Origin: Eutreptiella sp. 'Long Island Sound 2002'
Taxonomy: Eukaryota; Euglenozoa; Euglenophyceae; Eutreptiales; Eutreptiaceae
Assembly (NCBI GenBank): GCA_964036045.1
Contig: OZ038382.1
Span: forward strand, 111,064,578-111,128,577
Length of the DNA: 64,000 bases
Direction: 5' to 3'
The notes beneath the pieces were generated by a model. That model was not told the origin of the DNA, made no database searches, and saw only the letters and a program-made list of their open reading frames with translations. Within the stretch, counting starts at the first letter, position 1. Every line of letters starts with the position of its first letter. This document shows, piece after piece, positions 1 through 64,000 of this stretch. A program made the translations under genes and the position numbers.

Positions 1-377
1 ATTATTGGATCCTTCTGAGGGATTTGAGGGGGTAAAATTCTTCCCCCAGCTTCATTACGCATCATCCAATGAAGGTCCCGCCCCAAAAGCATCCACCATG
101 CCCAAACCGCGCCCAAAACGAGAGGTGCCAAAACCCGTGAATTGATGCGTGAATTTGGGTGCGTGCATTTCACATCCACGCGAATCTCCCCAAATGTGTT
201 GAATCATGTGGCTACTTCAAACCTCCGATTTGCACACATTTTTGGATCTCACTTTGGGCGAAGATAGCACGACAAAAGCACACGATGGCACCAAGTTACA
301 AGCAAAACATAGCAAAAATAGGTGAAATTCACGGTACTGTGAATCTCAGATTCAAACGGCCGGTTCACGAAGGGTAC
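1..377 (+). mobile_element. MITE-A, copy 1 (left end outside window)
   Basis: This non-coding block is nearly the same as 6795-7074 joined to the inverse of 8324-8417. It ends in TTCACGAAGG followed by GTAC at 374-377, the terminus shared with the family A transposons. Its left part resembles the 3' subterminal DNA of A and its right part the 5' terminal DNA of A, so it looks like a deletion derivative that kept only the two A ends. The first ~90 bases of the element lie outside the window. Non-autonomous status is inferred because no ORF has coding character. Confidence 0.7.
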
Positions 378-492
378 AATTTATCAGCTCTTGAAGCTTC
401 CATTTTGGCAACCCAAAAATAGACGGGGCAGCGCATACCCTCTTTGGGGGTTCCAACCCCAGCAGTTCCGGGAATGGGACAACGTCCCAGAG

Positions 493-2980
493 CTAAGTGG
501 GGATGCAATGCTTGGCAACAAATAGGGTGCGGTACTGTGGGTTAAGCAGTGCTTTATGGAGAAAACCCACCTCATGTCCTAAACTCAGTACCCCGTGTGC
601 GCTAGCAGATTTCAGGATGAGGGAGAGAGCAAAATCCTGACACTGCCAACTTGAATCGCTGACTCCAATCAGATCAGATTCCTTGGCAAGTAGTATACCA
701 TGTTGGGTGTGGGACTCAAGTAACATGGAGCAAAAGGCTCCTAGGCGATGCAGCTTCTTATCCCACTGTGTTGCAACCAGTCCCCACGATCTAAGTTTTA
801 TGTTTGCTTGGTGCAGCGTATCAGAACTTGAGTGGGGATGCTCAGTTTCGTGATCCTGTACATAAGCCAGTGACTTGTCAAAAGTGGTCTGCTGAATGCA
901 CCTGAATGCAGGGTGGGATTCATGCTCATGCGACGGTAAATCTGGGTCGTTTGTATGGAGAATCGGTGCTACAGAGGTAGCAAATGTGTGCATGCACATG
1001 TCAAGCTGTGCTCGTGATGGGAGGGTGGTGTTTCGTGCATTCTGGGTAAACACCTTGTGGTCTGCGTGAAATGCTGCCCATTGCTCAGTGTTCCTCAGGG
1101 CGATGTGATTCTGTTGTTCACCGCAAGGGATATTGAACAGTAGTTTTAGCTCAACACAAGAACAGTTCTGTGTGTGTAAGGGAGGGCTTTCCAGCAGTTG
1201 TTTGCGTAGCTGCTGTGGCTTCCTGGTAAACAGCGTCCCAACATTGAGGCCGCGGAGGCGTACCAAGGTACCTTTCTCGGACTGTAACTTCACAGCCATC
1301 TCTTTTGTTGTCATGTGTATGCGTGCACCGCGTAGGCATTGGTGTACCTTCCTGGATTTTTGTGGTGTAACTGTAATACAGTCCACCAGCCATGCAGTGA
1401 GAGGTGACGGTAGTCTGCCGCTGCTGAGCAAGCGCGCAAACTCAGCTTTGAGAGCAAGCAGCAGGTTCCTATCGGGGATTGCTATTTTGACTGGGATTCT
1501 ATCAAGGATATATATGGAGTACCTTGACATTAAATGGCCCTGTACCTTCAGAAACAATTTCCTGAACAGGGTTGACTTCAAGGGGCGCTTACACTCCAAC
1601 AGTATAGTGAGCAATTGGGGGACAGTGTATTTTTTGTGCAATGCAGTGCAATTCATGATCTCAGACACCAACTGTTTAAGGTTTCCTATCGTATCGAGGT
1701 GAAAAGTTCCACTCAGCAACCAGTCCACTCTCTGCCGTCCTGCGTATGGCGTGACAACATTGCAGCAAGGGGCAAGCAATCGTTCAACTTTGTTTTCAAC
1801 GGAACCAAGTTCCGCAGGTGATGCATCTTCCATGGGTAGCATGGTAGTCTGGTGAGTGCCATGCATTGCAAGCAGACGTGGTAATGAGGGCGTGGAGCCC
1901 AGGAATGGGTTAGCCTTTCTTTTTCGCACTTTTCCACAATGATATGCAGCACGGAGTGCTTTTGCCTTCTGGAAATGTCCTTTGAGGCGCTCCATGAACG
2001 CGCGTTTACGTTTCTTGCGCCTACCTGCTCTACGTATGTCCTGAATTTCCCCAGTAGGGCACATACAGAACAACTTGGGGTGAGCAGGCTCCTGGTGGAG
2101 TCGACTTTAGTGAGTCGTGCTGCACGCGCAAAACGGGGGCAAGGGCAGTTGATGAGCATGTCATTAGTGGCCCGGTAGTTCAGGTCCAGCTGGATCCAGT
2201 CTGCAGGTTTCAATCGTTTTTTCATCAGATTGTGCTTACGTTTTTGAGCCATCTCGTCCCAGGTTGACCAAAATTTCTTCAGTCTTGCAGCATGGGACAC
2301 AAAGGGAGTATGGTCATGGGAGAGTGGGAACCAACGGGAAGACCTGGCAGATGGATGTAGATTTTTATACCTAGACAGGCGTGTTTTACACAGCTTGGAC
2401 AATGCATACTGGTATGCAGTTGTACTGATCTGTGCACCTACATGGTCATCCCCTTGCTGGATCAACACCAGTTCCCATGGACCCTCAAGTCACTGCCATT
2501 CGAGGTGTGTGGTGTGGTGCATGGATTGGACCATCATGGAATTCCAAATAGCGCATAAGTGTGTGCGGTGCTTTTCTTCGTACTGACTCACCCACTCGTT
2601 CATGACACGGCAATGTGCTCTGCTATACAACAGTACCACAGCAAATGGTTGTTTGCCGGCAGGGACAGGGAACTTGAATTTTTTATCAAGCAGAGATAGG
2701 ACCTTCATCAGTGTTTGTTTCTGCACACCATCGGGTCGCAGTAACAATGTCTGCGGGTTTGAGTGCAGCGCAAACAAATCTTCTAAGGGAAGGAGAGTGG
2801 ACCCGAAAGGGGTGCAATAAGGTGAGGCGGGCACGCGTATGCCATGCCCGGCGGGGTCGTCAGGGCAGAGGTGCCAATAGCAATGTCGCAGCGTAGCACT
2901 TGCACCAGGAATTCCTCAAACCCACCAGTAAGTCGATAGCGCAGTGGTGTCTTCTCGGGGAGGAACTTAAAAGTAAGCAT
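493..2980 (-). pseudogene. Broken downstream ORF(s) of an unidentified retroelement-like cluster
   Basis: The minus strand carries one long reading track broken by defects. Segment 2980-2783 is followed by a frame change. Segment 2834-2490 ends in TGA, and the same frame continues at once from ~2489 to ~2090. A further frameshift near 2080 leads to the last stretch, 2073-493 (526 codons in its own frame). A CPCPRF motif lies in the middle part, and an NCSCVEL...HIAL motif in the last. These faintly recall Cys-containing blocks upstream of reverse transcriptase in Penelope-like elements, but no RT catalytic motif is present, so I assign no function. The stop and frame changes point to a decayed copy. 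Confidence 0.45.
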
Positions 2981-3060
2981 GCCTCTTGGTAGAAGGAAAG
3001 AAAATCGTCATGGTGAACATATGACCAGTTGGTAAAATTGTTGCACAGTGCAGATATAAC

Positions 3061-3546
3061 CTATAGTCTTCTAAAAACTGTGGAAGATCGTATGGTCATG
3101 AACAATTTTCTGCATCGCTGTGGCCAATGCTCTGGCGGTTTCGTCCAAGCGAAGGAGACATTATCATGGGTCTGCGAGTGGGAGGTGAGTTTACACACGA
3201 AAGGCATCTGCGGTGACTGGGACGGAAACTGATCGCTGTGATCACTTTCACCAGTGTTGCTCGAAGAACCGGAACTCCAAGACAATCTTTGGTGCGCGGG
3301 AGACAGAGACGTGTCACTCGCCACGCCCTGGTGATTTTGAGACGGTTCTGGAGAGAGCGGTGTTGATGCTAAGTCACAGAACTTCGGAGATTGGTCTTGA
3401 TGTTGGATCTCTTCACGCAAATGGAACAAATGTTGGCGCATATCTTTGAGTACTTTTTGTTGTTGGCGGTAGATATCCCACTGGGCCTCCACCACTTGCC
3501 TCACGTGAGTGGGCAAGGCACGGGCAATGTGGGACGGAAGCGGCAT
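3061..3546 (-). CDS. Unidentified 161-aa ORF, Ser/Gln/His-rich
   Basis: This ORF starts MPLPSHIARALP and has a short helical stretch followed by a Ser/Pro/Gln-rich region. I recognise no domain. It lies between the 141-aa ORF upstream and the broken long ORF downstream, and probably belongs to the same element. The terminating codon is TAG (3061-3063). The same frame stays open for about 60 codons after it (VISALCNNFTNW...) before the track shifts frame at ~2980. The stop may therefore be a nonsense codon or a read-through site rather than the true end. Confidence 0.4.
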   Translation of the reverse strand: MPLPSHIARALPTHVRQVVEAQWDIYRQQQKVLKDMRQHLFHLREEIQHQDQSPKFCDLASTPLSPEPSQNHQGVASDTSLSPAHQRLSWSSGSSSNTGESDHSDQFPSQSPQMPFVCKLTSHSQTHDNVSFAWTKPPEHWPQRCRKLFMTIRSSTVFRRL

Positions 3547-3558
3547 CTAGTTTGCTAG

Positions 3559-3984
3559 TTACAGCTCGGGATCTCCCCTTCGGCGTTTTTGTGGAGAAAC
3601 CAAATCTTGCAGAGACTTAAGAGCAGCTTGGGGCGTACCAAACACAGCTTGCAGGTGGACGTCCACACCCATGTTTTCTTTCCATGGTGGCAGGGACCAT
3701 TTTACCTTCGCCGGCTTGTTTTCAGCAGGTCCTACAACGACGCAGCCTTCCTTTGTTGAGCGGCACGCAACTCGTACAGCGCAGACGACAGAATTCTCAT
3801 CAAACAGCTGGGGTTGCATTTTTTCTTGCTTCGCAACGTCTTTGTTCAGCGCCACGAACAACCCATCATCATAAATTTGGCCTAGGACCCAGATGAGTTC
3901 TGCTTTACCACGTAGCTTCAGAATTTGGGCCGCATCTTGTGGGTACCGTGCACAGGCTTCTGCTCGTAATTCGTCAACCTTCAA
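3559..3984 (-). CDS. Unidentified 141-aa ORF with SAP-like N-terminus
   Basis: The N-terminal ~45 residues (KVDELRAEACARY...LRGKAELIW) have the helix-loop-helix look of a SAP-type DNA-binding motif. The C-terminus is basic (SPQKRRRGDPEL). The first codon used here is TTG, overlapping the TGA of the 61-aa ORF just upstream; no ATG is better placed, so this may be an internal part of a longer frame-shifted protein. It ends in TAA, four codons before the ATG of the 161-aa ORF in the same frame. The SAP assignment is tentative. Confidence 0.35.
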   Translation of the reverse strand: MKVDELRAEACARYPQDAAQILKLRGKAELIWVLGQIYDDGLFVALNKDVAKQEKMQPQLFDENSVVCAVRVACRSTKEGCVVVGPAENKPAKVKWSLPPWKENMGVDVHLQAVFGTPQAALKSLQDLVSPQKRRRGDPEL

Positions 3985-4166
3985 CTCTCCGGTACTGATG
4001 GGTTACCGTTATCATCTGTCCATTTTCGCTTTTGACTGTGGGACTCAGGGTCACTGTCATCGTCATAGAGATCACGGTCCATGGGGTCTTCATCACTGTC
4101 ACTACGTTGTAGGGCAGACTCCAGTACGCTTTCATCAACTCCATTTTGGCGTGCCATTATCATCAT
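3981..4166 (-). CDS. Short acidic ORF (61 aa)
   Basis: The ORF begins MMIMARQNGVDES, is rich in Asp/Glu/Ser (SDSDEDPMDRD), and overlaps its downstream neighbour by four bases. It lies 5 bp below the TGA of the Gag-like ORF in another frame. It may be a linker segment of the same disrupted polyprotein rather than an independent gene. No family is recognised. Confidence 0.3.
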   Translation of the reverse strand: MMIMARQNGVDESVLESALQRSDSDEDPMDRDLYDDDSDPESHSQKRKWTDDNGNPSVPES

Positions 4167-4171
4167 AAGTT

Positions 4172-4942
4172 TCAGGGACGCAGATTGCTTGTAACCCTAA
4201 CCTTAGTGTCCAGGCTGGTGAGTCGGGAATCTACAGAATTCTTCCATTCCGTCGTGAACTGCGGGCCCAGCGATCTTTGTGATGTTCGTTTATCTCCTCT
4301 AACACCGCGTGATGGCGTGGGCTGTGTTAGGTCATCAGGGTCCTCGTGGATCTGTGTAGCTCGCACTTCATCAGGAGTGATGATGTCCTTACCTGCGATG
4401 TACGTTCCAATTTTGTCTTTGGGGAGCCACGGATCGAGTCCTGTTTTTAGAGAGATGACAATTCCCATGCCGCGCTTTTGACCAATGCTGCTGAGGTCCC
4501 AGCCGGACAGGTCCACACCAACGTCCTTTGCCACCTCTTGGTATGGACGGATTTCACCAAACTCATCCTCTGCCAGACGGCTGCACACGCCATGCCATTT
4601 CTTTCCAAGGTTGTACCTTTTCTCCAGGTCTGCAGACAGCGGCCATGTGAGATCATGGTCAGAACCAGTGTGTCCGTACGCATGACAAAAATAGCAAGTA
4701 GCAACCCGTGCCCATGCTTGCTTCCCGGGTGATGTTCCGCTGCCTCTTCCTTTGCCACCACCGCGACCGCGGCCGCGGCTTCTGTTCCATTGCGCTCCTG
4801 ACTCCGGTCGTTCCGGGTGACGTCGCTCATTTCTGTTGAAGCAAGCAGACAGTTGCCTAGCAATCTTTGATCCCAGGCGATCGATCTGTGTGTCTGAGAT
4901 ACTCACCGATGCAGCAGACAACAATGACGGAGGGTTGGGCAT
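4172..4942 (-). CDS. Gag-like protein with RG box and CCHH zinc knuckle
   Basis: This 256-aa protein has an Arg/Gly-rich tract at residues ~55-67 (RSRGRGRGGGKGRG), typical of RNA-binding proteins. A knuckle at C83-x2-C86-x4-H91-x4-H96 (CYFCHAYGHTGSDH) follows, a CCHH variant of the retroviral nucleocapsid finger. The remainder is charged and has no recognised domain. As the first minus-strand ORF of the 4942-493 cluster it would suit the nucleocapsid/Gag of a retroelement whose enzymatic region is now broken. Retroelement origin is inferred from the knuckle and the gene order; a host RNA-binding protein is the alternative. Confidence 0.5.
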   Translation of the reverse strand: MPNPPSLLSAASVSISDTQIDRLGSKIARQLSACFNRNERRHPERPESGAQWNRSRGRGRGGGKGRGSGTSPGKQAWARVATCYFCHAYGHTGSDHDLTWPLSADLEKRYNLGKKWHGVCSRLAEDEFGEIRPYQEVAKDVGVDLSGWDLSSIGQKRGMGIVISLKTGLDPWLPKDKIGTYIAGKDIITPDEVRATQIHEDPDDLTQPTPSRGVRGDKRTSQRSLGPQFTTEWKNSVDSRLTSLDTKVRVTSNLRP

Positions 4943-5934
4943 ATTGATGTTCGCAAGTCTTGCGGGGCGCTAAAGCAGCGGGATTGACACATGTTTCTGT
5001 GAGTACGTGTGTCTCGATAAACTATTCAAATACAATGCAGGCACACGAGCACTGGATCTTCAGTGTATCAAAGGCAAAGCCCGCACACAGGGGATGCCAG
5101 ACAAAACCTGCTAGTGTATGCAGAGTAGCGTTCACTGGCACACTTTGGCTTTCACACAGGACTCAAGGGAAATCATGCCTACTTCACAGTTCGGACCGCC
5201 GCAGCACGCACTGCGGGCATACAACACATCCTCTGCTATGTTACATGAAGACCACCAAAGGTCAGCAACAAACAGGCAAAATTCAGGACGGCTGGAAACT
5301 CAGAAGTTGGGTATTTCGGTGTCAGAAATTCAAAACTTCAATAAAAGTAACATTTCCGTTGAAAAAAGATTGAAACACGAACAGATACAGAAGTTCACTT
5401 CCTCATCCCACTTTTGAACAGGCGATTCCGGAAGCGGCGGGTTCTGGCCAGCGCCGCAGGTCGCGCGTGCGCCTCAGCACCAGCACCACTGAGCGCAGCA
5501 ATCAATAGGGGCAGGACAGCCGTCCTGCACTTCACCAGCAATGATTAGCAAACCAAAACAAACCAAAAAACTCTCAGGACGGCTGGAGGGCCGGTGCGAG
5601 GGGCGGATGTGGGTCACAACTTTTTCACATTTTTCATATTTGCAGTTTCAGTCCTTTTTGGTTGGACTTGAGGTGTCGAAGTAGACGTGGTGGCCAACAC
5701 GAGCAAGAATGTAACTACGAAGCCAACCCCAGATACTGTACATTCGCCAACTCCTGGTCAACTCTATGTCGAGAGCATTCAACTTGCTTGTACTTGTGCA
5801 CTGTGTTGTTGCTACGCCTTGTGCATGAAACGTGAGGAACTATCTATATTTTACAGCTTATGGTTGTGTTGCTTTGTTGAGATGTTGCAATATGTGGGTT
5901 TTTTGGGTCGAAGCCAACTTTTTGGAAGCCAAGT
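4943..5934. other. No gene recognised
   Basis: About 1 kb between the Gag-like ORF and the first GGCGCGCC array. The ORFs present are short and show no coding character. I see no tRNA and no clear repeat. The 5' end of transposon family C should lie near the right edge of this stretch, but I could not identify its terminus. Confidence 0.4.
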
Positions 5935-6052
5935 CAAAGTTGGCGCGCCAACTTGGCACTTGGCGTGCGCCAACTGCCAAGTTGGCGCGCCAACTTGGCG
6001 CGCCAAATCTTGAGTTGGCGCGCGCCAAGTCCGGTTCTGGCGCGCGCCAACT
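5935..6052. repeat. Family C palindromic array, 5' copy
   Basis: About six copies of palindromes built on TTGGCGCGCGCCAA or TTGGCGCGCCAA, separated by short CT/TG spacers. The same array recurs at 14174-14361, 21209-21260 and 28415-28441. It lies upstream of the first C ORF, the place where families A and B carry their own unrelated palindromes. By analogy it may bind transposase or regulate transcription; that is inference. Confidence 0.8.
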
Positions 6053-6088
6053 GCCCCATTCTTCCTCTTCTTTTGCACCCTTCATGCA

Positions 6089-6105
6089 TTCCCTTTCCCT
6101 TCTAG
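6089..6105 (+). promoter_or_regulatory. Splice-acceptor-like tract before C ORF1 start
   Basis: The pyrimidine tract TTCCCTTTCCCTTCTAG ends 15 bases before the ATG at 6121. Comparable tract-plus-YAG signals precede the first ATG of A and B and all three transposase genes. It could be a 5'-UTR intron acceptor or a spliced-leader acceptor. No donor was identified here. Confidence 0.45.
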
Positions 6106-6120
6106 GCATTACACTTTATT

Positions 6121-6700
6121 ATGCCTCCAAAGCAACCCAAGAAGGACAAGGGGAAGAAGGTGACAGTCACCGACTCCATGTCTGCCCCCGCTGCACCACC
6201 TAACCCCGAGGTGCAGCCGGTGGTCGATGCCCACATCGCCAACGTGGGCTCCGAGCACTTCCCCGGGGGCTATTTTCCCATCCCCTACACCCTCACCTCC
6301 CCGGACGCCGAATCCTTCCCCCAGCTCCCCCCCCTCCGCGAACCCCTGGAGGCCGCCCTCTTCGGCAAGTGGGATGGGGTGTCCCACAGTAAGGGGGTGC
6401 ATAGTAAGGTATCCTTATGTGAGCCCCCCTTACTATGGAGCACTTTTTGTGGGAGATGGTGTCTCACTCCCTATACCCCCTCAATTTGGGTGTGACGAAT
6501 GCATTTTGACCCACATCACATTGTATCTAAACCAAAAAGGGGGCAAAAGTCGGGCAAAACTAGTAGGATCAAGCTGGTATCTGACCCCCTTACTGTGGGA
6601 CACTCCAGACCGGCCGGGCAATCCCCACTTGGTCTGGCAAATTGACGCCACCCGCCTCAACTTCGCCCTGACCAGGGGGGTTCTTAGCAGGACCTTTCAC
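6121..6700 (+). pseudogene. Family C ORF1, N-terminal part, interrupted by a MITE
   Basis: The ORF starts with a basic leader (MPPKQPKKDKGKK), then a Pro-rich stretch to ~FGKWDG at 6376. A 225-bp MITE sits there. After it the same kind of sequence resumes (PDRPGNPHLVWQIDATRL) until MITE-A begins at 6701. Position after the array and acceptor-like tract, and loose resemblance to the segment just before the oxygenase domain of family B, suggest it is the start of the C oxygenase gene. The oxygenase domain itself is missing. Function is therefore inferred only from organisation. Confidence 0.45.
6379..6603. mobile_element. Small MITE with ~20-bp TIRs
   Basis: The ends GTGTCCCACAGTAAGGGGGT (6379-6398) and their inverse at 6584-6603 bound a 225-bp segment with no coding content. 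Removing it brings the C ORF1 fragments closer together. No convincing target-site duplication was seen. Confidence 0.7.
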
Positions 6701-7074
6701 CCTTCGTGAATAGGGGACAAGTGGCCGTTTGAATAAATGCGTGAATTTCACGTGAGTTTACCGAGATTTTGAGGTTTTCGGGGGAAAACGCCATATTATT
6801 GGATCCTTCTAAGGGATTTGAGGGAGTAAAATTCTTCCCCCAGCTTCATTTCGCATCATCCAATGAAGGTCCCGCCCCAAAAGCATCCACCATGCCCAAA
6901 CCGCGCCAAAAACGAGAGGTGCCAAAACCCGTGAATTGATGCGTGAATTTGGGTGCGTGAATTTCACATTCACGCAAATCTCACCAAATGTGTTGAACCA
7001 TGTGGCTACTTCAAACCTCTAATTTGCACACATTTGTTGCATCTGACTTTGGGCGAAGATAGCACGACAAAAGC
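6701..7074 (+). mobile_element. MITE-A copy 2, left part
   Basis: It begins CCTTCGTGAA, the 3'-type terminus also found at 15371, and continues through the same sequence as 1-290. It is cut at 7074 inside the motif GACAAAAGC. The missing right part is present in inverted orientation at 8324-8417, so this MITE was split by an inversion. Confidence 0.75.
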
Positions 7075-7078
7075 CAAG

Positions 7079-7581
7079 AAAAGGGGGAAAAAGAGTGGTC
7101 TGCTCGTGCACCTGCAGCAAGATCCTGCAGGCACACCATATCGCAGTGGGGGGGGTGTGGACGAGGTTAGTGGTGGGGTACACCTGGATGTGGGCGTCCT
7201 TAGGCTTCCCCACAGGGTTATTCCTTATCGAGTTGAGGACCTGGTCAACACTGGAGGGGAGAGGGGTTAGATGGAGAAATTTGAGGGTGGGGAGTTGGCG
7301 GCGCAGTTCCCTCCACAGGGCAGGGTTGTGGCCCATCCCCTCCCCCCGAGGTAGCTGTTGCGGGTGGGGCTGCGCATGTCGATGTGGATGACATTGGAGG
7401 AGGGGTCGAGGGAGGCTGCCCAGCCCACGATGTCATCCACCCCTAGTGCCTCCGACTCGTACGTTGCCTCCTCCAATTGATGGTGGGCAACGGGGAGGGC
7501 TTGGTAGTGGGCGAGGGTGTCGGCTGCGGGGTCGGGGCGCGAGGCCAGGCTTGCGAGCTGTGACATAGTCTGCTGGGACAT
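7079..7581 (-). pseudogene. Family A ORF1, N-terminal part (inverted)
   Basis: Reads MSQQTMSQLASL... from the ATG at 7581 and is highly similar to the minus-strand copy starting at 19658. A 5-bp insertion (GCAGG, ~7319) shifts frame here, while the A-right copy instead carries a TAA at 19377; the two defects are independent, so the intact protein existed in the ancestor. The conserved part includes VIHIDMRSPTRNS and VQVYPTTNLVHTPP. I recognise no domain; it would lie N-terminal to the oxygenase-like region. The inversion separates it from the rest of the gene. Confidence 0.55.
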
Positions 7582-7604
7582 TGTCAAAAGAGAATGCGAA
7601 GAAA

Positions 7605-7633
7605 GGCTTTGAGAGCTGTAACAAAGCGAAAGA
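7605..7633 (-). promoter_or_regulatory. Conserved leader / acceptor motif of families A and B
   Basis: On the minus strand this reads CTTTCGCTTTGTTACAG then CTCTCAAAGCC, 20-25 bases before the ATG. The same motif is at 19682-19710 (A-right) and, slightly diverged (TTTCGCTTTAG then CTCTCAAAGC), at 28039-28065 in family B. The TTACAG/TTTAG end after a pyrimidine tract looks like a splice acceptor for a leader intron or spliced leader. Confidence 0.5.
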
Positions 7634-7647
7634 GTGGAAAGGAGGTT

Positions 7648-7720
7648 AAATTCGTGCGAAATTCGTACGAAATTCGTATGAATTTTGTACGAATTCGAAC
7701 GAAATTCGTGCGAATTTCAC
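7648..7720. repeat. Family A palindromic array, 5' copy
   Basis: Repeats of the palindrome AATTCGTACGAATT with variants (CGTGCGAATT, CGTATGAATT). Same array type at 9861-10040, 12013-12137, 15615-15712, 17605-17750 and 19725-19766. In this copy it lies between the 5' terminal DNA and ORF1. Confidence 0.8.
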
Positions 7721-7987
7721 ATTCTCCCCAATCTGTGAATCTAGCGTGAATTTCTGCGTGAATTTAGGTGCGTGAATTTCACATTCACGCGAATCTCACC
7801 AAATGTGTTAAACCATGCGGGGACTTTAAACCTCTAAATTGCACCTATTTGTTGCATCTTACTTTGGGCGAAGGTAGCACGACAAAAGCACACGATAGCA
7901 CCAAGTTACGAGCAAAAAACAGCAAAATTGCGTGAAATTCACGGTGCCGTGAATCTCGGATTCAAACGGCCGGTTCACGAAGGGTAC

Positions 7988-8323
7988 ATGGGTGCGCAGG
8001 CGACGGTTGGTGGAGAACTCCGTGGGAGCTACTGCATCCCACGCCTGCACCTTCACCGTCCGGTACCGCACGACGGCGTCATTGGCCGTGCGGTGCGTCC
8101 AGCCACTTTTTTTGACTGGATCCACCCACAGCCACTGCTCCTCGGGGTCGAGACCCTTAGGCGGCTTCTCCTGCAGGTCGAGAACGTTGACGAACTCTTT
8201 TGACGTTGCACCAGTGCACAGCTTCAGGGTCTCATTGAAGGCCTCAAGGGTGACTTGAGAAAGCTTCAACTCGACCGCGAGGGTCGTGGGGTACCGGCCC
8301 ATCACGGCACAGCAGAATTCTGG
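7988..8323 (-). pseudogene. Coding remnant between MITE-A and A-left, probably family C
   Basis: From 8305 the minus strand is open for about 105 codons (MMGRYPTTLAVELKLSQVT... QWLWVDPVKKSGW) until it runs into the A-left terminus at 7987. It is not part of either A copy. Because A-left and MITE-A both appear inserted in element C, this is most simply a C fragment stranded between them. No domain is recognised. Confidence 0.4.
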
Positions 8324-8417
8324 CCTTCGTGAACCGGCCGTTTGAATCTGAGATTCACGGTACCGTGAATTTCACCTATTTTTTATATGTTTTGCTTGTA
8401 ACTTGGTGCCATCGTGT
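8324..8417 (-). mobile_element. MITE-A copy 2, right part (displaced by inversion)
   Basis: The sequence CCTTCGTGAACCGGCCGTTTG... is the inverse of 284-377. It completes the MITE whose left part is 6701-7074. Confidence 0.75.
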
Positions 8418-8425
8418 GGCCAACC

Positions 8426-10472
8426 CCCGGTGGTGGGATGATTTGGGCGTCGCCCCTTTCCATCCCACCATCCCCCCCCAGGTGCACGTTCCGACGTCAC
8501 CCACCCCACCTTCTATAGCACAACTTCTTTGCAATGGTACCGTGGTGCCTCATGCCCCCCCCCCCTTCATTTCGAGTGAACCCCCCCTCCGCACCGAACC
8601 CCTTCCCGACCCCCCTCATGGGGTGATGGGCAGCCCTGACCCCGCCCCCGACAGGGTTGGCCCCTCTCAGCCGCCCCTCAACTTTGTTGATGGGAACGGC
8701 TACATTGTGCTTCGGGGGCTTGTGGAGGCACGGGATTGTGAGGTGGGGTGGAACAAGGTGATGAAGGCGTGGGGCAGCGGCGACGAAAAAGTCGTCGCAA
8801 AGAATTTTGAGGTCCTTTTCAACGCCGCGCGGAGTGAGGAGCAGGACAAGGATCCTGCGCTCCCCGCCGTTGGCAAAGCAAGAGCACCTTGGGGTCGGGG
8901 GTGGGGGGGCTTCTCTTCAAGAAGTTCCACCCCCACCGCACCAAAAGTGTCCCTGGGGTTGGGGACCTCCACCCAATGACGCCGGGCAGCGTCATTGTGG
9001 CCAGTGTGGGGAGTGGGCTGCAGCTCCCCCACACCGACGTGGCCACCCACCCCGAGGTCCTCCCCCCCAGCGACAGGGAGGTGGGGGACTGCCACCTAAG
9101 TAGCTTCCTCTGCTTGTCAGAGGACTACCAGGTGGCGGTGCAGGCGGGGACGGCCCTAGGGGAGGCGGGGGAGGCGCGCTGGAACACCGTTGAGCTGCAT
9201 CGGGGGGACATGCTGCTGATGGCGGCCACCAGCCGCCATAATGGATTTCCTGCCCTCCCCGACTCCAAGGATGGGCTGCAGGGGGCTCTTTTTAACTTGT
9301 GGACCCCCGACCCCCGACACAAACACCACCAGGCCAACACCACACACTTGGACGCCACCCCCCCCAAGGAGGCCCTGGACGTTGCTGGGGATTTGTCCAG
9401 CTGGGACCTCCCAAGCGTGGACCAGGTGTTGTGGGTGGGGAAGGGGGCGGTTGGGAGGGTGGGGTTGTGGGAGGGGGAGGCTGCCCAAGCCCTCTTCGCC
9501 GACCCCCCCCAGACGCTCCCGGCAGGCCCCCCCACCTGCCCCTTCCACCCCACCTTCATCTCCCGGTCGGCCCCGGCCTCCGACCTCGCCGTCATCGAGG
9601 TCGGCCCCCAGTGCATGCTGTTCTTCGTGGGCAGCGTGCACCAGCTGGAGGTCTGCAAGGGGGGCGATGTCGACGCGGAGTCGGGGATCCACTTCGCCTT
9701 GTCCGGCATTGCCCCCCCGGGTCGGGCGACCACGCTGTGGCACCTGGTGAACACGGTCCCAGCGTGGCGGTCGCCCAAGTGCGCGAGGTCCGGGGCATGG
9801 AGCATCACCTGCCCATGCGAGTGCAAGGTGTGCTTGCTTGTGTGTTTGCTTTGTGTATTGGCAAATTGGACGAAATTCACGTGAAATTCGTACGAATTTC
9901 GTACGAATTTCATACGAATTTCGTATGAATTTCAGGTGAATAAATTTGTGTGAATTTTCTCGAAATGTGAAATTCGCACGAAATTCGTACGAAATTCGTA
10001 CGAATTTTGTACGAATTTCCGTGAATTTCGTCCAATTTGCTCCTTTTGCTCTTGCATTGCCTCGTGTCCACTCCCCCTTTCTCAATTTGTGCCTGGCACA
10101 CCTCCCCACATCTGCATGCAGGTCCCGTTCACCGCTTGGTCGCCGAATGTTCGGCACCACACCAAGCGCAAGTGCAAGCCCCGGCCCCGATTGCCCGAGG
10201 AGCACGCCGAGCCCGCCGAAGGCCCCGGTGGCGACGAGCCCGCAAGCACCGGCGGTGGACGGGCACCAAGCGAGGCCGGCAGTGTGCGTAGTGAGGGGTC
10301 GCAGCGCTCTCGACGTTCGGGAGGCAGCGAGGCCAGCACCGCCAGGGGGCATGTGGCGCGCGAGGTGGTGGTGCCCCAGCCGTCCCGCGACGAGTTGGGC
10401 GACGCCCACAACGACCCCCCCCTGGACCGGGTCACCCTGGCCGCCAGGCAGCCGGATCCGGCCTGGACCTAG
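8426..10472 (+). pseudogene. Family A ORF1: Fe(II)/2OG oxygenase-like domain plus Cys-rich tail
   Basis: After a Pro-rich stretch comes GYIVLRGLVEARD (8700), an entry seen in 2-oxoglutarate oxygenases. A frameshift follows near 8870. Then come the HTD iron-binding pair (9030-9038), HLSSFLCLSEDY, VELHRGDMLLM and a distal His in TSRHNGF (His codon 9237-9239), the usual HxD...H order of a double-stranded beta-helix. The tail carries CPCECK. A GT-AG intron (9828-10121) joins it in frame to a basic exon (KRKCKPRPRLP) that ends at a TAG (10470-10472). The reaction would be Fe(II)-dependent oxidation; the substrate is unknown. In fungi TET/JBP oxygenases travel with transposons, so DNA is one candidate. 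Confidence 0.55.
9828..10121 (+). other. Intron in family A ORF1 carrying a palindromic array
   Basis: The donor is GTGTGC after TGCAAG and the acceptor CATCTGCATGCAG. Splicing keeps phase 0 and links CPCECK to VPFTAWSPN. The intron holds the CGTACG array (9861-10040), itself enclosed by inverted GCAAATTGGACGAAATTCACG-type arms. A-right has the same intron at 17511-17782, and family B has an intron at the homologous place (25624-25888) with its own array. Confidence 0.65.
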
Positions 10473-11603
10473 CAGGTGCCGCCCGGGCCCGATGGGCGGC
10501 AGTGGCATCTCAGTGCCGTGTGGGACATGGTGTTGGAGTCGCGGGGGGTGCAGGGCACCCTCCGCATCTCCTTCCCCTGCCCCATTGTGGTCCGGGGGGG
10601 GGCCAACCTGCCTGCGGGGCAGGAACCGGTGGGCATGTTTGCCTACCGGCTTGTGAGTGGGCACTGGCGGGTGCAGACGGGGGTGTCGCGGATCGGGGAG
10701 GCGGGGACGGTGACGACGGCTAGGGTTTTTGGGCTGAATGTGCTCACGGGTTGGGAGCAGCGGAGGCCGGAGTGGGTGGACGTGGCATGGCTTGCCATGC
10801 GCGTCCATGTGGGGAGGCAGCGGAAGATGGGGGTGGTGGTTGACGTCATTGACGTCGAGGAGGACGAACCTCCCCCCACGCGGAGGCGGAAAGGGCGCCC
10901 CGAAGGGGACACGGGCCCCACCCCCCCCCTAAAAGCCCCGCGTACGGCCAGCCCGCCGGAGCGGGCAGTGCGGGCGGAGCAAGCGGAGCCGGTGGGGGGG
11001 CGGGGGCATAGGGGGGTGGTGCAGGAGTGGGTGGACCAGCAGCGGGCGGGGGCGTGGGAGGCACGCGCCATCAGCGCGGAGGCCGCCTACCGCGACCCCG
11101 AGGCCCGTCTGTCCAGGGCCAACGAGGACAGGCGGGACTGCGAGTCGCGGTTGGCGGACGTCACCAAGGAGCGTGACCGGCTGGCCACCAAGGTGAAGAC
11201 TCTTGAGCGCGACGTGGCGACGTTGCGCAGGGCAAAGCCAGCGGCACAGCCAGCAGAGGCAGTGGAGAGGGCTCAGGGTGCCGAGGCCCCCGCCCCCCCG
11301 GGTGACAGGGGGGGGGCCAGTGCTGCTGGTGTCCGGTACCTCCTGGACGGCGCACAGGCCTGGCATGCCCAGGCCGAGGCATGCGCCGGCCAGCTGTCCG
11401 CAGTGTCCACCGGCCTGCGGATGGCCATGTTGGGCAGTGGACAGCAGGTCGATGTGGACACCGTGACCCTCGACGCCCCCAAGGTGACTGCCGCAATGGA
11501 GGAAGTGCGCCGGCAGTTCCCCCCCCCACCGCCTCACGTCGGCGGCCATGGACCCCTCCTTTGTGGAGGCGGTGGCGGAGCAGAGCTCCTAGGGCTCCGC
11601 TAG
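10473..11603 (+). CDS. Family A coiled-coil protein (in frame after a TAG)
   Basis: This stretch is in the same frame as the upstream exon and separated from it only by TAG 10470-10472. About 377 codons: a beta-rich looking N-terminal ~110 residues (LRISFPCPIVV, MFAYRLVSGHWRVQ), an acidic/basic spacer (VIDVEEDEPPPTRRRKGRP), then a long heptad-rich coiled coil (~residues 190-260, e.g. RLADVTKERDRLATKVK). Family B has the same layout at 24488-25500. The coiled coil suggests oligomerisation. Ends in TAG at 11601-11603. It may be the C-terminal part of the oxygenase polypeptide if the first TAG is read, or a second ORF. Confidence 0.5.
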   Translation, partial: QVPPGPDGRQWHLSAVWDMVLESRGVQGTLRISFPCPIVVRGGANLPAGQEPVGMFAYRLVSGHWRVQTGVSRIGEAGTVTTARVFGLNVLTGWEQRRPEWVDVAWLAMRVHVGRQRKMGVVVDVIDVEEDEPPPTRRRKGRPEGDTGPTPPLKAPRTASPPERAVRAEQAEPVGGRGHRGVVQEWVDQQRAGAWEARAISAEAAYRDPEARLSRANEDRRDCESRLADVTKERDRLATKVKTLERDVATLRRAKPAAQPAEAVERAQGAEAPAPPGDRGGASAAGVRYLLDGAQAWHAQAEACAGQLSAVSTGLRMAMLGSGQQVDVDTVTLDAPKVTAAMEEVRRQFPPPPPHVGGHGPLLCGGGGGAELLGLR

Positions 11604-12244
11604 CCGGAGCTCTGCTCCCGGGGGGGGGGGGTGCGTAGGTACCCTCCGGAGCACCTGTCCTTTCTAACCACGACGAATGTTATCCTGCCCCCCCCCCCAA
11701 GCATGGGCAATTTGACTGATATGTGGGGTACTCCCCCCCCACTGTGCGAAATTTTCTGCAGCACTGTTTGTACATTAATTGGGGTACGGTGTGCCCCCTG
11801 ACCTGTTTGCGATTTTTTCTGCGGAACTGTTTGTATTTTATTTGGGGTATGCTATGCCCCCTGACGGGTTACACTGCTGGCTGAGTGACAGCCGGAATGA
11901 CAGCCACTGGACTGGGTGTGTGATAACCCATGAGCACCATCCTGAGCTTGCTTTGTGAGGGTCAACGAGGGCAGAAGGACGAGGCTTTGGCAGAAATTCT
12001 GTGACAGTCATGTGAAATTCGCACGAAATTCGTACGAATTTCACATTTTCAGAATATTCACACATTTCTATTCACGTGAAATTCGCACGAAATTCGTACG
12101 AAATTCGTACGAATTTCGTGCGAATTTATGTGAATTTCGTCAAATTGCATGCGAATCACAGTAGAGAGAGTTGTCTGCGGGAGGGGGATGGTAGAAACTT
12201 TGCGATGACTGTCTGCCCATTCAACAGGTCTTGTATCTCACACC
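11604..12244. repeat. Intergenic stretch with family A array before the transposase
   Basis: Non-coding. It holds C/G homopolymer runs, a diverged ~110-bp partial duplication around 11760-11870 (TTTGTA...TTGGGGTA motifs), the CGTACG array at 12013-12137 and an acceptor-like CTGCCCATTCAACAG ending at 12227. The bases GTCTTG-N11-ATG follow, matching the equivalent position of family C (14452-14472). Confidence 0.65.
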
Positions 12245-14012
12245 ATGCTACGGCCCAAGGAGCCATTCCATCTGCTAGCGGATCGTACACGACGGCGGCG
12301 CCTACAAGAGCTCCAGGAGGTTGTTACCAAGGAGCTTGCAGCACCCTACACCGTCAAGTACCTGCCCGACACGGGGCAAATAGTGCTTACCCCCGAAACA
12401 AAAATTGTAGCCACCGTCCAGCCCGAGCCCACCTAGGAGGAGAGGTTGATTATGGCCGTGTGGAGGATCCGGTCATTGCACCTCTCTAGGACGGAGTCCC
12501 GGTACCTAGTGGGGAGCATGACGTACGGTGTGGTATGGGACCAGGTGTACGGCATGCTTCGGCAGCTAGCGTTGCCGGAGTCCCGGGCGTTCACTGCCTA
12601 TACGGGTGACGACACGGCCATCAATGGTGCGGCCTGCTACCTACCTGACCGCATCGGCCACCTATTCAAGTGTCGACCACCCCCACCCTCGGCCATCATG
12701 CAGCCCGGGGACCGACGGCTGCATTGGTTGCCTATTGCGGTGGACGGTACATCGAGGCATGAGGCCTCGTACGTCCATTGCACGCTTGGTGGCACCGCCA
12801 GCCCCAACCAACTATCTATAGTTGGTGGCTACTAGGGGGCAGTGAAAAGTGGGAGACCCTCTACGCGGCCTCCCAGGAAATTGATTTTGATGATGAGTTG
12901 CGCAAGGCCGCAACCGTAAGTTTTAAGGATACGGCAGGGAACGATAGGCAGTCCCTTTTTTTTTTCTGTGTGCAGATGGTAAGGCACAGGTGCTCATGGC
13001 GGGCTGCCAAAACTGGAAGGCAGAATCCCCTGGTGCCACTGTGTGTTGGGTCTGCATGCGTAACCGTGCTCTGTGCCTTGCTACCTTGGGCACAGCAAGT
13101 GCGATAGACGGCAACTGGGAACCAGCCGTTGCCATGAATGCTATATATAGGACCATTACGAGTGATAGGCGAGTGCCTGATTATGTCCTCCATGGGGTCC
13201 TTCGTGTCCTGTTGTGTGCAGTCAACGGGACACGGGACCTAGTTGTACAATTGACAGGGAAGGCACCGGCCACTGTGGCACGCACCATGCTGCAACCGGT
13301 TCTAGATGAGGCACGGCTTGTTGCACGAACTTGCACCCGTGCCTCATTAAATAATGACAAGGCAAACAGCAAGGGGAAGGTGAGGATGGAGTGTGCTGCT
13401 GCCATCCATTTCATGCGCAATAGGGGTTGGGAGAAGATAATAGATGCTTGCCTAGAGCAGCCTAGTGTCAGGCAGCATCAAGTAGGGGGAAAAAGTTGGG
13501 AGTCGGTGTGCAAAACGTGGTGGGAGAATTTTGCAAGCATGTGTGTATACGCGTGGCGTTCCGCATGGTTCTCCAGGGCCGACTTGGGGCGGCTCCGGAA
13601 CCATAGCATAGCCATGGGCGCTGCCCACAATGAGCTCCAGTGGGGCAAACTTCTGTGGACGCATCGTTGGATCGACCACATGTATTATTTTGCAAAGAAG
13701 TGGAGAATCTTGTCAAAGTTCTCCTGCTTTGCCATGGAGGGAAGTCACCGGAGGCTGAAGCGCATGTTGCGCAACAGCGGGAGCCTAAGCCCTCTCCGGG
13801 GGAGACTAGGGGTACAAGTGGTTGTGGACAACCACACCATTGACGATAGCCTTTGGTTGCATGGGTGGGATGCGACCAAAAGGGCTCAACATGGGCAAGG
13901 GCCCATAAGTGTACAAACGTATGCAAGCCGCACAAGAAGACGGCTTCTAACCGACATGCAGCACCTTCAGACTCTACAGCGGCGGTTCCGGTGCCGCAAG
14001 AGACGGACATGA
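12245..14012 (+). pseudogene. Family A transposase (RAG1/Transib-like), left copy
   Basis: It starts MLRPKEPFHLL with a basic helical N-terminus. Catalytic motifs: D1 in IAVDGTS (12743-12745), D2 in ADGKAQV (12975-12977), CWVC shortly after D2, HRWIDH (13662-13679) and E in AMEGSHRR (13737-13739), exactly 20 residues after the second His. RAG1 has the same D, D, CxxC, HxxxxH, E order and the same His-to-Glu distance. Defects: TAG at 12434-12436 in an otherwise open frame, a 2-bp insertion near 12815 and a T-run longer by two near 12952-12961 relative to A-right. Product would cut and join transposon ends in the nucleus. Confidence 0.7.
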
Positions 14013-14018
14013 GATCAA

Positions 14019-14155
14019 AGAGGCCACCCTCACGGAGCTGAAGGGCCTGCTGGACAAGCACCCGGTTGCGCACCTGCTTGACCCCAAGCGCAGGCGGGCG
14101 GAAGAGGGCGAGGGGAGTCAGAGTCAGAGCAGCACGCGGTCGAGGAAATGAGCAG
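14019..14155 (+). pseudogene. C-terminal coding remnant of family C
   Basis: Immediately after similarity to A-right ends, an open frame encodes IKEATLTELKGLLDKHPVA, then a basic-acidic tail (KRRRAEEGEGSQSQS) ending in TGA at 14149-14151. It lies just before a C array, where A and B have the end of their coiled-coil gene, so it is probably the end of the C coiled-coil gene. The upstream part was lost with the A-left insertion or deletion. Confidence 0.45.
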
Positions 14156-14452
14156 GTACTGGCTTGGCATGGCTTTGGCGCGCGCCAAGTGGTAAGTTGG
14201 CGCGCCAAATCCTGATTTGGCGTGCGCCAACAGGGGAGTTGGTGCGCGCCAACTGTGAAGTTGGCGCGCCAACTTACCACTTGGCGCGCGCCAACTCAGG
14301 ACTTGGCGCGCGCCAACTGACGAGTTGGCGCGCGCCAACTCCTGAGTTGGCGCGCGCCAACTGCGTGCCAGCTGTGTGCCATCTGTGTGCGAACGTGCAA
14401 CAACGTTCTGTTGTATGATCCAACCCGCCTGCCACGTCCTCACGTGCCGCAG
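14156..14452 (+). repeat. Family C array inside a probable intron before the transposase
   Basis: The donor-like CAG/GTACTG at 14153-14161 and the acceptor GTGCCGCAG ending at 14452 enclose the TTGGCGCGCGCCAA array (14174-14361, about nine palindromes). The acceptor is followed by GTCTTTGTTTGTGCACC and ATG, close to the family A arrangement at 12227-12247. The intron status is inferred from these signals. Confidence 0.6.
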
Positions 14453-14469
14453 GTCTTTGTTTGTGCACC

Positions 14470-15366
14470 ATGCAGCGGCCCTTTGAGCAGCTGGCGCCCT
14501 CAAACTACCGCGACAGGCGCGCGCGGCTGGCGCGCCTTCGCGAAGTCGTGGGGGAGATTTTGGGGCCACATTGGCAAGTAACCCGGCCGCCACCGCATCC
14601 ACCTCGTTTGCGGGGAGAGCAAACCCCGGGTTAGGGTTAGGGGCCCCACCCCCGATTTGGAGCTGTTGGCCACGGCCATTTTGTGGGAGAGCCGCAAAAA
14701 TGGCGACAGCTTCCGCAAACTGCAGTACAGCCGGGCACACAGCCAATGGAAGTGCCCATGGGGAACCCTGATGAAGGTGCGAAAGGCATTGTCCGCCCCC
14801 CGTGTCACGGAGGTCCATTTTCAGATGGACGAGGACAATGACATTTTTGGGCCCGCATGCAATCTGTGGCAGAAAGTGCAGGTATTTTCACCCTTCACCA
14901 AAGCGTTTCCCGGCGACCGTTCACGGTGACCCATTACACACGGCCTGTTTTCTGGCACAGGTGATGTGGCACCGTGACGGCCCCACGTTCCTGACGGAGA
15001 ACGTGTGGGTGGGCATCTCCTTCGACGGGACAAAGCTCTAGCAGGCCTCCTTCGTGCATTTTGCCGTTGGAGACCTGGGGAGTCATATGCCCTTGGGCTC
15101 TTGGATCTTGCTGCGCGGATCCGAGAAGAAGGCCATCATTTCCCAATTGGCCGAGCTCTATGACCTGAACGCGGACCTCACCGAGGTGGCGCAGCAGCAA
15201 ATCCCCGATAAAGGGGGCTACCTGCGTAAGGTGATTTCTTTTTTTATATTAGACACCAAGGCGCAGGTCATTTTGGGGGGTTGCTCCTCCTTCACAGCCA
15301 AAAACCCCGCAGCCACTGTTTGTTGGCTGTGTGGGAAAAATCGGGCAACCATTCTGCACGAATGTA
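14470..15366 (+). pseudogene. Family C transposase, 5' half (interrupted by A-right)
   Basis: The N-terminus MQRPFEQLAPSNYRDRR parallels family A MLRPKEPF. A frameshift lies near 14630 at GGTTAGGGTTAGGGG. The next part (ELLATAILWES... KVRKALSAPRVTEV) aligns with the A protein. Then come D1 in ISFDGTK (15024-15026), an in-frame TAG (15039-15041) that aligns with a His of family A, WILLRGSEKKA, D2 in LDTKAQV (15252-15254) and CWLC (15321-15332). The reading frame is cut at ~15370 by the A-right insertion and resumes at 20034. Copy is inactive as it stands. Confidence 0.65.
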
Positions 15367-15614
15367 CCCTTCGTGAACGGCCGTTAAGTGGCCGTTTGAA
15401 TAATTGCGTGAATTTCACGTGAATTTACCCAAATTTTGAGGTTTTTGGGGAAAAATGCCATATTCTTGGTTCATTCCAAGGGCTTTGTGGGGCCAAAATT
15501 CCTCCCCTAGCTTTGTTACGCATCATCCAATGAAAGTCCCGCCCCAAAAGCATCCATCGTGTCCGAACCGTGCCCAAAACGAGAGGTGCCGGAACCCGGC
15601 AAGCCTGTAGCCGA

Positions 15615-15712
15615 TTCACAGCCGTGAATTCACGTGAATTCGTACGAAATTCGCACGAATTTCGTACGAATTTCGTACGAATTTCACGTGAATTCACGTG
15701 ATTTTATACAAA
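15615..15712. repeat. Family A array, 3' subterminal copy
   Basis: CGTACGAATT/CGCACGAATT repeats ending in CACGTGAATTCACGTG. They lie between the transposase 3' end and the 3' terminus of A-right. 15371-15600 is the 3' terminal DNA also found in MITE-A. Confidence 0.75.
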
Positions 15713-15814
15713 TGTTACCCGTGTGCACCCCCTGATTTGTCCTCACACCCCTAGCAAGCCCCCCAGCATGCACCCCGGTCACAGGCAACAATGGTCTGGG
15801 TTTGTAAGGTGATC

Positions 15815-17206
15815 TCATGTCCGTCTCTTGCGGCACCGGAACCGCCGCTGTAGAGTCTGAAGGTGCTGCATGTCGGTTAGAAGCCGTCTTCTTGTGCGGC
15901 TTGCATACGTTTGTACACTTATGGGCCCTTGCCCATGTTGAGCCCTTTTGGTCGCATCCCACCCATGCAACCAAAGGCTATCGTCAATGGTGTGGTTGTC
16001 CACAACCACTTGTACCCCTAGTCTCCCCCGGAGGAGGCTTAGGCCCCCGCTGTTGCGCAACATGCGCTTTAGCCTCCGGTGACTTCCCTCCATGGCAAAG
16101 CAGGAGAACTTTGACAAGATTCTCCACTTCTTTGCAAAAAAATACATGTGGTCGATCCAACGATGCGTCCACAGAAGTTTGCCCCACTGGAGCTCATTGT
16201 GGGCAGCGCCCATGGCTATGCTATGGTTCCGGAGCCGCCCCAAGTCGGCCCTGGAGAACCATGCGGAACGCCACGCGTATACACACATGCTTGCAAAATT
16301 CTCCCACCACGTTTTGCACACCGACTCCCAACTTTTTCCCCCTACTTGATGCTGCCTCACACTAGGCTGCTCTAGGCAAGCATCTATTATCTTCTCCCAA
16401 CCCCTATTGCGCATGAAATGGATGGCAGCAGCACACTCCATCCTCACCTTCCCCTTGCTGTTTGCCTTGTCATTATTTAATGAGGCACGGGTGCAAGTTC
16501 GTGCAGCAAGCCGTGCCTCATCTAGGACCGGTTGCAGCATGGTGCGTGCCACAGTGGCCGGTGCCTTCCCTGTCAATTGTACAACTAGGTCCCGTGTCCC
16601 GTTGACTGCACACAACAGGACACGAAGGACCCCATGGAGGCCATAATCAGGCACTCGCCTATCACTCGTAATGGTCCTATATATAGCATTTATGGCAACG
16701 GCTGGTTCCCAGTTGCCGTCTATCGCACTTGCTGTGCCCAAGGTAGCAAGGCACAGAGCACGGTTACGCATGCAAACCCAACACATAGTGGCACCAGGGG
16801 ATTGTGCCTTCCAGTTTTGGCAGCCCGCCATGAGCACCTGTGCCTTACCATCTGCACACAGAAAAAAAAGGGACTGCCTATCGTTCCTTGCCGTATCCTT
16901 AAAACTTACGGTTGCGGCCTTGCGCAACTCATCATCAAAATCAATTTCCTGGGAGGCCACGTAGAGGGTCTCCCACTTTTCACTGCCCCCTAGTAGCCAC
17001 CAACTAGATAGTTGGTTGGGGCTGGCGGTGCCACCAAGCGTGCAATGGACGTACGAGGCCTCATGCCTCGATGTACCGTCCACCGCAATAGGCAACCAAT
17101 GCAGCCGTCGGTCCCCGGGCTGCATGATGGCCGAGGGTGGGGGTGGTCGACACTTGAATAGGTGGCCGATGCGGTAAGGTAGGCAGCAGGCCGCACCATT
17201 GATGGC
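15815..17206 (-). CDS. Family A transposase core, right copy (N-terminus deleted)
   Basis: A continuous frame of about 464 codons carries all catalytic motifs without defect: D1 in IAVDGTS, LLGGSEKWETL, D2 in LCADGKAQV, CWVC, DRRVPDYGLHGVLR, HRWIDH, and E in FAMEGSHRRLKR. D1-D2 spacing is ~76 and D2-E ~260 residues. It ends in TGA. The open frame extends upstream to 17686, but that part is a wrong-frame reading of ORF1 exon 2 and intron array. The first ~120 residues of the transposase were lost in the deletion at ~17207-17225. Best reference for the A catalytic domain. Confidence 0.7.
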   Translation of the reverse strand, partial: AINGAACCLPYRIGHLFKCRPPPPSAIMQPGDRRLHWLPIAVDGTSRHEASYVHCTLGGTASPNQLSSWWLLGGSEKWETLYVASQEIDFDDELRKAATVSFKDTARNDRQSLFFLCADGKAQVLMAGCQNWKAQSPGATMCWVCMRNRALCLATLGTASAIDGNWEPAVAINAIYRTITSDRRVPDYGLHGVLRVLLCAVNGTRDLVVQLTGKAPATVARTMLQPVLDEARLAARTCTRASLNNDKANSKGKVRMECAAAIHFMRNRGWEKIIDACLEQPSVRQHQVGGKSWESVCKTWWENFASMCVYAWRSAWFSRADLGRLRNHSIAMGAAHNELQWGKLLWTHRWIDHMYFFAKKWRILSKFSCFAMEGSHRRLKRMLRNSGGLSLLRGRLGVQVVVDNHTIDDSLWLHGWDATKRAQHGQGPISVQTYASRTRRRLLTDMQHLQTLQRRFRCRKRRT

Positions 17207-17510
17207 GGTGTCGTCACCCAACTGTGGCGCCGCCCAACTCGTCGCGGGACGGCTGGGCCACCACCACCCCGCGCGCCACATGCCCCCTGGCGGTGCTGGC
17301 CTCGCTGCCTCCCGAACGTCGAGAGCGCTGCGACCCCTCACTGCGCACACTGCCGCCCTCGCTTGGTGCCCGTCCACCGCCGGTGCCTGCGGGCTGGTCG
17401 CCACCGGGGCCTTCGGTGGGCTCGGCGTGCTCCTCGGGAAATCGGGGCCGGGGCTTGTACTTGCGCTTGGTGTGGTGCCAAATATCCGGCGACCAAGCGG
17501 TGAACAGGAC
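17207..17510 (-). pseudogene. Family A ORF1 exon 2, truncated
   Basis: In the frame set by splicing it reads VLFTAWSPDIWHHTKRKYK... then a Gly/Ser/Arg-rich region, matching 10122-10405 of A-left. It runs into the deletion junction after RDELGG and stops at a TGA just beyond. The coiled-coil region is absent. Confidence 0.55.
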
Positions 17511-17782
17511 CTGCATGCAGATGTGGGGAGGTGTGCCAGGCACAAATTGAGAAAGGGGGAGTGGACACGAGGCAATGCAAGAGCAAAAGGAGCAAATTGG
17601 ACGAACTTCACAGAAATTCGTACGAAATTCGTACGAATTTCGTACGAATTTCGTGCGAATTTCACATTTCGAGAAAATTCAAACAAATTTATTCACGTGA
17701 AATTCGTACGAAATTCGTACAAATTTCACGTGAATTTCGTCCAATTTGCCAATACACAAAGCAAACACACAAGCAAGCACAC
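17511..17782 (-). other. Array-bearing intron of A-right
   Basis: Same donor (TGCAAG/GTGTGC) and acceptor (CTGCATGCAG/G) as the A-left intron, enclosing the CGTACG array at 17605-17750. Conservation of the splice signals in both copies supports a real intron. Confidence 0.6.
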
Positions 17783-18971
17783 CTTGCACTCGCATGGGCA
17801 GGTGATGCTCCATGCCCCGGTCGTCGCGCACTTGGGCGACCGCCACGCTGGGACCGTGTTCACCAGGTGCCACAGCGTGGTCGGCTGACCCGGGGGGGCA
17901 ATGCCGGACAAGGCGAAGTGGATCTCCGACTCCGCGTCGACATCGCCCCCCTTGCAGACCTCCAGCTGGTGCACGCTGCCCACGAAGAACAGCATGCACT
18001 GGGGGCCGACCTCGATGACGGCGAGGTCGGAGGCCGGGGCCGACCGGGAGATGAAGGTGGGGTGGAAGGGGCAGGTGGGGGGGCCTGCCGGGAGCGTCTG
18101 GGGGGGGTCGGCGAAGAGGACCTGGGCAGCCTCCCCCTCCCACAACCCCACCCTCCCAACCGCCCCCTTCCCCACCCACAACACCTGGTCCACGCTTGGG
18201 AGGTCCCAGCTGGACAAATCCCCAGCAACGTCCAGGGCCTCCTTGGGGGGGGTGGCGTCCAAGTGTGTGGTGTTGGCCTGGTGGTGTTTGTGTCGGGGGT
18301 CGGGGGTCCATAAGTTAAAAAGAGGCCCTTGCAGCCCATCCTTGGAGTCGGGGAGGGCAGGCAATCCATGATGGCGGCTGGTGGCCGCCATCAGCAGCAT
18401 GTCCCCCCGATGCAGCTCAACGGTGTCCCAGCGCGCGTCCCCCGCCTCCCCCAGGGCCGTCCCCGCCTGCACCGCCACCTGGTAGTCCTCTGACAAGCAG
18501 AGGAAGCTACTCAGGTGGCAGTCCCCCACCTCCCTGTCGTGGGTGGGTGGCCACGTCGGTGTGGGGGAGCTGCAGCCCACTCCCCACACTGGCCACAATG
18601 ACGCTGCCCGGCGTCATTGGGTGGAGGTCCCCAACCCCAGGGACACTTTTGGTGAGGTGGGGGTGGAACTTCTTGAAGAGAGGCCCCCCCACCCCCGACC
18701 CCAAGGTGCTCTTGCTTTGCCAACGGTGGGGGAGCGCAGGATCCTTGGCCTGCTCCTCACTCCGCGCGGCGTTGAAAAGGAGCTCAAAATTCTTTGCGAC
18801 GACTTTTTCGTCGCCGCTGCCCCACGCCTTCATCACCTTGTTCCACCCCACCTCACAATCCCGTGCCTCCACAAGCCCCCGAAGCACAATGTAGCCGTTC
18901 CCATCAACAAAGTTGAGGGGCGGCTGAGAGGGGCCAACCCTGTCGGGGGCGGGGTCAGGGCTGCCCATCAC
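17783..18971 (-). pseudogene. Family A oxygenase-like region, right copy
   Basis: Runs from NFVDGNGYIVLRG through KKFHPHLTKSVPG and LQLPHTDVATHP in one frame, intact where A-left is frameshifted near 8870. A ~21-bp deletion just after HTDVATHP then breaks this copy, where A-left is intact. Downstream the second frame continues with VELHRGDMLLM, TSRHHGLPAL and CPCECK. Comparing the two copies shows an ancestral HxD...H domain. Confidence 0.6.
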
Positions 18972-19055
18972 CCCATGAGGGGGGTCGGGAAGGGGTTCGG
19001 TGCGGAGGGGGGGTTCACTCGAAATGAAGGGGGGGGCGCATGAGGCACCACGGTA

Positions 19056-19658
19056 CTATTGCAAAGAAGTTGTGCTATAGAAGGTGGGGTGGGTGACGTC
19101 GAGGACGTGCACCTGGGGGGGGATGGTGGGATGGAAAGGGGGTTGGCAAGATGCCAAGAAAAGGGGAAAAAAGAGTGGTCTGCTGGTGCACCTGCAGCAA
19201 GATCCTGCAGGCACACCATATCGCAGTGGGGGGGGGGTGTGGACGAGGTTAGTGGTGGGGTACACCTGGACGTGGGCGTCCTCAGGCTTCCCCACAGGGT
19301 TATTCCTTATCGAGTTGAGGAGCTGGTCAACACTGGAGGGGAGAGGGGTTAGATGGAGAAATTTGAGGGTGGGGAGTTAGCGGCGCAGTTCCCTCCACAG
19401 GGTTGTGGCCCATCCCCTCCCCCCGAGGTAGCTGTTGCGGGTGGGGCTGCGCATGTCGATGTGGATGACATCGGGGGAGGGGTTGAGGGAGGCTGCCCAG
19501 CCCACGATGTCATCCAGCCCCAGTGCCTCCGACTCGTACGTTGCCTCCTCCAATTGATGGTGGGCAACGGGGAGGGCTTGGTAGTGGGCGAGGGTGTCGG
19601 CTGCGGGGTCGGGGCGCGAGGTTAGGCTTGCGAGTTGAGACATGGTCTGCTGGGACAT
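19056..19658 (-). pseudogene. Family A ORF1 N-terminus, right copy
   Basis: Starts at the ATG 19658 (MSQQTMSQLASLTSR) and matches the inverted A-left copy. A TAA at 19377-19379 replaces a Gln codon (LRRQLPTL in A-left). The frame then continues through KFLHLTPLPSSVDQ and VQVYPTTNLVHTPP, and meets the Pro-rich lead-in of the oxygenase region. No domain recognised. Confidence 0.5.
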
Positions 19659-19681
19659 TGTTAAAAGAGAAGAACGCGAGG

Positions 19682-19766
19682 GCTTTGAGAGCTGTAACAA
19701 AGCGAAAGAGTGGAAAGGAGGGTAAATTCGTACGAAATTCGTACGAAATTCGTGCGAATTTCACAT
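19682..19766 (-). promoter_or_regulatory. A-right leader motif and 5' array
   Basis: The CTTTCGCTTTGTTACAG/CTCTCAAAGCC motif (19682-19710) is followed outward by the CGTACG array (19725-19766) and then the 5' terminal DNA up to 20029. Identical order to A-left. Confidence 0.6.
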
Positions 19767-20033
19767 TCTCCCGAATCTGTGAATCTGGCGTGAATTTGTG
19801 CGTGAATTTAGGTGCGTGAATTTCACATTCACGCGAATCTCACCAAATGTGTTAAACCATGCGGGGACTTTAAACCTCTAAATTGCACCTATTTGTTGCA
19901 TCTTACTTTGGGCGAAGGTGGCACGACAAAAGCACGCGATAGCACCAAGTTACGAGCAAAACACAGCAAAATTGGGTGAAATTCACGGTACCGTGAATCT
20001 CGGATTCGAACGGCCGGTTCACGAAGGGTACAA

Positions 20034-20977
20034 ATTTTTGTGCGGGATGGGGGTGATTGTCGAGGAGTGGCTGTGGGCGGGAATGTTTTGCCCGATTGTG
20101 CGCCCCCCCCAGCGGCCCCCCGATTATGGGCTGCATGGCGTGCACCGGCAAGTCCACAATGGGCTTTCAGCCTGTGGGAACAGCCTCCACACGGTGCATC
20201 GGTGGAAGAGGGGAAAGGCCGTGAGGTGGATGCAATGGTTCCTGGATACCATTCGGATCCAGGCACGGACCGCCACCGGTGTGGCGTCGGAAGAGGAGAG
20301 GAAGGATAAGAAGAAGGTGCCCCTGAAAATCGAGCAGACGGCGGCTGCCGAGTGGGTGAAGAGTGATGGATGGGACACCACGTGTGACCATCTGGAGGGG
20401 GAGGGCCTCCTGCAGCATGTCGTTGACATGGGGGGGGGTCCACGTGTCCTGGACGGACACCTTCCGGCAATGGGGAAAATCCCTGTTGGCAACAAGCGAT
20501 GTCGTCTGGAAATCCGGACCGTTGCAGTTGCCCGACATGAAAATTCTGCGAACAGAATTGAAAAAAATGGGGGAGGCCCATAAGGCCTGTGAAATGAACG
20601 TCACCCTGTGGGCCCATCTGTGGATTGACCACGTGTTGGGATGGGCCCGCAGGTGGGGGCACATTGCCATTTTTGCCGCCTTCAAAGGAGAGGGGCGGCA
20701 CAAAGCCCTGAAATGTGAAATCTCAAAGCGCAGCTTTCGAGGTGGAAGTAAAGGCGGCCGGGTGTCCAGACTGCGGGGGGCCAGAGTGCGGGTGAAGGGG
20801 GGCAAGGGGGATCGCACGTGGAAGGGGTGGGGGGAAGTGATCCGCTCAGATAATCTGGACTGGGGGTTGTATGATAAAAAATTTTCGGTTTGGGAGTCGT
20901 CGTGGACGAAGCAAAGGGGGTACATAGAGAATAAGGGGGTCTTCGTCCAGGCTGAACAGGGGTCCCAAGGCATGTGA
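20034..20977 (+). pseudogene. Family C transposase, 3' half
   Basis: Resumes after A-right with FLCGMGVIVEEW and the block DYGLHGVHRQVHNGL, aligning with DYVLHGVLRVLLCAV of A. A frameshift at a G8 run near 20436 switches to VSWTDTFRQWGKSL. Then come H-x4-H in HLWIDH (20615-20632) and E in KGEGRHKALK (20690-20692), again 20 residues after the second His. The C-terminus is basic and Trp-rich, ending in TGA at 20975-20977. Together with 14470-15366 it gives the complete D-D-E set, separated by the A-right insertion. Confidence 0.65.
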
Positions 20978-21260
20978 CCTCTATATATGATTGATATGCC
21001 TCCATGGCCCCCAGTTTTGAGCTACGGCTCCACAGTGTACACTACATCGGGAAGCACAGCTTCTTGCACATTCACAGTCTTTTGCACATTCATCAAAAAA
21101 AGATGGAACAATGCTTTCTTCGTGCCAAGTGTGCAAGGGCAGGTGAGGGACGGAATTTCCAGTGACAACAATAGTATGCAAGTCGATGGTTTGATCGGTG
21201 GGGGGACATTTGGCGCGCGCCAAGTCCGGACTTGGCGCGCGCCAAGTCCGGACTTGGCGC
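20978..21260 (+). repeat. Family C 3' region with array
   Basis: About 230 bp of non-coding 3' flank follows the transposase. Two and a half TTGGCGCGCGCCAA palindromes linked by AGTCCGGAC (21209-21260) come next. The array is broken by element B at 21262 and continues at 28415-28441. Confidence 0.65.
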
Positions 21261-21261
21261 A

Positions 21262-21297
21262 TGGGATGCAGCGTTCTAGGGCGTGGTGCGGAACCCC
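21262..21297 (+). repeat. Family B terminal inverted repeat, 3' end of element
   Basis: Matches the inverse of 28376-28411 over 36 bases. Confidence 0.8.
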
Positions 21298-21449
21298 TAG
21301 TTAGAACGCAATTTCTGGAACACCCACCTACCCTCAATTTTGGGGCAAACCACCTAAAAAAATGGATTCAGCACCCTCAAAAACCCCCCATCCCCTTTCT
21401 TTCCCCACATAACCCTCATCGTAGGGGTGGTTTTTGGGGGGGGGGTCAA

Positions 21450-21578
21450 ACAGTTAGAGCACAGTTAGAACAGAGTTAGAACGCAGTTAGAGCACCTTGC
21501 TCTAACTAGTTATCGCGCTAGTTATCGCGCGATAACTCAGTTATCGCGCAGTTATCGCGGGTAGTTATCGCGCACCCC
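21450..21578. repeat. Family B array, 3' subterminal copy
   Basis: GTTAGAGC/GTTAGAAC repeats followed by five or six TTATCGCG units, some paired as TTATCGCGCGATAA. Lies 65 bp beyond the transposase stop. Confidence 0.8.
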
Positions 21579-21642
21579 TCCTCCCTCCCTCCCTAGGACA
21601 AACAACACAAAACACTTGGCACAAAGCATGTGTGGTCGTTTT

Positions 21643-23385
21643 TCATACAAAGTCATCAATGTCTGAGGCCTTGGCTGCCTCCAGTCCCAAAAGCCCTTGC
21701 TCCAGGGCGTTCATGGACATGCAATGGTGCATGTGGCGGAGGGACATACTTGGCCTCACCAAGGACCAACCCTTAAAACAATTTTTGAGCCTCCTCTTGT
21801 AAGGCCCATGCCGATACTCCGTTGGGATGGAGAAAAACTGAAAAATGTTCCTCCATTTCTCGGCAAAAAAGGTGGAATGTGCCAAGCACCAATGGATCCA
21901 CCTGGTGGGGGACCAACCTGAGTCTCCCCACGCTTTTGAAAATTTTGTGGTCAACGCACGGTGGCGTTCCACTTGGGTTAGAGTGTACAACTCCCTCACC
22001 CTCCAAAGCTCATACAAACCCTCAATGCATTTCACCATGACATGCACAACAACCCATAACATAGGTCCCCCGGGGGTCCTCACTGCGGGGACATGCTCTT
22101 TGAGGCAATCCACAAATTGCCTTTGGAAGGGGGGGGAGGTTAGGAAAACTTTGGTGCTGGTTAGATCGAAATCTTTTTCTGTGGCCCTCGAGGCCGAAGG
22201 GAGGCGTTCCCTCAGAGGGATGCCTGAGGTCTCATCCTTGAGGGCTTGCTTGAAGGCCTGCAAAGCTGCAAGAGCTTGGGCCTTACCAGGGGTACCAGGG
22301 GGGAGGGCCTGAAGGGTGGTCTCAATGCGCTTTGCAATGCCGTTTAGGATGCGGCATGCTGCATGTTGGTAGTCCCCCGGCCGCCTATCAGGGGTCACAC
22401 TTCTCAAGAATGCCCCCCATCTTGAGGTGGACTCCACCCCCATTTGCTCAACAATCCCATTGGGGTCTTTGCACAACCAACACTTAGACCCAGCCCCCCC
22501 CATTGCTTGCATCCCCTTCCCATCCCCTGTCAAAATGACAGTGCAAGTCAAAAATTGGTTTTGAAAGAGGACAACGTCCTCTTCCACATCCCTCACCTCT
22601 TGGTTGAGGTTGGCGGAGATGTCCAGGCTTCTCAAAAAAGCCTGTTCATCCCCGCCATCCATGCAAAACCATGAGGCCCATAGCTTCACCTTCGAAGCAT
22701 ATTTTGCCCCCCCCCCCCATACATTAACCCATACATCCGCACGGGTAGAGGATGCCTTCCACAAGGAAGTCGCATCAACTGAAATAACAATGATGGCAAC
22801 GCCACTAGGGGGGGGTTTCCCAATAACTCGGGCCATAGATATTGCATTTTGCACAATTGATTGCAAAGGCACATGGGCAGCTGCCCTATTGCGGCCTGTG
22901 GTAGACTTTACAATGGTGGTTTGGGGAAAGTAGGGCATGATCCGTTGCCGAACGGTCCTTAGGTCCCGTTGTGTGCAACGGCGGGGCATTCGCAAAAGGG
23001 CCCGTTGGGAGAGATGCATGCTGCATGCCATGCGTAGCATGCTCAGGGCCTCATGCTCCTGAGCTGTTAATGCAAGATGGCCGCCAAGTGGGCCAGACAG
23101 GGCAGCGCACGCCCCACCACTTAAACAAACTTCGCCTTTGGTGTTGGTGCCACACACGACGTCTGGGTCACCCAATAGAACTCGCACCAGCCGCTGAACC
23201 GCCTTCAAACGCTGCCGCCGGGCCTTGGGGCACTGCAGATCGGTGTACCGCCGGAGGTTATATAGCTGTGTTGAGAGCCCGCAGGGCCTCATTGACAGCA
23301 CTGTCCATGAAGAATAAGAGGACCTGGACACGAAATGAGGGAGGGTTTTGAAGCAAGGGCCCAAAAAACACACGCGATAACCCAC
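21643..23385 (-). CDS. Family B transposase (RAG1/Transib-like), intact core
   Basis: An uninterrupted 580-codon frame. Motifs counted from its first codon: D1 at 204 (VISVDATSLWK), D2 at 288 (LTGDGKGMQAM), C302xxC305 (KCWLCKD), DRRPGDYQHAACRIL, H498-x4-H503 (WIHWCLAHS) and E523 (IPTEYRHGPYKRR). RAG1, from established structures, uses D600, D708, C727/C730, H937/H942 and E962: the same order, with an identical His-to-Glu spacing of 20. The first ~30 codons fall in array/intron-like DNA. A CAG/GTCC acceptor-like site (~23339) and nearby ATGs suggest the real start is at ~23322 or 23292. Ends in TGA. Nuclear DNA cutting and joining of element ends is inferred. Confidence 0.75.
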   Translation of the reverse strand: MGYRVCFLGPCFKTLPHFVSRSSYSSWTVLSMRPCGLSTQLYNLRRYTDLQCPKARRQRLKAVQRLVRVLLGDPDVVCGTNTKGEVCLSGGACAALSGPLGGHLALTAQEHEALSMLRMACSMHLSQRALLRMPRRCTQRDLRTVRQRIMPYFPQTTIVKSTTGRNRAAAHVPLQSIVQNAISMARVIGKPPPSGVAIIVISVDATSLWKASSTRADVWVNVWGGGAKYASKVKLWASWFCMDGGDEQAFLRSLDISANLNQEVRDVEEDVVLFQNQFLTCTVILTGDGKGMQAMGGAGSKCWLCKDPNGIVEQMGVESTSRWGAFLRSVTPDRRPGDYQHAACRILNGIAKRIETTLQALPPGTPGKAQALAALQAFKQALKDETSGIPLRERLPSASRATEKDFDLTSTKVFLTSPPFQRQFVDCLKEHVPAVRTPGGPMLWVVVHVMVKCIEGLYELWRVRELYTLTQVERHRALTTKFSKAWGDSGWSPTRWIHWCLAHSTFFAEKWRNIFQFFSIPTEYRHGPYKRRLKNCFKGWSLVRPSMSLRHMHHCMSMNALEQGLLGLEAAKASDIDDFV

Positions 23386-23545
23386 GCGATAACCCCCGCG
23401 ATAACTAGGTTATCGCGCGATAACCCCCGCGATAACCCCCCGCGATAACTAGTTAGAGCGCGATAACCCCCCGCGATAACTAGTTAGAGCACCTAGTTAG
23501 AGCGCGATAACCCCCGCGATAACTAGTTAGAGCAGGGGTTAGTGC
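23372..23545. repeat. Family B array before the transposase
   Basis: About 12 GCGATAAC units, several as GTTATCGCGCGATAAC, with GTTAGAGC units interspersed. Position matches the pre-transposase arrays of A and C. Confidence 0.8.
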
Positions 23546-23565
23546 GCACTAAGTGGTGGTGTTAG

Positions 23566-23818
23566 AGCAAGCGTTGGGCACCCTAAAACCTTCACAAACG
23601 TTGATTTTGCACCCAGGAAACCTTGGAGATGTCAACAATGTGCAGGCACGGGGTACATGGCGCCACAATCACAAATTCAAATCAGTCAAATGGACATGTT
23701 CCGGGCTAGTTGCCCCTCCTCAGAGTCCACAGAGTACAGTAATAGAAATAGTGAACAATAATCGAATAACAAATAACACTAGCTGGAGGGGTTAGAGGAA
23801 GCATTGGGCACCCTAAAA
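23566..23818. repeat. ~25-bp direct repeats flanking ~200 bp
   Basis: AGCAAGCGTTGGGCACCCT-type sequence at 23566-23590 recurs with few changes at 23794-23818. The intervening 200 bp is AT-richer and non-coding. This could be an insertion with duplicated ends or a local duplication. Confidence 0.45.
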
Positions 23819-24412
23819 CCCATGGACAGCAGCTGCTGCCGCCACACAGGCGTGCAGTGCAGAACCCCCCCCCGCACTATAAAAAATCACGCTCCATCGC
23901 TCGCCCTCCCATGGCAATGGAGCGTGTAGTGCCCTGGTGTTGAACAACACCGGGGCTTGAGGGGTGGCGGTGCATGCCCAACCCTCCACCGCCCTACCCT
24001 TGCACACACGGGTGTGCCGCTTTTTTTCCCTCAAGGAGGGATTCAGCAGGCCACCACTCTCCACCCAAAACTCACCCCCCGTGAAAGACCCCACACACAC
24101 AATAAGCGCCATGGGCGCCCCATCCCGCAAATGGGAGTGGAGGCCCATGGTGTCCGTCCCTTGGGGGCGAACAATTTGGATGCTACACCATGTGAACCAT
24201 GGTGGAGCATTGGAGGTGCAATACCCATTGAGGTCTGCAACCAAGGGGGTGAGGGCAGGCCTGACGGTAGCAGCGGCCATGTGGGTCGCCCTAAAATTAG
24301 AGGGGTTGGGGTTTCCACTTCCCACAAGGCCAAAGTGGCACATGTCCACTTGGGCCCCATATCGCTCCTCCCCACGAAAAATGCCCTTGGGCAACCCCTT
24401 GAGCAAATCCAC
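23813..24412 (-). CDS. Family B second oxygenase-like ORF (Fe(II)/2OG-type, atypical)
   Basis: 199 codons. The segment MGLHSHLRDGAPMALIVCVG, then GSFTGGEFWVESGG and FNTRALHAPLPWEGERWSV, has the H...G-G-E-W...H-(x10)-R layout of a compact 2-oxoglutarate oxygenase of the kind found in mobile-element proteins. The expected first HxD reads HSH with Asp three residues later, so iron binding is uncertain. No ATG fits the start; it begins at GTG after a CTAG, so it may be a spliced exon. It lies between the coiled-coil ORF (same strand) and the pre-transposase array. Ends in TAG. Confidence 0.5.
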   Translation of the reverse strand: MDLLKGLPKGIFRGEERYGAQVDMCHFGLVGSGNPNPSNFRATHMAAATVRPALTPLVADLNGYCTSNAPPWFTWCSIQIVRPQGTDTMGLHSHLRDGAPMALIVCVGSFTGGEFWVESGGLLNPSLREKKRHTRVCKGRAVEGWACTATPQAPVLFNTRALHAPLPWEGERWSVIFYSAGGGSALHACVAAAAAVHGF

Positions 24413-24415
24413 TAG

Positions 24416-25623
24416 TCATTGGCTCCCACTCCTACTCCCGCTACCCTGACTCTGCAACCCTTGCGGCGCCAGCCCCTGCTGGGCCTGCTACGCCCCGAAG
24501 GAGGCACAGAGGGTGGAGGTGAGGCTGCGCACCTGCGCCTCAGCCACCCCCAAGCGCTGCCCAAGGTCATCCCCCCTCCTCCGCTGCCCCTCCACCTCCA
24601 CCCTAAGCCGGGCCGCCTCCACCTCCGCCTTCCGCCTCCCCTCCTGGGCCTCCCTCAGGGCCTCCCTCATCGCCTCCACCTCCTCCCCCCTCTTGGCGGC
24701 CAGGTTGAGCGCCTGGTCCAGGGCACGCTGGGTGTTGCCCTGGGCCTTTTCGGCCTTCGCCAAGGCCGACTTGTGGTCGGCCGACCGACCCTTGGCCAGT
24801 GCGGCCTCGACCCCTGTGGCGGCCGCCTGCTCCACCAAAACCTGGCAAGCGTTCGTCACGTGGGTGGCCACACTGGCCCCCAAGGCCTCCACGTCCAGGG
24901 CCTCATGGGGGGGCTGGGCTGCCGCCACCTTTGCCACCTTCGATGGCTTGGGGGAGGGCTTGGGGGCGGGGGTTTGGCCCTTACCCCTAAGGGGGGGGGG
25001 GGCATCCGGCTCAACCACCACCACGTCTGGTCCCCGCTTCGTCTGGCCTTTTCCCGGCCTTCCCCCCTTGGGTGCATACTGCCGAACCCAGTCGGCAGTG
25101 GCGTCCACCACAGAAGGGGGGGGGTCATACCCACCAACCTGGTGGATGTCCCCCCCCCTGTGCAGCTTCTGCCACACTTCCCTCCCCGTATACTCCCCCT
25201 CCCACAAAAAACACACCCTCAAAAGGAAATAAGATTTCCTTTGGGGGGGGTCGCTCATCCCAAACAAACACAAAAAAGCCGCAACCGTTTCCCCCTCTGC
25301 GGCTTGCGGCCACTTGGCCGTTTCCCCCCCAACCCACACATAGGAGGGGAGGGTGAGGTTGGTCTTCCTCTCCACCCCCCCCCTCCTTCTCTGTGATGGT
25401 GACCTGCCGGTACCATCCCGTTCCCCCCATCCTGCAGGCCTCATCCCTAGGCTCCCCAAACCGCCACGACGCCCCCTCCGGCAGCCTCTTCTCCCTCCAG
25501 CTCCAACCGGGCCGCCACCGGCTTGGCGGGCCGTGCCCCTGCTGCTTCTGCAGCTCCGCCTGCTGCCTCGGCTGCCTGGGCGTCGTCCTTGACGAAGATG
25601 CGGGGCAGCTGCAAGATGGTAGC
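24416..25623 (-). pseudogene. Family B coiled-coil protein
   Basis: Exon 2 after the intron begins ATILQLPRIFVKDDAQAAEA. A frame change near 25500 leads to WRFGEPRDEA...GWYRQVTI, and another near 25400 leads to NLTLPSYVWVGGE...FLCLFG and YFLLRVCFLWEGEYTG, matching the family A protein domain by domain. Then VVVVEPDAPPP and a long Ala/Glu/Arg coiled coil (HKSALAKAEKAQGNTQR... GQRLGVAEAQVRSL). A TAG at 24488-24490 follows SFGA. The same frame then encodes a 23-residue Gln/Gly/Ser-rich tail (QAQQGLAPQGLQSQGSGS) before TGA at 24416. Role inferred as oligomerisation or DNA-end bridging, not shown. Confidence 0.5.
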
Positions 25624-25888
25624 CTGAAAAAAACAAAAGAAACAAAAAAAAACACGCGATAACCCGCGCGATAACCCGCGCGATAACCCGCGCGATAACC
25701 CCCGCGATAACTAGGTTATCGCGCGATAACCCCCGCGATAACCCCCCGCGATAACTCCGCGATAACTAGTTAGAACGCGATAACCTAGCGCGATAACTAG
25801 TTAGAGCACCTAGTTAGAACGCGATAACCTAGCGCGATAACTAGTTAGAGCAGGGGTTAGAGCAGGGTGTTGTGGGAAGTTTTCACAC
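25624..25888 (-). other. Intron in family B ORF1 carrying a GCGATAAC array
   Basis: Donor CAG/GTGTGA after CPCHQ; acceptor after a 25-base T-rich tract ending TTTTTTTCAG. Splicing is phase 0, as in family A where the donor follows CPCECK with GTGTGC. It contains ~14 GCGATAAC units (25650-25855). Same position, same phase, different array. Confidence 0.7.
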
Positions 25889-26657
25889 CTGGTGACATGG
25901 ACACATGCCTTGGCCCTCCTTCTTGGCGTCGTCCAGCACCAGGCCCACCCTCCGCAGCCACACGAAGTCCGTGACGGCCGCATACTCCCCCACCTGCCGC
26001 CACTCCACCACCTGGGCCACCCCCTCCACCTCAGGGGCCACCCTTGCCACTCCCCCATACAACCCCCTCTTCACCACCAAAATGGTGCCCGCCGGCACCT
26101 TCATCCCAACATGCCGGCCCTTGCAAGGTGGGCCAGGGCAGTGCCTCCCCATGGCACACCTTGGCCAAGGGGCACTGATCGGGGTGGCCTGCGACCGCCC
26201 CCGCCTCCTCATTAGTGAGGGGGGCAATCACCTCCCTCCCAATCCCCCACCCCGACAACAAAAAATGCCCTGTGGTTGTTCCCACCGGGAGCAAGCACTG
26301 AGTAGATTGCTCAATGCTGACCCCATTGGGGTCCACCACCACCACCTCCTCCTCCCCCCCCTCCACCCCCCCCCCCTCCTGGCATGGCACACAAAGGCCA
26401 TCTTTGTGGGCGGTGCACAAAATCAGCCGATTGCATCCGTAGCAATTGGCTACCACCTTCCCCCTACACCTAACCGCCCCATCACACTGGACTGTCCTGG
26501 CCACCCGGCCAGCAGGTGCCCCCAGCTGGGGCCTCTTAATGGACTGCGTCACGTGCAGGTTGGGGAATCGAAGATTCCCCCCCTGGGTAAGCTCAATGGC
26601 AAAAAATGCCATGAGGCGGGGGTCCCTTACCCCCATGGGGGAGGCCTTGGGAATCCC
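25889..26657 (-). pseudogene. Family B ORF1 Cys-rich region
   Basis: Continues in the frame of the oxygenase-like domain past a TAG (26658): GIPKASPMGVRDPRLMAFFA contains the Arg expected after the last His of 2OG enzymes. A Cys/His cluster follows (NCYGCNRLILCTAH, DGLCVPC), probably zinc-binding. A frame change near 26200 leads to MKVPAGTILVVKRGLYGGV, YAAVTDFVWLRRVGLVLDD and CPCHQ, ending at the intron donor. Confidence 0.5.
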
Positions 26658-28024
26658 CTACCCCCTGTGGACATCAAGGGCATTAAAAAAAAAGGCAGTG
26701 CCCCTCTTGAATGGCACAGCCCTCTCCACCCAAGGGTCAGGGAACCCCGAACTGCTGGAGGGCACAAAAAGAAAATGTGACCCATCCTCCTCCTCATGAT
26801 TATGGGTTAGCATAATAAGGCAATTGACAATCAATGTGCCTTCAGGAATGGTGTAGGGGGGGGCGTCGCGATGGAGGTGCTGGGGGGTGTGCACGGTGTG
26901 CATGGTCATAGCTCGAAATTTCGGCCATGTCAAGGATGGTGCAGCTCCATCCAACCCCCCCACCACAGTCTTCTTCGCCGTCTCAAGCACACGATCTGCC
27001 ACCCTTTTGAGGACTGGCAGATCATGGAGCTTGTGGGGGTTGTGCCTGTGGTGGTTGGCACCCCCATAGTTGCCATACAATGTACGGCGGGTCCCAGAAT
27101 CTTGGGGCCTGCCGACAATGGGGGGGTTCTCATTGAAAATGGGTGCCTTCTCTGAGAGAGGCACCCTATCCAAATCATCCAAAAGACTTTGCAGCTGCAC
27201 ATCACTCAAAAAATCGTGCTCCAGGAGGTGGTTGACCACCAGCTTTCCCCCCACCGTGAGCACAAGGTCATTGGGGTCCCTATTAAAGGCCCCCAAGGGC
27301 TCGGCGGCAACCACCTCCTCCGCCTCCCCAATAAGGGGGGGTGTTGCCCCAAATGGAAAAAGAATCACCCCCTGCCCCGAAACAATGTTGGGAGTGGTGA
27401 CCCCATACCACTCACGCTCCCACTCCCTTGTGGGGCAAAGGGAGTGCATGGGGAGCTTGTTTTCGGGGTCGTCAGTGCAGACCCGGTGGGTGTTGTGGGT
27501 GAGGGGTTGGGGGAACCAACCATCCGACTTCCCCTTCCCCTTGCCCGGTCGGATCCTTACCTTCTGGACACTCATCATGAGGGGGTTGTGGGGCTTCTCC
27601 TTCCTCCCCCCAGCCCCCACCCCCCCCGCATCCTCCTCCTCCTCCTCCACTTCCTCCTCCTCCTCCTCCTGACCCACATAGAGGGTCGTCTTCGTCCCCG
27701 CACCCTTCTCGGCATGGGCGGTGACGGACTCCACCACGGCGTCCACATCGTCCGGATGAAGCTGGATCAAAAATCCAGCAACCCCTGATTTACCTCTAGC
27801 AACTCGAAGATGTAGTTGCTGAGAACCAGGGGGTCTCGCTTGTCCGCCATGAAGGGGGACTTATGGACAAGGAGTCCAAAGTCCACACCATGTTCAAAGC
27901 GGGTCGCCACAGGGCGCCTCACATTGGCATCACCCATCGTAAACCCCTCAGGACCGCCAAGGCGACGGACCCCAAGGAGCTTTTGATGGTGCTCGCACCA
28001 AGCGTGGGCAGCAGCAAGGGCCAT
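26658..28024 (-). CDS. Family B ORF1: oxygenase-like protein (Fe(II)/2OG-type)
   Basis: ATG at 28024 opens an 85-codon frame (MALAAAHAWCEHH...) that shifts by one base at a T5 run near 27770 into the main 370-codon frame. After an acidic tract (poly-Glu) and a Lys-rich stretch comes LVVNHLLEHDFLSD, a start typical of 2OG oxygenases. Then GNYGGANHHRHNP, the iron pair HRD (26865-26873, in QHLHRDAPP), MLTHNHEEEDGSHFLFVP, and the distal His in FNALDVHRG (26667-26669). An in-frame TAG (26658-26660) falls directly after this His, before the expected Arg. It therefore needs readthrough for a complete domain, or the copy is dead. Confidence 0.55.
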
Positions 28025-28038
28025 TATCAAAGAATATG

Positions 28039-28228
28039 AAAGCTTTGAGAGCTAAAGCGAAAAGGGGAAACATAAAATGAAGCGCGATAACCCACGCGAT
28101 AACCCACGCGATAACTAGGTTATCGCGCGATAACCCCCGCGATAACCCCCGCGATAACTAGGTTATCGCGCGATAACCCACGCGATAACTAGTGCTCTAA
28201 CCCCGTTCTAACCCCGCGATAACTAGTT
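28039..28228 (-). promoter_or_regulatory. Family B leader motif and 5' array
   Basis: TTTCGCTTTAG/CTCTCAAAGC (28039-28065) lies ~20 bases before the ATG and resembles the family A leader. About 11 GCGATAAC units follow at 28081-28228. DNA from 28229 to 28375 is unassigned subterminal sequence. Confidence 0.6.
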
Positions 28229-28375
28229 AGAGCACACAAAGATCAAATCGCAAAAAGTGCAAAACGGGCAATATCGAGCAAACGAAACATGCAAGACACA
28301 TTGTTGCATCATAGTGCACCCATGTAACATGTGAAATTCCGGGTTCCAACCATATTAACAACACCCAAAATTGGG

Positions 28376-28411
28376 GGGGTTCCGCACCACGCCCTAGAAC
28401 GCTGCATCCCA
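28376..28411 (-). repeat. Family B terminal inverted repeat, 5' end of element
   Basis: Inverse of 21262-21297 over 36 bases. Confidence 0.8.
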
Positions 28412-28414
28412 CAC

Positions 28415-28441
28415 CAACTTGCGACTTGGCGCGCCAACTTG
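28415..28441. repeat. Remainder of family C array beyond element B
   Basis: CAACTTGCGACTTGGCGCGCCAACTT, of the same type as 21209-21260. Shows that B split the C array. Confidence 0.6.
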
Positions 28442-29617
28442 TGAATTTGCGCGAGCCCAGGCCCGGGAAGCCAACTTTGGGACTTTTTTACCGTGTAGGA
28501 GTGTTTTCAGCACGAGAGGGGCATGAAACCCGGGTTTTTTCAAGGTAAGAAGTTTCCATTTATACCAAAAAGGAGGAAAAAATCCCTAGGTAGCCAGTGT
28601 AACAACATAATAGACACCCGCCATGATTTGGCTGCATTCCGAACCGAGTTGGCGAATGTCTCTTGGCTTCGTAGTTACAAAGAAACTATCGAGAATCAGC
28701 AATTGCTCGTTGTTGAGCGTGCCAAACGGGAAATCACCTATCACATGAGCAACAAAGCACCAGCTCACCAACCAAATTGAGCCATGCTTGGACGGTCACA
28801 AGCGTAGCATTGGGTAACATATGTGGCACACGCAAAGCACGGTGCGCGAAGCAACACGCATACAGACAAGAATCAGGGAAGACAGATGGCTGGGGCTTGT
28901 ACATGTCGCACTACTGTGGTGGCCCAACTCTCACTGAAGGTAGCGCCCATCAAGCTGGGGAACTCTTCAATTGGTGCACATGCACGCAAAATCACAACAT
29001 GTGGATAGAATAGGATTGGGTCATCGTCAAGGAATCTTCGTGCCGCCTCTGGCGGCCAAGGAGGTAGCGGCAACATCCTTTAAGCGCAATATGATTGATT
29101 GCCAAGCAAACGTTGGTACAACCGCCCATAACATGATTCCGTGTCAAGTAGGAATTGGAGCGGCCCAAAGTCTCTCGTCTCAACCATCCCCCCCGCTTTT
29201 GCAAAAACGCCCACACAAACAAACATTGCGATGTGTTCATGATCTTGCCCCAACCTCAACTCGACGAGCGCAACCCAAACAATAACCTATATGATGGGCC
29301 GCCAAGCGGTTATACACGTCAAGAAAAAATGAATGGAGACAATGGTGCCATCGACACGTCTCTTTGGCGAAAAATTCCGTGCAAAAAGCATGCAGCAAAG
29401 TTGCATCATTTTGGCATAACCCTTCAAGAGCCCATATCTCTCCCCTCAACCGCATGGCAAAGCTTGTGTGTGCCTCGATTGATATGCGACAAAACTTTTT
29501 CACGGACCCTTGTACTAAACATGTCATTCCAAATGCCACCTCCTTCCTCCAACTTTGTGATTCAGGGGCCGGTCCACTCTCAGGGTGTGAAACAGGTGTT
29601 GTGTGCTTCATCGCCGT
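28442..29617. other. No gene recognised
   Basis: Ordinary, AT-richer DNA. A plus-strand frame (28523-28780) contains FRTELANVSWLRSYKETIE but has no recognised domain. On the minus strand the frame of the RIIa exon stays open to 29237 but loses recognisable similarity after DHFTAMK. The 3' end of element C should be near the left edge. Confidence 0.4.
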
Positions 29618-29848
29618 AAAATGATCCTTCATGATGTCCTCCGGTTTGTGAATCAACAACGCTTGCATGAAATCGTGCAAGATTTGGTGAAACTCCGGGT
29701 GCTCCTTGATGTATTTCGTGTGCTCCGCTTCCAACTCTTTCTTCCTTTCATACATAGACAAATTTGAATTTTTTTCAAAGTCAAATGAGTCCTCCACACG
29801 CTCCATACATGCACTGAGGATCAAATTGAAAAGCAAGTGATCTACCAA
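29618..29848 (-). CDS. Exon with RIIa-like (dimerisation/docking) domain, ciliary-type protein
   Basis: The minus strand encodes a charged helix (MYERKKELEAEHTKYIKE) followed by EHPEFHQILHDFMQALLIH and KPEDIMKDHF. This is the hPel..hl.dFl..lL..kPediv pattern of RIIa/DPY-30-like docking domains, as in the C-terminus of CATIP-like ciliogenesis proteins. The open frame begins at 29848, where a CTCAG acceptor-like site fits an exon start (~29820). I could not find the neighbouring exons. This is the only host-like coding sequence seen in the window; assignment rests on one short domain. Confidence 0.5.
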
Positions 29849-32090
29849 AGGCGATTCTACCTTCTATTGATAGGCAATCAAGCACTGCTTTCTGCCCTAT
29901 CGTTTCTTTGCCGGGTCTTTGTCACGTGTCACATACCGTGGGTTACCTTCATAGGCTAATTAGCATGATCATTTGAGGATTTTGCGAGTGTATTGGATTT
30001 GATTGTTACTACATGGGAAACAAACTAGTACGCCGTTGTAACGTAATGTACGTGTCGGTATGCCAATGGGCCCTACTTCAATCAATAGCACAAGGTTGCA
30101 AGGATCAACACGCACGTACAAGCAAACTCCTTATCATTTGCCATCTAATGATTTCTTGCCTCGGGTGAAAGTTGCTAAAACCGGTTTTCTTGCCGGTACA
30201 AATGAATTGCTACTGACACGGCTTCAAGACAACTTGTTGGGGATATGTGATGCACGTCTGCCCATTGATAAACTGCAGCAATTGTTTCATATGGTATATG
30301 ATTTGGAGTTACAAGTAGAACAGGAAGGGGATAGCACAGGCTCCCTTTCCGCAATTGCCTGAAGAAATGTCGCCTCCTCACCCATGTGCCTTTGTATTTG
30401 ACCAAACGATGGTACACACAAGGAGAGCAATGGGCATGGCAGGGATGGGTGCCACAGTGAATTTTGCTCATAACGCAACGTAGGATACGAGTTGAGGCGA
30501 AAACCGATGTCACACTACTGTCTTTGTGTTTTGACAGGTTTCCATGTTCCAACGCTGTTGAGCCCTGCTCGCATGTGCCTTAAACCTAAGGCACTGTTAG
30601 CCCAAGACCCGGAACGGGGGGTGGTGAGATTCATGGATCCAGAGCTTTGCATGTCAATGTTAGTAGGACGGTCAAGGAATTGTTGAAGCCCGTCGGACCC
30701 AACCGATCCGATAACCCCACATATGTGGGGTTTGTGGGAAGCATGGCGTTGCGGCCACGCCTAACTAACCAAGTTTCACACCGCCCCGCCACACTCCCCA
30801 CAAGTTAGTTGATGTAGGTGTAGAAGTCATATACCAATGGTGTATGAAACCGACTTCTGAATCCGTCAACAATATGGTTTCAATCATGTGTAGGCGCAAA
30901 ACCGAAAGCCACTTTGCTACATTGCTTCATTCAGTGTTATGAGACTCTCTCTGAAGAAGTTTTGCTTGCCATCGACCACTTGATTGCGCGTTTCTGTATG
31001 ATGCAAAAGCAAAAGTGGGGTATAATAGACAGGAAAGGATGCCGAAATTGCTAGGGTGGTTTGGGAATGGCTATGTAGGACTCTCTCTCTCTCTCTCTCT
31101 CTACTATATTTAATTGTCTTGCGTATTGTTGTTCGTCGTCGTCCTGTTCGCAGTCGCCCGTGCGGTGATTCGCGCTGCCCGGCGGCTGCAACCTGCTGCC
31201 TGGCATCTGCCATGTAAGGCATTTTTAACCGCCATCAGGCCATGCAAAGCAATGAAGCAACATTCAAACATGAATCTTGACACCCACACGCCGTTGCACG
31301 AGTTGAGCGCAAAAAAATCTTTTTTCAACAAAAATATATTTAAAATATATTTGAAATATATTTTTTCAAACATTCAAAGTCTAGCAACGTAGTGCGGCAC
31401 GACGCAAAGCTTCGGCGCTGTTCGTGGTCTTCGTCCTTCGTTATTTCCACTCTCCGTTCACACCTACACACAACTTTCAAACCTTTCCAACCTTGTCTTA
31501 GACTCAACAAAACAATGCCAAGACAACGCGTGGCCACGGTGGAGTAGGTGGAGCTTTTGGCCTACGGACTGGCGCGAGCCATTGGCCGCGAAGAGGCGTT
31601 GGTATGGCCCCTTCTCCTTTGCGTTGACTTTCAGCTACCTTTGTTCAACTTTGAAGCCGCTTTGCGCTCGAGCCGTTCTGCGCACTGCGCGGACTATGTC
31701 GGTGAGCGGAATGAAGAACTACATATCATATCCAAGTTTCAGCACCAAAAACGCAAAGAAAGAAAATCTGTTTCCAACAGCACTACCCCACCGCCCCTTG
31801 GTTGGGAGGAAAAAAGTCCTTAATAGGGGACAAGGTCTAAATAAGGTCTATGGGTCTAGGGGACCCCAAAGACACTTCCTCCCCTATTCCCCCAACGGAG
31901 GTACTCACCCTGTGGGCTCATTTGGGTGGTGCAGGGTCAAGGGCAAAATCAGGGGTACCTCAATATTCAACCCACCTCTGCCAAACACCTATCTGAGAAA
32001 CAAAGGCACATAAGGCTTCAGGCATGCAAACAGGCAATCAAAATTAGAAGGCACAGCAATGGGACAATCAATGCAACATGTGAACACACA
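29849..32090. other. Unassigned, with a (CT)n microsatellite at 31080-31102
   Basis: Non-repetitive, moderately AT-rich sequence. A plus-strand 100-codon frame at 30060-30362 (ARLPIDKLQQLFHMVYDLEL) could be an exon but is not recognised. A (CT)10-11 tract lies at 31080-31102 and an AT-rich block with repeated AAATATATTT at 31330-31375. No tRNA or rRNA was seen. Confidence 0.35.
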
Positions 32091-35036
32091 TCATCCACCA
32101 GCATTAGCATCAGGTCCAGGACCAACAAAGCTTTGGATGAGGCATATGGCATTGTTTCTAACGTGCAAATGGGTCAGGCATTTCTCCACAGCTTGCTTCC
32201 TGTCCCTGCAATGTTTCCACCTGGCCCATCGGCGCAGCCAATCAAGGTGCTGTGCCTCCATTGGCTCTTCATCCGCCAAGCCTGAAAACAGATTCCTTTG
32301 CACAAAATACACACCTTGGCTGACAGCAAACAGTTCTTTTGGAGTGGGCCGATGGGAAGGGAAATGGGATGCAACAAATCCTGCAAAGCTGGCTGCACGG
32401 ACAACCAGCTGAGGCAGCAGGTGGGGCATGGCAGCAAAGTCGTAGCTACCTCCCAAAAGTTGCTGCACAGCACCCCACTTGGTCAATCTAAGGACCCACG
32501 CCTCACGCCTTTGACATGCACGAACCCACGCATCAGTGCGCTCACGACGATCAGTGCGAGAGAAGCCAAACAACAGAGGGGCAGTGATGGCCACTGCGAC
32601 CTCAGATTCGCATAGTCTTTTGCAGTGTTTACCAATGTATGCGTGCCCAAAGTAGCACGTCTTTCGTAAACCTAACACCAGCAACGCCTTCTCTAGGAGA
32701 CGCATTCTATCACCTCGAACCTTCTTCAGATTGTGCTTCGCAGTAATTAACAGTTTCTCGGCCTTGTGCAACTTCTGTTCGGTCACCGCCAGCTCTCCTT
32801 GTGCCGTCGACAGCTCTTCCTCGCTCTCACGCAGACGCAACTGTCGCGCAGCTTCGCGTGTGGCCATTCGACGCCGTCGACCGCGCGTCTGTTGTCGACG
32901 AGTGGGCAACCACCCCATACCCTCAGCCTCCCTGCGTGCCTGTCGTGCATTCCCTCTAGCATCTCCCTCCTGGTCAGAGGATTCGGACTCGGATGAGGAC
33001 ACAGCGTCAGCCACACGGTTACGCACGCGGACCACAGTGTCCATCACAGTGGCGACAACAGCTTGCTGTGTGGTATGGAGTTCCTTAAGGTGTAGCACAG
33101 TTTGGTCGCATTTGTCGACCTCTGCCTGACAGCTCTCTCTATGCCTTTTCACTGCCTCAGTGGCACCGCCCAGGCCTTGCAAGTCGAGATGTTGGCACTC
33201 TTCCTCTAGCTCTCGCACAATGTCTGTCACAACTCCTATATTGTTATGTACAGGGGCTGCGAGGGTGTAATTGGCACCCAGGAAGAGAAGGGGAGGTTTC
33301 GTAATACTGCGGTAGGCAACTCCATCAAGAGGGGCAGGGCCTAGGTGAGCTGAGTCATCCTGAACATACCTGGCCGCATCTGCCTGGACCTCAGACAAAG
33401 TTCGAAGAGGAGGCCTTATGACTTTCACCACAGTTCCAGGAGGTTTGGGAGGGACATTCTCTACAGGAGGGGAGGCAAGGTGTCTATACTTCTGCAACAC
33501 GCCGCCGGCACACACTTTACCAGCCACACGCATTTTGAGGGTGAGGTAGTCATAAATGCTGAAGAAGGTTGCACTCTGGCCTTGATGCCCTGCAAGAATG
33601 CTGTGCATCTTGTGGTCAGAACTCAGGAAGAAAACAAGCTCCTTCATGGCACCATCGAACGGAATCAGAGTTTCATGCATAGCCTGAATCTCTTTAAGCA
33701 AGTCTCCACAAGCCTCCTCTAAATTGTCATAGGACTCATTACCTTCAAAGATACAGATGCAGTCAAGGTTAGACACAGATCTCACCTTGTCATGGGGCAC
33801 GTTCAGCAATCTGAGGGCAACCTTTGTGGACCCTTGACCTGAGTCTGCATGAACTACAACAGCTATACGGCCACCCAGGTACTCATGATCTCTGAACCAA
33901 CCTGCAGACCGCAGAACTTCCAATCTCTGAAACAACCAGCTCTTAACACTAGGTGCTCTAACAACCATCACTGGTTCCATGCTCTTTTCCTGACCCACCT
34001 CCAACTCTTTGAACTCGACTTTCAGAGGATACCTCAACTTCTTCTCCTGTGCCGCAAGCCGGCGCCAGCCGGCCAGTTTGTGGCCTCCCCAGGAGGCAAA
34101 GATGCGTCGCAGGGTGCGCAGTTGCGAGTCGCACAGCAGCAGATCCGTCTTCAATTGCAGAGTCCCATACTGTGGCACCACCAGCTGCATGACCCCAGGA
34201 TCCTGCACAGATTTAGTAAGCTTCTCCATAACAGCAGTATGCATGGGGACTTGACCACGGCATGTCCATTCAGCGAAGGTGTTGACAGCTTCCTTTTTGT
34301 TCCTGACCTGGCGAACAGTGACACTGTCCTTGGAAGGGTTCGTCACTTGCATTAAGGTCGTAGGCCGGCCACCAGTCTGGACCTTGATGCACTTCAGGCC
34401 GTGGTGATCATACATGGCCCTTTCGACGAGGACTCTTAGGGCACTCTGTTCAGTCGCACTCAACTCCTTGGTCTCCTCATTGCCTTTTCGACGCGTCGCA
34501 CGCTTGCTGACCAGGAAGTAATCTCGTCGCAGGGCCCTGACAGTGTTCGCAGCAGAGAGGTACCTGGATTTCCAATCCACAGAGGACTTCAACCATGTTG
34601 TCTGCTTGGAGTCGGCATATGTGAACAGCATTTCACTCGAAGCAGTTTCTTTCGCCCATGTTTCAACCTGTCGCAAGAAAGCTTCAGGAGTGGCAGCGAG
34701 ACCCACAAACATATCATAATCCGGCAGCAGTGGCTGCGAACAGATGGGTTCGTCCTCAGAAGGCTGTGAGCAAGGTGGATCCATGCACTCTGATTTGCGA
34801 CGCTTTCTCTCTGGAGTTTGTGTGTCCCAGTTTTCCTGGCTGAATGGGTCTGCGATGGTCTCATCGCGCCGGCGGCCACAGTGCGAACAGAGCCCTTTCC
34901 TTTTCTTAAGGTGCCTCATCTGTGATAGCTTCTGAGCATAGTAGACCTGTTCATTGTCATCCAAAGGCCTTCCCCAGCAGTGTGAAGGGTGCCGACCGCA
35001 CTGAACGCAAACCCATTCCGTTTGTTCCCATGCCAT
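32091..35036 (-). CDS. 981-aa putative RNase H-fold (DDE) transposase, divergent
   Basis: Intact frame, ATG to TGA. N-terminus has paired Cys motifs (C10xxC13...C20; C50xxC53), possibly zinc-binding. D398 lies in AVVVHADSGQGSTK and D474 in FFLSSDHKMHSILAG, 76 residues apart as in family A. A long charged coiled coil follows (~640-800). Near the C-terminus, FSGLADEEPMEAQHLDW (~917-933) resembles the E motif. Unlike A, B and C it lacks CxxC after D2 and the HxxxxH before E. It may be a related but distinct transposase, or a domesticated gene. I found no terminal repeats beside it. Confidence 0.5.
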   Translation of the reverse strand: MAWEQTEWVCVQCGRHPSHCWGRPLDDNEQVYYAQKLSQMRHLKKRKGLCSHCGRRRDETIADPFSQENWDTQTPERKRRKSECMDPPCSQPSEDEPICSQPLLPDYDMFVGLAATPEAFLRQVETWAKETASSEMLFTYADSKQTTWLKSSVDWKSRYLSAANTVRALRRDYFLVSKRATRRKGNEETKELSATEQSALRVLVERAMYDHHGLKCIKVQTGGRPTTLMQVTNPSKDSVTVRQVRNKKEAVNTFAEWTCRGQVPMHTAVMEKLTKSVQDPGVMQLVVPQYGTLQLKTDLLLCDSQLRTLRRIFASWGGHKLAGWRRLAAQEKKLRYPLKVEFKELEVGQEKSMEPVMVVRAPSVKSWLFQRLEVLRSAGWFRDHEYLGGRIAVVVHADSGQGSTKVALRLLNVPHDKVRSVSNLDCICIFEGNESYDNLEEACGDLLKEIQAMHETLIPFDGAMKELVFFLSSDHKMHSILAGHQGQSATFFSIYDYLTLKMRVAGKVCAGGVLQKYRHLASPPVENVPPKPPGTVVKVIRPPLRTLSEVQADAARYVQDDSAHLGPAPLDGVAYRSITKPPLLFLGANYTLAAPVHNNIGVVTDIVRELEEECQHLDLQGLGGATEAVKRHRESCQAEVDKCDQTVLHLKELHTTQQAVVATVMDTVVRVRNRVADAVSSSESESSDQEGDARGNARQARREAEGMGWLPTRRQQTRGRRRRMATREAARQLRLRESEEELSTAQGELAVTEQKLHKAEKLLITAKHNLKKVRGDRMRLLEKALLVLGLRKTCYFGHAYIGKHCKRLCESEVAVAITAPLLFGFSRTDRRERTDAWVRACQRREAWVLRLTKWGAVQQLLGGSYDFAAMPHLLPQLVVRAASFAGFVASHFPSHRPTPKELFAVSQGVYFVQRNLFSGLADEEPMEAQHLDWLRRWARWKHCRDRKQAVEKCLTHLHVRNNAICLIQSFVGPGPDANAGG

Positions 35037-35806
35037 ACCAGCGACGCACCACTGCTCCTAGCGACGAGTGTTCCTGTCCCAGATGCCGAGTTCGATGAAA
35101 TCCACGCACAGCGCTTCAACCATGCAATGGGGCAGGCTCACATAGCAGCACACTGTGTATGGCTGCTTGAATGCATGACAGACACAACTAAACCAAGGAA
35201 AATAGACATGCACGAAAAATCTGCTTTGCCATGTGAGATTTGGTCGATGCGAATGCTATAAATCGTAATCTGTTGAAAACACATCAAATCCTGGTTAGGG
35301 GAGCTTCGGTTCACGAATGGGCATTGATCTGTGCTTTTTCTATATTCGCCCGTTCTTTTTACATTTCCCTACCTTTATTTCCGCCTGGTGCGCTAGTGAC
35401 AGGCCTTTTGGCGCTGCGTGCAGGTGACAGCCGGCGGTCACACGCACTCGGCGCTGAGGCGACAGGCGCCTGTGTGCGCGTGACAGTCATCTGTGGGCCA
35501 GCAGACAGAATTTATTTGCCGCTTTTTCGCGGTGTGCGCGTGCCAGGCGCTGTCCGAGCGCGGGGCAGTGATGGCTGTGTGCTGACAGGTGCTGCAGCGC
35601 CCTTTTTATTGATTTTCGTCGAAACAGGCAATTTTTGATGCTTTACGCTATCAGGTTGATCGTTGTCGTTCCGCTCCTGTGCTTTTTGTTCGTTACAAGG
35701 GTTCGTGTGCCTCTTTTACGACTATGCATCGCATGTTCATTGTGTCACTTTCATGTCCGTTCGTGTGTTCTCCTTGCAGCTGGGCAACGCAATGACGGTC
35801 GCCGCC

Positions 35807-35810
<4 letters not shown>
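35037..35810. other. No gene recognised
   Basis: Intergenic DNA between the 981-aa ORF and the first (TA)n tract. No repeat or RNA gene recognised. Confidence 0.4.
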
Positions 35811-35867
<57 letters not shown>

Positions 35868-35880
35868 GTATATATATATT
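35811..35880. repeat. (TA)n microsatellite
   Basis: Near-perfect TA repeats with a few CA/GT interruptions. Unit 1 of the (TA)n-associated element begins at its right edge. Confidence 0.95.
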
Positions 35881-37050
35881 ACTACACCCCTCTCTCCTTC
35901 AATTTAGCTAACAACAACAACAACAACAACAACACATCACCATTTGTTTTGGCCACTGCACCTTCCCATCGCCTGGAGCTTGACTCTACTTTAGCCATCC
36001 TAGAGCCTACGTGGTGGCCTTGCCAAATCCAAGTTTTGAGCCAAAAACTCACCGGTGGCGGCCCGGGGCGGGGGCGCCAAGTCGGTAGGTGCCCTCCCAA
36101 ATCTGCGCAGTTTTGGGCCAAAAATAGCCATTTTTCGCCCAAGCGTTCAAAACAGCCAAACGAAGGCAAACAGCCGCTACACTCCACGTGCGACCCGACT
36201 TTCCCGTGACCAAGGGACCTTCGGCGCCCTCTAACTCTACGATATGTCCGAGAAATGGCCCAAAAAGGCGCCAAAAAGCCCCAAAAACTGCGCAATGTGC
36301 ACCAGCACCCCGAAACCAAGAATGGGCCGTATCTTGGGCTACGTGGCGCAAAAACGAATTCCGAGGGCACCTAGTCCACCCGCAACCCCCCACTTTTTAT
36401 GGTTTCCAAGTCTCGAAATCGCCCAACGAGACACGTAGACCCCCGTACCAGCGGTCGCTTGGTGCAGCCGGACGGCCGGCCAGCCCACGCACAGTGGGGG
36501 CCAACGGTGGGTCCACGAGGGTCCCCGGGGCGAAAAAAATGATTTATTCCAAAGTTGTTCCTAGACCGCTTGGGATGCTCAAACAAGTGTTTTTAGGACG
36601 TTTTGAGCCCGTGGTGGCGCGTTTTGGGCCATGGAAAATCCCAAAATGCCTTGAAAACGGGCCGTTTGGGGACCAACAATGGGTCAAAAATGGGTCAAAA
36701 ACACATTTTTCCAAAAATGATCCTGGACCATTTATGATGCTCAAACAAGTGGTTTTAGCCCATTTTGAGCCCGTGGTGACGTGTTTTGGCTCATGGAAAA
36801 TCCCAAAATGCCTTGAAAATGGGCCATTTTGGAACCAAAAAGGGGTCAAAAATGGGTCAAAAACGCATTTTTCCAAAAGTGATCCCGGACCATTTGGGAT
36901 GCTCAAACAAGTGTTTTTAGCCCGTTTTGAGCCCGTTTTGACCCAGTTTAGCCCCTTCCACCACATGTATGCACCACTTTGTGCCATTCGAACGTACCTT
37001 ACAGCCGTGTGGTGGAGCCACCTAGAGTTGGGAGAGGGGTGTAGATTGGA

Positions 37051-37053
<3 letters not shown>
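35881..37053 (+). mobile_element. (TA)n-associated element, unit 1
   Basis: Starts ACTACACCCCTCTC and ends GAGAGGGGTGTAGATTGGAGG, i.e. short inverted ends, with TA repeats on both sides. It contains AACAAC repeats near the left end and a ~163-bp tandem module (GATGCTCAAACAAGTG at ~36574, 36737, 36899) in the right half. No coding capacity, so probably non-autonomous. Four further copies follow. Confidence 0.7.

Positions 37054-37114
<61 letters not shown>
37054..37114. repeat. (TA)n microsatellite
   Basis: TA repeats between units 1 and 2. The two units face each other across it, forming a large inverted repeat. Confidence 0.95.
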
Positions 37115-38680
<1,566 letters not shown>

Positions 38681-40987
38681 ACTACACCCCTCTCCCCTTA
38701 AATCTAGCTAACAAGCAACAAGCAAGCAACAACAAGCAAGCAACAACAAGCAAGCAACAACAAGCAAGCACTTCTCCTCACCGTTTTGGGCATTGCTCCA
38801 CCTCATCGCTTCGGGCTCTACTCTACTCTAGCCATCTTGGAGCCTAGCTGGTGCTTTTGCCAAATCCAAGTTTTGAGCCAGAAACTCAGCGGTGGCGGCC
38901 CGGGGCGGGGGTGCCAAGTCGGGAGGTGCCCTCCCAAATCTGCGCAGTTTTGGGCCAAAAACAGCCATTTTTCGCCCAAAACAGCCCCAAAACCCGGGCG
39001 ACACGCCCAAACGAAGGGATACGGTGAGTACACCGCACGTGCGGCTTCACTTCACCGTGTCAAAGAGCTCTCTCGTGGCCTTTAATTCCACGATATGTCG
39101 GAGAAACGGCCCAAAAAGGCGCCAAAAAGCCCCAAAAACCTGCGCAATGCGCACCAACACCCCGAAACCAAGCACGGGGCGTATCTTGGGCTACGTGGCT
39201 CCAATCCGAATTCCGAGGGCACCTAGTCCACCCGCAACCCCCCACTTTTTGTGGTTTCCAACCCTCAAAATCGCCCGACGAGCCACTCACACCCCCGTAC
39301 CAGTGGTCACTTGGTGGAGCCGGAGGGCAGCCCGGCCCGCGCACGTTGGGGGCCAACAGTGGGTCCACCAGGGTCCCCGGGGCGAAAAAAATCATTTTTT
39401 CCAAAGTTGTTCCTAGACCACTTAGGATGTTCGGAGAAGTGTTTTTAGGCCGTTTTGAGCCCGTGGTGGTGCGTTATGGGCCACGGAAAATCCCAAAATG
39501 CCTTGAAAATGGGCCGTTTTGGGACCAAAAATGGGTCAAAAATGGGTGAAAAACGCGTTTTTCCAAAAGTGATCCTGGACCATTCGGGATGCTCAAACAA
39601 GTGGTTTGGACCCGTTTTGAGCCCGTGGTGCCGCGTTTTGGCCCACGGAAAATCCCAAAATGCCTTAAAAAGGGGCTGGTTCACCACCAAAAATGGGTCA
39701 AAGCTGGGTGAAAAACGCAATTTTTTGAAAGTGATCACGGGCCATTTGGGAGGCTCAGAAAAGTGTTTTTAGCCTGTTTTGAGCCCAAGATCGGGCGTTG
39801 TGGCCCATGGAGCATCTCAAAATGCCTTGAAAATGGGCCACTATGGGACAAAAACAAGTGAAATTTTGTGTCCCTTTTGGTACCGAGTGATGAGTCATCC
39901 TTGCTGTGTTTTGCCGTTTGTGTGCTTCGTTCATTGTGCCCTTTGCTCTTAGTGAGTGGACTTGGAGTACAGGTGTACTCTTAACGGAGTTACCTTCACA
40001 TTCACGCCATGTCTAAGGTTGGAAGCAGGACTTGCAAAAATAGTGTGGAGTGTTTGGTACAAGAGGGACGAGTAGTTCCTTGTCTTTTTTTGCCGTTTTT
40101 GTGCGTTATTCTTCCGTGCCCTTTGCTCTTAGTGAGTGGACTTGGAGTACAGGTGTACTCTTAACGGAGTTACCTTCACATTCACGCCATGTATATATAT
40201 CTGTTTGAACGTCTGTGCAAATCAGAAGTGGGGGACCCAAAATGAATTGGCCAAACCCTTTTACATCCGAGAACTTGCAACCACTTTGTGTTCCATTCAA
40301 CTGGATTTCAAACACATTGGTCTTGTTGACCATAGTGTGATTGACCTCGTCAACACCTTGGTTAACAAATGGAATCCGCAAGTGTTGCAACAAAGCAACA
40401 CATCCGCACTGCTTTCGCTAAATCTTCTCTACAATTATAATATTGATATGGCGGGGGTTTGTGCATTGCAAGTGCTGGTAGACCACTTTGCCGTTGACGT
40501 GCATACAACAATTTCATGTCATGCATTCGATTCACCCCATTTGTACAGCGACGACGACTAGGTCCTTCGTCGGCAATTCTATGCAATTTAAAGCCAGTTC
40601 CCTTCAATTCCAAACATTTCTAGTAGCGAAGAGTTCCAAGCAGTTCAGGTTGCCATCCGTGGGAGCTCCCAATGTACAGGTGTACTGCTAACGGAATTAC
40701 CATCACCTTCATGCCATGTCTACACCTTGGGAGCAAGGGTTACAACTGTTTCTGTACAGTGATTACCACGAGACTCGCAAGTAATTCCTTCACGTGTTTT
40801 GCCAACTGTGCTTCGTTCCTCCAACACTGCCACGCGGTTACGGTAGATTGCGGTTTGATGGACATACATACGGACCCGCTCTTTCTGAGCGGATATAAAT
40901 TCCCATTAGCCTTCCCCTCCACCTTGTGCACAACTCCCACATAAAGAACCCGCGTGTCTTTTAGGAGAGGGGTGTAGATTAGAGGAT
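38681..40987 (+). mobile_element. (TA)n-associated element, unit 3 (composite)
   Basis: The left ~1.15 kb (to ~39850) matches units 1, 4 and 5. The right part (39870-40960) is different, and the unit still ends AGGAGAGGGGTGTAGATTAGAGG in TA repeats. It holds a 180-bp tandem pair (39913-40193, with identical GGAGTACAGGTGTACTCTTA cores) and a third diverged core at 40671-40722. Probably a unit with foreign DNA, or a longer relative of it. Confidence 0.55.
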
Positions 40988-41009
40988 ATATATATATATA
41001 TATATATAT

Positions 41010-41584
41010 GGCATAACGTGCAACGCCCCCCCCCCCCCCCCCTAGGGACCCACCGGCCGGGGGTTGGTTGGGGTTAGGGACCCCCCCCCTTTTTTTGGGT
41101 CGAGGAATTCAAAAAAAGAGGAATTGGAGTGATTGGAGACGGTGGTGGGCCGCTATGACACTTCAAAGTTGCTAAAAATGGGTGTTTCTTACCGAGTGAC
41201 ATCATCCCCAAAATATGCAAGGTTGGCTCAAAAATTGGTACGCTGGGGTCTAGGTGCCCCTTCCCCTGCCCCTAGTGGGGCAAAAGGGTGATGAATGGAT
41301 CCAAATGAAGGCATTGACGGCAATGGCTGGGGGTTTTGTGGGTTTTGTGAGGTGAAGAGGGCTATTTTTAGGATTTTGAGGCTATTTTTGGGGATGATGT
41401 CACTCGGTAAGAAATACCTATTTTTAGCAACTTGGAAGTGTCATAGCGGCCCACCACCGTCTCGAATCACTCTAATTCCTGTTTTTTTGAATTCCTCGAC
41501 CCAAAAATAGGGGGGGGGGTCCCTAACCCCAACCAACCCCCGGCCGGTGGGTCCCTAGGGGGGGGGGGCGTTGCACGTTGTGCC
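41010..41584. mobile_element. Foldback element in (TA)n
   Basis: Left arm 41010-~41215 and right arm ~41390-41584 are inverted copies (ends GGCATAACGTGCAACGCC and GGCGTTGCACGTTGTGCC; inner arms TCTTACCGAGTGACATCATC). The loop is ~170 bp. TA repeats lie directly on both sides, compatible with TA target choice. No coding capacity. Confidence 0.75.
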
Positions 41585-42946
<1,362 letters not shown>

Positions 42947-42947
<1 letters not shown>

Positions 42948-44040
42948 CTACACCCCTCTCCCCTTAAATCTAGCTAAAAAGCAAGCAACAACAACAACAA
43001 GAACACGTCTCCTTGCCGTTTTGGGCATTGCTCCGTCCCAACGCTTCGGATCATTTGCCCATGAACCCATCTTGGAGCCTAAGTGGTGCCCTTGCCAAAT
43101 CCAAGTTTTGAGCCAAAAACTCACCGCTGGCGGCCCGGGGCGGTGGCGCCAAGTTTGGAGGTGCCCTCCCAAACCTGTGCAGTTTTGGGCCAAAAACGGC
43201 CATTTTTCGCCCAAAACAGCCCTAGTAAGGGTTCAAAACAGCCACACGAAGGCAGACAGCTCCTACACTCCACATGCGGCTTTACTTTCTCGTGACCAAG
43301 GGACCTTTGGTGCCCTCCAACTCCACGATATGTCTGAGAAACGGCCCAAAAAGGCGCCAAAAAGCCCGAAAAAATTCCGCAATGTGCACCAGCACCCCGA
43401 AACCAAGAACGGGCGTATCTTGGGCTACGTGGCTCCAAAACGAATTCCGAGGGCACCTAGTCCACCCGCAACCCCCCACTTTTTATGGTTTTCAAGCCTC
43501 AGAATCGCCCAACGATACACGTAGACCCCCGTACCAGTGGTCACTTGGTGCAGCCGGAGGGCCGGCTAGCCCACGCACAGTGGAGGCCAACGGTGGGTCC
43601 ACCAGGGTCCGCGGGGCGAAAAAAATCATTTTTTCCAAAGTTGTTCCTAGACCACTTGGGATGCTCAAACAAGTGGTTTTAGGCCGTTTTGAGCTCGTGG
43701 TGGCGCGTTTATGGCCATGGAAAATCCCAAAATGCCTTGAAAATGGGCCATTTTGGGACCAATAATGGGACAAAAACGCGTTTTTCCAAAAATGATCCTG
43801 GACCATTTATGATGCTCGAACAAGTGGTCTTAGCCCATTTGGAGCCCCTGGCGACGGGTTTTGGCTCATGGGAAATCCCAAAATGCCTTGAAAATGGGCC
43901 ATTTCGGGACCAATAATGGGTCAAAAATGGGTCAAAAACGCGTTTTTCCAAAAGTGATCCCGGACCATATGGGATGCTCAAGCAATTGTTTTTAGCCCAT
44001 TTTGAGCCCGTTTTGACCGAGTTTAGCCCCTTCCACCACA
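42947..44040 (+). mobile_element. (TA)n-associated element, unit 5, cut by LINE insertion
   Basis: Same start as unit 4. Similarity to unit 4 stops at CCTTCCACCACA (44040), where LINE sequence begins. The expected 3' end is not found in the window. Confidence 0.65.
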
Positions 44041-44111
44041 TACCGCCGCCGACGACGGAGGCACTGGAGGAGGAGGACCAACGCAGGAGGGGTGAGGAGG
44101 CACAAGTCGCC

Positions 44112-47100
44112 ATGGAGCGGGACGAGGAGCCGGAGTTCAAGGGTGAAGAGGCACAGGGCGCCGGGGAGCAGGACGAGGAGCTGGTGATCGTGGGGGCGAA
44201 GGAGGCGCGTGAGGTGGGTCGACGGGAGCTGGGGGTGGCGGACAGGGCTGGGCCGAAGACGGGGGAGGTGGAAACCTGCAGGCACTGGGCCAAGGGGTGG
44301 TGCATGCGGGCAGATGCCTGCCAATTCGCCCATCCCCAGCCGCCGGTGCCGCGGGGTGTACCCCAGGAATTGCTCCTGATCCTCCAGGCCATGGTCCGTG
44401 TGGGGGCCCTCAGCCTAGACCGCAGCCAGGACCACGGCCGGGGCCACGGAACGTTGCTGCAGGAAGCGGTGGTAAAGGCGCAAGGGGGAGGGCTCCCAGC
44501 GGTGGGGTATGCGGTGGAGAGTGGGGGCCTGACCGAGTGGGCGGTGGCGTTGCCATGTGGCATGGCGGCCCTGCTCACTCCGTTCCCGGTGGTCCCGTGG
44601 AGGGACGTGGTCGCCGTCCAGGAAGCCAATCTGGGTTGGGTGTGCACGTGGCACACACACCCCGCAGGCATGGACCCTCGCGAGTGGCAGGCTAAGGCGG
44701 TCGTGACGTACCTGTCCTGGTTGTTGCCGGCAGCGCCGGGTGCGTGGGCGCAGTGGTGGGACAGGGCGCTCAGCTGGGCGAGGGATGGCAGTGCTGTGGC
44801 GGCCTGCAGTGACCTCCCGCGCGAGCCCGTCTCAGTCCCGCCGTGGACTGTCTCCCTGCATCTCCCCACGGTGGCGGCTCGTCTTGCGGCCACAGACCCG
44901 GAGGTCTCGCTGCTGGCAGACCGAGAGGGGCCAGGGCTTCGCCTGGGCCAGGGGCTGGAAGTTCGCACCGCCCGCCTCCCCAGCCCTGTGGATGGGGACA
45001 TCCTGGAGGGACTCCAGTTCACGCGGGCTGGCGGGGCTGATGTGTGGACCGCTGTCCATCGCCAGCTCCCAGACGCGTGGCCCCAGGTGTACCGGCCCCC
45101 TGGTCACGAGCGTCTGGTGGGAGTGGAATGGCGCGTGTGGGCCGCCAACAGCCCGTGCCCACCGGTGGTGGTCCTGCCCAGGAGAACCAACCACCCCAGC
45201 TGGGAGACCGTGGCGGTCTTGTGGGGATGGGTGGCGGTCCGTGGGGCCGATGGCCACGTCTTCACAGCCCCACGGGGCACGGTGATTGAGACCGACGGGG
45301 GGACAGCGTTGCAGCTCACGGCAGAGCCCCTGACCATGCATGTTGTGGTGGCCGTCCTCCAGTGGTGTGCAAACAAGCCACAGCCCTGGCGCGATCAGGT
45401 CGCTAGGGCTGTGTGGCGGGACCTGCCTGTCCTCAAGGCCGCCGTCTGGTCAGGAGGAGCAGGGCGGCATCTCCCGGGCGCACTCCCATGGCTGCGGGGC
45501 TGCGGAGACGCCTCTCTCCCACCAGCTGAGCTGCGGGGCGCCCTGGAGCACCTGTACTCCAAGCCCAGGCACCAGTTCCTGGTGGCCGCAGACCATGGGG
45601 TGGAGCTCAGCGACGACGTGGTCGCGCTGGCAGCCGACGTGGTGCAGTGCCTGGCCCCCCACGCCATGATGCCCCCGAGGGAGGGGTGGGAAGGCCAGCG
45701 GCACGAACAAACCCCGGCTGCCCTCCTCATTGCGAGGTACGTCGAGCTGGGGGGCTCAGAGGCGGTGTACCTCGACCGGTTGGAGACGCCGAGCATGCGG
45801 CACTGGACGGCCCACCACCTCGTGGCCCCTGACATGCGGTTGGCCGTGGACCCGCTGGGCCAGCCTGTGGTGTCAGGGGCCCCGCCCCAATGGCCGCACA
45901 AGTGGGACATGGCGGTCCGGACGATGCGCATGGCACCCAGGGGCAAGAGGGTGGGATGGCCGGGTGCAGAGCATCTGCCGGCGGAGGCCCGGGCGGCACA
46001 GGTGCAGCAGCCGGCCGGCAACACCAAGGACTGTGGCGTGTGCGCCCTCATGTCCGCCGTCGGTACCCTCCTCAGGGTGCCGAGGCCGGGCAACCTCCTG
46101 TCCGCGCCGGACAGGCGGTGGGTGGCGGCGGTGGTCCTCAACAGGGACATGGTGCCCGTCGCGCGTCTGCCGTCCCTGGGGGAGCTGCCTGCAGCGGTGT
46201 TGGATGCCCTGCCGGCGCCCCGCACGCCCTTGGACCTGGCGGACGTCCCGCACAACGTGGGGCTGCCCGGGGCGCGCATGCAACATGCCCTGCTGTGTAT
46301 GGCGGCAGCGGCGGACGGGGGGATGTCCATGCTGGCGACGGTGTCCCTGCAGCACGTGCAGGACGCGATGCAGCAGCAGCGGATGCATGCCCCCCAGTCG
46401 TGGGAAGAAAGCGCCAAGCGGTGGCTGAGGGTGGAGAGCGTGCCTTCCACCCATACGGTGGGCATGGCGGATATGGGGCGGCTGGCGGTGTTGGAGGGGG
46501 CGGAGTATTGGGCCTGTGTTCGGGTGGAAACAGGGGGACTGGAGTGGGTCGTAGTCACCGCGTGCCGGCTCAGGAGGCAGCAGTCCAGGGGCCCGGCCTG
46601 CTACCGGGTGTTCCGGGAGTGCCTCAGTGAGCTGGGGCCGGTGCGCAGGGCGCACAGGCGCACGGCAGAGGACATCCCGCCGGCGCCGGCGGTCTTCGTG
46701 GAGGTCACGCGGCCGCCGGTGATCCAGGGGCAGGACGTCTGGCCCATAGCCCCGAGCAATATGTGGCAGGCTGAGCATGCAGCTGGCATGTGCAGGGCGC
46801 TGCAGGGTCACGCGGCGGCCCTCCCCAGGGCCCCGGCAGCGCAGTCCTCCAGCAACAGGCCGGCAGCCTCGCTAGCACTGCTGCATAGCGTGTCACGGGC
46901 GTGGTGCTGGGTTGTGGCGGCGTTGGAGCCCCACTCCTCGGCGCTGGGCCTGTACGATCGCGGAGAGGGCACGGTGCTCACGGTTCGCCCCGCCGACCTG
47001 GAGGCCCTGCACCTTAGTGCACTGAGTGGCGACGGGGGCGAAGCGGTGTACCTCCAAAGGACCGTGGCAGGCGCGGCCGCGACACGCTTCCGCCGGCAGA

Positions 47101-48026
47101 GCGGAGGAGATGCCCTCCGCCTGGTCATGGCGGAGAACATGGGGCCGTGGCTCCGGGCATTCTCCACGTCCAGGTGGAAGGTCGAGGGCGACCGGGAGAA
47201 GTTCGCCGACGCGTGGCGCCGCTGGGTGGAGGAGCAGTTTCCCGTGGGGGGAATGCTGCACCTGCCGCAGCCCCCAAGCGTGCCACCAGTACGGCCTGCA
47301 GCACCCCCGGCCGCGGCGGCGAGGCAGGCCCCAAAAGCGGCGCCCAAGCCGCCGCCCAAGAGGGGCCAGCCGCCTCAGTATGGCGGCTATGCCAACATTC
47401 GGTACGTGCTGCAGCACTTCGGTGGTGACTTGGCCACGGAGCAGCGTGGGACAAAGACGATCAACGTCTGCCCCTGGTCTCGGCTGGATGGGGCTGGTCA
47501 CTGCACATGGGAAGCTGGCACGCACTGCCGGCCTACCCACCTCCACCCCAAGGACCTGCTGGACCACATCCAGCGGGACCATGCGACTGATCCGGCGCAA
47601 CGGGACCAGGCGCTGGCCATGCTGGCTGGCGTTATGCCGGGGGGCCAGGCGGGGCCTTTCGCGTCGGCCCAGGCGGGGTCCAGAGCGCTCACGCTGCCCA
47701 CGGGTGCCCGCCCTGCGGCGGAGCACGGGGCGTCGCCGTCGGCGGCACGATCTGGAGCGATTGGGTCTGCAGCACGGCGTGGGGCAGTGACTTCTACGGG
47801 GAGTACGGCGGCAAGTACATCCGGCGGACAGGCAGAGGGGGAGCCCGCCGCATCTGCCGGGTCTCGGCAGGCGACGACCGCCTCGAGCGGAGGCCCGCGG
47901 GGACAGGGGCCACCTCGTCGGCCGCCCGCGCCAGGTGCGGGTGGTCCCCCTGAACCTGCTGGTGGCCCCCCTCCGTCAGGTAATCCGGATCCGGCGGGGG
48001 GCCCCGATCCACACGTGCAGCCATGA
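44112..48026 (+). CDS. LINE ORF1-like protein: CCCH finger, Ulp1/C48-like protease, C-terminal zinc finger
   Basis: The frame is open from before the insertion junction; the first good ATG is 44112. A CCCH finger (CRHWAKGWCMRADACQFAH, ~44277) suggests RNA binding. Mid-protein, His in RHWTAHHL (~45801), Asp in LAVDPLG (~45848) and NTKDCGVCALM (Cys codon 46032-46034) preceded by Gln match the H...D...Q...C order of C48 (Ulp1/SENP) cysteine proteases. Near the C-terminus CPWSRLDGAGHC...HPKDLLDHIQRDH resembles a zinc finger, then a low-complexity Gly/Pro/Ser tail. Ends at TGA 48024-48026; the endonuclease follows in the same frame. Protease activity is inferred from motif order only. Confidence 0.55.
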   Translation: MERDEEPEFKGEEAQGAGEQDEELVIVGAKEAREVGRRELGVADRAGPKTGEVETCRHWAKGWCMRADACQFAHPQPPVPRGVPQELLLILQAMVRVGALSLDRSQDHGRGHGTLLQEAVVKAQGGGLPAVGYAVESGGLTEWAVALPCGMAALLTPFPVVPWRDVVAVQEANLGWVCTWHTHPAGMDPREWQAKAVVTYLSWLLPAAPGAWAQWWDRALSWARDGSAVAACSDLPREPVSVPPWTVSLHLPTVAARLAATDPEVSLLADREGPGLRLGQGLEVRTARLPSPVDGDILEGLQFTRAGGADVWTAVHRQLPDAWPQVYRPPGHERLVGVEWRVWAANSPCPPVVVLPRRTNHPSWETVAVLWGWVAVRGADGHVFTAPRGTVIETDGGTALQLTAEPLTMHVVVAVLQWCANKPQPWRDQVARAVWRDLPVLKAAVWSGGAGRHLPGALPWLRGCGDASLPPAELRGALEHLYSKPRHQFLVAADHGVELSDDVVALAADVVQCLAPHAMMPPREGWEGQRHEQTPAALLIARYVELGGSEAVYLDRLETPSMRHWTAHHLVAPDMRLAVDPLGQPVVSGAPPQWPHKWDMAVRTMRMAPRGKRVGWPGAEHLPAEARAAQVQQPAGNTKDCGVCALMSAVGTLLRVPRPGNLLSAPDRRWVAAVVLNRDMVPVARLPSLGELPAAVLDALPAPRTPLDLADVPHNVGLPGARMQHALLCMAAAADGGMSMLATVSLQHVQDAMQQQRMHAPQSWEESAKRWLRVESVPSTHTVGMADMGRLAVLEGAEYWACVRVETGGLEWVVVTACRLRRQQSRGPACYRVFRECLSELGPVRRAHRRTAEDIPPAPAVFVEVTRPPVIQGQDVWPIAPSNMWQAEHAAGMCRALQGHAAALPRAPAAQSSSNRPAASLALLHSVSRAWCWVVAALEPHSSALGLYDRGEGTVLTVRPADLEALHLSALSGDGGEAVYLQRTVAGAAATRFRRQSGGDALRLVMAENMGPWLRAFSTSRWKVEGDREKFADAWRRWVEEQFPVGGMLHLPQPPSVPPVRPAAPPAAAARQAPKAAPKPPPKRGQPPQYGGYANIRYVLQHFGGDLATEQRGTKTINVCPWSRLDGAGHCTWEAGTHCRPTHLHPKDLLDHIQRDHATDPAQRDQALAMLAGVMPGGQAGPFASAQAGSRALTLPTGARPAAEHGASPSAARSGAIGSAARRGAVTSTGSTAASTSGGQAEGEPAASAGSRQATTASSGGPRGQGPPRRPPAPGAGGPPEPAGGPPPSGNPDPAGGPDPHVQP

Positions 48027-48939
48027 AGGGGCCCCGCCTCCGACACCCGAGCGGCGGTGTCCTGGAACGTCCAGGGCTCGATGCCGGGGGACGGCGTACC
48101 AGTGGCACCAGGTATGCTCGACGGTGAAGCGGTGGCGGCGGGCATCATGAAGGCCGAGGGTGCCATCCTGGGCCTATTCCAGGAGACCGGCCTGCAGGAC
48201 CCTCAAGGTATGGTGCACTTGGAGAACCAGTGGCGTCACCACGGGTATCATGCGTATTCAGGGGTGGATGCCCAGGCGGCGTCGGCGGCAGCGGTGCGTG
48301 GCGGGCTCTTGATTGCCCTTCGGGCGGACGTGTTCGCCGCGGAGGAAGTTCGAGATATCGTGGACATCGTGCCGGGCAAGGCCATGGCCCTCGATGTGGT
48401 GACCGCAGGTGGCACCCTCACGGTCATCAACGTCCACGGCCCGGGTAGCGGCGGCGACTCCTGGGCGTCTAAGGCGTTCTTCTGGGCTGACGTGGCCATG
48501 TACGCGGCGGCCACGAGCGCGGGTGGCACCAGGGCTGTGCTCCTCGGAGGGGACTTCAACGTGTGGCTGGAGTCCCCGTGGCACCCCACCACGAGGAGGT
48601 TCCAAGCCCTGTGGGAACAGTGTGGTTTCCACAGGGCAGGCCCGGCACGGGAGGAGGACAGGAGGCCCACGAGGGCAGGGCACCGACTGGACTCCCTACT
48701 GGACTCCTTCCTTCTAAACTCGCCTCTGGTCCCATGGGCGGCGCGTGAGCGCCCACACTTGGCGCCAGGGCGGTCTCCTGCGTCACTGGGGTCGGATCAT
48801 GGCCCTGTGGTGCTGGACATCCCGCTAGCGGTGGCCGGCAAAGAGAGGGTCACCAGGATGGCCTACTCGCACGCTCAAGGCAGGCTGCATGCCATACGCC
48901 CGGACTCCCCGGGGGTTCGTGAGGCGGCAGCGGCAGTAC
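48027..48939 (+). pseudogene. LINE APE-type endonuclease domain, truncated
   Basis: Opens with VSWNVQGSMPG, the usual APE start. It contains LGLFQETGLQD (catalytic Glu), LTVINVHGPG, VLLGGDFNVWLE (Asp/Asn) and SLGSDHGPVVLD (Asp-His), the full exonuclease-endonuclease-phosphatase set. It lies in the same frame as ORF1 beyond a single TGA; the first internal ATG is 48081. The domain nicks target DNA to prime reverse transcription. The frame is cut by the LTR at 48940. Homology predicts RT downstream, which is absent here. Confidence 0.65.
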
Positions 48940-51827
48940 TGAAGCGGTACCCAGAACCCCATGGCTAGGGCAGGGCATACAACCGGTCTCCGGTCCACCA
49001 ACCCCATGCACGGAAGGGAAGAACAGTCTCCGGTCCACTAACCCCATGTACGGAAGGCGCCCGTTGACGCCCGGTGCGAGCCCGACGGGAGCGTGCCCCG
49101 TGCCGTAAAGCCCCGCATCGGCAACCGATGCACCGCCAGCGGAGATTTATATATCAGAATATCAGGAATCAACAGGGTTTCATTTTCATATTGTTTCCGT
49201 CAGTTTTTACGCTTCCGTTCTGATATTCACTGTTTTGACAGCTGGCGGTTAGCTCGCGACTTTAGCGTAACCGCCTGTTTAACTGTTATATACAGATATT
49301 TTAGCGCAAATCGTGACGAAGACTCTAAAGTCTTCAGGAATTGCATTGATGCATCCGCAATTTCTACATCTTACACTCGCAACCTTAATCCGAATTTTTC
49401 AGGATGTCGAAATCGGATTTTCGACTTCGACATCCCCGCACTTGATTTGACCTCTTTCGAGTGGACCTACGTGTTTCCCTATGCATGAATCAACTTTCCT
49501 TTTGTCTTGCCCTCCATTTGTCTTAAAGATATGGGCAAAACAAAGTTGATTCGTGAGGCCACTTGTGAGGGTCATATCTCGTGCCGCCTGCGAGGAATGA
49601 CAATAAGGAAACGTGGGATGTATTCACAATACTCCCGACGTAATTTAGGAAGCATTATATGCCTTGCGTCTCCACACGTGCGCGCTAGCGTAATGGATCA
49701 TGGTCAAGAGGGTAGAGTTTGCGTTATAACTCTTTGGCCATGATATTGCGTGCGTTAAGATAACCTTCGAGTGTAGCGCGCGAGTGTTGGTGTTGCATAG
49801 GAACTCTCCTTGAGTTCCTATGAGCGATTGACACAAAGTTATGCCCTTGGAGGGGCATGACATATCGTGGGGGGAGCTACCTTTTTGGGCAATATGTGGT
49901 ATGTGCCATGTGTTGTGTTGCGTGCCCATTTGGCGGGTCCATCGCTCCAAGCCAAACCCGCCAATGGACCTCATATTGCGCAAGCCCCTTCTCCATACTC
50001 CCCACGATCAATTGCAAGCCTAACCTTCGTGGAGGAAAGCTTGAGTGGCGATCCCAAAGCGATGCGTTGGGAGCAAGGTGTGTGTTTTGCAATTTTCCAT
50101 ATTTTCATGTGCCCACTTGGGAAGTAGCGCTCGTAACCTTTCAAAGCGCCCCAAGTGGAGCACATATATTGAATGGAAGGTCATTGGTGTCAAGTCATTG
50201 TGTTTAGAAGGATTAGTTGATTGCACGATCCAAGCCGAAGATATTATAATATAATTGTGCACCTCTCAAGGCACTTTTGTGTGTCTTTGTGCCAATTTTG
50301 CCGTTTTTGGCCCGTCATGATGTCAAGTGGTGACCGTGTATCTGAACGTTGCGCTGAATTGACATCATGACCCAAGTATGTTATGAGGGTACATACTTCG
50401 GTGCCCAACATATCTTGGACCCGGCGAATAACTCTTCTTGGGCTTGGCATACTGTGGCCGCCATGTTGGCGATTTGGGACTATCCCAAATCATGGGCTCA
50501 CTTGGCGACCCTGCCATTCCCGAAACCGGAGGAGTTGGGCGACGCCCAAAAGATATGTTGGACACATATGACTTAATACCAATCCTATGGCACACTCCGG
50601 TCCAAGTCGGACATATGCCTCATTTGCCCCAACCATGAGTGTGCGCATTTTCGGCCATTTTGAGCAATTTTCCACATTTTCTGCCCGCCGTGCACTATGT
50701 TCAGCCCACCCGTGCACGCCGGACGCATGGACCAATGGACGATATGTGACATGGGTGTTATGCATATTGGTCCCCATGGTTCACACACCACGTGGGCGAA
50801 GCGAAGCAACCTTCGTTAAGGTGCTAGCCCAAAGTGAGTGTGGGCAATTTTGCCATTTTTGCATTTGTGGACCCAATTGGGATTGTCACCACGCCAAGTG
50901 GCATTGAGATCTTCGCGAGCCAAGGGCATGGAAGTCTTGGTTGGGTTCCCGGTGGATGGCGTATGGAATGGTGGATCCGATCTCCAAGCCAGCGTGGAGA
51001 TATACTATTGGGAGCACCCCCGAATTTTGGCTCATTTCGAGCAGCCAAAATGACCCCCTTCTGGGACCCCAATTTCACCCCCCCGTGTGGTCAATTGGCG
51101 GCCCCATATCTCTATGCCCACAGGGAGCCCGGACCTAATTCCAAGTTGTACACTCAGATATCAGTCCTAGATCCTGCCTCCTACCCTGTGAGCCATTGGC
51201 CTTGCCCTGGCCGGGCGAGCCACGCGTGAGTGTGATGCCAATTTTGGTGATTTTGGCATCATGACCCCACTTGACGTACCCGTGGTGCCTTGATGCCGGG
51301 ACCTCAGAGGGAACCAGGTTGGGTGAGGGCTCCAGGGAGTTCGTACTCTGAGGGCATAGGGTCAGTTGCCTCGTCCCTACCTCTGGCGGGTCCGGACGAG
51401 GGGTCAATTTTGGAGATTTTTAAGCTAATATCAGTTTGGGCTGAAACAGCCCATTTTCAGCTACCAACTCCTAGGGGATAATGGCGGAGCCATATCTCTA
51501 GCTCAGAGAGGAGTTGGAACCTGCCGTCAAGGGAGCATGGGGAGCCACTGTCAGTTGGCCTTGGAGCCTCTGGGTTTCGAGGAACTCGCCTGTGGCTAGG
51601 CGGGACACCTCCCCCATTGGCCGGGTTTCAGGGTCCGGACTGAGCAGGGCATGGGTTGTGTTTGAGCCCCCGCCCCCACCAGCCACTGAGAGGGTCGGAC
51701 CTGGGATTGGGATATGAGTTGGGACTGAGTGTCTATTGTCCTATGGTGCCCTTACCCCAGTCCAGTGTTAACCCCATGTGTACATATCCTGATGTGTTGC
51801 TGTACATACTTTTGTTCCCTTGTTTCA
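48940..51827 (+). repeat. 5' LTR of Ty3/gypsy element (~2.9 kb)
   Basis: From TGAAGCGGTACCCAGAACC at 48940, 850 bases match 63151-64000 with no gaps and about a dozen substitutions by eye. The left edge is certain: it breaks the LINE frame, and the other copy starts right after a polypurine tract. The right edge is inferred from TTGTTTCA (51820-51827), which mirrors the TGAA start and is followed by a PBS-like TGG. No ORF in it looks coding. Contains TTATATAT at ~49146 as a possible TATA. Confidence 0.65.
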
Positions 51828-51830
51828 GAG

Positions 51831-51848
51831 TGGCAAGGATCCTGAAAC
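51831..51848 (+). other. Candidate primer-binding site
   Basis: TGGCAAGGATCCTGAAAC starts three bases after the presumed LTR end, the usual place for a tRNA-complementary PBS beginning TGG. The matching tRNA is not identified. Confidence 0.35.
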
Positions 51849-52383
51849 GCTTTGTCACATGACACGAGCGTATTGATGCCCTTGTGAGCGTAGTGCTTTG
51901 CCTGCCTGCTCACCTGTGCGTGTCACCGCAGCGTCCCGTGGCCGGCCCCCCACGGGAACGCGTCAAAAGCGTTTCACCGCCGCGGGGTTACCCATCCCTC
52001 GCGTGCCACTCGGGGCGACCAACCCCGAGCAGCGAGGCGCAGCAGCTTGCAGCTCGCAGCTTGCAGCGCAGCTCAGCGGCTCGCAGCGCCGCCCAGCGAC
52101 AGCGCCGAGTTCGTCACGGAGCCCGCAGCGCCGTCCAGAGCATCGCCCTGACCGCGCCGCGACCGTGAAGGAGGTGCACAGACCGGGACTCCTGCATCAG
52201 CGAGTCCCATCGGCCGACCAGCAAGGCCGCGTCAACCACCCCCACAACCACCGGCTGACCAGCACCAGCCGCACTCCTAGTCCGGTGCTGCAGCACCCGC
52301 CCCAACATACACCACCAGGACCAGTTCGTTGAGCGGAACGAGTGCACACCAAGGACCTCAAGACCAACTACGCCCCCGCTGCC
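51849..52383 (+). other. Gag leader, no gene recognised
   Basis: About 535 bases of GC-rich leader containing CAGC/GCAG-rich runs. It ends at a GCCATGG context for the Gag start. Confidence 0.5.
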
Positions 52384-54546
52384 ATGGTGAATTGGCAAGA
52401 AGCGGCTAGGACGTGGCCGCAGCCCCACCCCCATGCAGTGCGCCTGCTGCGTGGGTTGGTTTGGGACCAGCACTACCGCCACAGCCACCCCCAGTGCGAA
52501 GGCGGCATGCCCGGGAGCTTCGAGCTCGGCACGGACATGGCCCCCAACCGCCTGCAGGCCGTGGAGGACTGGCTGCGGGCGGAAGGGTTTGCCTTCTGCT
52601 TCCAGCAGAGGCGCTGGAGGACCTGGACCCGGCCGGACAGGCCCGGCGAAGGGCTGCGCCCCGACGGGATTGAGGAGGACGAGAACTCCAACGAGTACCC
52701 GTCGGGCGCCTCGATCAACGTCTCCATGTGGGACATGATCGAGAAGAACTTCCCGGAACCGGGGAGCGAGCGCAGGCTGCAGGGCAGCAGCAGCGCGTTA
52801 TCGGGGAAGGAGAAGCGGTCCGCCCGGGACAGGAAGCAGGACCAGAAGTGGCGGGAGTACCAGGAGTCCCTGGCCGCCGAAGCCGCCCAAGGCGCCAAGG
52901 GCGGAACCCCAGCCCCCAGTCCCCAACGGGCCAATGGTGCTCATCACCCCGGCCACGCCACCCTCGGCGACTTCATCCAAGTCGCCAAGCAGACCAAGGC
53001 CAAGCCCCGTCCGCTGCTCCTGAGGCCCCAGCAGGCCCCAGCAGGCCCCAGCAGCGACGTGGAGTCGGCCCACCGCGGGAGGATGCCGGCCAACCAGGCC
53101 AGCTCCAGCGGCAGCGTCGCTCCCCACCAAAGGGATGTGGCGCGCGCCTGCGAGCGCACCTGTGGGGTGCCCTGCAACCTTCGGGTTGCCCGGCAACGGA
53201 CCACGCAGCAGAATGGTGCCTTGGAGGGCGCCGTCGGCATCGCCCATGAGGAGGCCACCGAGTGGGGCAGAGGCATGGGCTACCACGCCTCGACCGTTGC
53301 AGCCATCGCGACCGGTCTCACGGCTGCGGCCGCCCATGAGGCAGTGGCTGCCCGGATCAGGGCAGCCGACGAGGAAGCCCGCCTGACGCAGGAGGCCATT
53401 GCCTGCAAGGAGGCCGAGGTGAGGGCGCTGGAAGAGGCGCTTGCCCAAGAGAGGGCAAAGAATGAGGCAGAGGAAAGGGCCCACGCCGAAGCGACGGCCA
53501 AGGCCCAGGCGGACGCCGTCAAGAAGGACGCCATCGAGGCCGCGCGACGGAAGGTCGCTGAGGAGAGGGCCAAGACGGAGGCGGAGCTGGCGGCGTTGGA
53601 AGCGGACAAGGCTCGGCTGCAGCAGGCCCGGGAAGCCGAAGCGGCTCGTGCCCGGGAGGAAGCCGAAGCGCGAGCTGCCGCAGCCACAGCCGCCGCAATG
53701 GAGGAGGCAGAGGCCAAACTCCGCCGCGAGACTCCCGCGGGAGGATCACGAGTGGAGACCCTTCGAAAGCTTTTCGAAGGGGACGCCTCCTCCAAGATGA
53801 CGCTGGAAAAGGCCGACACGGGCAGCAGTGGGAGCAGTGGCCCCACCGCCCACCGACGGAGGAAGGGTAAGGGGAAGACCCCCGAGAGGCCACGGAGGCC
53901 AGCGGGCGGACACCCCCACGACAGTCACCCCTTCTTCACCGCCAGTGACGGGGATGAACGAGGCCGCCGACATCGCCAAGTGGTGGCTTGGACGGGCGGA
54001 GGAGGCGGAGACGTCTCCATGGAACCGGAAGGTGAGGATGAGGATCTCCCTCCTCCCTACCGGAGCTCGGAGTCTTCCGAGACCGAGACGCCCAGGTGGG
54101 GCGACATGGCCGAGGATGACGACATGGACTTCGGCATCACGAAGAAGCGCCCATCCTCGGAACCACCGAGGCGACCCAGCGGAGACCCACCGGGACCCCC
54201 TGGCGGAGGACCATCAGGACCCCCTGGAGGACGCCCACCAAGTGGACCCCCTGGAGGCGGACCACCGGGCGGGGGAGGACCCCCTGGACCGGGCGGACCC
54301 GGCCGAGGCCCTCCTGGAGGACCCCCTGGGGACCCCGACGACCCACCGGGGAACGGCGACCCGGATACCACCTGGCGGTGGATTGTCTACCTCCGCAGGA
54401 GGGTCCAGTTCCTCGAGCGCGAGGTAGACACGGGCAAGGGCGAGATGACTCGCATTGCCAGGGTCGCCGCGCGCGCTCAGAGAGAGCTGGACATCGCCAG
54501 GGGCGAGACCAAGTCGCTGAACAAGGTCATCAGCGGCCTGCAGTAG
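52384..54546 (+). CDS. gag: Ty3/gypsy Gag N-terminal part (to first UAG)
   Basis: The ATG at 52384 has a strong GCCATGG context; the open frame extends slightly further upstream from non-ATG codons. About 720 codons: a globular N-terminus (VRLLRGLVWDQHYRH), a long Ala/Glu/Lys coiled coil (~53330-53720), a basic linker, a Pro/Gly repeat (GPPGG type, ~54180-54340) and a second helix (QFLEREVDTGKGEMTRI... LNKVISGLQ). The frame meets TAG at 54544-54546. Heptad spacing runs straight on past it (RLDALEARG), so this is not a natural C-terminus. Structural role inferred. Confidence 0.7.
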   Translation: MVNWQEAARTWPQPHPHAVRLLRGLVWDQHYRHSHPQCEGGMPGSFELGTDMAPNRLQAVEDWLRAEGFAFCFQQRRWRTWTRPDRPGEGLRPDGIEEDENSNEYPSGASINVSMWDMIEKNFPEPGSERRLQGSSSALSGKEKRSARDRKQDQKWREYQESLAAEAAQGAKGGTPAPSPQRANGAHHPGHATLGDFIQVAKQTKAKPRPLLLRPQQAPAGPSSDVESAHRGRMPANQASSSGSVAPHQRDVARACERTCGVPCNLRVARQRTTQQNGALEGAVGIAHEEATEWGRGMGYHASTVAAIATGLTAAAAHEAVAARIRAADEEARLTQEAIACKEAEVRALEEALAQERAKNEAEERAHAEATAKAQADAVKKDAIEAARRKVAEERAKTEAELAALEADKARLQQAREAEAARAREEAEARAAAATAAAMEEAEAKLRRETPAGGSRVETLRKLFEGDASSKMTLEKADTGSSGSSGPTAHRRRKGKGKTPERPRRPAGGHPHDSHPFFTASDGDERGRRHRQVVAWTGGGGGDVSMEPEGEDEDLPPPYRSSESSETETPRWGDMAEDDDMDFGITKKRPSSEPPRRPSGDPPGPPGGGPSGPPGGRPPSGPPGGGPPGGGGPPGPGGPGRGPPGGPPGDPDDPPGNGDPDTTWRWIVYLRRRVQFLEREVDTGKGEMTRIARVAARAQRELDIARGETKSLNKVISGLQ

Positions 54547-56691
54547 AGGCTGGACGCGCTGGAAGCCCGTGGGAGCGTCGGCAGCGACCACCCACCCCTG
54601 GAGTCTGGCTCGTCGGATGACGGCTGGGGACCCGGACCAGGTCCACGCAGACCCGACGCCCCCGGCGGAGCCCCCAGGAGTCCCCCCAGCGCCAGTGCCC
54701 CCTCTCTCACCGCCCCCTCTCACCACAGCGCGGGCCGCCGCAACGAGCGCGTGCCGCCCGGCAGTGGCAGTGAGGATTGGCGTGATGAGTGGCTCAGTTC
54801 GGACTACCGCAATCGCCGTGCTCCACCGCGGACACCAGTAAGCCCCCGGCGCCCGGCACCAGCCCCGGAGCCAATCCCCATGGCTGGTGGACGTTATGGT
54901 GGACTCAGGGATGAGGTCCCCAGAGGAGACGTGGAGTGGGATGTCGGTGAAGGTGAGGACCTGGATCTGGACCTGGAGGAGTTCGACATCAGCCCGCCGC
55001 GTGGTGTACGACGGGAGGCGGCTGAACGCAGCCGCCGGCGCCGTGCTGAGGAGGCATACATGGAAGGAGTACGGCGTGAACATCTGGGTTCAGCGTACAT
55101 GGAGGAACCGCGGCGTAGCCACAGGGATTCCATGGAGGAGATGGACGTGGCGGCCGTGGGAGTCCGTGGGAGAGGCCAATGGGAACCTCGGTCGACCCCG
55201 CGGCCGGCGTTCATGGTCTCTAAGGCCGCGGATGCCGCCGTGTGGGAAGACTTGAAGGACATCAAGCCCCCCATGTACGACGGCAACCCCCTCAACCTTG
55301 ACCGCTTCTTGGAGAAGCTGGACGATTGGGGGGTAACCGTTACTGAGGACATGCATCCCGCTGATGCGGAGAAGTATGTCTTCAGACGGTTCAGGTACCG
55401 CCTGCCGGAAGTGCTCGGAGAGCTATACTTCGTGGCGACCAAGGAGGGGAAAATCAAGACCCTCAAGGAAGCCAAGAAGTGGCTCAACGAGCAGGAGCGG
55501 GTGGACGCTCCGCAGGTGGCTGCCAAGCGGTGGAAGTCCATCAAGCTTCAGCATGATGGACGGGAGATTCGCCTACGGGACTGGCGAGACTTCCGAGGGC
55601 ATTACACCCTCTTCCGCCGCAACGTGGAGGATTGGAACGAGGGTGACGAGCAGGCTCGCCTGCTCTCCATGCTGCCGGAAGCATGGATCAAGAGGGTCAC
55701 CAAGGAGGAATCCAAGCAGGCCAAGTGCAACCACACGGTCAAGATGATGCTCCCCAAAGAGTATCATACGAACGTGGTGGCTTGGACGAGGAAGAACGTG
55801 GCCCGGGATGTCAAACGGCACTCCCTGCGGAACGCTCTCCTCATCACCGTCTCGGGCGATCGCGAGAAGACCGCGATGTGGCGCCTTGACGAGTGCGAGT
55901 TGAGCGGCCAGACCATCCGTCTGCAGGCCATCCCGGCGCGTATGAGCTGCGACGAGATCCTGGAGTGGGTCGGAGAGGAGGTGCTCAAGGAGTACCGGAA
56001 CCTCCACCACACCCGCGGGTTGAGGCCCGGCGACCGCGACGTCAACTACGTTGGCGAGGGACCTGGCGGGGAAGCTGCCATGGACCCAGCGGGAGCTGAC
56101 GGCGATGAGACTCTCGTCGACGATGACGACGACGATGAGCCCGCCGAGATGACCGTTTGCGCCTTCGTGCCCAACAACCTGAGCGCGGGGAACAACCGGG
56201 GAAGCTGGAAGCCCCTGCAGCCGGGTTGGAAGAAGAAGGAGAAGAGGGACCCTCGCCGCATTGGCGACCCTGCGCTGTCCTTTGGGGAGTTCATACGAGC
56301 TCACCCGCAGGGCTGTTTCGTGTGTTATGGGAGGAAGAAAGGCTTCAACCATGACCACCGAACATGCCCCACCAACAAGGCCGACACGGAGGCTTACAGG
56401 AAGGCGCACGGGTCGAAGAAGCGTGCGCCCGCGGGTATCCGGGAAGCCAAGGTGGAGGTGGACAGGGACGAGCTCTCCAAGCTGGTGTCGCAGGGGACCG
56501 AGTTGGCCAAGGAGATCCAGGAGATCAAGAGGAACTGGGTCCCCAGGTCGGACAACAAGAACAAGGAGAACAACCAGAACGACCAGAACAAGGACAAGGA
56601 CAAGAAGCCTACTCGTAAGGGAAGGAAGAAGGGCGTCAACGAGGTTGATGCGGAGGAGAACACCCCTTCTTCCACAACCGACGCCCCCTAG
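54547..56691 (+). CDS. gag: Ty3/gypsy Gag capsid and nucleocapsid part (between UAGs)
   Basis: Same frame as the preceding ORF, without ATG at its start. After a Pro/Ser-rich stretch comes a retrotransposon Gag (capsid-like) region: PPMYDGNPLNLDRFLEKLDD, then helices to ~GDEQARLLSMLPEAW. Next come an acidic tract and a knuckle-like FVCYGRKKGFNHDHRTC (C-x2-C-x8-H-x4-C), a spaced-out version of the CCHC finger. A Lys/Asn-rich tail (KNKENNQNDQNKDKDKK) ends at TAG 56689-56691. It would package RNA. Expression requires passage through the first UAG or an unseen separate mRNA. Confidence 0.7.
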   Translation, partial: RLDALEARGSVGSDHPPLESGSSDDGWGPGPGPRRPDAPGGAPRSPPSASAPSLTAPSHHSAGRRNERVPPGSGSEDWRDEWLSSDYRNRRAPPRTPVSPRRPAPAPEPIPMAGGRYGGLRDEVPRGDVEWDVGEGEDLDLDLEEFDISPPRGVRREAAERSRRRRAEEAYMEGVRREHLGSAYMEEPRRSHRDSMEEMDVAAVGVRGRGQWEPRSTPRPAFMVSKAADAAVWEDLKDIKPPMYDGNPLNLDRFLEKLDDWGVTVTEDMHPADAEKYVFRRFRYRLPEVLGELYFVATKEGKIKTLKEAKKWLNEQERVDAPQVAAKRWKSIKLQHDGREIRLRDWRDFRGHYTLFRRNVEDWNEGDEQARLLSMLPEAWIKRVTKEESKQAKCNHTVKMMLPKEYHTNVVAWTRKNVARDVKRHSLRNALLITVSGDREKTAMWRLDECELSGQTIRLQAIPARMSCDEILEWVGEEVLKEYRNLHHTRGLRPGDRDVNYVGEGPGGEAAMDPAGADGDETLVDDDDDDEPAEMTVCAFVPNNLSAGNNRGSWKPLQPGWKKKEKRDPRRIGDPALSFGEFIRAHPQGCFVCYGRKKGFNHDHRTCPTNKADTEAYRKAHGSKKRAPAGIREAKVEVDRDELSKLVSQGTELAKEIQEIKRNWVPRSDNKNKENNQNDQNKDKDKKPTRKGRKKGVNEVDAEENTPSSTTDAP

Positions 56692-59600
56692 CGGAGCCCC
56701 TGCAGCCAAGGGCCCCAGCTAGGGCGGTCGCAGGATGGTGACGTGGGAAGCGCCGAACCATCCCAGTCGGGAGTCGATAAGCACAAAGGGACTGCCGCGG
56801 GCGGAAGGCCCGGTCCGGCACCCAGTCGCGGAGGCGGGGTGAGGGTAAGTGAAGGCACGAACCCTTGCACTCGTCCGTCCTTCGCGACCAAGAATGTGTT
56901 TGATGTACTACAAGATCTATCCGAGAGTATCGGAGGATCACCCGGACCGCAGCTGGATGCTGCAGATGGGCAGCCTGAGCCCATTGTCCACGACCTGCAC
57001 CAGTCGCTTGTTGAGCTTCTGGAACGGCCGGAGATCCTGAGTTTGCACGCCGTGCGCCGTGTCGGTCGCGAGCGGCAGTTGCATCTTAAGGTCCGTGCCT
57101 TATGCGGGGAAGTGGAAAAGGTTTTCGACGTGTTGGTCGACACGGGAGCTCAAGTCAGCTTGGTCAAGGCTGGCCTACTTCCACCAGAGTGTCTGACCGA
57201 CAGTCGGAAACCTGTCAGGCTGAAGGTGGCGAACGGCCAGTACATGGTAGGAGGCACGAAGGAAGCGGCCATTGGGCTGCAGTTCGTGAACCATCGTGAG
57301 CTGAGCCGCCCAGACCTCGGCAAGGAAATCCTCCTGCACGGTCGCTTCTACGAGGCCGAGATGGACTGGGACATGATCGTTGGGTACGACTTCATGATGG
57401 AGACGGACTCCGGCGTCCTCCCGGCCCAGGCCTCCATGACCCTGTACCAGGACGACCAGCTCTCGTGGCTTTCGTCACCTGAGCACCATGTGGAATGCCA
57501 ATGGATCCAGCCCGAACGCAATCAGCTCAAAGTGGCCGCGCTGGACACTGAGCCAACTGGTCCTGCAAACCAGGAGTACGGCGTAATGCCGGAAGTGGCG
57601 AGCCGAGTTGTCGCGGACTTGGGAGCTTCGGATCTGGCCCTGGATGCGTTCTCTTCAGGAACCTCCGCCCATCTGCGGGTGTGTGAGAAGTACTGGAGCG
57701 CCCAGGACTCCTCGTGGAAGAAGCACTGGGGTCCGCATCAGGGCTTGATGTGGATCCATTGCCCTCGAAGGGACATTCCAAGAGCGATAGCGAAGATTCG
57801 CAAGGACCGCTCCAAGGCAGTGCTGGTTGTTCCTATGGGATGCACCGAGGAGGAAAGTACCCGACATTGGGTAGCCTCATTGACCAACATGACCTTAAAC
57901 AAGGTCGTCCTACCGGCTGGAGAGAGTGTCTATCAGGACGCTAAGGGACAGCCCATGCCACCCCAGAGATGGCCAACAGAATTCCACTATGTGGATGGGG
58001 GCCTTGATCAGGCCGGCGCCACGGATTTCGTGTGTGTCAACCGCATCGTAGCGGAGCCTTGGAGGCAATGCTTTGCGGTTCCCCCTGTTGACATCGGAGA
58101 ATCGGAAGACCCCCTCACTGAAGAGGAGCTGGATCTGGTTCAGGGGTATATGGATCAGCCCTTTCACGACTGGGGAAACCAGTGTGAGGGCAAGGGCCAG
58201 GACAGAGCCTGGTGGGAAGTGGACTCCATCGTCTTCGGTTCCTATGATGGGAACACCTTCGTACAGAGGGTGCTGGATCACATGTCCAGCCAGGACGAGC
58301 CGCCTGGCGGTAACCCACCCACCTATGGCGATCTATTCCGAGGCAAGACCAGAGATGGCCCTTTGGGCCACCTGGGAAGACCGCCTGAGCCGAAGACGAG
58401 CGGGGTCGCTACCCCTCAAGTAAGCTCCGTGGTCCAGGTGCCCGGAAAAGCCAAGGCGGAGTCCGATGATTGCCCCAAGATTCAGGCATTGAGGGCCAGG
58501 CTGAAGCAGAAGTATGGTGATACCTTCTTCAGCGGTAAGCCTGTGTTTCCCCCACCGGTGCGTGGACCGTATGGCGAGGCCAAGATACGACTGAAGCAGG
58601 ACCCCCGTGTGTATCGTCACCGGGAGTTGGCCCTAAGGGGCGAGAGGAAAGAGGCCATGGAGAAGATCCTCCGTGACTTCATCCAGAGAGGCTGGCTCGA
58701 GCCGTGCCACTCCGAATGGGCCTCTCCGTGCTTCGTCGTCCCCAAGAAGGTTGCCGGTGAGTGGCGGCTCGTGGTCGACTACCGCGGCCTGAACGCCCAA
58801 ACGCAGCATGACAGCTATACGCTGCCCCTCATTGAGGACATGCTGCAAAAACAACACCGGCGGAGGATCTTCACGGTGATTGACCTGAAACATGGTTATC
58901 ATCAGATGCCTCTCGCCGAGGAGTCCCGTGCCTGCACAGCCATGAGCACCCCACTTGGACCTCTCCAGTGGAAGGTGATGCCCATGGGCGTTACCAACGG
59001 CAATGCGGCTTTTCAGCGGATGCTGGAGAACCTGCTTGAGCCGGTGCGTGACTGTGCGGACCCCTTCGTGGACGACGTGATCATCGCGTCCGGGGACCCC
59101 AGTATGAGCTACGAGGAGCTCCTGGAGGCACATGAAAGGGACGTCACTCGAGTGCTGGACCTCCTGGTTCGGCACAAACTCACGGGCAGCAGTGACAAGG
59201 CCACCATTGCAGTAAGCGAGGTGGTCTTTGCTGGCCACGTAGTCGGGAACGGGCAGCGAAAGCCCATACCTGGCAAGGTGGCTGCGATTGAGCACTGGGA
59301 AAAGCCGGAAACGGTCTATGAGCTACGGGCGTATCTGGGGTTCTGCAATTACTACTCGGGGTATATCAAGATGTATGCCGAGTATGCAGCCCCCATGACG
59401 ACCATGCTCAAGGGCAACCGAGAGGAGACCAAGAAGGGGTCCAAGAAGGCTCTGGTCTGGGATGCTGATTGCGACCGTGCCTTTGAGGGGATGAAGCAGG
59501 CGCTGCTATCCGCACTGGGTCTGCACCTCGTGGATCCCGACCGAGGATTCGTCCTGCGCACCGACGCTTCCGACTACGCCGTAGGCGCTGTGTTGGAGCA

Positions 59601-61668
59601 AGTGCTTGACGATGGGAGGCACGTGCCCGTGGCCTTCTGGAGCCGAGTCCTGGCGGAAGGCCAGAGACGGACGTGGACGCCCCGAGAAAAGGAGGCGTAT
59701 GCCATCGTCATGGCTCTCAGGAAATGGGCTGGGTACATAGCCCTCCATCCCGTCACCGTCTGCACCGACCATCAGAGTCTGCAGTCGTGGCACAAGGAGC
59801 ACGTGGACACCCCCTCTGGTCCCGCCTCCCGACGGGCAAGATGGCATGAGACCTTGGCCAAGTTCGACTTCACGGTTGTGTATATTCCTCGGAAGGATAA
59901 CACCGTGGCGGACTGTCTCAGTAGGTGGGCCTATCCCGCCAGCAAGGGCATGACGGATATCTCTGCCCATGGCGATGAGGCTGAGACCGCTGAAGCCAAG
60001 AAGATCATTGAGATGGAGCGCCTGATGGAGGAGGAGGGTATTAAATGCTTCGTCGTCATGGCTGCGGATGCCCCCCTCGGAAAGAGGGTGAGCAGAGCGG
60101 TCAGAGTACTTGCCCCTGAGGGAGCTGAGTCCGACAAGCACCTCTTCCCGGAGTCTTGCCTCCAGGACGACTGGACCGACGACTACGCCAAGTCTGAGGC
60201 CTTTGCGGCCCAGTATAGGGCTGTGACCGACCCTGATGACGGGCAGAAGTGGCCAAAGGGGCTGACTGAGGAAGATGGCAAGCTCTACCGGAATGGTAAG
60301 CTGCTAGTACCGGAGTCCCGAGTGCTTGAGCTGTGTGAAGCTTGGCACCACCACATGCTGCACCCAGGGGTCAAGAAGCAAGCCCCTGACATGCAGCGCC
60401 GGTTGGAGATCGACCACATCGTTCTCTACACCGCCATCAAGAAGGTCAGGAAGGGTTGCTCGGTCTGTCAGGCCTGCGATCCCGATAACCGGAACGTCAA
60501 GGGAGAAGCCCAATGGACCCCGGTTCCTGACCAGCCCATGGAGAGCGTGGCCATGGACGTCTTCTCCATGCCCGAAGTGCACATTGGCAAGGAGACCTTC
60601 GACTGTGTGGTTCTTTGTGTGGATCGCCACAGTGGCTACGTAGTAGCCGTTCCGGCACGCAAAAAGGGGTTGCTTGCCAAGGAAGTGGCAGTCATGATGA
60701 TTCGTCATTGGCTGACCGTCTTCGACATCCCCCGCACCATTTGCAGTGACCGAGGGCCCCAGTTTCCTGGTGGCTGGTTCAAGGCTATGTGTTCCCTCAT
60801 GGGAATACGTCATGCCAAGAGCGTCGCCTATCTCAGCCGGTCTAGCGGCCGTGCTGAAGTGGCTGGAGGGCAGCTGTTCGAGAAGCTGCGCAAGATTCAC
60901 ATCACCAATCCACGGCGGAACTGGTTTGAGGAGATGTGGCCTGCTCTGAAGGCCCATCATGACACCCCCACGCCGGGTGGTTTGTCCCCTCACCAGATTC
61001 TGTTTGGCAGGGACCCCCTTGGTCGGGGACTTCCCTTGTCTGGTGATGGTATGGCGATGGACGCCAAAGAATTCTTCGCGCGGCAAGAGCAAACGGCGCG
61101 GGACATCCGCCAGCAGCTCGAGAAGGAGCATGCTGAGCGTCAGAAGTCCGCCCCGAGCTCAACAGCGCAGAAGTTCAGGGTGGGAGACCCGGTGTGGGTG
61201 ATCAGACCCCGCCCTATGGGCACCCACCGCACCAAGACCTGGTTCACACCCGGAGAGGTGGTCTGCAGGATTGGTGAGGACACCTACCGCATCAAGGTGG
61301 GTCACGGACAGTTCTGGGAGCGCCACGAGAGTCAACTCCGTGTGCGGGAACCCGACCTCCGTGGCCAGCATGTGTCCCTGAGCTACGCCGCACATGAGGC
61401 TGATTCGGACGACGACTATGCTGAGCAGGACGACTATACAGTCGAGAAGATCCTGGCTCAGCGTCCGAAAGACTCGGCACCCGGAGGTCTGGAGTTCAAG
61501 GTTCGTTGGCGAGGCTATGGGCCGTCCCACGACACCTGGGAACCCGTCTCCTCATTCGTGCCGCGGGTCAATACTCCCTTCATGGAGTACATCCGCAAGC
61601 ACAAGACCAAGATCCATGTCTCGGACTTGGCAGCACTCACCCGGGCGATTGCAGCCAGGGGTGCCTGA
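56692..61668 (+). CDS. pol: Ty3/gypsy Pol: protease, RT, RNase H, integrase, chromodomain
   Basis: Same frame again after the second UAG, intact to TGA. Protease DTGAQ (57139). RT: VDYRGLNAQ, DLKHGYHQM, MPMGVTNGNAAFQ and FVDD (59065-59076, in place of the usual YxDD). RNase H: RTDASDYAVGAVLEQ and CTDHQSL. Integrase: HHCC finger (HHHMLHPG...CSVCQAC), then Asp in AMDVF, Asp in CSDRGPQF (60748) and Glu in GRAEVAGG. Chromodomain at ~61432-61600 (YTVEKIL, FKVRWRGYG, DTWEP), which in chromoviruses steers integration to marked chromatin. No defect seen. First possible ATG is well inside, so it depends on Gag readthrough. Confidence 0.9.
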   Translation, partial: RSPCSQGPQLGRSQDGDVGSAEPSQSGVDKHKGTAAGGRPGPAPSRGGGVRVSEGTNPCTRPSFATKNVFDVLQDLSESIGGSPGPQLDAADGQPEPIVHDLHQSLVELLERPEILSLHAVRRVGRERQLHLKVRALCGEVEKVFDVLVDTGAQVSLVKAGLLPPECLTDSRKPVRLKVANGQYMVGGTKEAAIGLQFVNHRELSRPDLGKEILLHGRFYEAEMDWDMIVGYDFMMETDSGVLPAQASMTLYQDDQLSWLSSPEHHVECQWIQPERNQLKVAALDTEPTGPANQEYGVMPEVASRVVADLGASDLALDAFSSGTSAHLRVCEKYWSAQDSSWKKHWGPHQGLMWIHCPRRDIPRAIAKIRKDRSKAVLVVPMGCTEEESTRHWVASLTNMTLNKVVLPAGESVYQDAKGQPMPPQRWPTEFHYVDGGLDQAGATDFVCVNRIVAEPWRQCFAVPPVDIGESEDPLTEEELDLVQGYMDQPFHDWGNQCEGKGQDRAWWEVDSIVFGSYDGNTFVQRVLDHMSSQDEPPGGNPPTYGDLFRGKTRDGPLGHLGRPPEPKTSGVATPQVSSVVQVPGKAKAESDDCPKIQALRARLKQKYGDTFFSGKPVFPPPVRGPYGEAKIRLKQDPRVYRHRELALRGERKEAMEKILRDFIQRGWLEPCHSEWASPCFVVPKKVAGEWRLVVDYRGLNAQTQHDSYTLPLIEDMLQKQHRRRIFTVIDLKHGYHQMPLAEESRACTAMSTPLGPLQWKVMPMGVTNGNAAFQRMLENLLEPVRDCADPFVDDVIIASGDPSMSYEELLEAHERDVTRVLDLLVRHKLTGSSDKATIAVSEVVFAGHVVGNGQRKPIPGKVAAIEHWEKPETVYELRAYLGFCNYYSGYIKMYAEYAAPMTTMLKGNREETKKGSKKALVWDADCDRAFEGMKQALLSALGLHLVDPDRGFVLRTDASDYAVGAVLEQVLDDGRHVPVAFWSRVLAEGQRRTWTPREKEAYAIVMALRKWAGYIALHPVTVCTDHQSLQSWHKEHVDTPSGPASRRARWHETLAKFDFTVVYIPRKDNTVADCLSRWAYPASKGMTDISAHGDEAETAEAKKIIEMERLMEEEGIKCFVVMAADAPLGKRVSRAVRVLAPEGAESDKHLFPESCLQDDWTDDYAKSEAFAAQYRAVTDPDDGQKWPKGLTEEDGKLYRNGKLLVPESRVLELCEAWHHHMLHPGVKKQAPDMQRRLEIDHIVLYTAIKKVRKGCSVCQACDPDNRNVKGEAQWTPVPDQPMESVAMDVFSMPEVHIGKETFDCVVLCVDRHSGYVVAVPARKKGLLAKEVAVMMIRHWLTVFDIPRTICSDRGPQFPGGWFKAMCSLMGIRHAKSVAYLSRSSGRAEVAGGQLFEKLRKIHITNPRRNWFEEMWPALKAHHDTPTPGGLSPHQILFGRDPLGRGLPLSGDGMAMDAKEFFARQEQTARDIRQQLEKEHAERQKSAPSSTAQKFRVGDPVWVIRPRPMGTHRTKTWFTPGEVVCRIGEDTYRIKVGHGQFWERHESQLRVREPDLRGQHVSLSYAAHEADSDDDYAEQDDYTVEKILAQRPKDSAPGGLEFKVRWRGYGPSHDTWEPVSSFVPRVNTPFMEYIRKHKTKIHVSDLAALTRAIAARGA

Positions 61669-63139
61669 TCAGCGCCCTGGGCTCTCCCCTGATGCATTAT
61701 GAGCGCTTGTGAGGCCGACGGATCGTCCCTTACTGGGTTGCTCCCTTCCATCTTCCGGTGACCTGCCATCAGAGTGGCCATATACCCCCCCTGCTGAATC
61801 CAGAGGAGGATGGCCCCTCTCTTCTTCTATTCGTCACTCCCCACCTGCTGAATCCTTGGGAAACCAGGTGAGCGACTGACCTTCATATTTTCTGAGCTCT
61901 TGGGGCCTTGAAGCCCATACGACGTTGCGCAACGGATGCCGCTGTCATCGGCATTGCGATTTTTTTTGGTGTGTGGTCTGGTTCCATGGCACTTGCGGAA
62001 TCCAGACCAGTCGACGTGTGTCAGCTGACTATATATGGCCTGAAGTCAGGCGTTTTCTTGTCCACCCTCCTGCATTTGCCTTATCCTAGCCAGGGCGTGG
62101 TTTGGCACTCTGTCCAGAGTGTGTTTGCACGCCTGTTTACCTGATTTTTGCTTATCTTTCTGTCCCCCACGATATGTGCATCTGTATGTTAACTGTGGTC
62201 AGCCCATCATCGAGTTATGGACTGTTTTTTTCCCCTGAGGGGATGCGAATCGACTACGAAGGCGCCCTGAGTCGCCGTTTACATGTTTTTACATAGGGTC
62301 CAGCTTGGACCAGTACCAAAGTACAGATTCTACTGTATGAGTGCCTGTGATACCGTGTGCCCTATTCGCTGTGATGTGGAGATCCTGATGGCGCCAGGCA
62401 GGAAGCCCAGTTGCCTGACTACACTCCCAGCGGTCCGCCACTGTCAGTCCCGGTGTGAGCCTACCGACCCGCAGACGCACTTGCAGTCGGATGGCGGCCT
62501 CCGGTGCTCCTGACCTCGGTCAGTCTGCCTGGGAAACTGGTGGTTTGAGGAGTCGACGCCTCCGCCCACACTGCATGAGGACTCCCTCATGTATGGCCTT
62601 TCCTGGCAATAGGGCGAGGGAAAAGACGGCGTTGATGCCCGATCCCTTAAGGAGGAGCTCGTTCGGCTGTACCACTCTGGACTCGCGTCGTATGGATATG
62701 GACATGGTGCGCCCGAGGAAGGACCCGTGGGGACTCTCCCCCAGCCGGCGGGCCTTGGGAAGCTTGGGGTAGCCTGATGGATCTTTGTGGTCGCTTTCGA
62801 CCTGTGGGACCACCTCGGTCGTCGTGTGACGCCTATGTTGGACGTGTATGCCACTGCCACTGTGGTGGTGACCGTCGCAGCCGGCACCCGGTGCGCCTTG
62901 TATGGGTTAACGGGTCCTTTGGATGCCGAACAATCGCCGCCAGGACCCTGGACTTGATACTTGATACTATACTTGCAGTTACTAACAGCTAAAGCATCAT
63001 ACCTGTTTCACCGTGGGATCGCGATGGGCAACGCAGACCAGCCTGAAGTGAGGATGGACACCCCCCCCCCTTCAGGGGATGGTCCTGGGTACCCGCTGCC
63101 ATGCGTGGGTGTTATCGAGCCCCCCCCAGGGTTTGCTCT
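61669..63139 (+). other. 3' non-coding region of the gypsy element
   Basis: About 1.47 kb between pol and the polypurine tract. Short ORFs only, no recognised domain. It is unusually long for a Ty3 element, so a lost or unrecognised gene cannot be excluded. Confidence 0.5.
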
Positions 63140-63150
63140 AAGGAGGGGGG
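63140..63150 (+). other. Polypurine tract
   Basis: AAGGAGGGGGG lies directly before the TG of the 3' LTR, as expected for plus-strand priming. Confidence 0.75.
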
Positions 63151-64000
63151 TGAAGCGGTACCCAGAACCTTATGGCTAGGGCAGGGCATACAACCCGTCT
63201 CCGGTCCACCAACCCCATGCACGGAAGGGAACACCGGTCTCCGGTCCACTAACCCCATGTACGGAAGGCGCCCGTTGACGCCCGGTGCGAGCCCGACGGG
63301 AGCGTGCCCCGTGCCGTAAAGCCCCGCATCGGCAACCGATGCACCGCCAGCGGAGATTTATGTATCAGAATATCAGGAATCAACAGGGTTTTATTTTCAT
63401 ATTGTTTCCGTCAATTTTTACGCTTCCGTTCTGATATTCACTGTTTTGACAGCTGGCGGTTAGCTCGCGACTTTAGCGTAACCGCCTGTTTAACTGTTAT
63501 ATACAGATATTTTAGCGCAAATCGTGACGAAGACTCTAAAGTCTTCAGGAATTGCATTGATGCATCCGCAATTTTCACATCTTACACTCGCAACCTTAAT
63601 CCGAATTTTTCAGGATGTCGAAATCGGATTTTCGACTTCGACATCCCCGCACTTGATTTGACCTCTTTCGAGTGGACCTACGTGTTTCCCTATGCACGAA
63701 TCAACTTTCCTTTTGTCTTGCCCTCCATTTGTCTTAAAGATATGGGCAAAACAAAGTTGATTCGTGAGGCCACTTGTGAGGGTCATATCTCGTGCCGCCT
63801 GCGAGGAATGACAATAAGGAAACGTGGGATGTATTCACAATACTCCCGACGTAATTTAGGAAGCATTATATGCCTTGCGTCTCCACACGTGCGCGCTAGC
63901 GTAATGGATCATGGTCAAGAGGGTAGAGTTTGCGTTATAACTCTTTGGCCATGATATTGTGTGCGTTAAGATAACCTTCGAGTGTAGCGCGCGAGTGTTG
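63151..64000 (+). repeat. 3' LTR of Ty3/gypsy element (first 850 bp)
   Basis: Matches 48940-49789 without gaps. The remaining ~2 kb and the target duplication are outside the window. Confidence 0.85.

Follow-up and report, generated by a model that had tools for sequence, protein, structure and literature searches.

Transposons of at least five related families (A-E) in the genome of Eutreptiella sp. 'Long Island Sound 2002' carry palindromic arrays whose motif is private to each family, recurs at matching positions, varies together with the transposase and, in families A, B and C, shares words with the terminal repeats. These properties thus fit sites for a cognate, element-encoded binder, and we consider it fairly probable (about 0.6) that each array is a cluster of docking sites for the DNA-binding protein of its own element, a family-specific address that would mark the ends and control the genes. 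Judged from sequence, the two proteins proposed by the first-pass annotation, the transposase and the ORF1 coiled-coil protein, would both be candidates for the binder. Family-private transposon control has so far been known from a few plant elements; here one genome with many copies offers a natural series of joint divergence of a protein and its DNA address, in which the motifs of A and D differ by two bases and those at the far end have unrelated flanks. If the reading is correct, the evolution of DNA recognition by RAG1-like recombinases and selfish anti-silencing become directly testable.

Arrays in the window

The window is the whole stretch analysed, 64,000 nt of the forward strand (GCA_964036045.1, OZ038382.1:111,064,578-111,128,577). 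It holds an outer element C interrupted by A0, A1, A2 and B (Table 1; element ends and array limits were placed by eye); A2 lies in the C transposase and is missing 2.2 kb in its middle. The arrays were found where the first-pass annotation had placed them and far exceed chance expectation. The A core CGTACGAAT occurs 22 times against 0.15 expected from 20 dinucleotide shuffles, the B core CGCGATAAC 42 times against 0.05 and the C core TTGGCGCG 31 times against 2.25 (same number of shuffles), with 22/22, 42/42 and 30/31 occurrences, respectively, inside arrays. Palindromes of ≥8 bp cover 22-98% of the arrays, compared with 2-6% in plain shuffles.

Some assignments had to be revised. The array at 7648 had been read as the 5' array of the element at 8324-14017, but its owner is the oppositely oriented deletion derivative A0. 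The C 3' array at 21209 had been given incompletely: B splits it, and its second part lies at 28413-28440. The ORF1-intron array holds for A and B; none had been given for C, whose copy in the window is deleted there, and L005, L006 and L007 have the matching C intron array (splice sites read only in L006).

Table 1. Elements, arrays and genes in the window, in order of position.
Feature	Position	Strand	Basis or remark
Outer element C	5711..28677	+	terminal repeats TGTAACTACGAAGCCAA, inverted; flanks AAGAA/AAGAA match
C 5' array, TTGGCGCGCGCCAA type	5938..6053	+	~70 bp upstream of likely ORF1 ATG near 6121
A0, deletion derivative of A, within C	6703..7988 (approx.)	-	self-comparison, terminal repeats
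A 5' array of A0, not of A1	7648..7720	-	motif, self-comparison
A1, A copy with truncated 3' end, without 5' array segment	8324..14017	+	self-comparison
A intron array (A1)	9861..10040	+	motif, shuffle and palindrome counts
A pre-transposase array (A1)	12008..12146	+	motif, shuffle and palindrome counts
A transposase (A1), disrupted frames	12245..14012	+	tblastn, query P0156
C pre-transposase array	14175..14364	+	C transposase ATG ~14470
A2, copy of A having both terminal repeats	15364..20032	-	self-comparison
A 3' array (A2)	15623..15705	-	motif and shuffle counts
A intron array (A2)	17592..17749	-	motif and shuffle counts
A 5' array (A2), directly 5' of ORF1	19724..19823	-	motif and shuffle counts
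C 3' array, first part	21209..21257	+	resumes at 28413-28440 beyond B
Element B, terminal repeats TGGGATGCAGCGTTCTAGGGCGTGGTGCGGAACCCC	21258..28411	-	terminal repeats
B 3' array	21450..21574	-	motif and shuffle counts
B transposase	21643..23308	-	frame shift near start (window copy)
B pre-transposase array	23367..23545	-	ATG 59 bp past array end
B intron array	25653..25867	-	donor GTGTG following CPCHQ; acceptor TTTCAG
B ORF1 exon 1, window copy not intact	25888..27937	-	marginal 2OG-oxygenase match in relatives
B 5' array	28082..28235	-	motif and shuffle counts
C 3' array, second part	28413..28440	+	motif and palindrome counts

Motif, transposase and position across families

Collecting other copies bore out the expectation that array motif and transposase vary together, in five families. 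Exact A cores lie just 5' of the transposase in 30/30 A copies (the best-scoring 30 of 74 listed), with 215 A cores and no foreign core. The exact own core occupies this place in 6/8 D copies (8/8 at one mismatch), 3/3 C copies and the single B and E copies. Downstream of the transposase, the own core is found in 25/30 A, 7/8 D, both C copies read, 1/1 B and 1/1 E; the foreign cores there are C cores, located in L033 past where A ends and in the C element surrounding a nested B. For D, 93 copies were listed, including two A-like ones at 59%, and 8 were fetched; E is represented by the DNA of 1/80 copies, and B and E by one DNA copy each plus listings. The eight C stretches were taken from around the first C-motif hits along contig 1, and arrays are therefore present in them by choice.

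The A and D transposases are 59% identical, with motifs TTCGTACGAA and TTCGCGCGAA, respectively, at a spacing of 11 bp in both, and further transposases listed at 65-75% identity to D are intermediate. The L011 transposase is 73% identical to that of C and the C core is retained. At 21-35% identity (A-B, A-C, A-E, B-C, B-E, C-D and C-E) the motif flanks differ. Next to a D copy lies a palindrome, GCTGGCCGAAATTTCGGCCAGC, with a different centre; it was left out of the family count. A scan of 256 of 260 proteins for array-derived 5-mers gave mostly single chance words.

In families A, B and C, the terminal repeats contain words of their own arrays: ends and arrays have 22 common 8-mers in A (3.9 expected), 12 in B (1.1) and 11 in C (1.25), numbers reached by 0/200 shuffles in each case. 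B ends are slightly raised against A arrays (6 versus 2.4 8-mers; 16/200 shuffles). Sharing in D, read at one end of one copy, is weak (7-mers, 7 versus 4.1, 25/200 shuffles; 6-mers, 21 versus 13.4, 10/200 shuffles).

The array sites also recur at matching positions in other copies, as had been claimed for the window. Relative to the transposase ATG, they lie at -4496, -2397 and -259 in A (L043), with a further array at +146 past the stop codon, and at -4927, -2559 and -237 in B, with +69 past the stop. In C (L005, 5' part lost to B) they lie at -1884 and -295 from the transposase ATG, with +185 past the stop. For E, counted from the protein match at C1:22801596, the positions are -5071, -2272, -375 and +268. 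Full-length copies without arrays, or with arrays at random positions, had been named as evidence against the pattern. The A pre-transposase array is present in 30/30 copies; the 3' array is kept in 24 of the 28 copies with a 3' end found (2/30 without an exact terminal-repeat match are excluded) and is missing from 4/28 despite a full-length transposase match. Of the eight motif-selected C stretches, three have three to four arrays. A single A-split C copy supplies both L008 and L009, one from each end, with one C array apiece; L010 and L012 have one each and L011 two, these copies being partial or diverged, and L011 retains most of the transposase with just two arrays within the stretch. Among A copies the number of array units differs in 11-bp steps. 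The C pattern has 4684 sites versus 1 for its reversed-pattern control and the E pattern 1398 versus 0 (the individual E places listed are the first ones, on contig 1).

Transposase class and comparable systems

The modelled transposase fold is of the RAG1/Transib type; in the fold comparison, matches to the P element, IS and Hermes were treated as general fold kin. Kojima (2025; PMC12730594, section 3.1.6 and other passages) describes the motifs C(2)C and H(3-4)H, which lie between the second D and the last E, as common to the transposases of the CMCT clade (CACTA, Mirage, Chapaev, Transib, Plavaka and ESTA), and links ESTA to RAG1 through HHpred. The predicted RAG1/Transib-type core agrees with that clade, as does P0156 with CxxC, H472xxxxH477 and E497 (position counted); among 23 transposase rows H477 is invariant and H472 nearly so. 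A 2-bp duplication is seen at both ends of 4/4 elements read (A2, AA; A of L043, TC; B, CA; C, AA within AAGAA), within the 2-5 bp of the clade for ends placed by eye. The 5-bp Transib-type duplication hinted at by C was dropped because A2, A of L043 and B show 2 bp only. At 23 transposases and E ≤ 1, Pfam listed no transposase model, and a viral contig scan found no relative. Pfam contains a KDZ model, none was listed in the scans, and a KDZ/TET reading was dropped on the Pfam results and the RAG1-like model fold.

RAG1/Transib systems have 5-bp duplications and CAC ends, which are not seen here, and their transposases are ~10-13% identical to these. The likeness to fungal Plavaka/ESTA lies in the 2-bp duplications, the TGT..ACA termini and the shared cysteine and histidine motifs. 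PlavakaA is described with TGT..ACA termini and 2-bp duplications (PMC12730594); A (TGTACCC..GGGTACA) and C (TGTAACT..AGTTACA) agree with this, D has a TGT..ACA-type terminus read at one end only and B (TGGGATG..CATCCCA) departs from it. Here, however, no Pfam transposase model and no Tet_JBP match were listed, and the single mention of palindromes in PMC12730594 concerns gene-capture breakpoints.

In En/Spm (CACTA), TNPA is described as recognizing subterminal repeats (PMC2613891) and its action as correlating with demethylation (PMC10398659). The elements are alike in a CMCT transposase, family-specific short repeats near both ends and a second element protein. They differ in that arrays here lie additionally in the ORF1 intron and before the transposase, with many perfect palindromes, a common CGNNCG centre, TGT..ACA or TGG..CCA termini and 2-bp duplications. 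The VANDAL21 transposase is of the Mutator class, unlike that found here, VANC induces hypomethylation within its own family, and the present arrays are palindromic. The likeness is in the family-specific motifs: PMC5735166 places the tandem VANC motifs of Arabidopsis in introns, intergenic and terminal non-coding DNA, with fast change between relatives.

Possible binder and function

The binder would be either the RAG1-like transposase or the coiled-coil protein from ORF1, which would then act much as TnpA does in Spm. By taking the terminal-repeat half-sites and the 5' and 3' arrays it could mark the ends for transposition; on the arrays 5' of both genes and in the ORF1 intron it could control, and probably keep open, only the genes of its own family. 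Arrays would gain and lose whole units, and we propose that motif and binder may therefore drift together and families become private.

A ORF1 encodes a coiled-coil protein, a candidate second element protein of the TNPA kind. When the ORF1 exon 1 profiles of the two families A and B were compared, no signal emerged (A fails to match the B profile), and a common ORF1 binder would therefore be argued from gene order, the CxC-intron junction and the A coiled coil. The B ORF1 structure prediction had a mean pLDDT of 26 and no inference was taken from it. The 5' leaders (array to ATG) are alike in A and B (35 versus a shuffle maximum of 28) and the pre-transposase leaders in A and C (25 versus 22); in the same shuffle test the A-C and B-C 5' leaders, A-B and B-C pre-transposase leaders and A-B intron flanks were within chance.

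Purely transpositional subterminal sites, the internal arrays being decoys or autorepressive with no role in silencing, are a possibility of some standing: at most a few hundred bases separate the 5' and 3' arrays from the ends, which hold the same words, and TNPA works on such repeats in Spm/En. Against this, arrays in the intron and before the transposase occupy corresponding places in A, B, C and E and belong to the larger arrays. Recognition by the host instead of the element, through host factors that bind the arrays or through silencing of insulator or small-RNA type directed at them, seems quite improbable; tandem repeats are described as frequent targets of silencing, but one host would have to maintain five or more motifs, every one of them confined to a single transposase clade and closest where the transposases are closest. 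The polymorphism in unit number is what neutral minisatellites growing by slippage in non-coding gaps would show; one motif at four separate places plus the ends, the palindromes with a common centre and the excess of C and E sites over reversed-pattern controls already disfavour them.

The first-pass annotation had also suggested modification of the arrays by the encoded oxygenase. Its remark on CpG gains weight, since a CGNNCG-centred palindrome occurs in the arrays of 5/5 families, but the oxygenase itself is weakly indicated: B ORF1 gives a weak 2OG-FeII_Oxy_3/PhyH signal alone (2OG-FeII_Oxy_3 in 5/14 members, best E 3.9e-4), the scanned A and C exon 1 pieces give no Pfam signal for an oxygenase and Tet_JBP has no match among the ORF1 listings. 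We find it doubtful that the arrays serve VANC-like anti-silencing with an active demethylase, in which ORF1 is a DNA oxygenase recruited to CGNNCG by the array binder. The CpG observed/expected ratio of the arrays (1.2-3.9, versus 0.38-0.80 in coding parts) would suit it, but a Gypsy LTR without arrays reaches 1.21. In 30 A transposase genes, transitions per thousand are raised at CpG (2.95, 17 events, versus 0.67 at other C/G, 16 events), but so are transversions (2.08 versus 0.79), and in four A comparisons CpG transitions were more frequent than others in two, about equal in one and fewer in one. Docking sites for the element's own protein might, as a speculative extension to which we give low odds, form an address code built of modules: a CGNNCG centre that stays fixed and can be read through its CpG methylation state, private flanks and four control points per element. 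Through this code a complex of proteins made by the element (the transposase together with an ORF1 product that is TnpA-like and in part oxygenase-like) would re-open its own family only, motif and reader drifting jointly so that at least five families coexist without cross-activation.

Arrays in the window and their owners

Within the window, the core (the family-specific array motif) of A occurs 22 times against 0.15 expected, that of B 42 times against 0.05 and that of C 31 times against 2.25; all of the A and B matches, and all but one of the C matches, fall within arrays. A cores are spaced by 11 bp in 16 of 20 intervals and B cores by 11–13 bp in 44 of 55, and the C arrays have a period of 22 bp (autocorrelation 0.64); the periods amount to about one or two helical turns. 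B lies within the 3' array of C. The array at 7648, which the first-pass annotation had placed before ORF1, is an A-family array owned by A0 rather than A1. Between A0 and A1 (7989–8320) there is an inverted piece of ORF1 of C (MGRYPTTLAVELKLSQ...), which means that C has been rearranged between two A ends.

Features of the window
Feature	Position	Strand	Remarks
Outer element C	about 5711–28677		terminal repeats TGTAACTACGAAGCCAA; broken by A0, A1, A2 and B
A0, deletion derivative	6703–7988		interrupts C
A1, 3' truncated	8324–14017		interrupts C
A2, middle deleted	15364–20032		interrupts C
B	21258–28411		interrupts C
987-aa reading frame	32091–35057	minus	DUF1280 match, E 5.1e-15
Unit of roughly 1–2.6 kb, copied in both orientations	35810–44041		151–162 bp tandem repeats, very long AT runs
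Reading frames with CCCH zinc finger and endonuclease domain	43917–48968		possibly a non-LTR retrotransposon
LTR-like repeat pair, 98.5% identical	48940–64000		bounds chromodomain Gypsy polyprotein (56692–61668)

Conservation in other copies

The A transposase search of the assembly (2.28 Gb, 2205 contigs) reduced 8579 candidates to 74 scored matches, the best 30 of which were fetched as loci. All 30 have the pre-transposase array (5–11 cores of the CG[TC][AG]CG kind within 330 bp); the 3' array is present in 24 of the 28 copies with a 3' end found and absent from four (L028, L030, L033 and L040). Otherwise nearly identical A copies differ in the number of array units, in 11 bp steps. One copy with both ends (L043; 6994 bp, flanking TC/TC) has four arrays, and its ORF1 exons and transposase are open. 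Gene callers have read through arrays in public proteins of A (P0173, P0225 and P0260) and B (P0030 and P0142), which shows that further copies of both families have the same arrays.

C copies were sampled as eight 10 kb stretches around C motif clusters. Two (L006 and L007) have four arrays each, but in both the transposase is incomplete; L005, whose 5' part was lost to B, retains the transposase together with three arrays. A single C copy interrupted by A accounts for both L008 and L009, one on either side of the break and each with one C array, and L010 and L012 have one array each and an absent or partial transposase. In L011 the transposase is 73% identical to that of C and is flanked on both sides by C-type arrays; farther upstream, the fetched stretch contains no others. 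The C-type motif TTGGCGCGCGCCAA has 4684 sites in the assembly, compared with one for its reversed control.

In A (L043), B (window) and C (L006), the ORF1 intron array is bounded on one side by a GTGTG donor that follows a CxC motif and on the other by a CAG acceptor, so the intron occupies the same position in all three families; profile comparison gave no alignment between exon 1 of A and exon 1 of B.

Family-specific flanks and a common centre

The D transposase is 59% identical to that of A. The D search gave 93 matches (including two at 59%, A-like), and in the eight loci examined the region upstream of the transposase has TTCGCGCGAA repeated every 11 bp (six loci have it exactly, and all eight if one mismatch is allowed); it precedes the 3' end in seven. 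Beside a truncated D copy (L045, 3475–3775, transposase-forward) are five perfect palindromes of 20–22 bp, GCTGGCCGAAATTTCGGCCAGC, about 75 bp apart and without a CGNNCG centre. The E transposase is 29.5% identical to that of B, and its search gave 80 scored matches. In L005 the E motif GTATACGGCCGTATAC flanks the transposase on either side, repeated every 22 bp; around the protein match at C1:22801596, E sites are listed at offsets of −5071, −2272, −375 and +268. A second set (C1:33029839–33035729) has the same order as judged by its spacers, with no transposase there among the 80 scored matches. The two-unit E pattern has 1398 sites in the assembly and its control none.

Upstream of the transposase, no exact core of a foreign family was found in 43 copies (30 of A, eight of D, three of C and one each of B and E). 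Downstream, the only foreign cores are those of C, around the C-nested B and just past the A end in L033, where the C-type palindrome TTGGCGCGCGCCAA directly follows the A copy; a C array may thus have been the insertion site of this A.

The 8-mers of the terminal 150 bp were compared with the arrays using 200 shuffles. Ends matched their own arrays in 22 8-mers for A (3.9 expected), 12 for B (1.1) and 11 for C (1.25), values that no shuffle reached. The highest of the six cross-family comparisons, B ends with A arrays, gave 6 against 2.4 and was reached by 16 shuffles. The D result was weak (one end of one copy); the terminal repeats of A and D can be aligned (TGTACCCTTCGTGAAC and TGTACCCTTTGCGAAT).

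Among palindromes of at least 10 bp in the sampled arrays, a CGNNCG centre is found in 17 of 25 (window) and 24 of 26 (L043) for A, 5/13 for B, 9/17 for C, 29/29 for D and 5/5 for E, compared with 8 of the 744 palindromes outside arrays, where 656 consist purely of AT. The most frequent single centre in B is ACTAGT (8/13), from head-to-head units, and GCGCGC is the centre of 6/17 in C. The counts thus give five addresses, each a bracketed CG..CG centre within its own flanks: TT[CGTACG]AA (A), GTTAT[CGCGCG]ATAAC (B), TTGG[CGCGCG]CCAA (C), TT[CGCGCG]AA (D) and GTATA[CGGCCG]TATAC (E).

A candidate self-recognising protein

An element protein that recognises its own element would leave family-private motifs at the ends, ahead of the genes and within an intron, changing with the transposase; motifs so placed and so varying make such a protein a candidate here. 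The two closest known designs are TNPA of Spm, which acts on CACTA subterminal repeats (PMC2613891) and for which demethylation is noted (PMC10398659), and VANC, whose sites in VANDAL elements are in introns and in intergenic and terminal regions (PMC5735166). Listings from searches of open-licence papers showed none that describes palindromic arrays of this kind in RAG1-like transposons.

As to the ORF1 product, exon 2 of A gave coiled-coil-type matches, Pfam listed no match for exon 1, and an HxD...H pattern in A was spotted by eye only. Five of 14 relatives of B ORF1 gave weak 2OG-oxygenase matches; the C ORF1 pieces gave no oxygenase match in Pfam. The CpG observed/expected ratio is 1.2–3.9 in arrays against 0.38–0.80 in coding parts, but it also reaches 1.21 in the Gypsy LTR. 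In the 30 A transposase genes, transitions occur at 2.95 per thousand at CpG (17 events), against 0.67 for those at other C/G sites (16 events), with transversions likewise raised at CpG (2.08 versus 0.79). The CpG content and transition figures are suggestive of methylation but fall short of proof.

CAGGTC occurs shortly upstream of the ATG in all three pre-transposase leaders (12147–12260, 14365–14480 and 23290–23366). It is possibly a 3' splice site, in which case the pre-transposase array would perhaps lie within a 5' leader intron.
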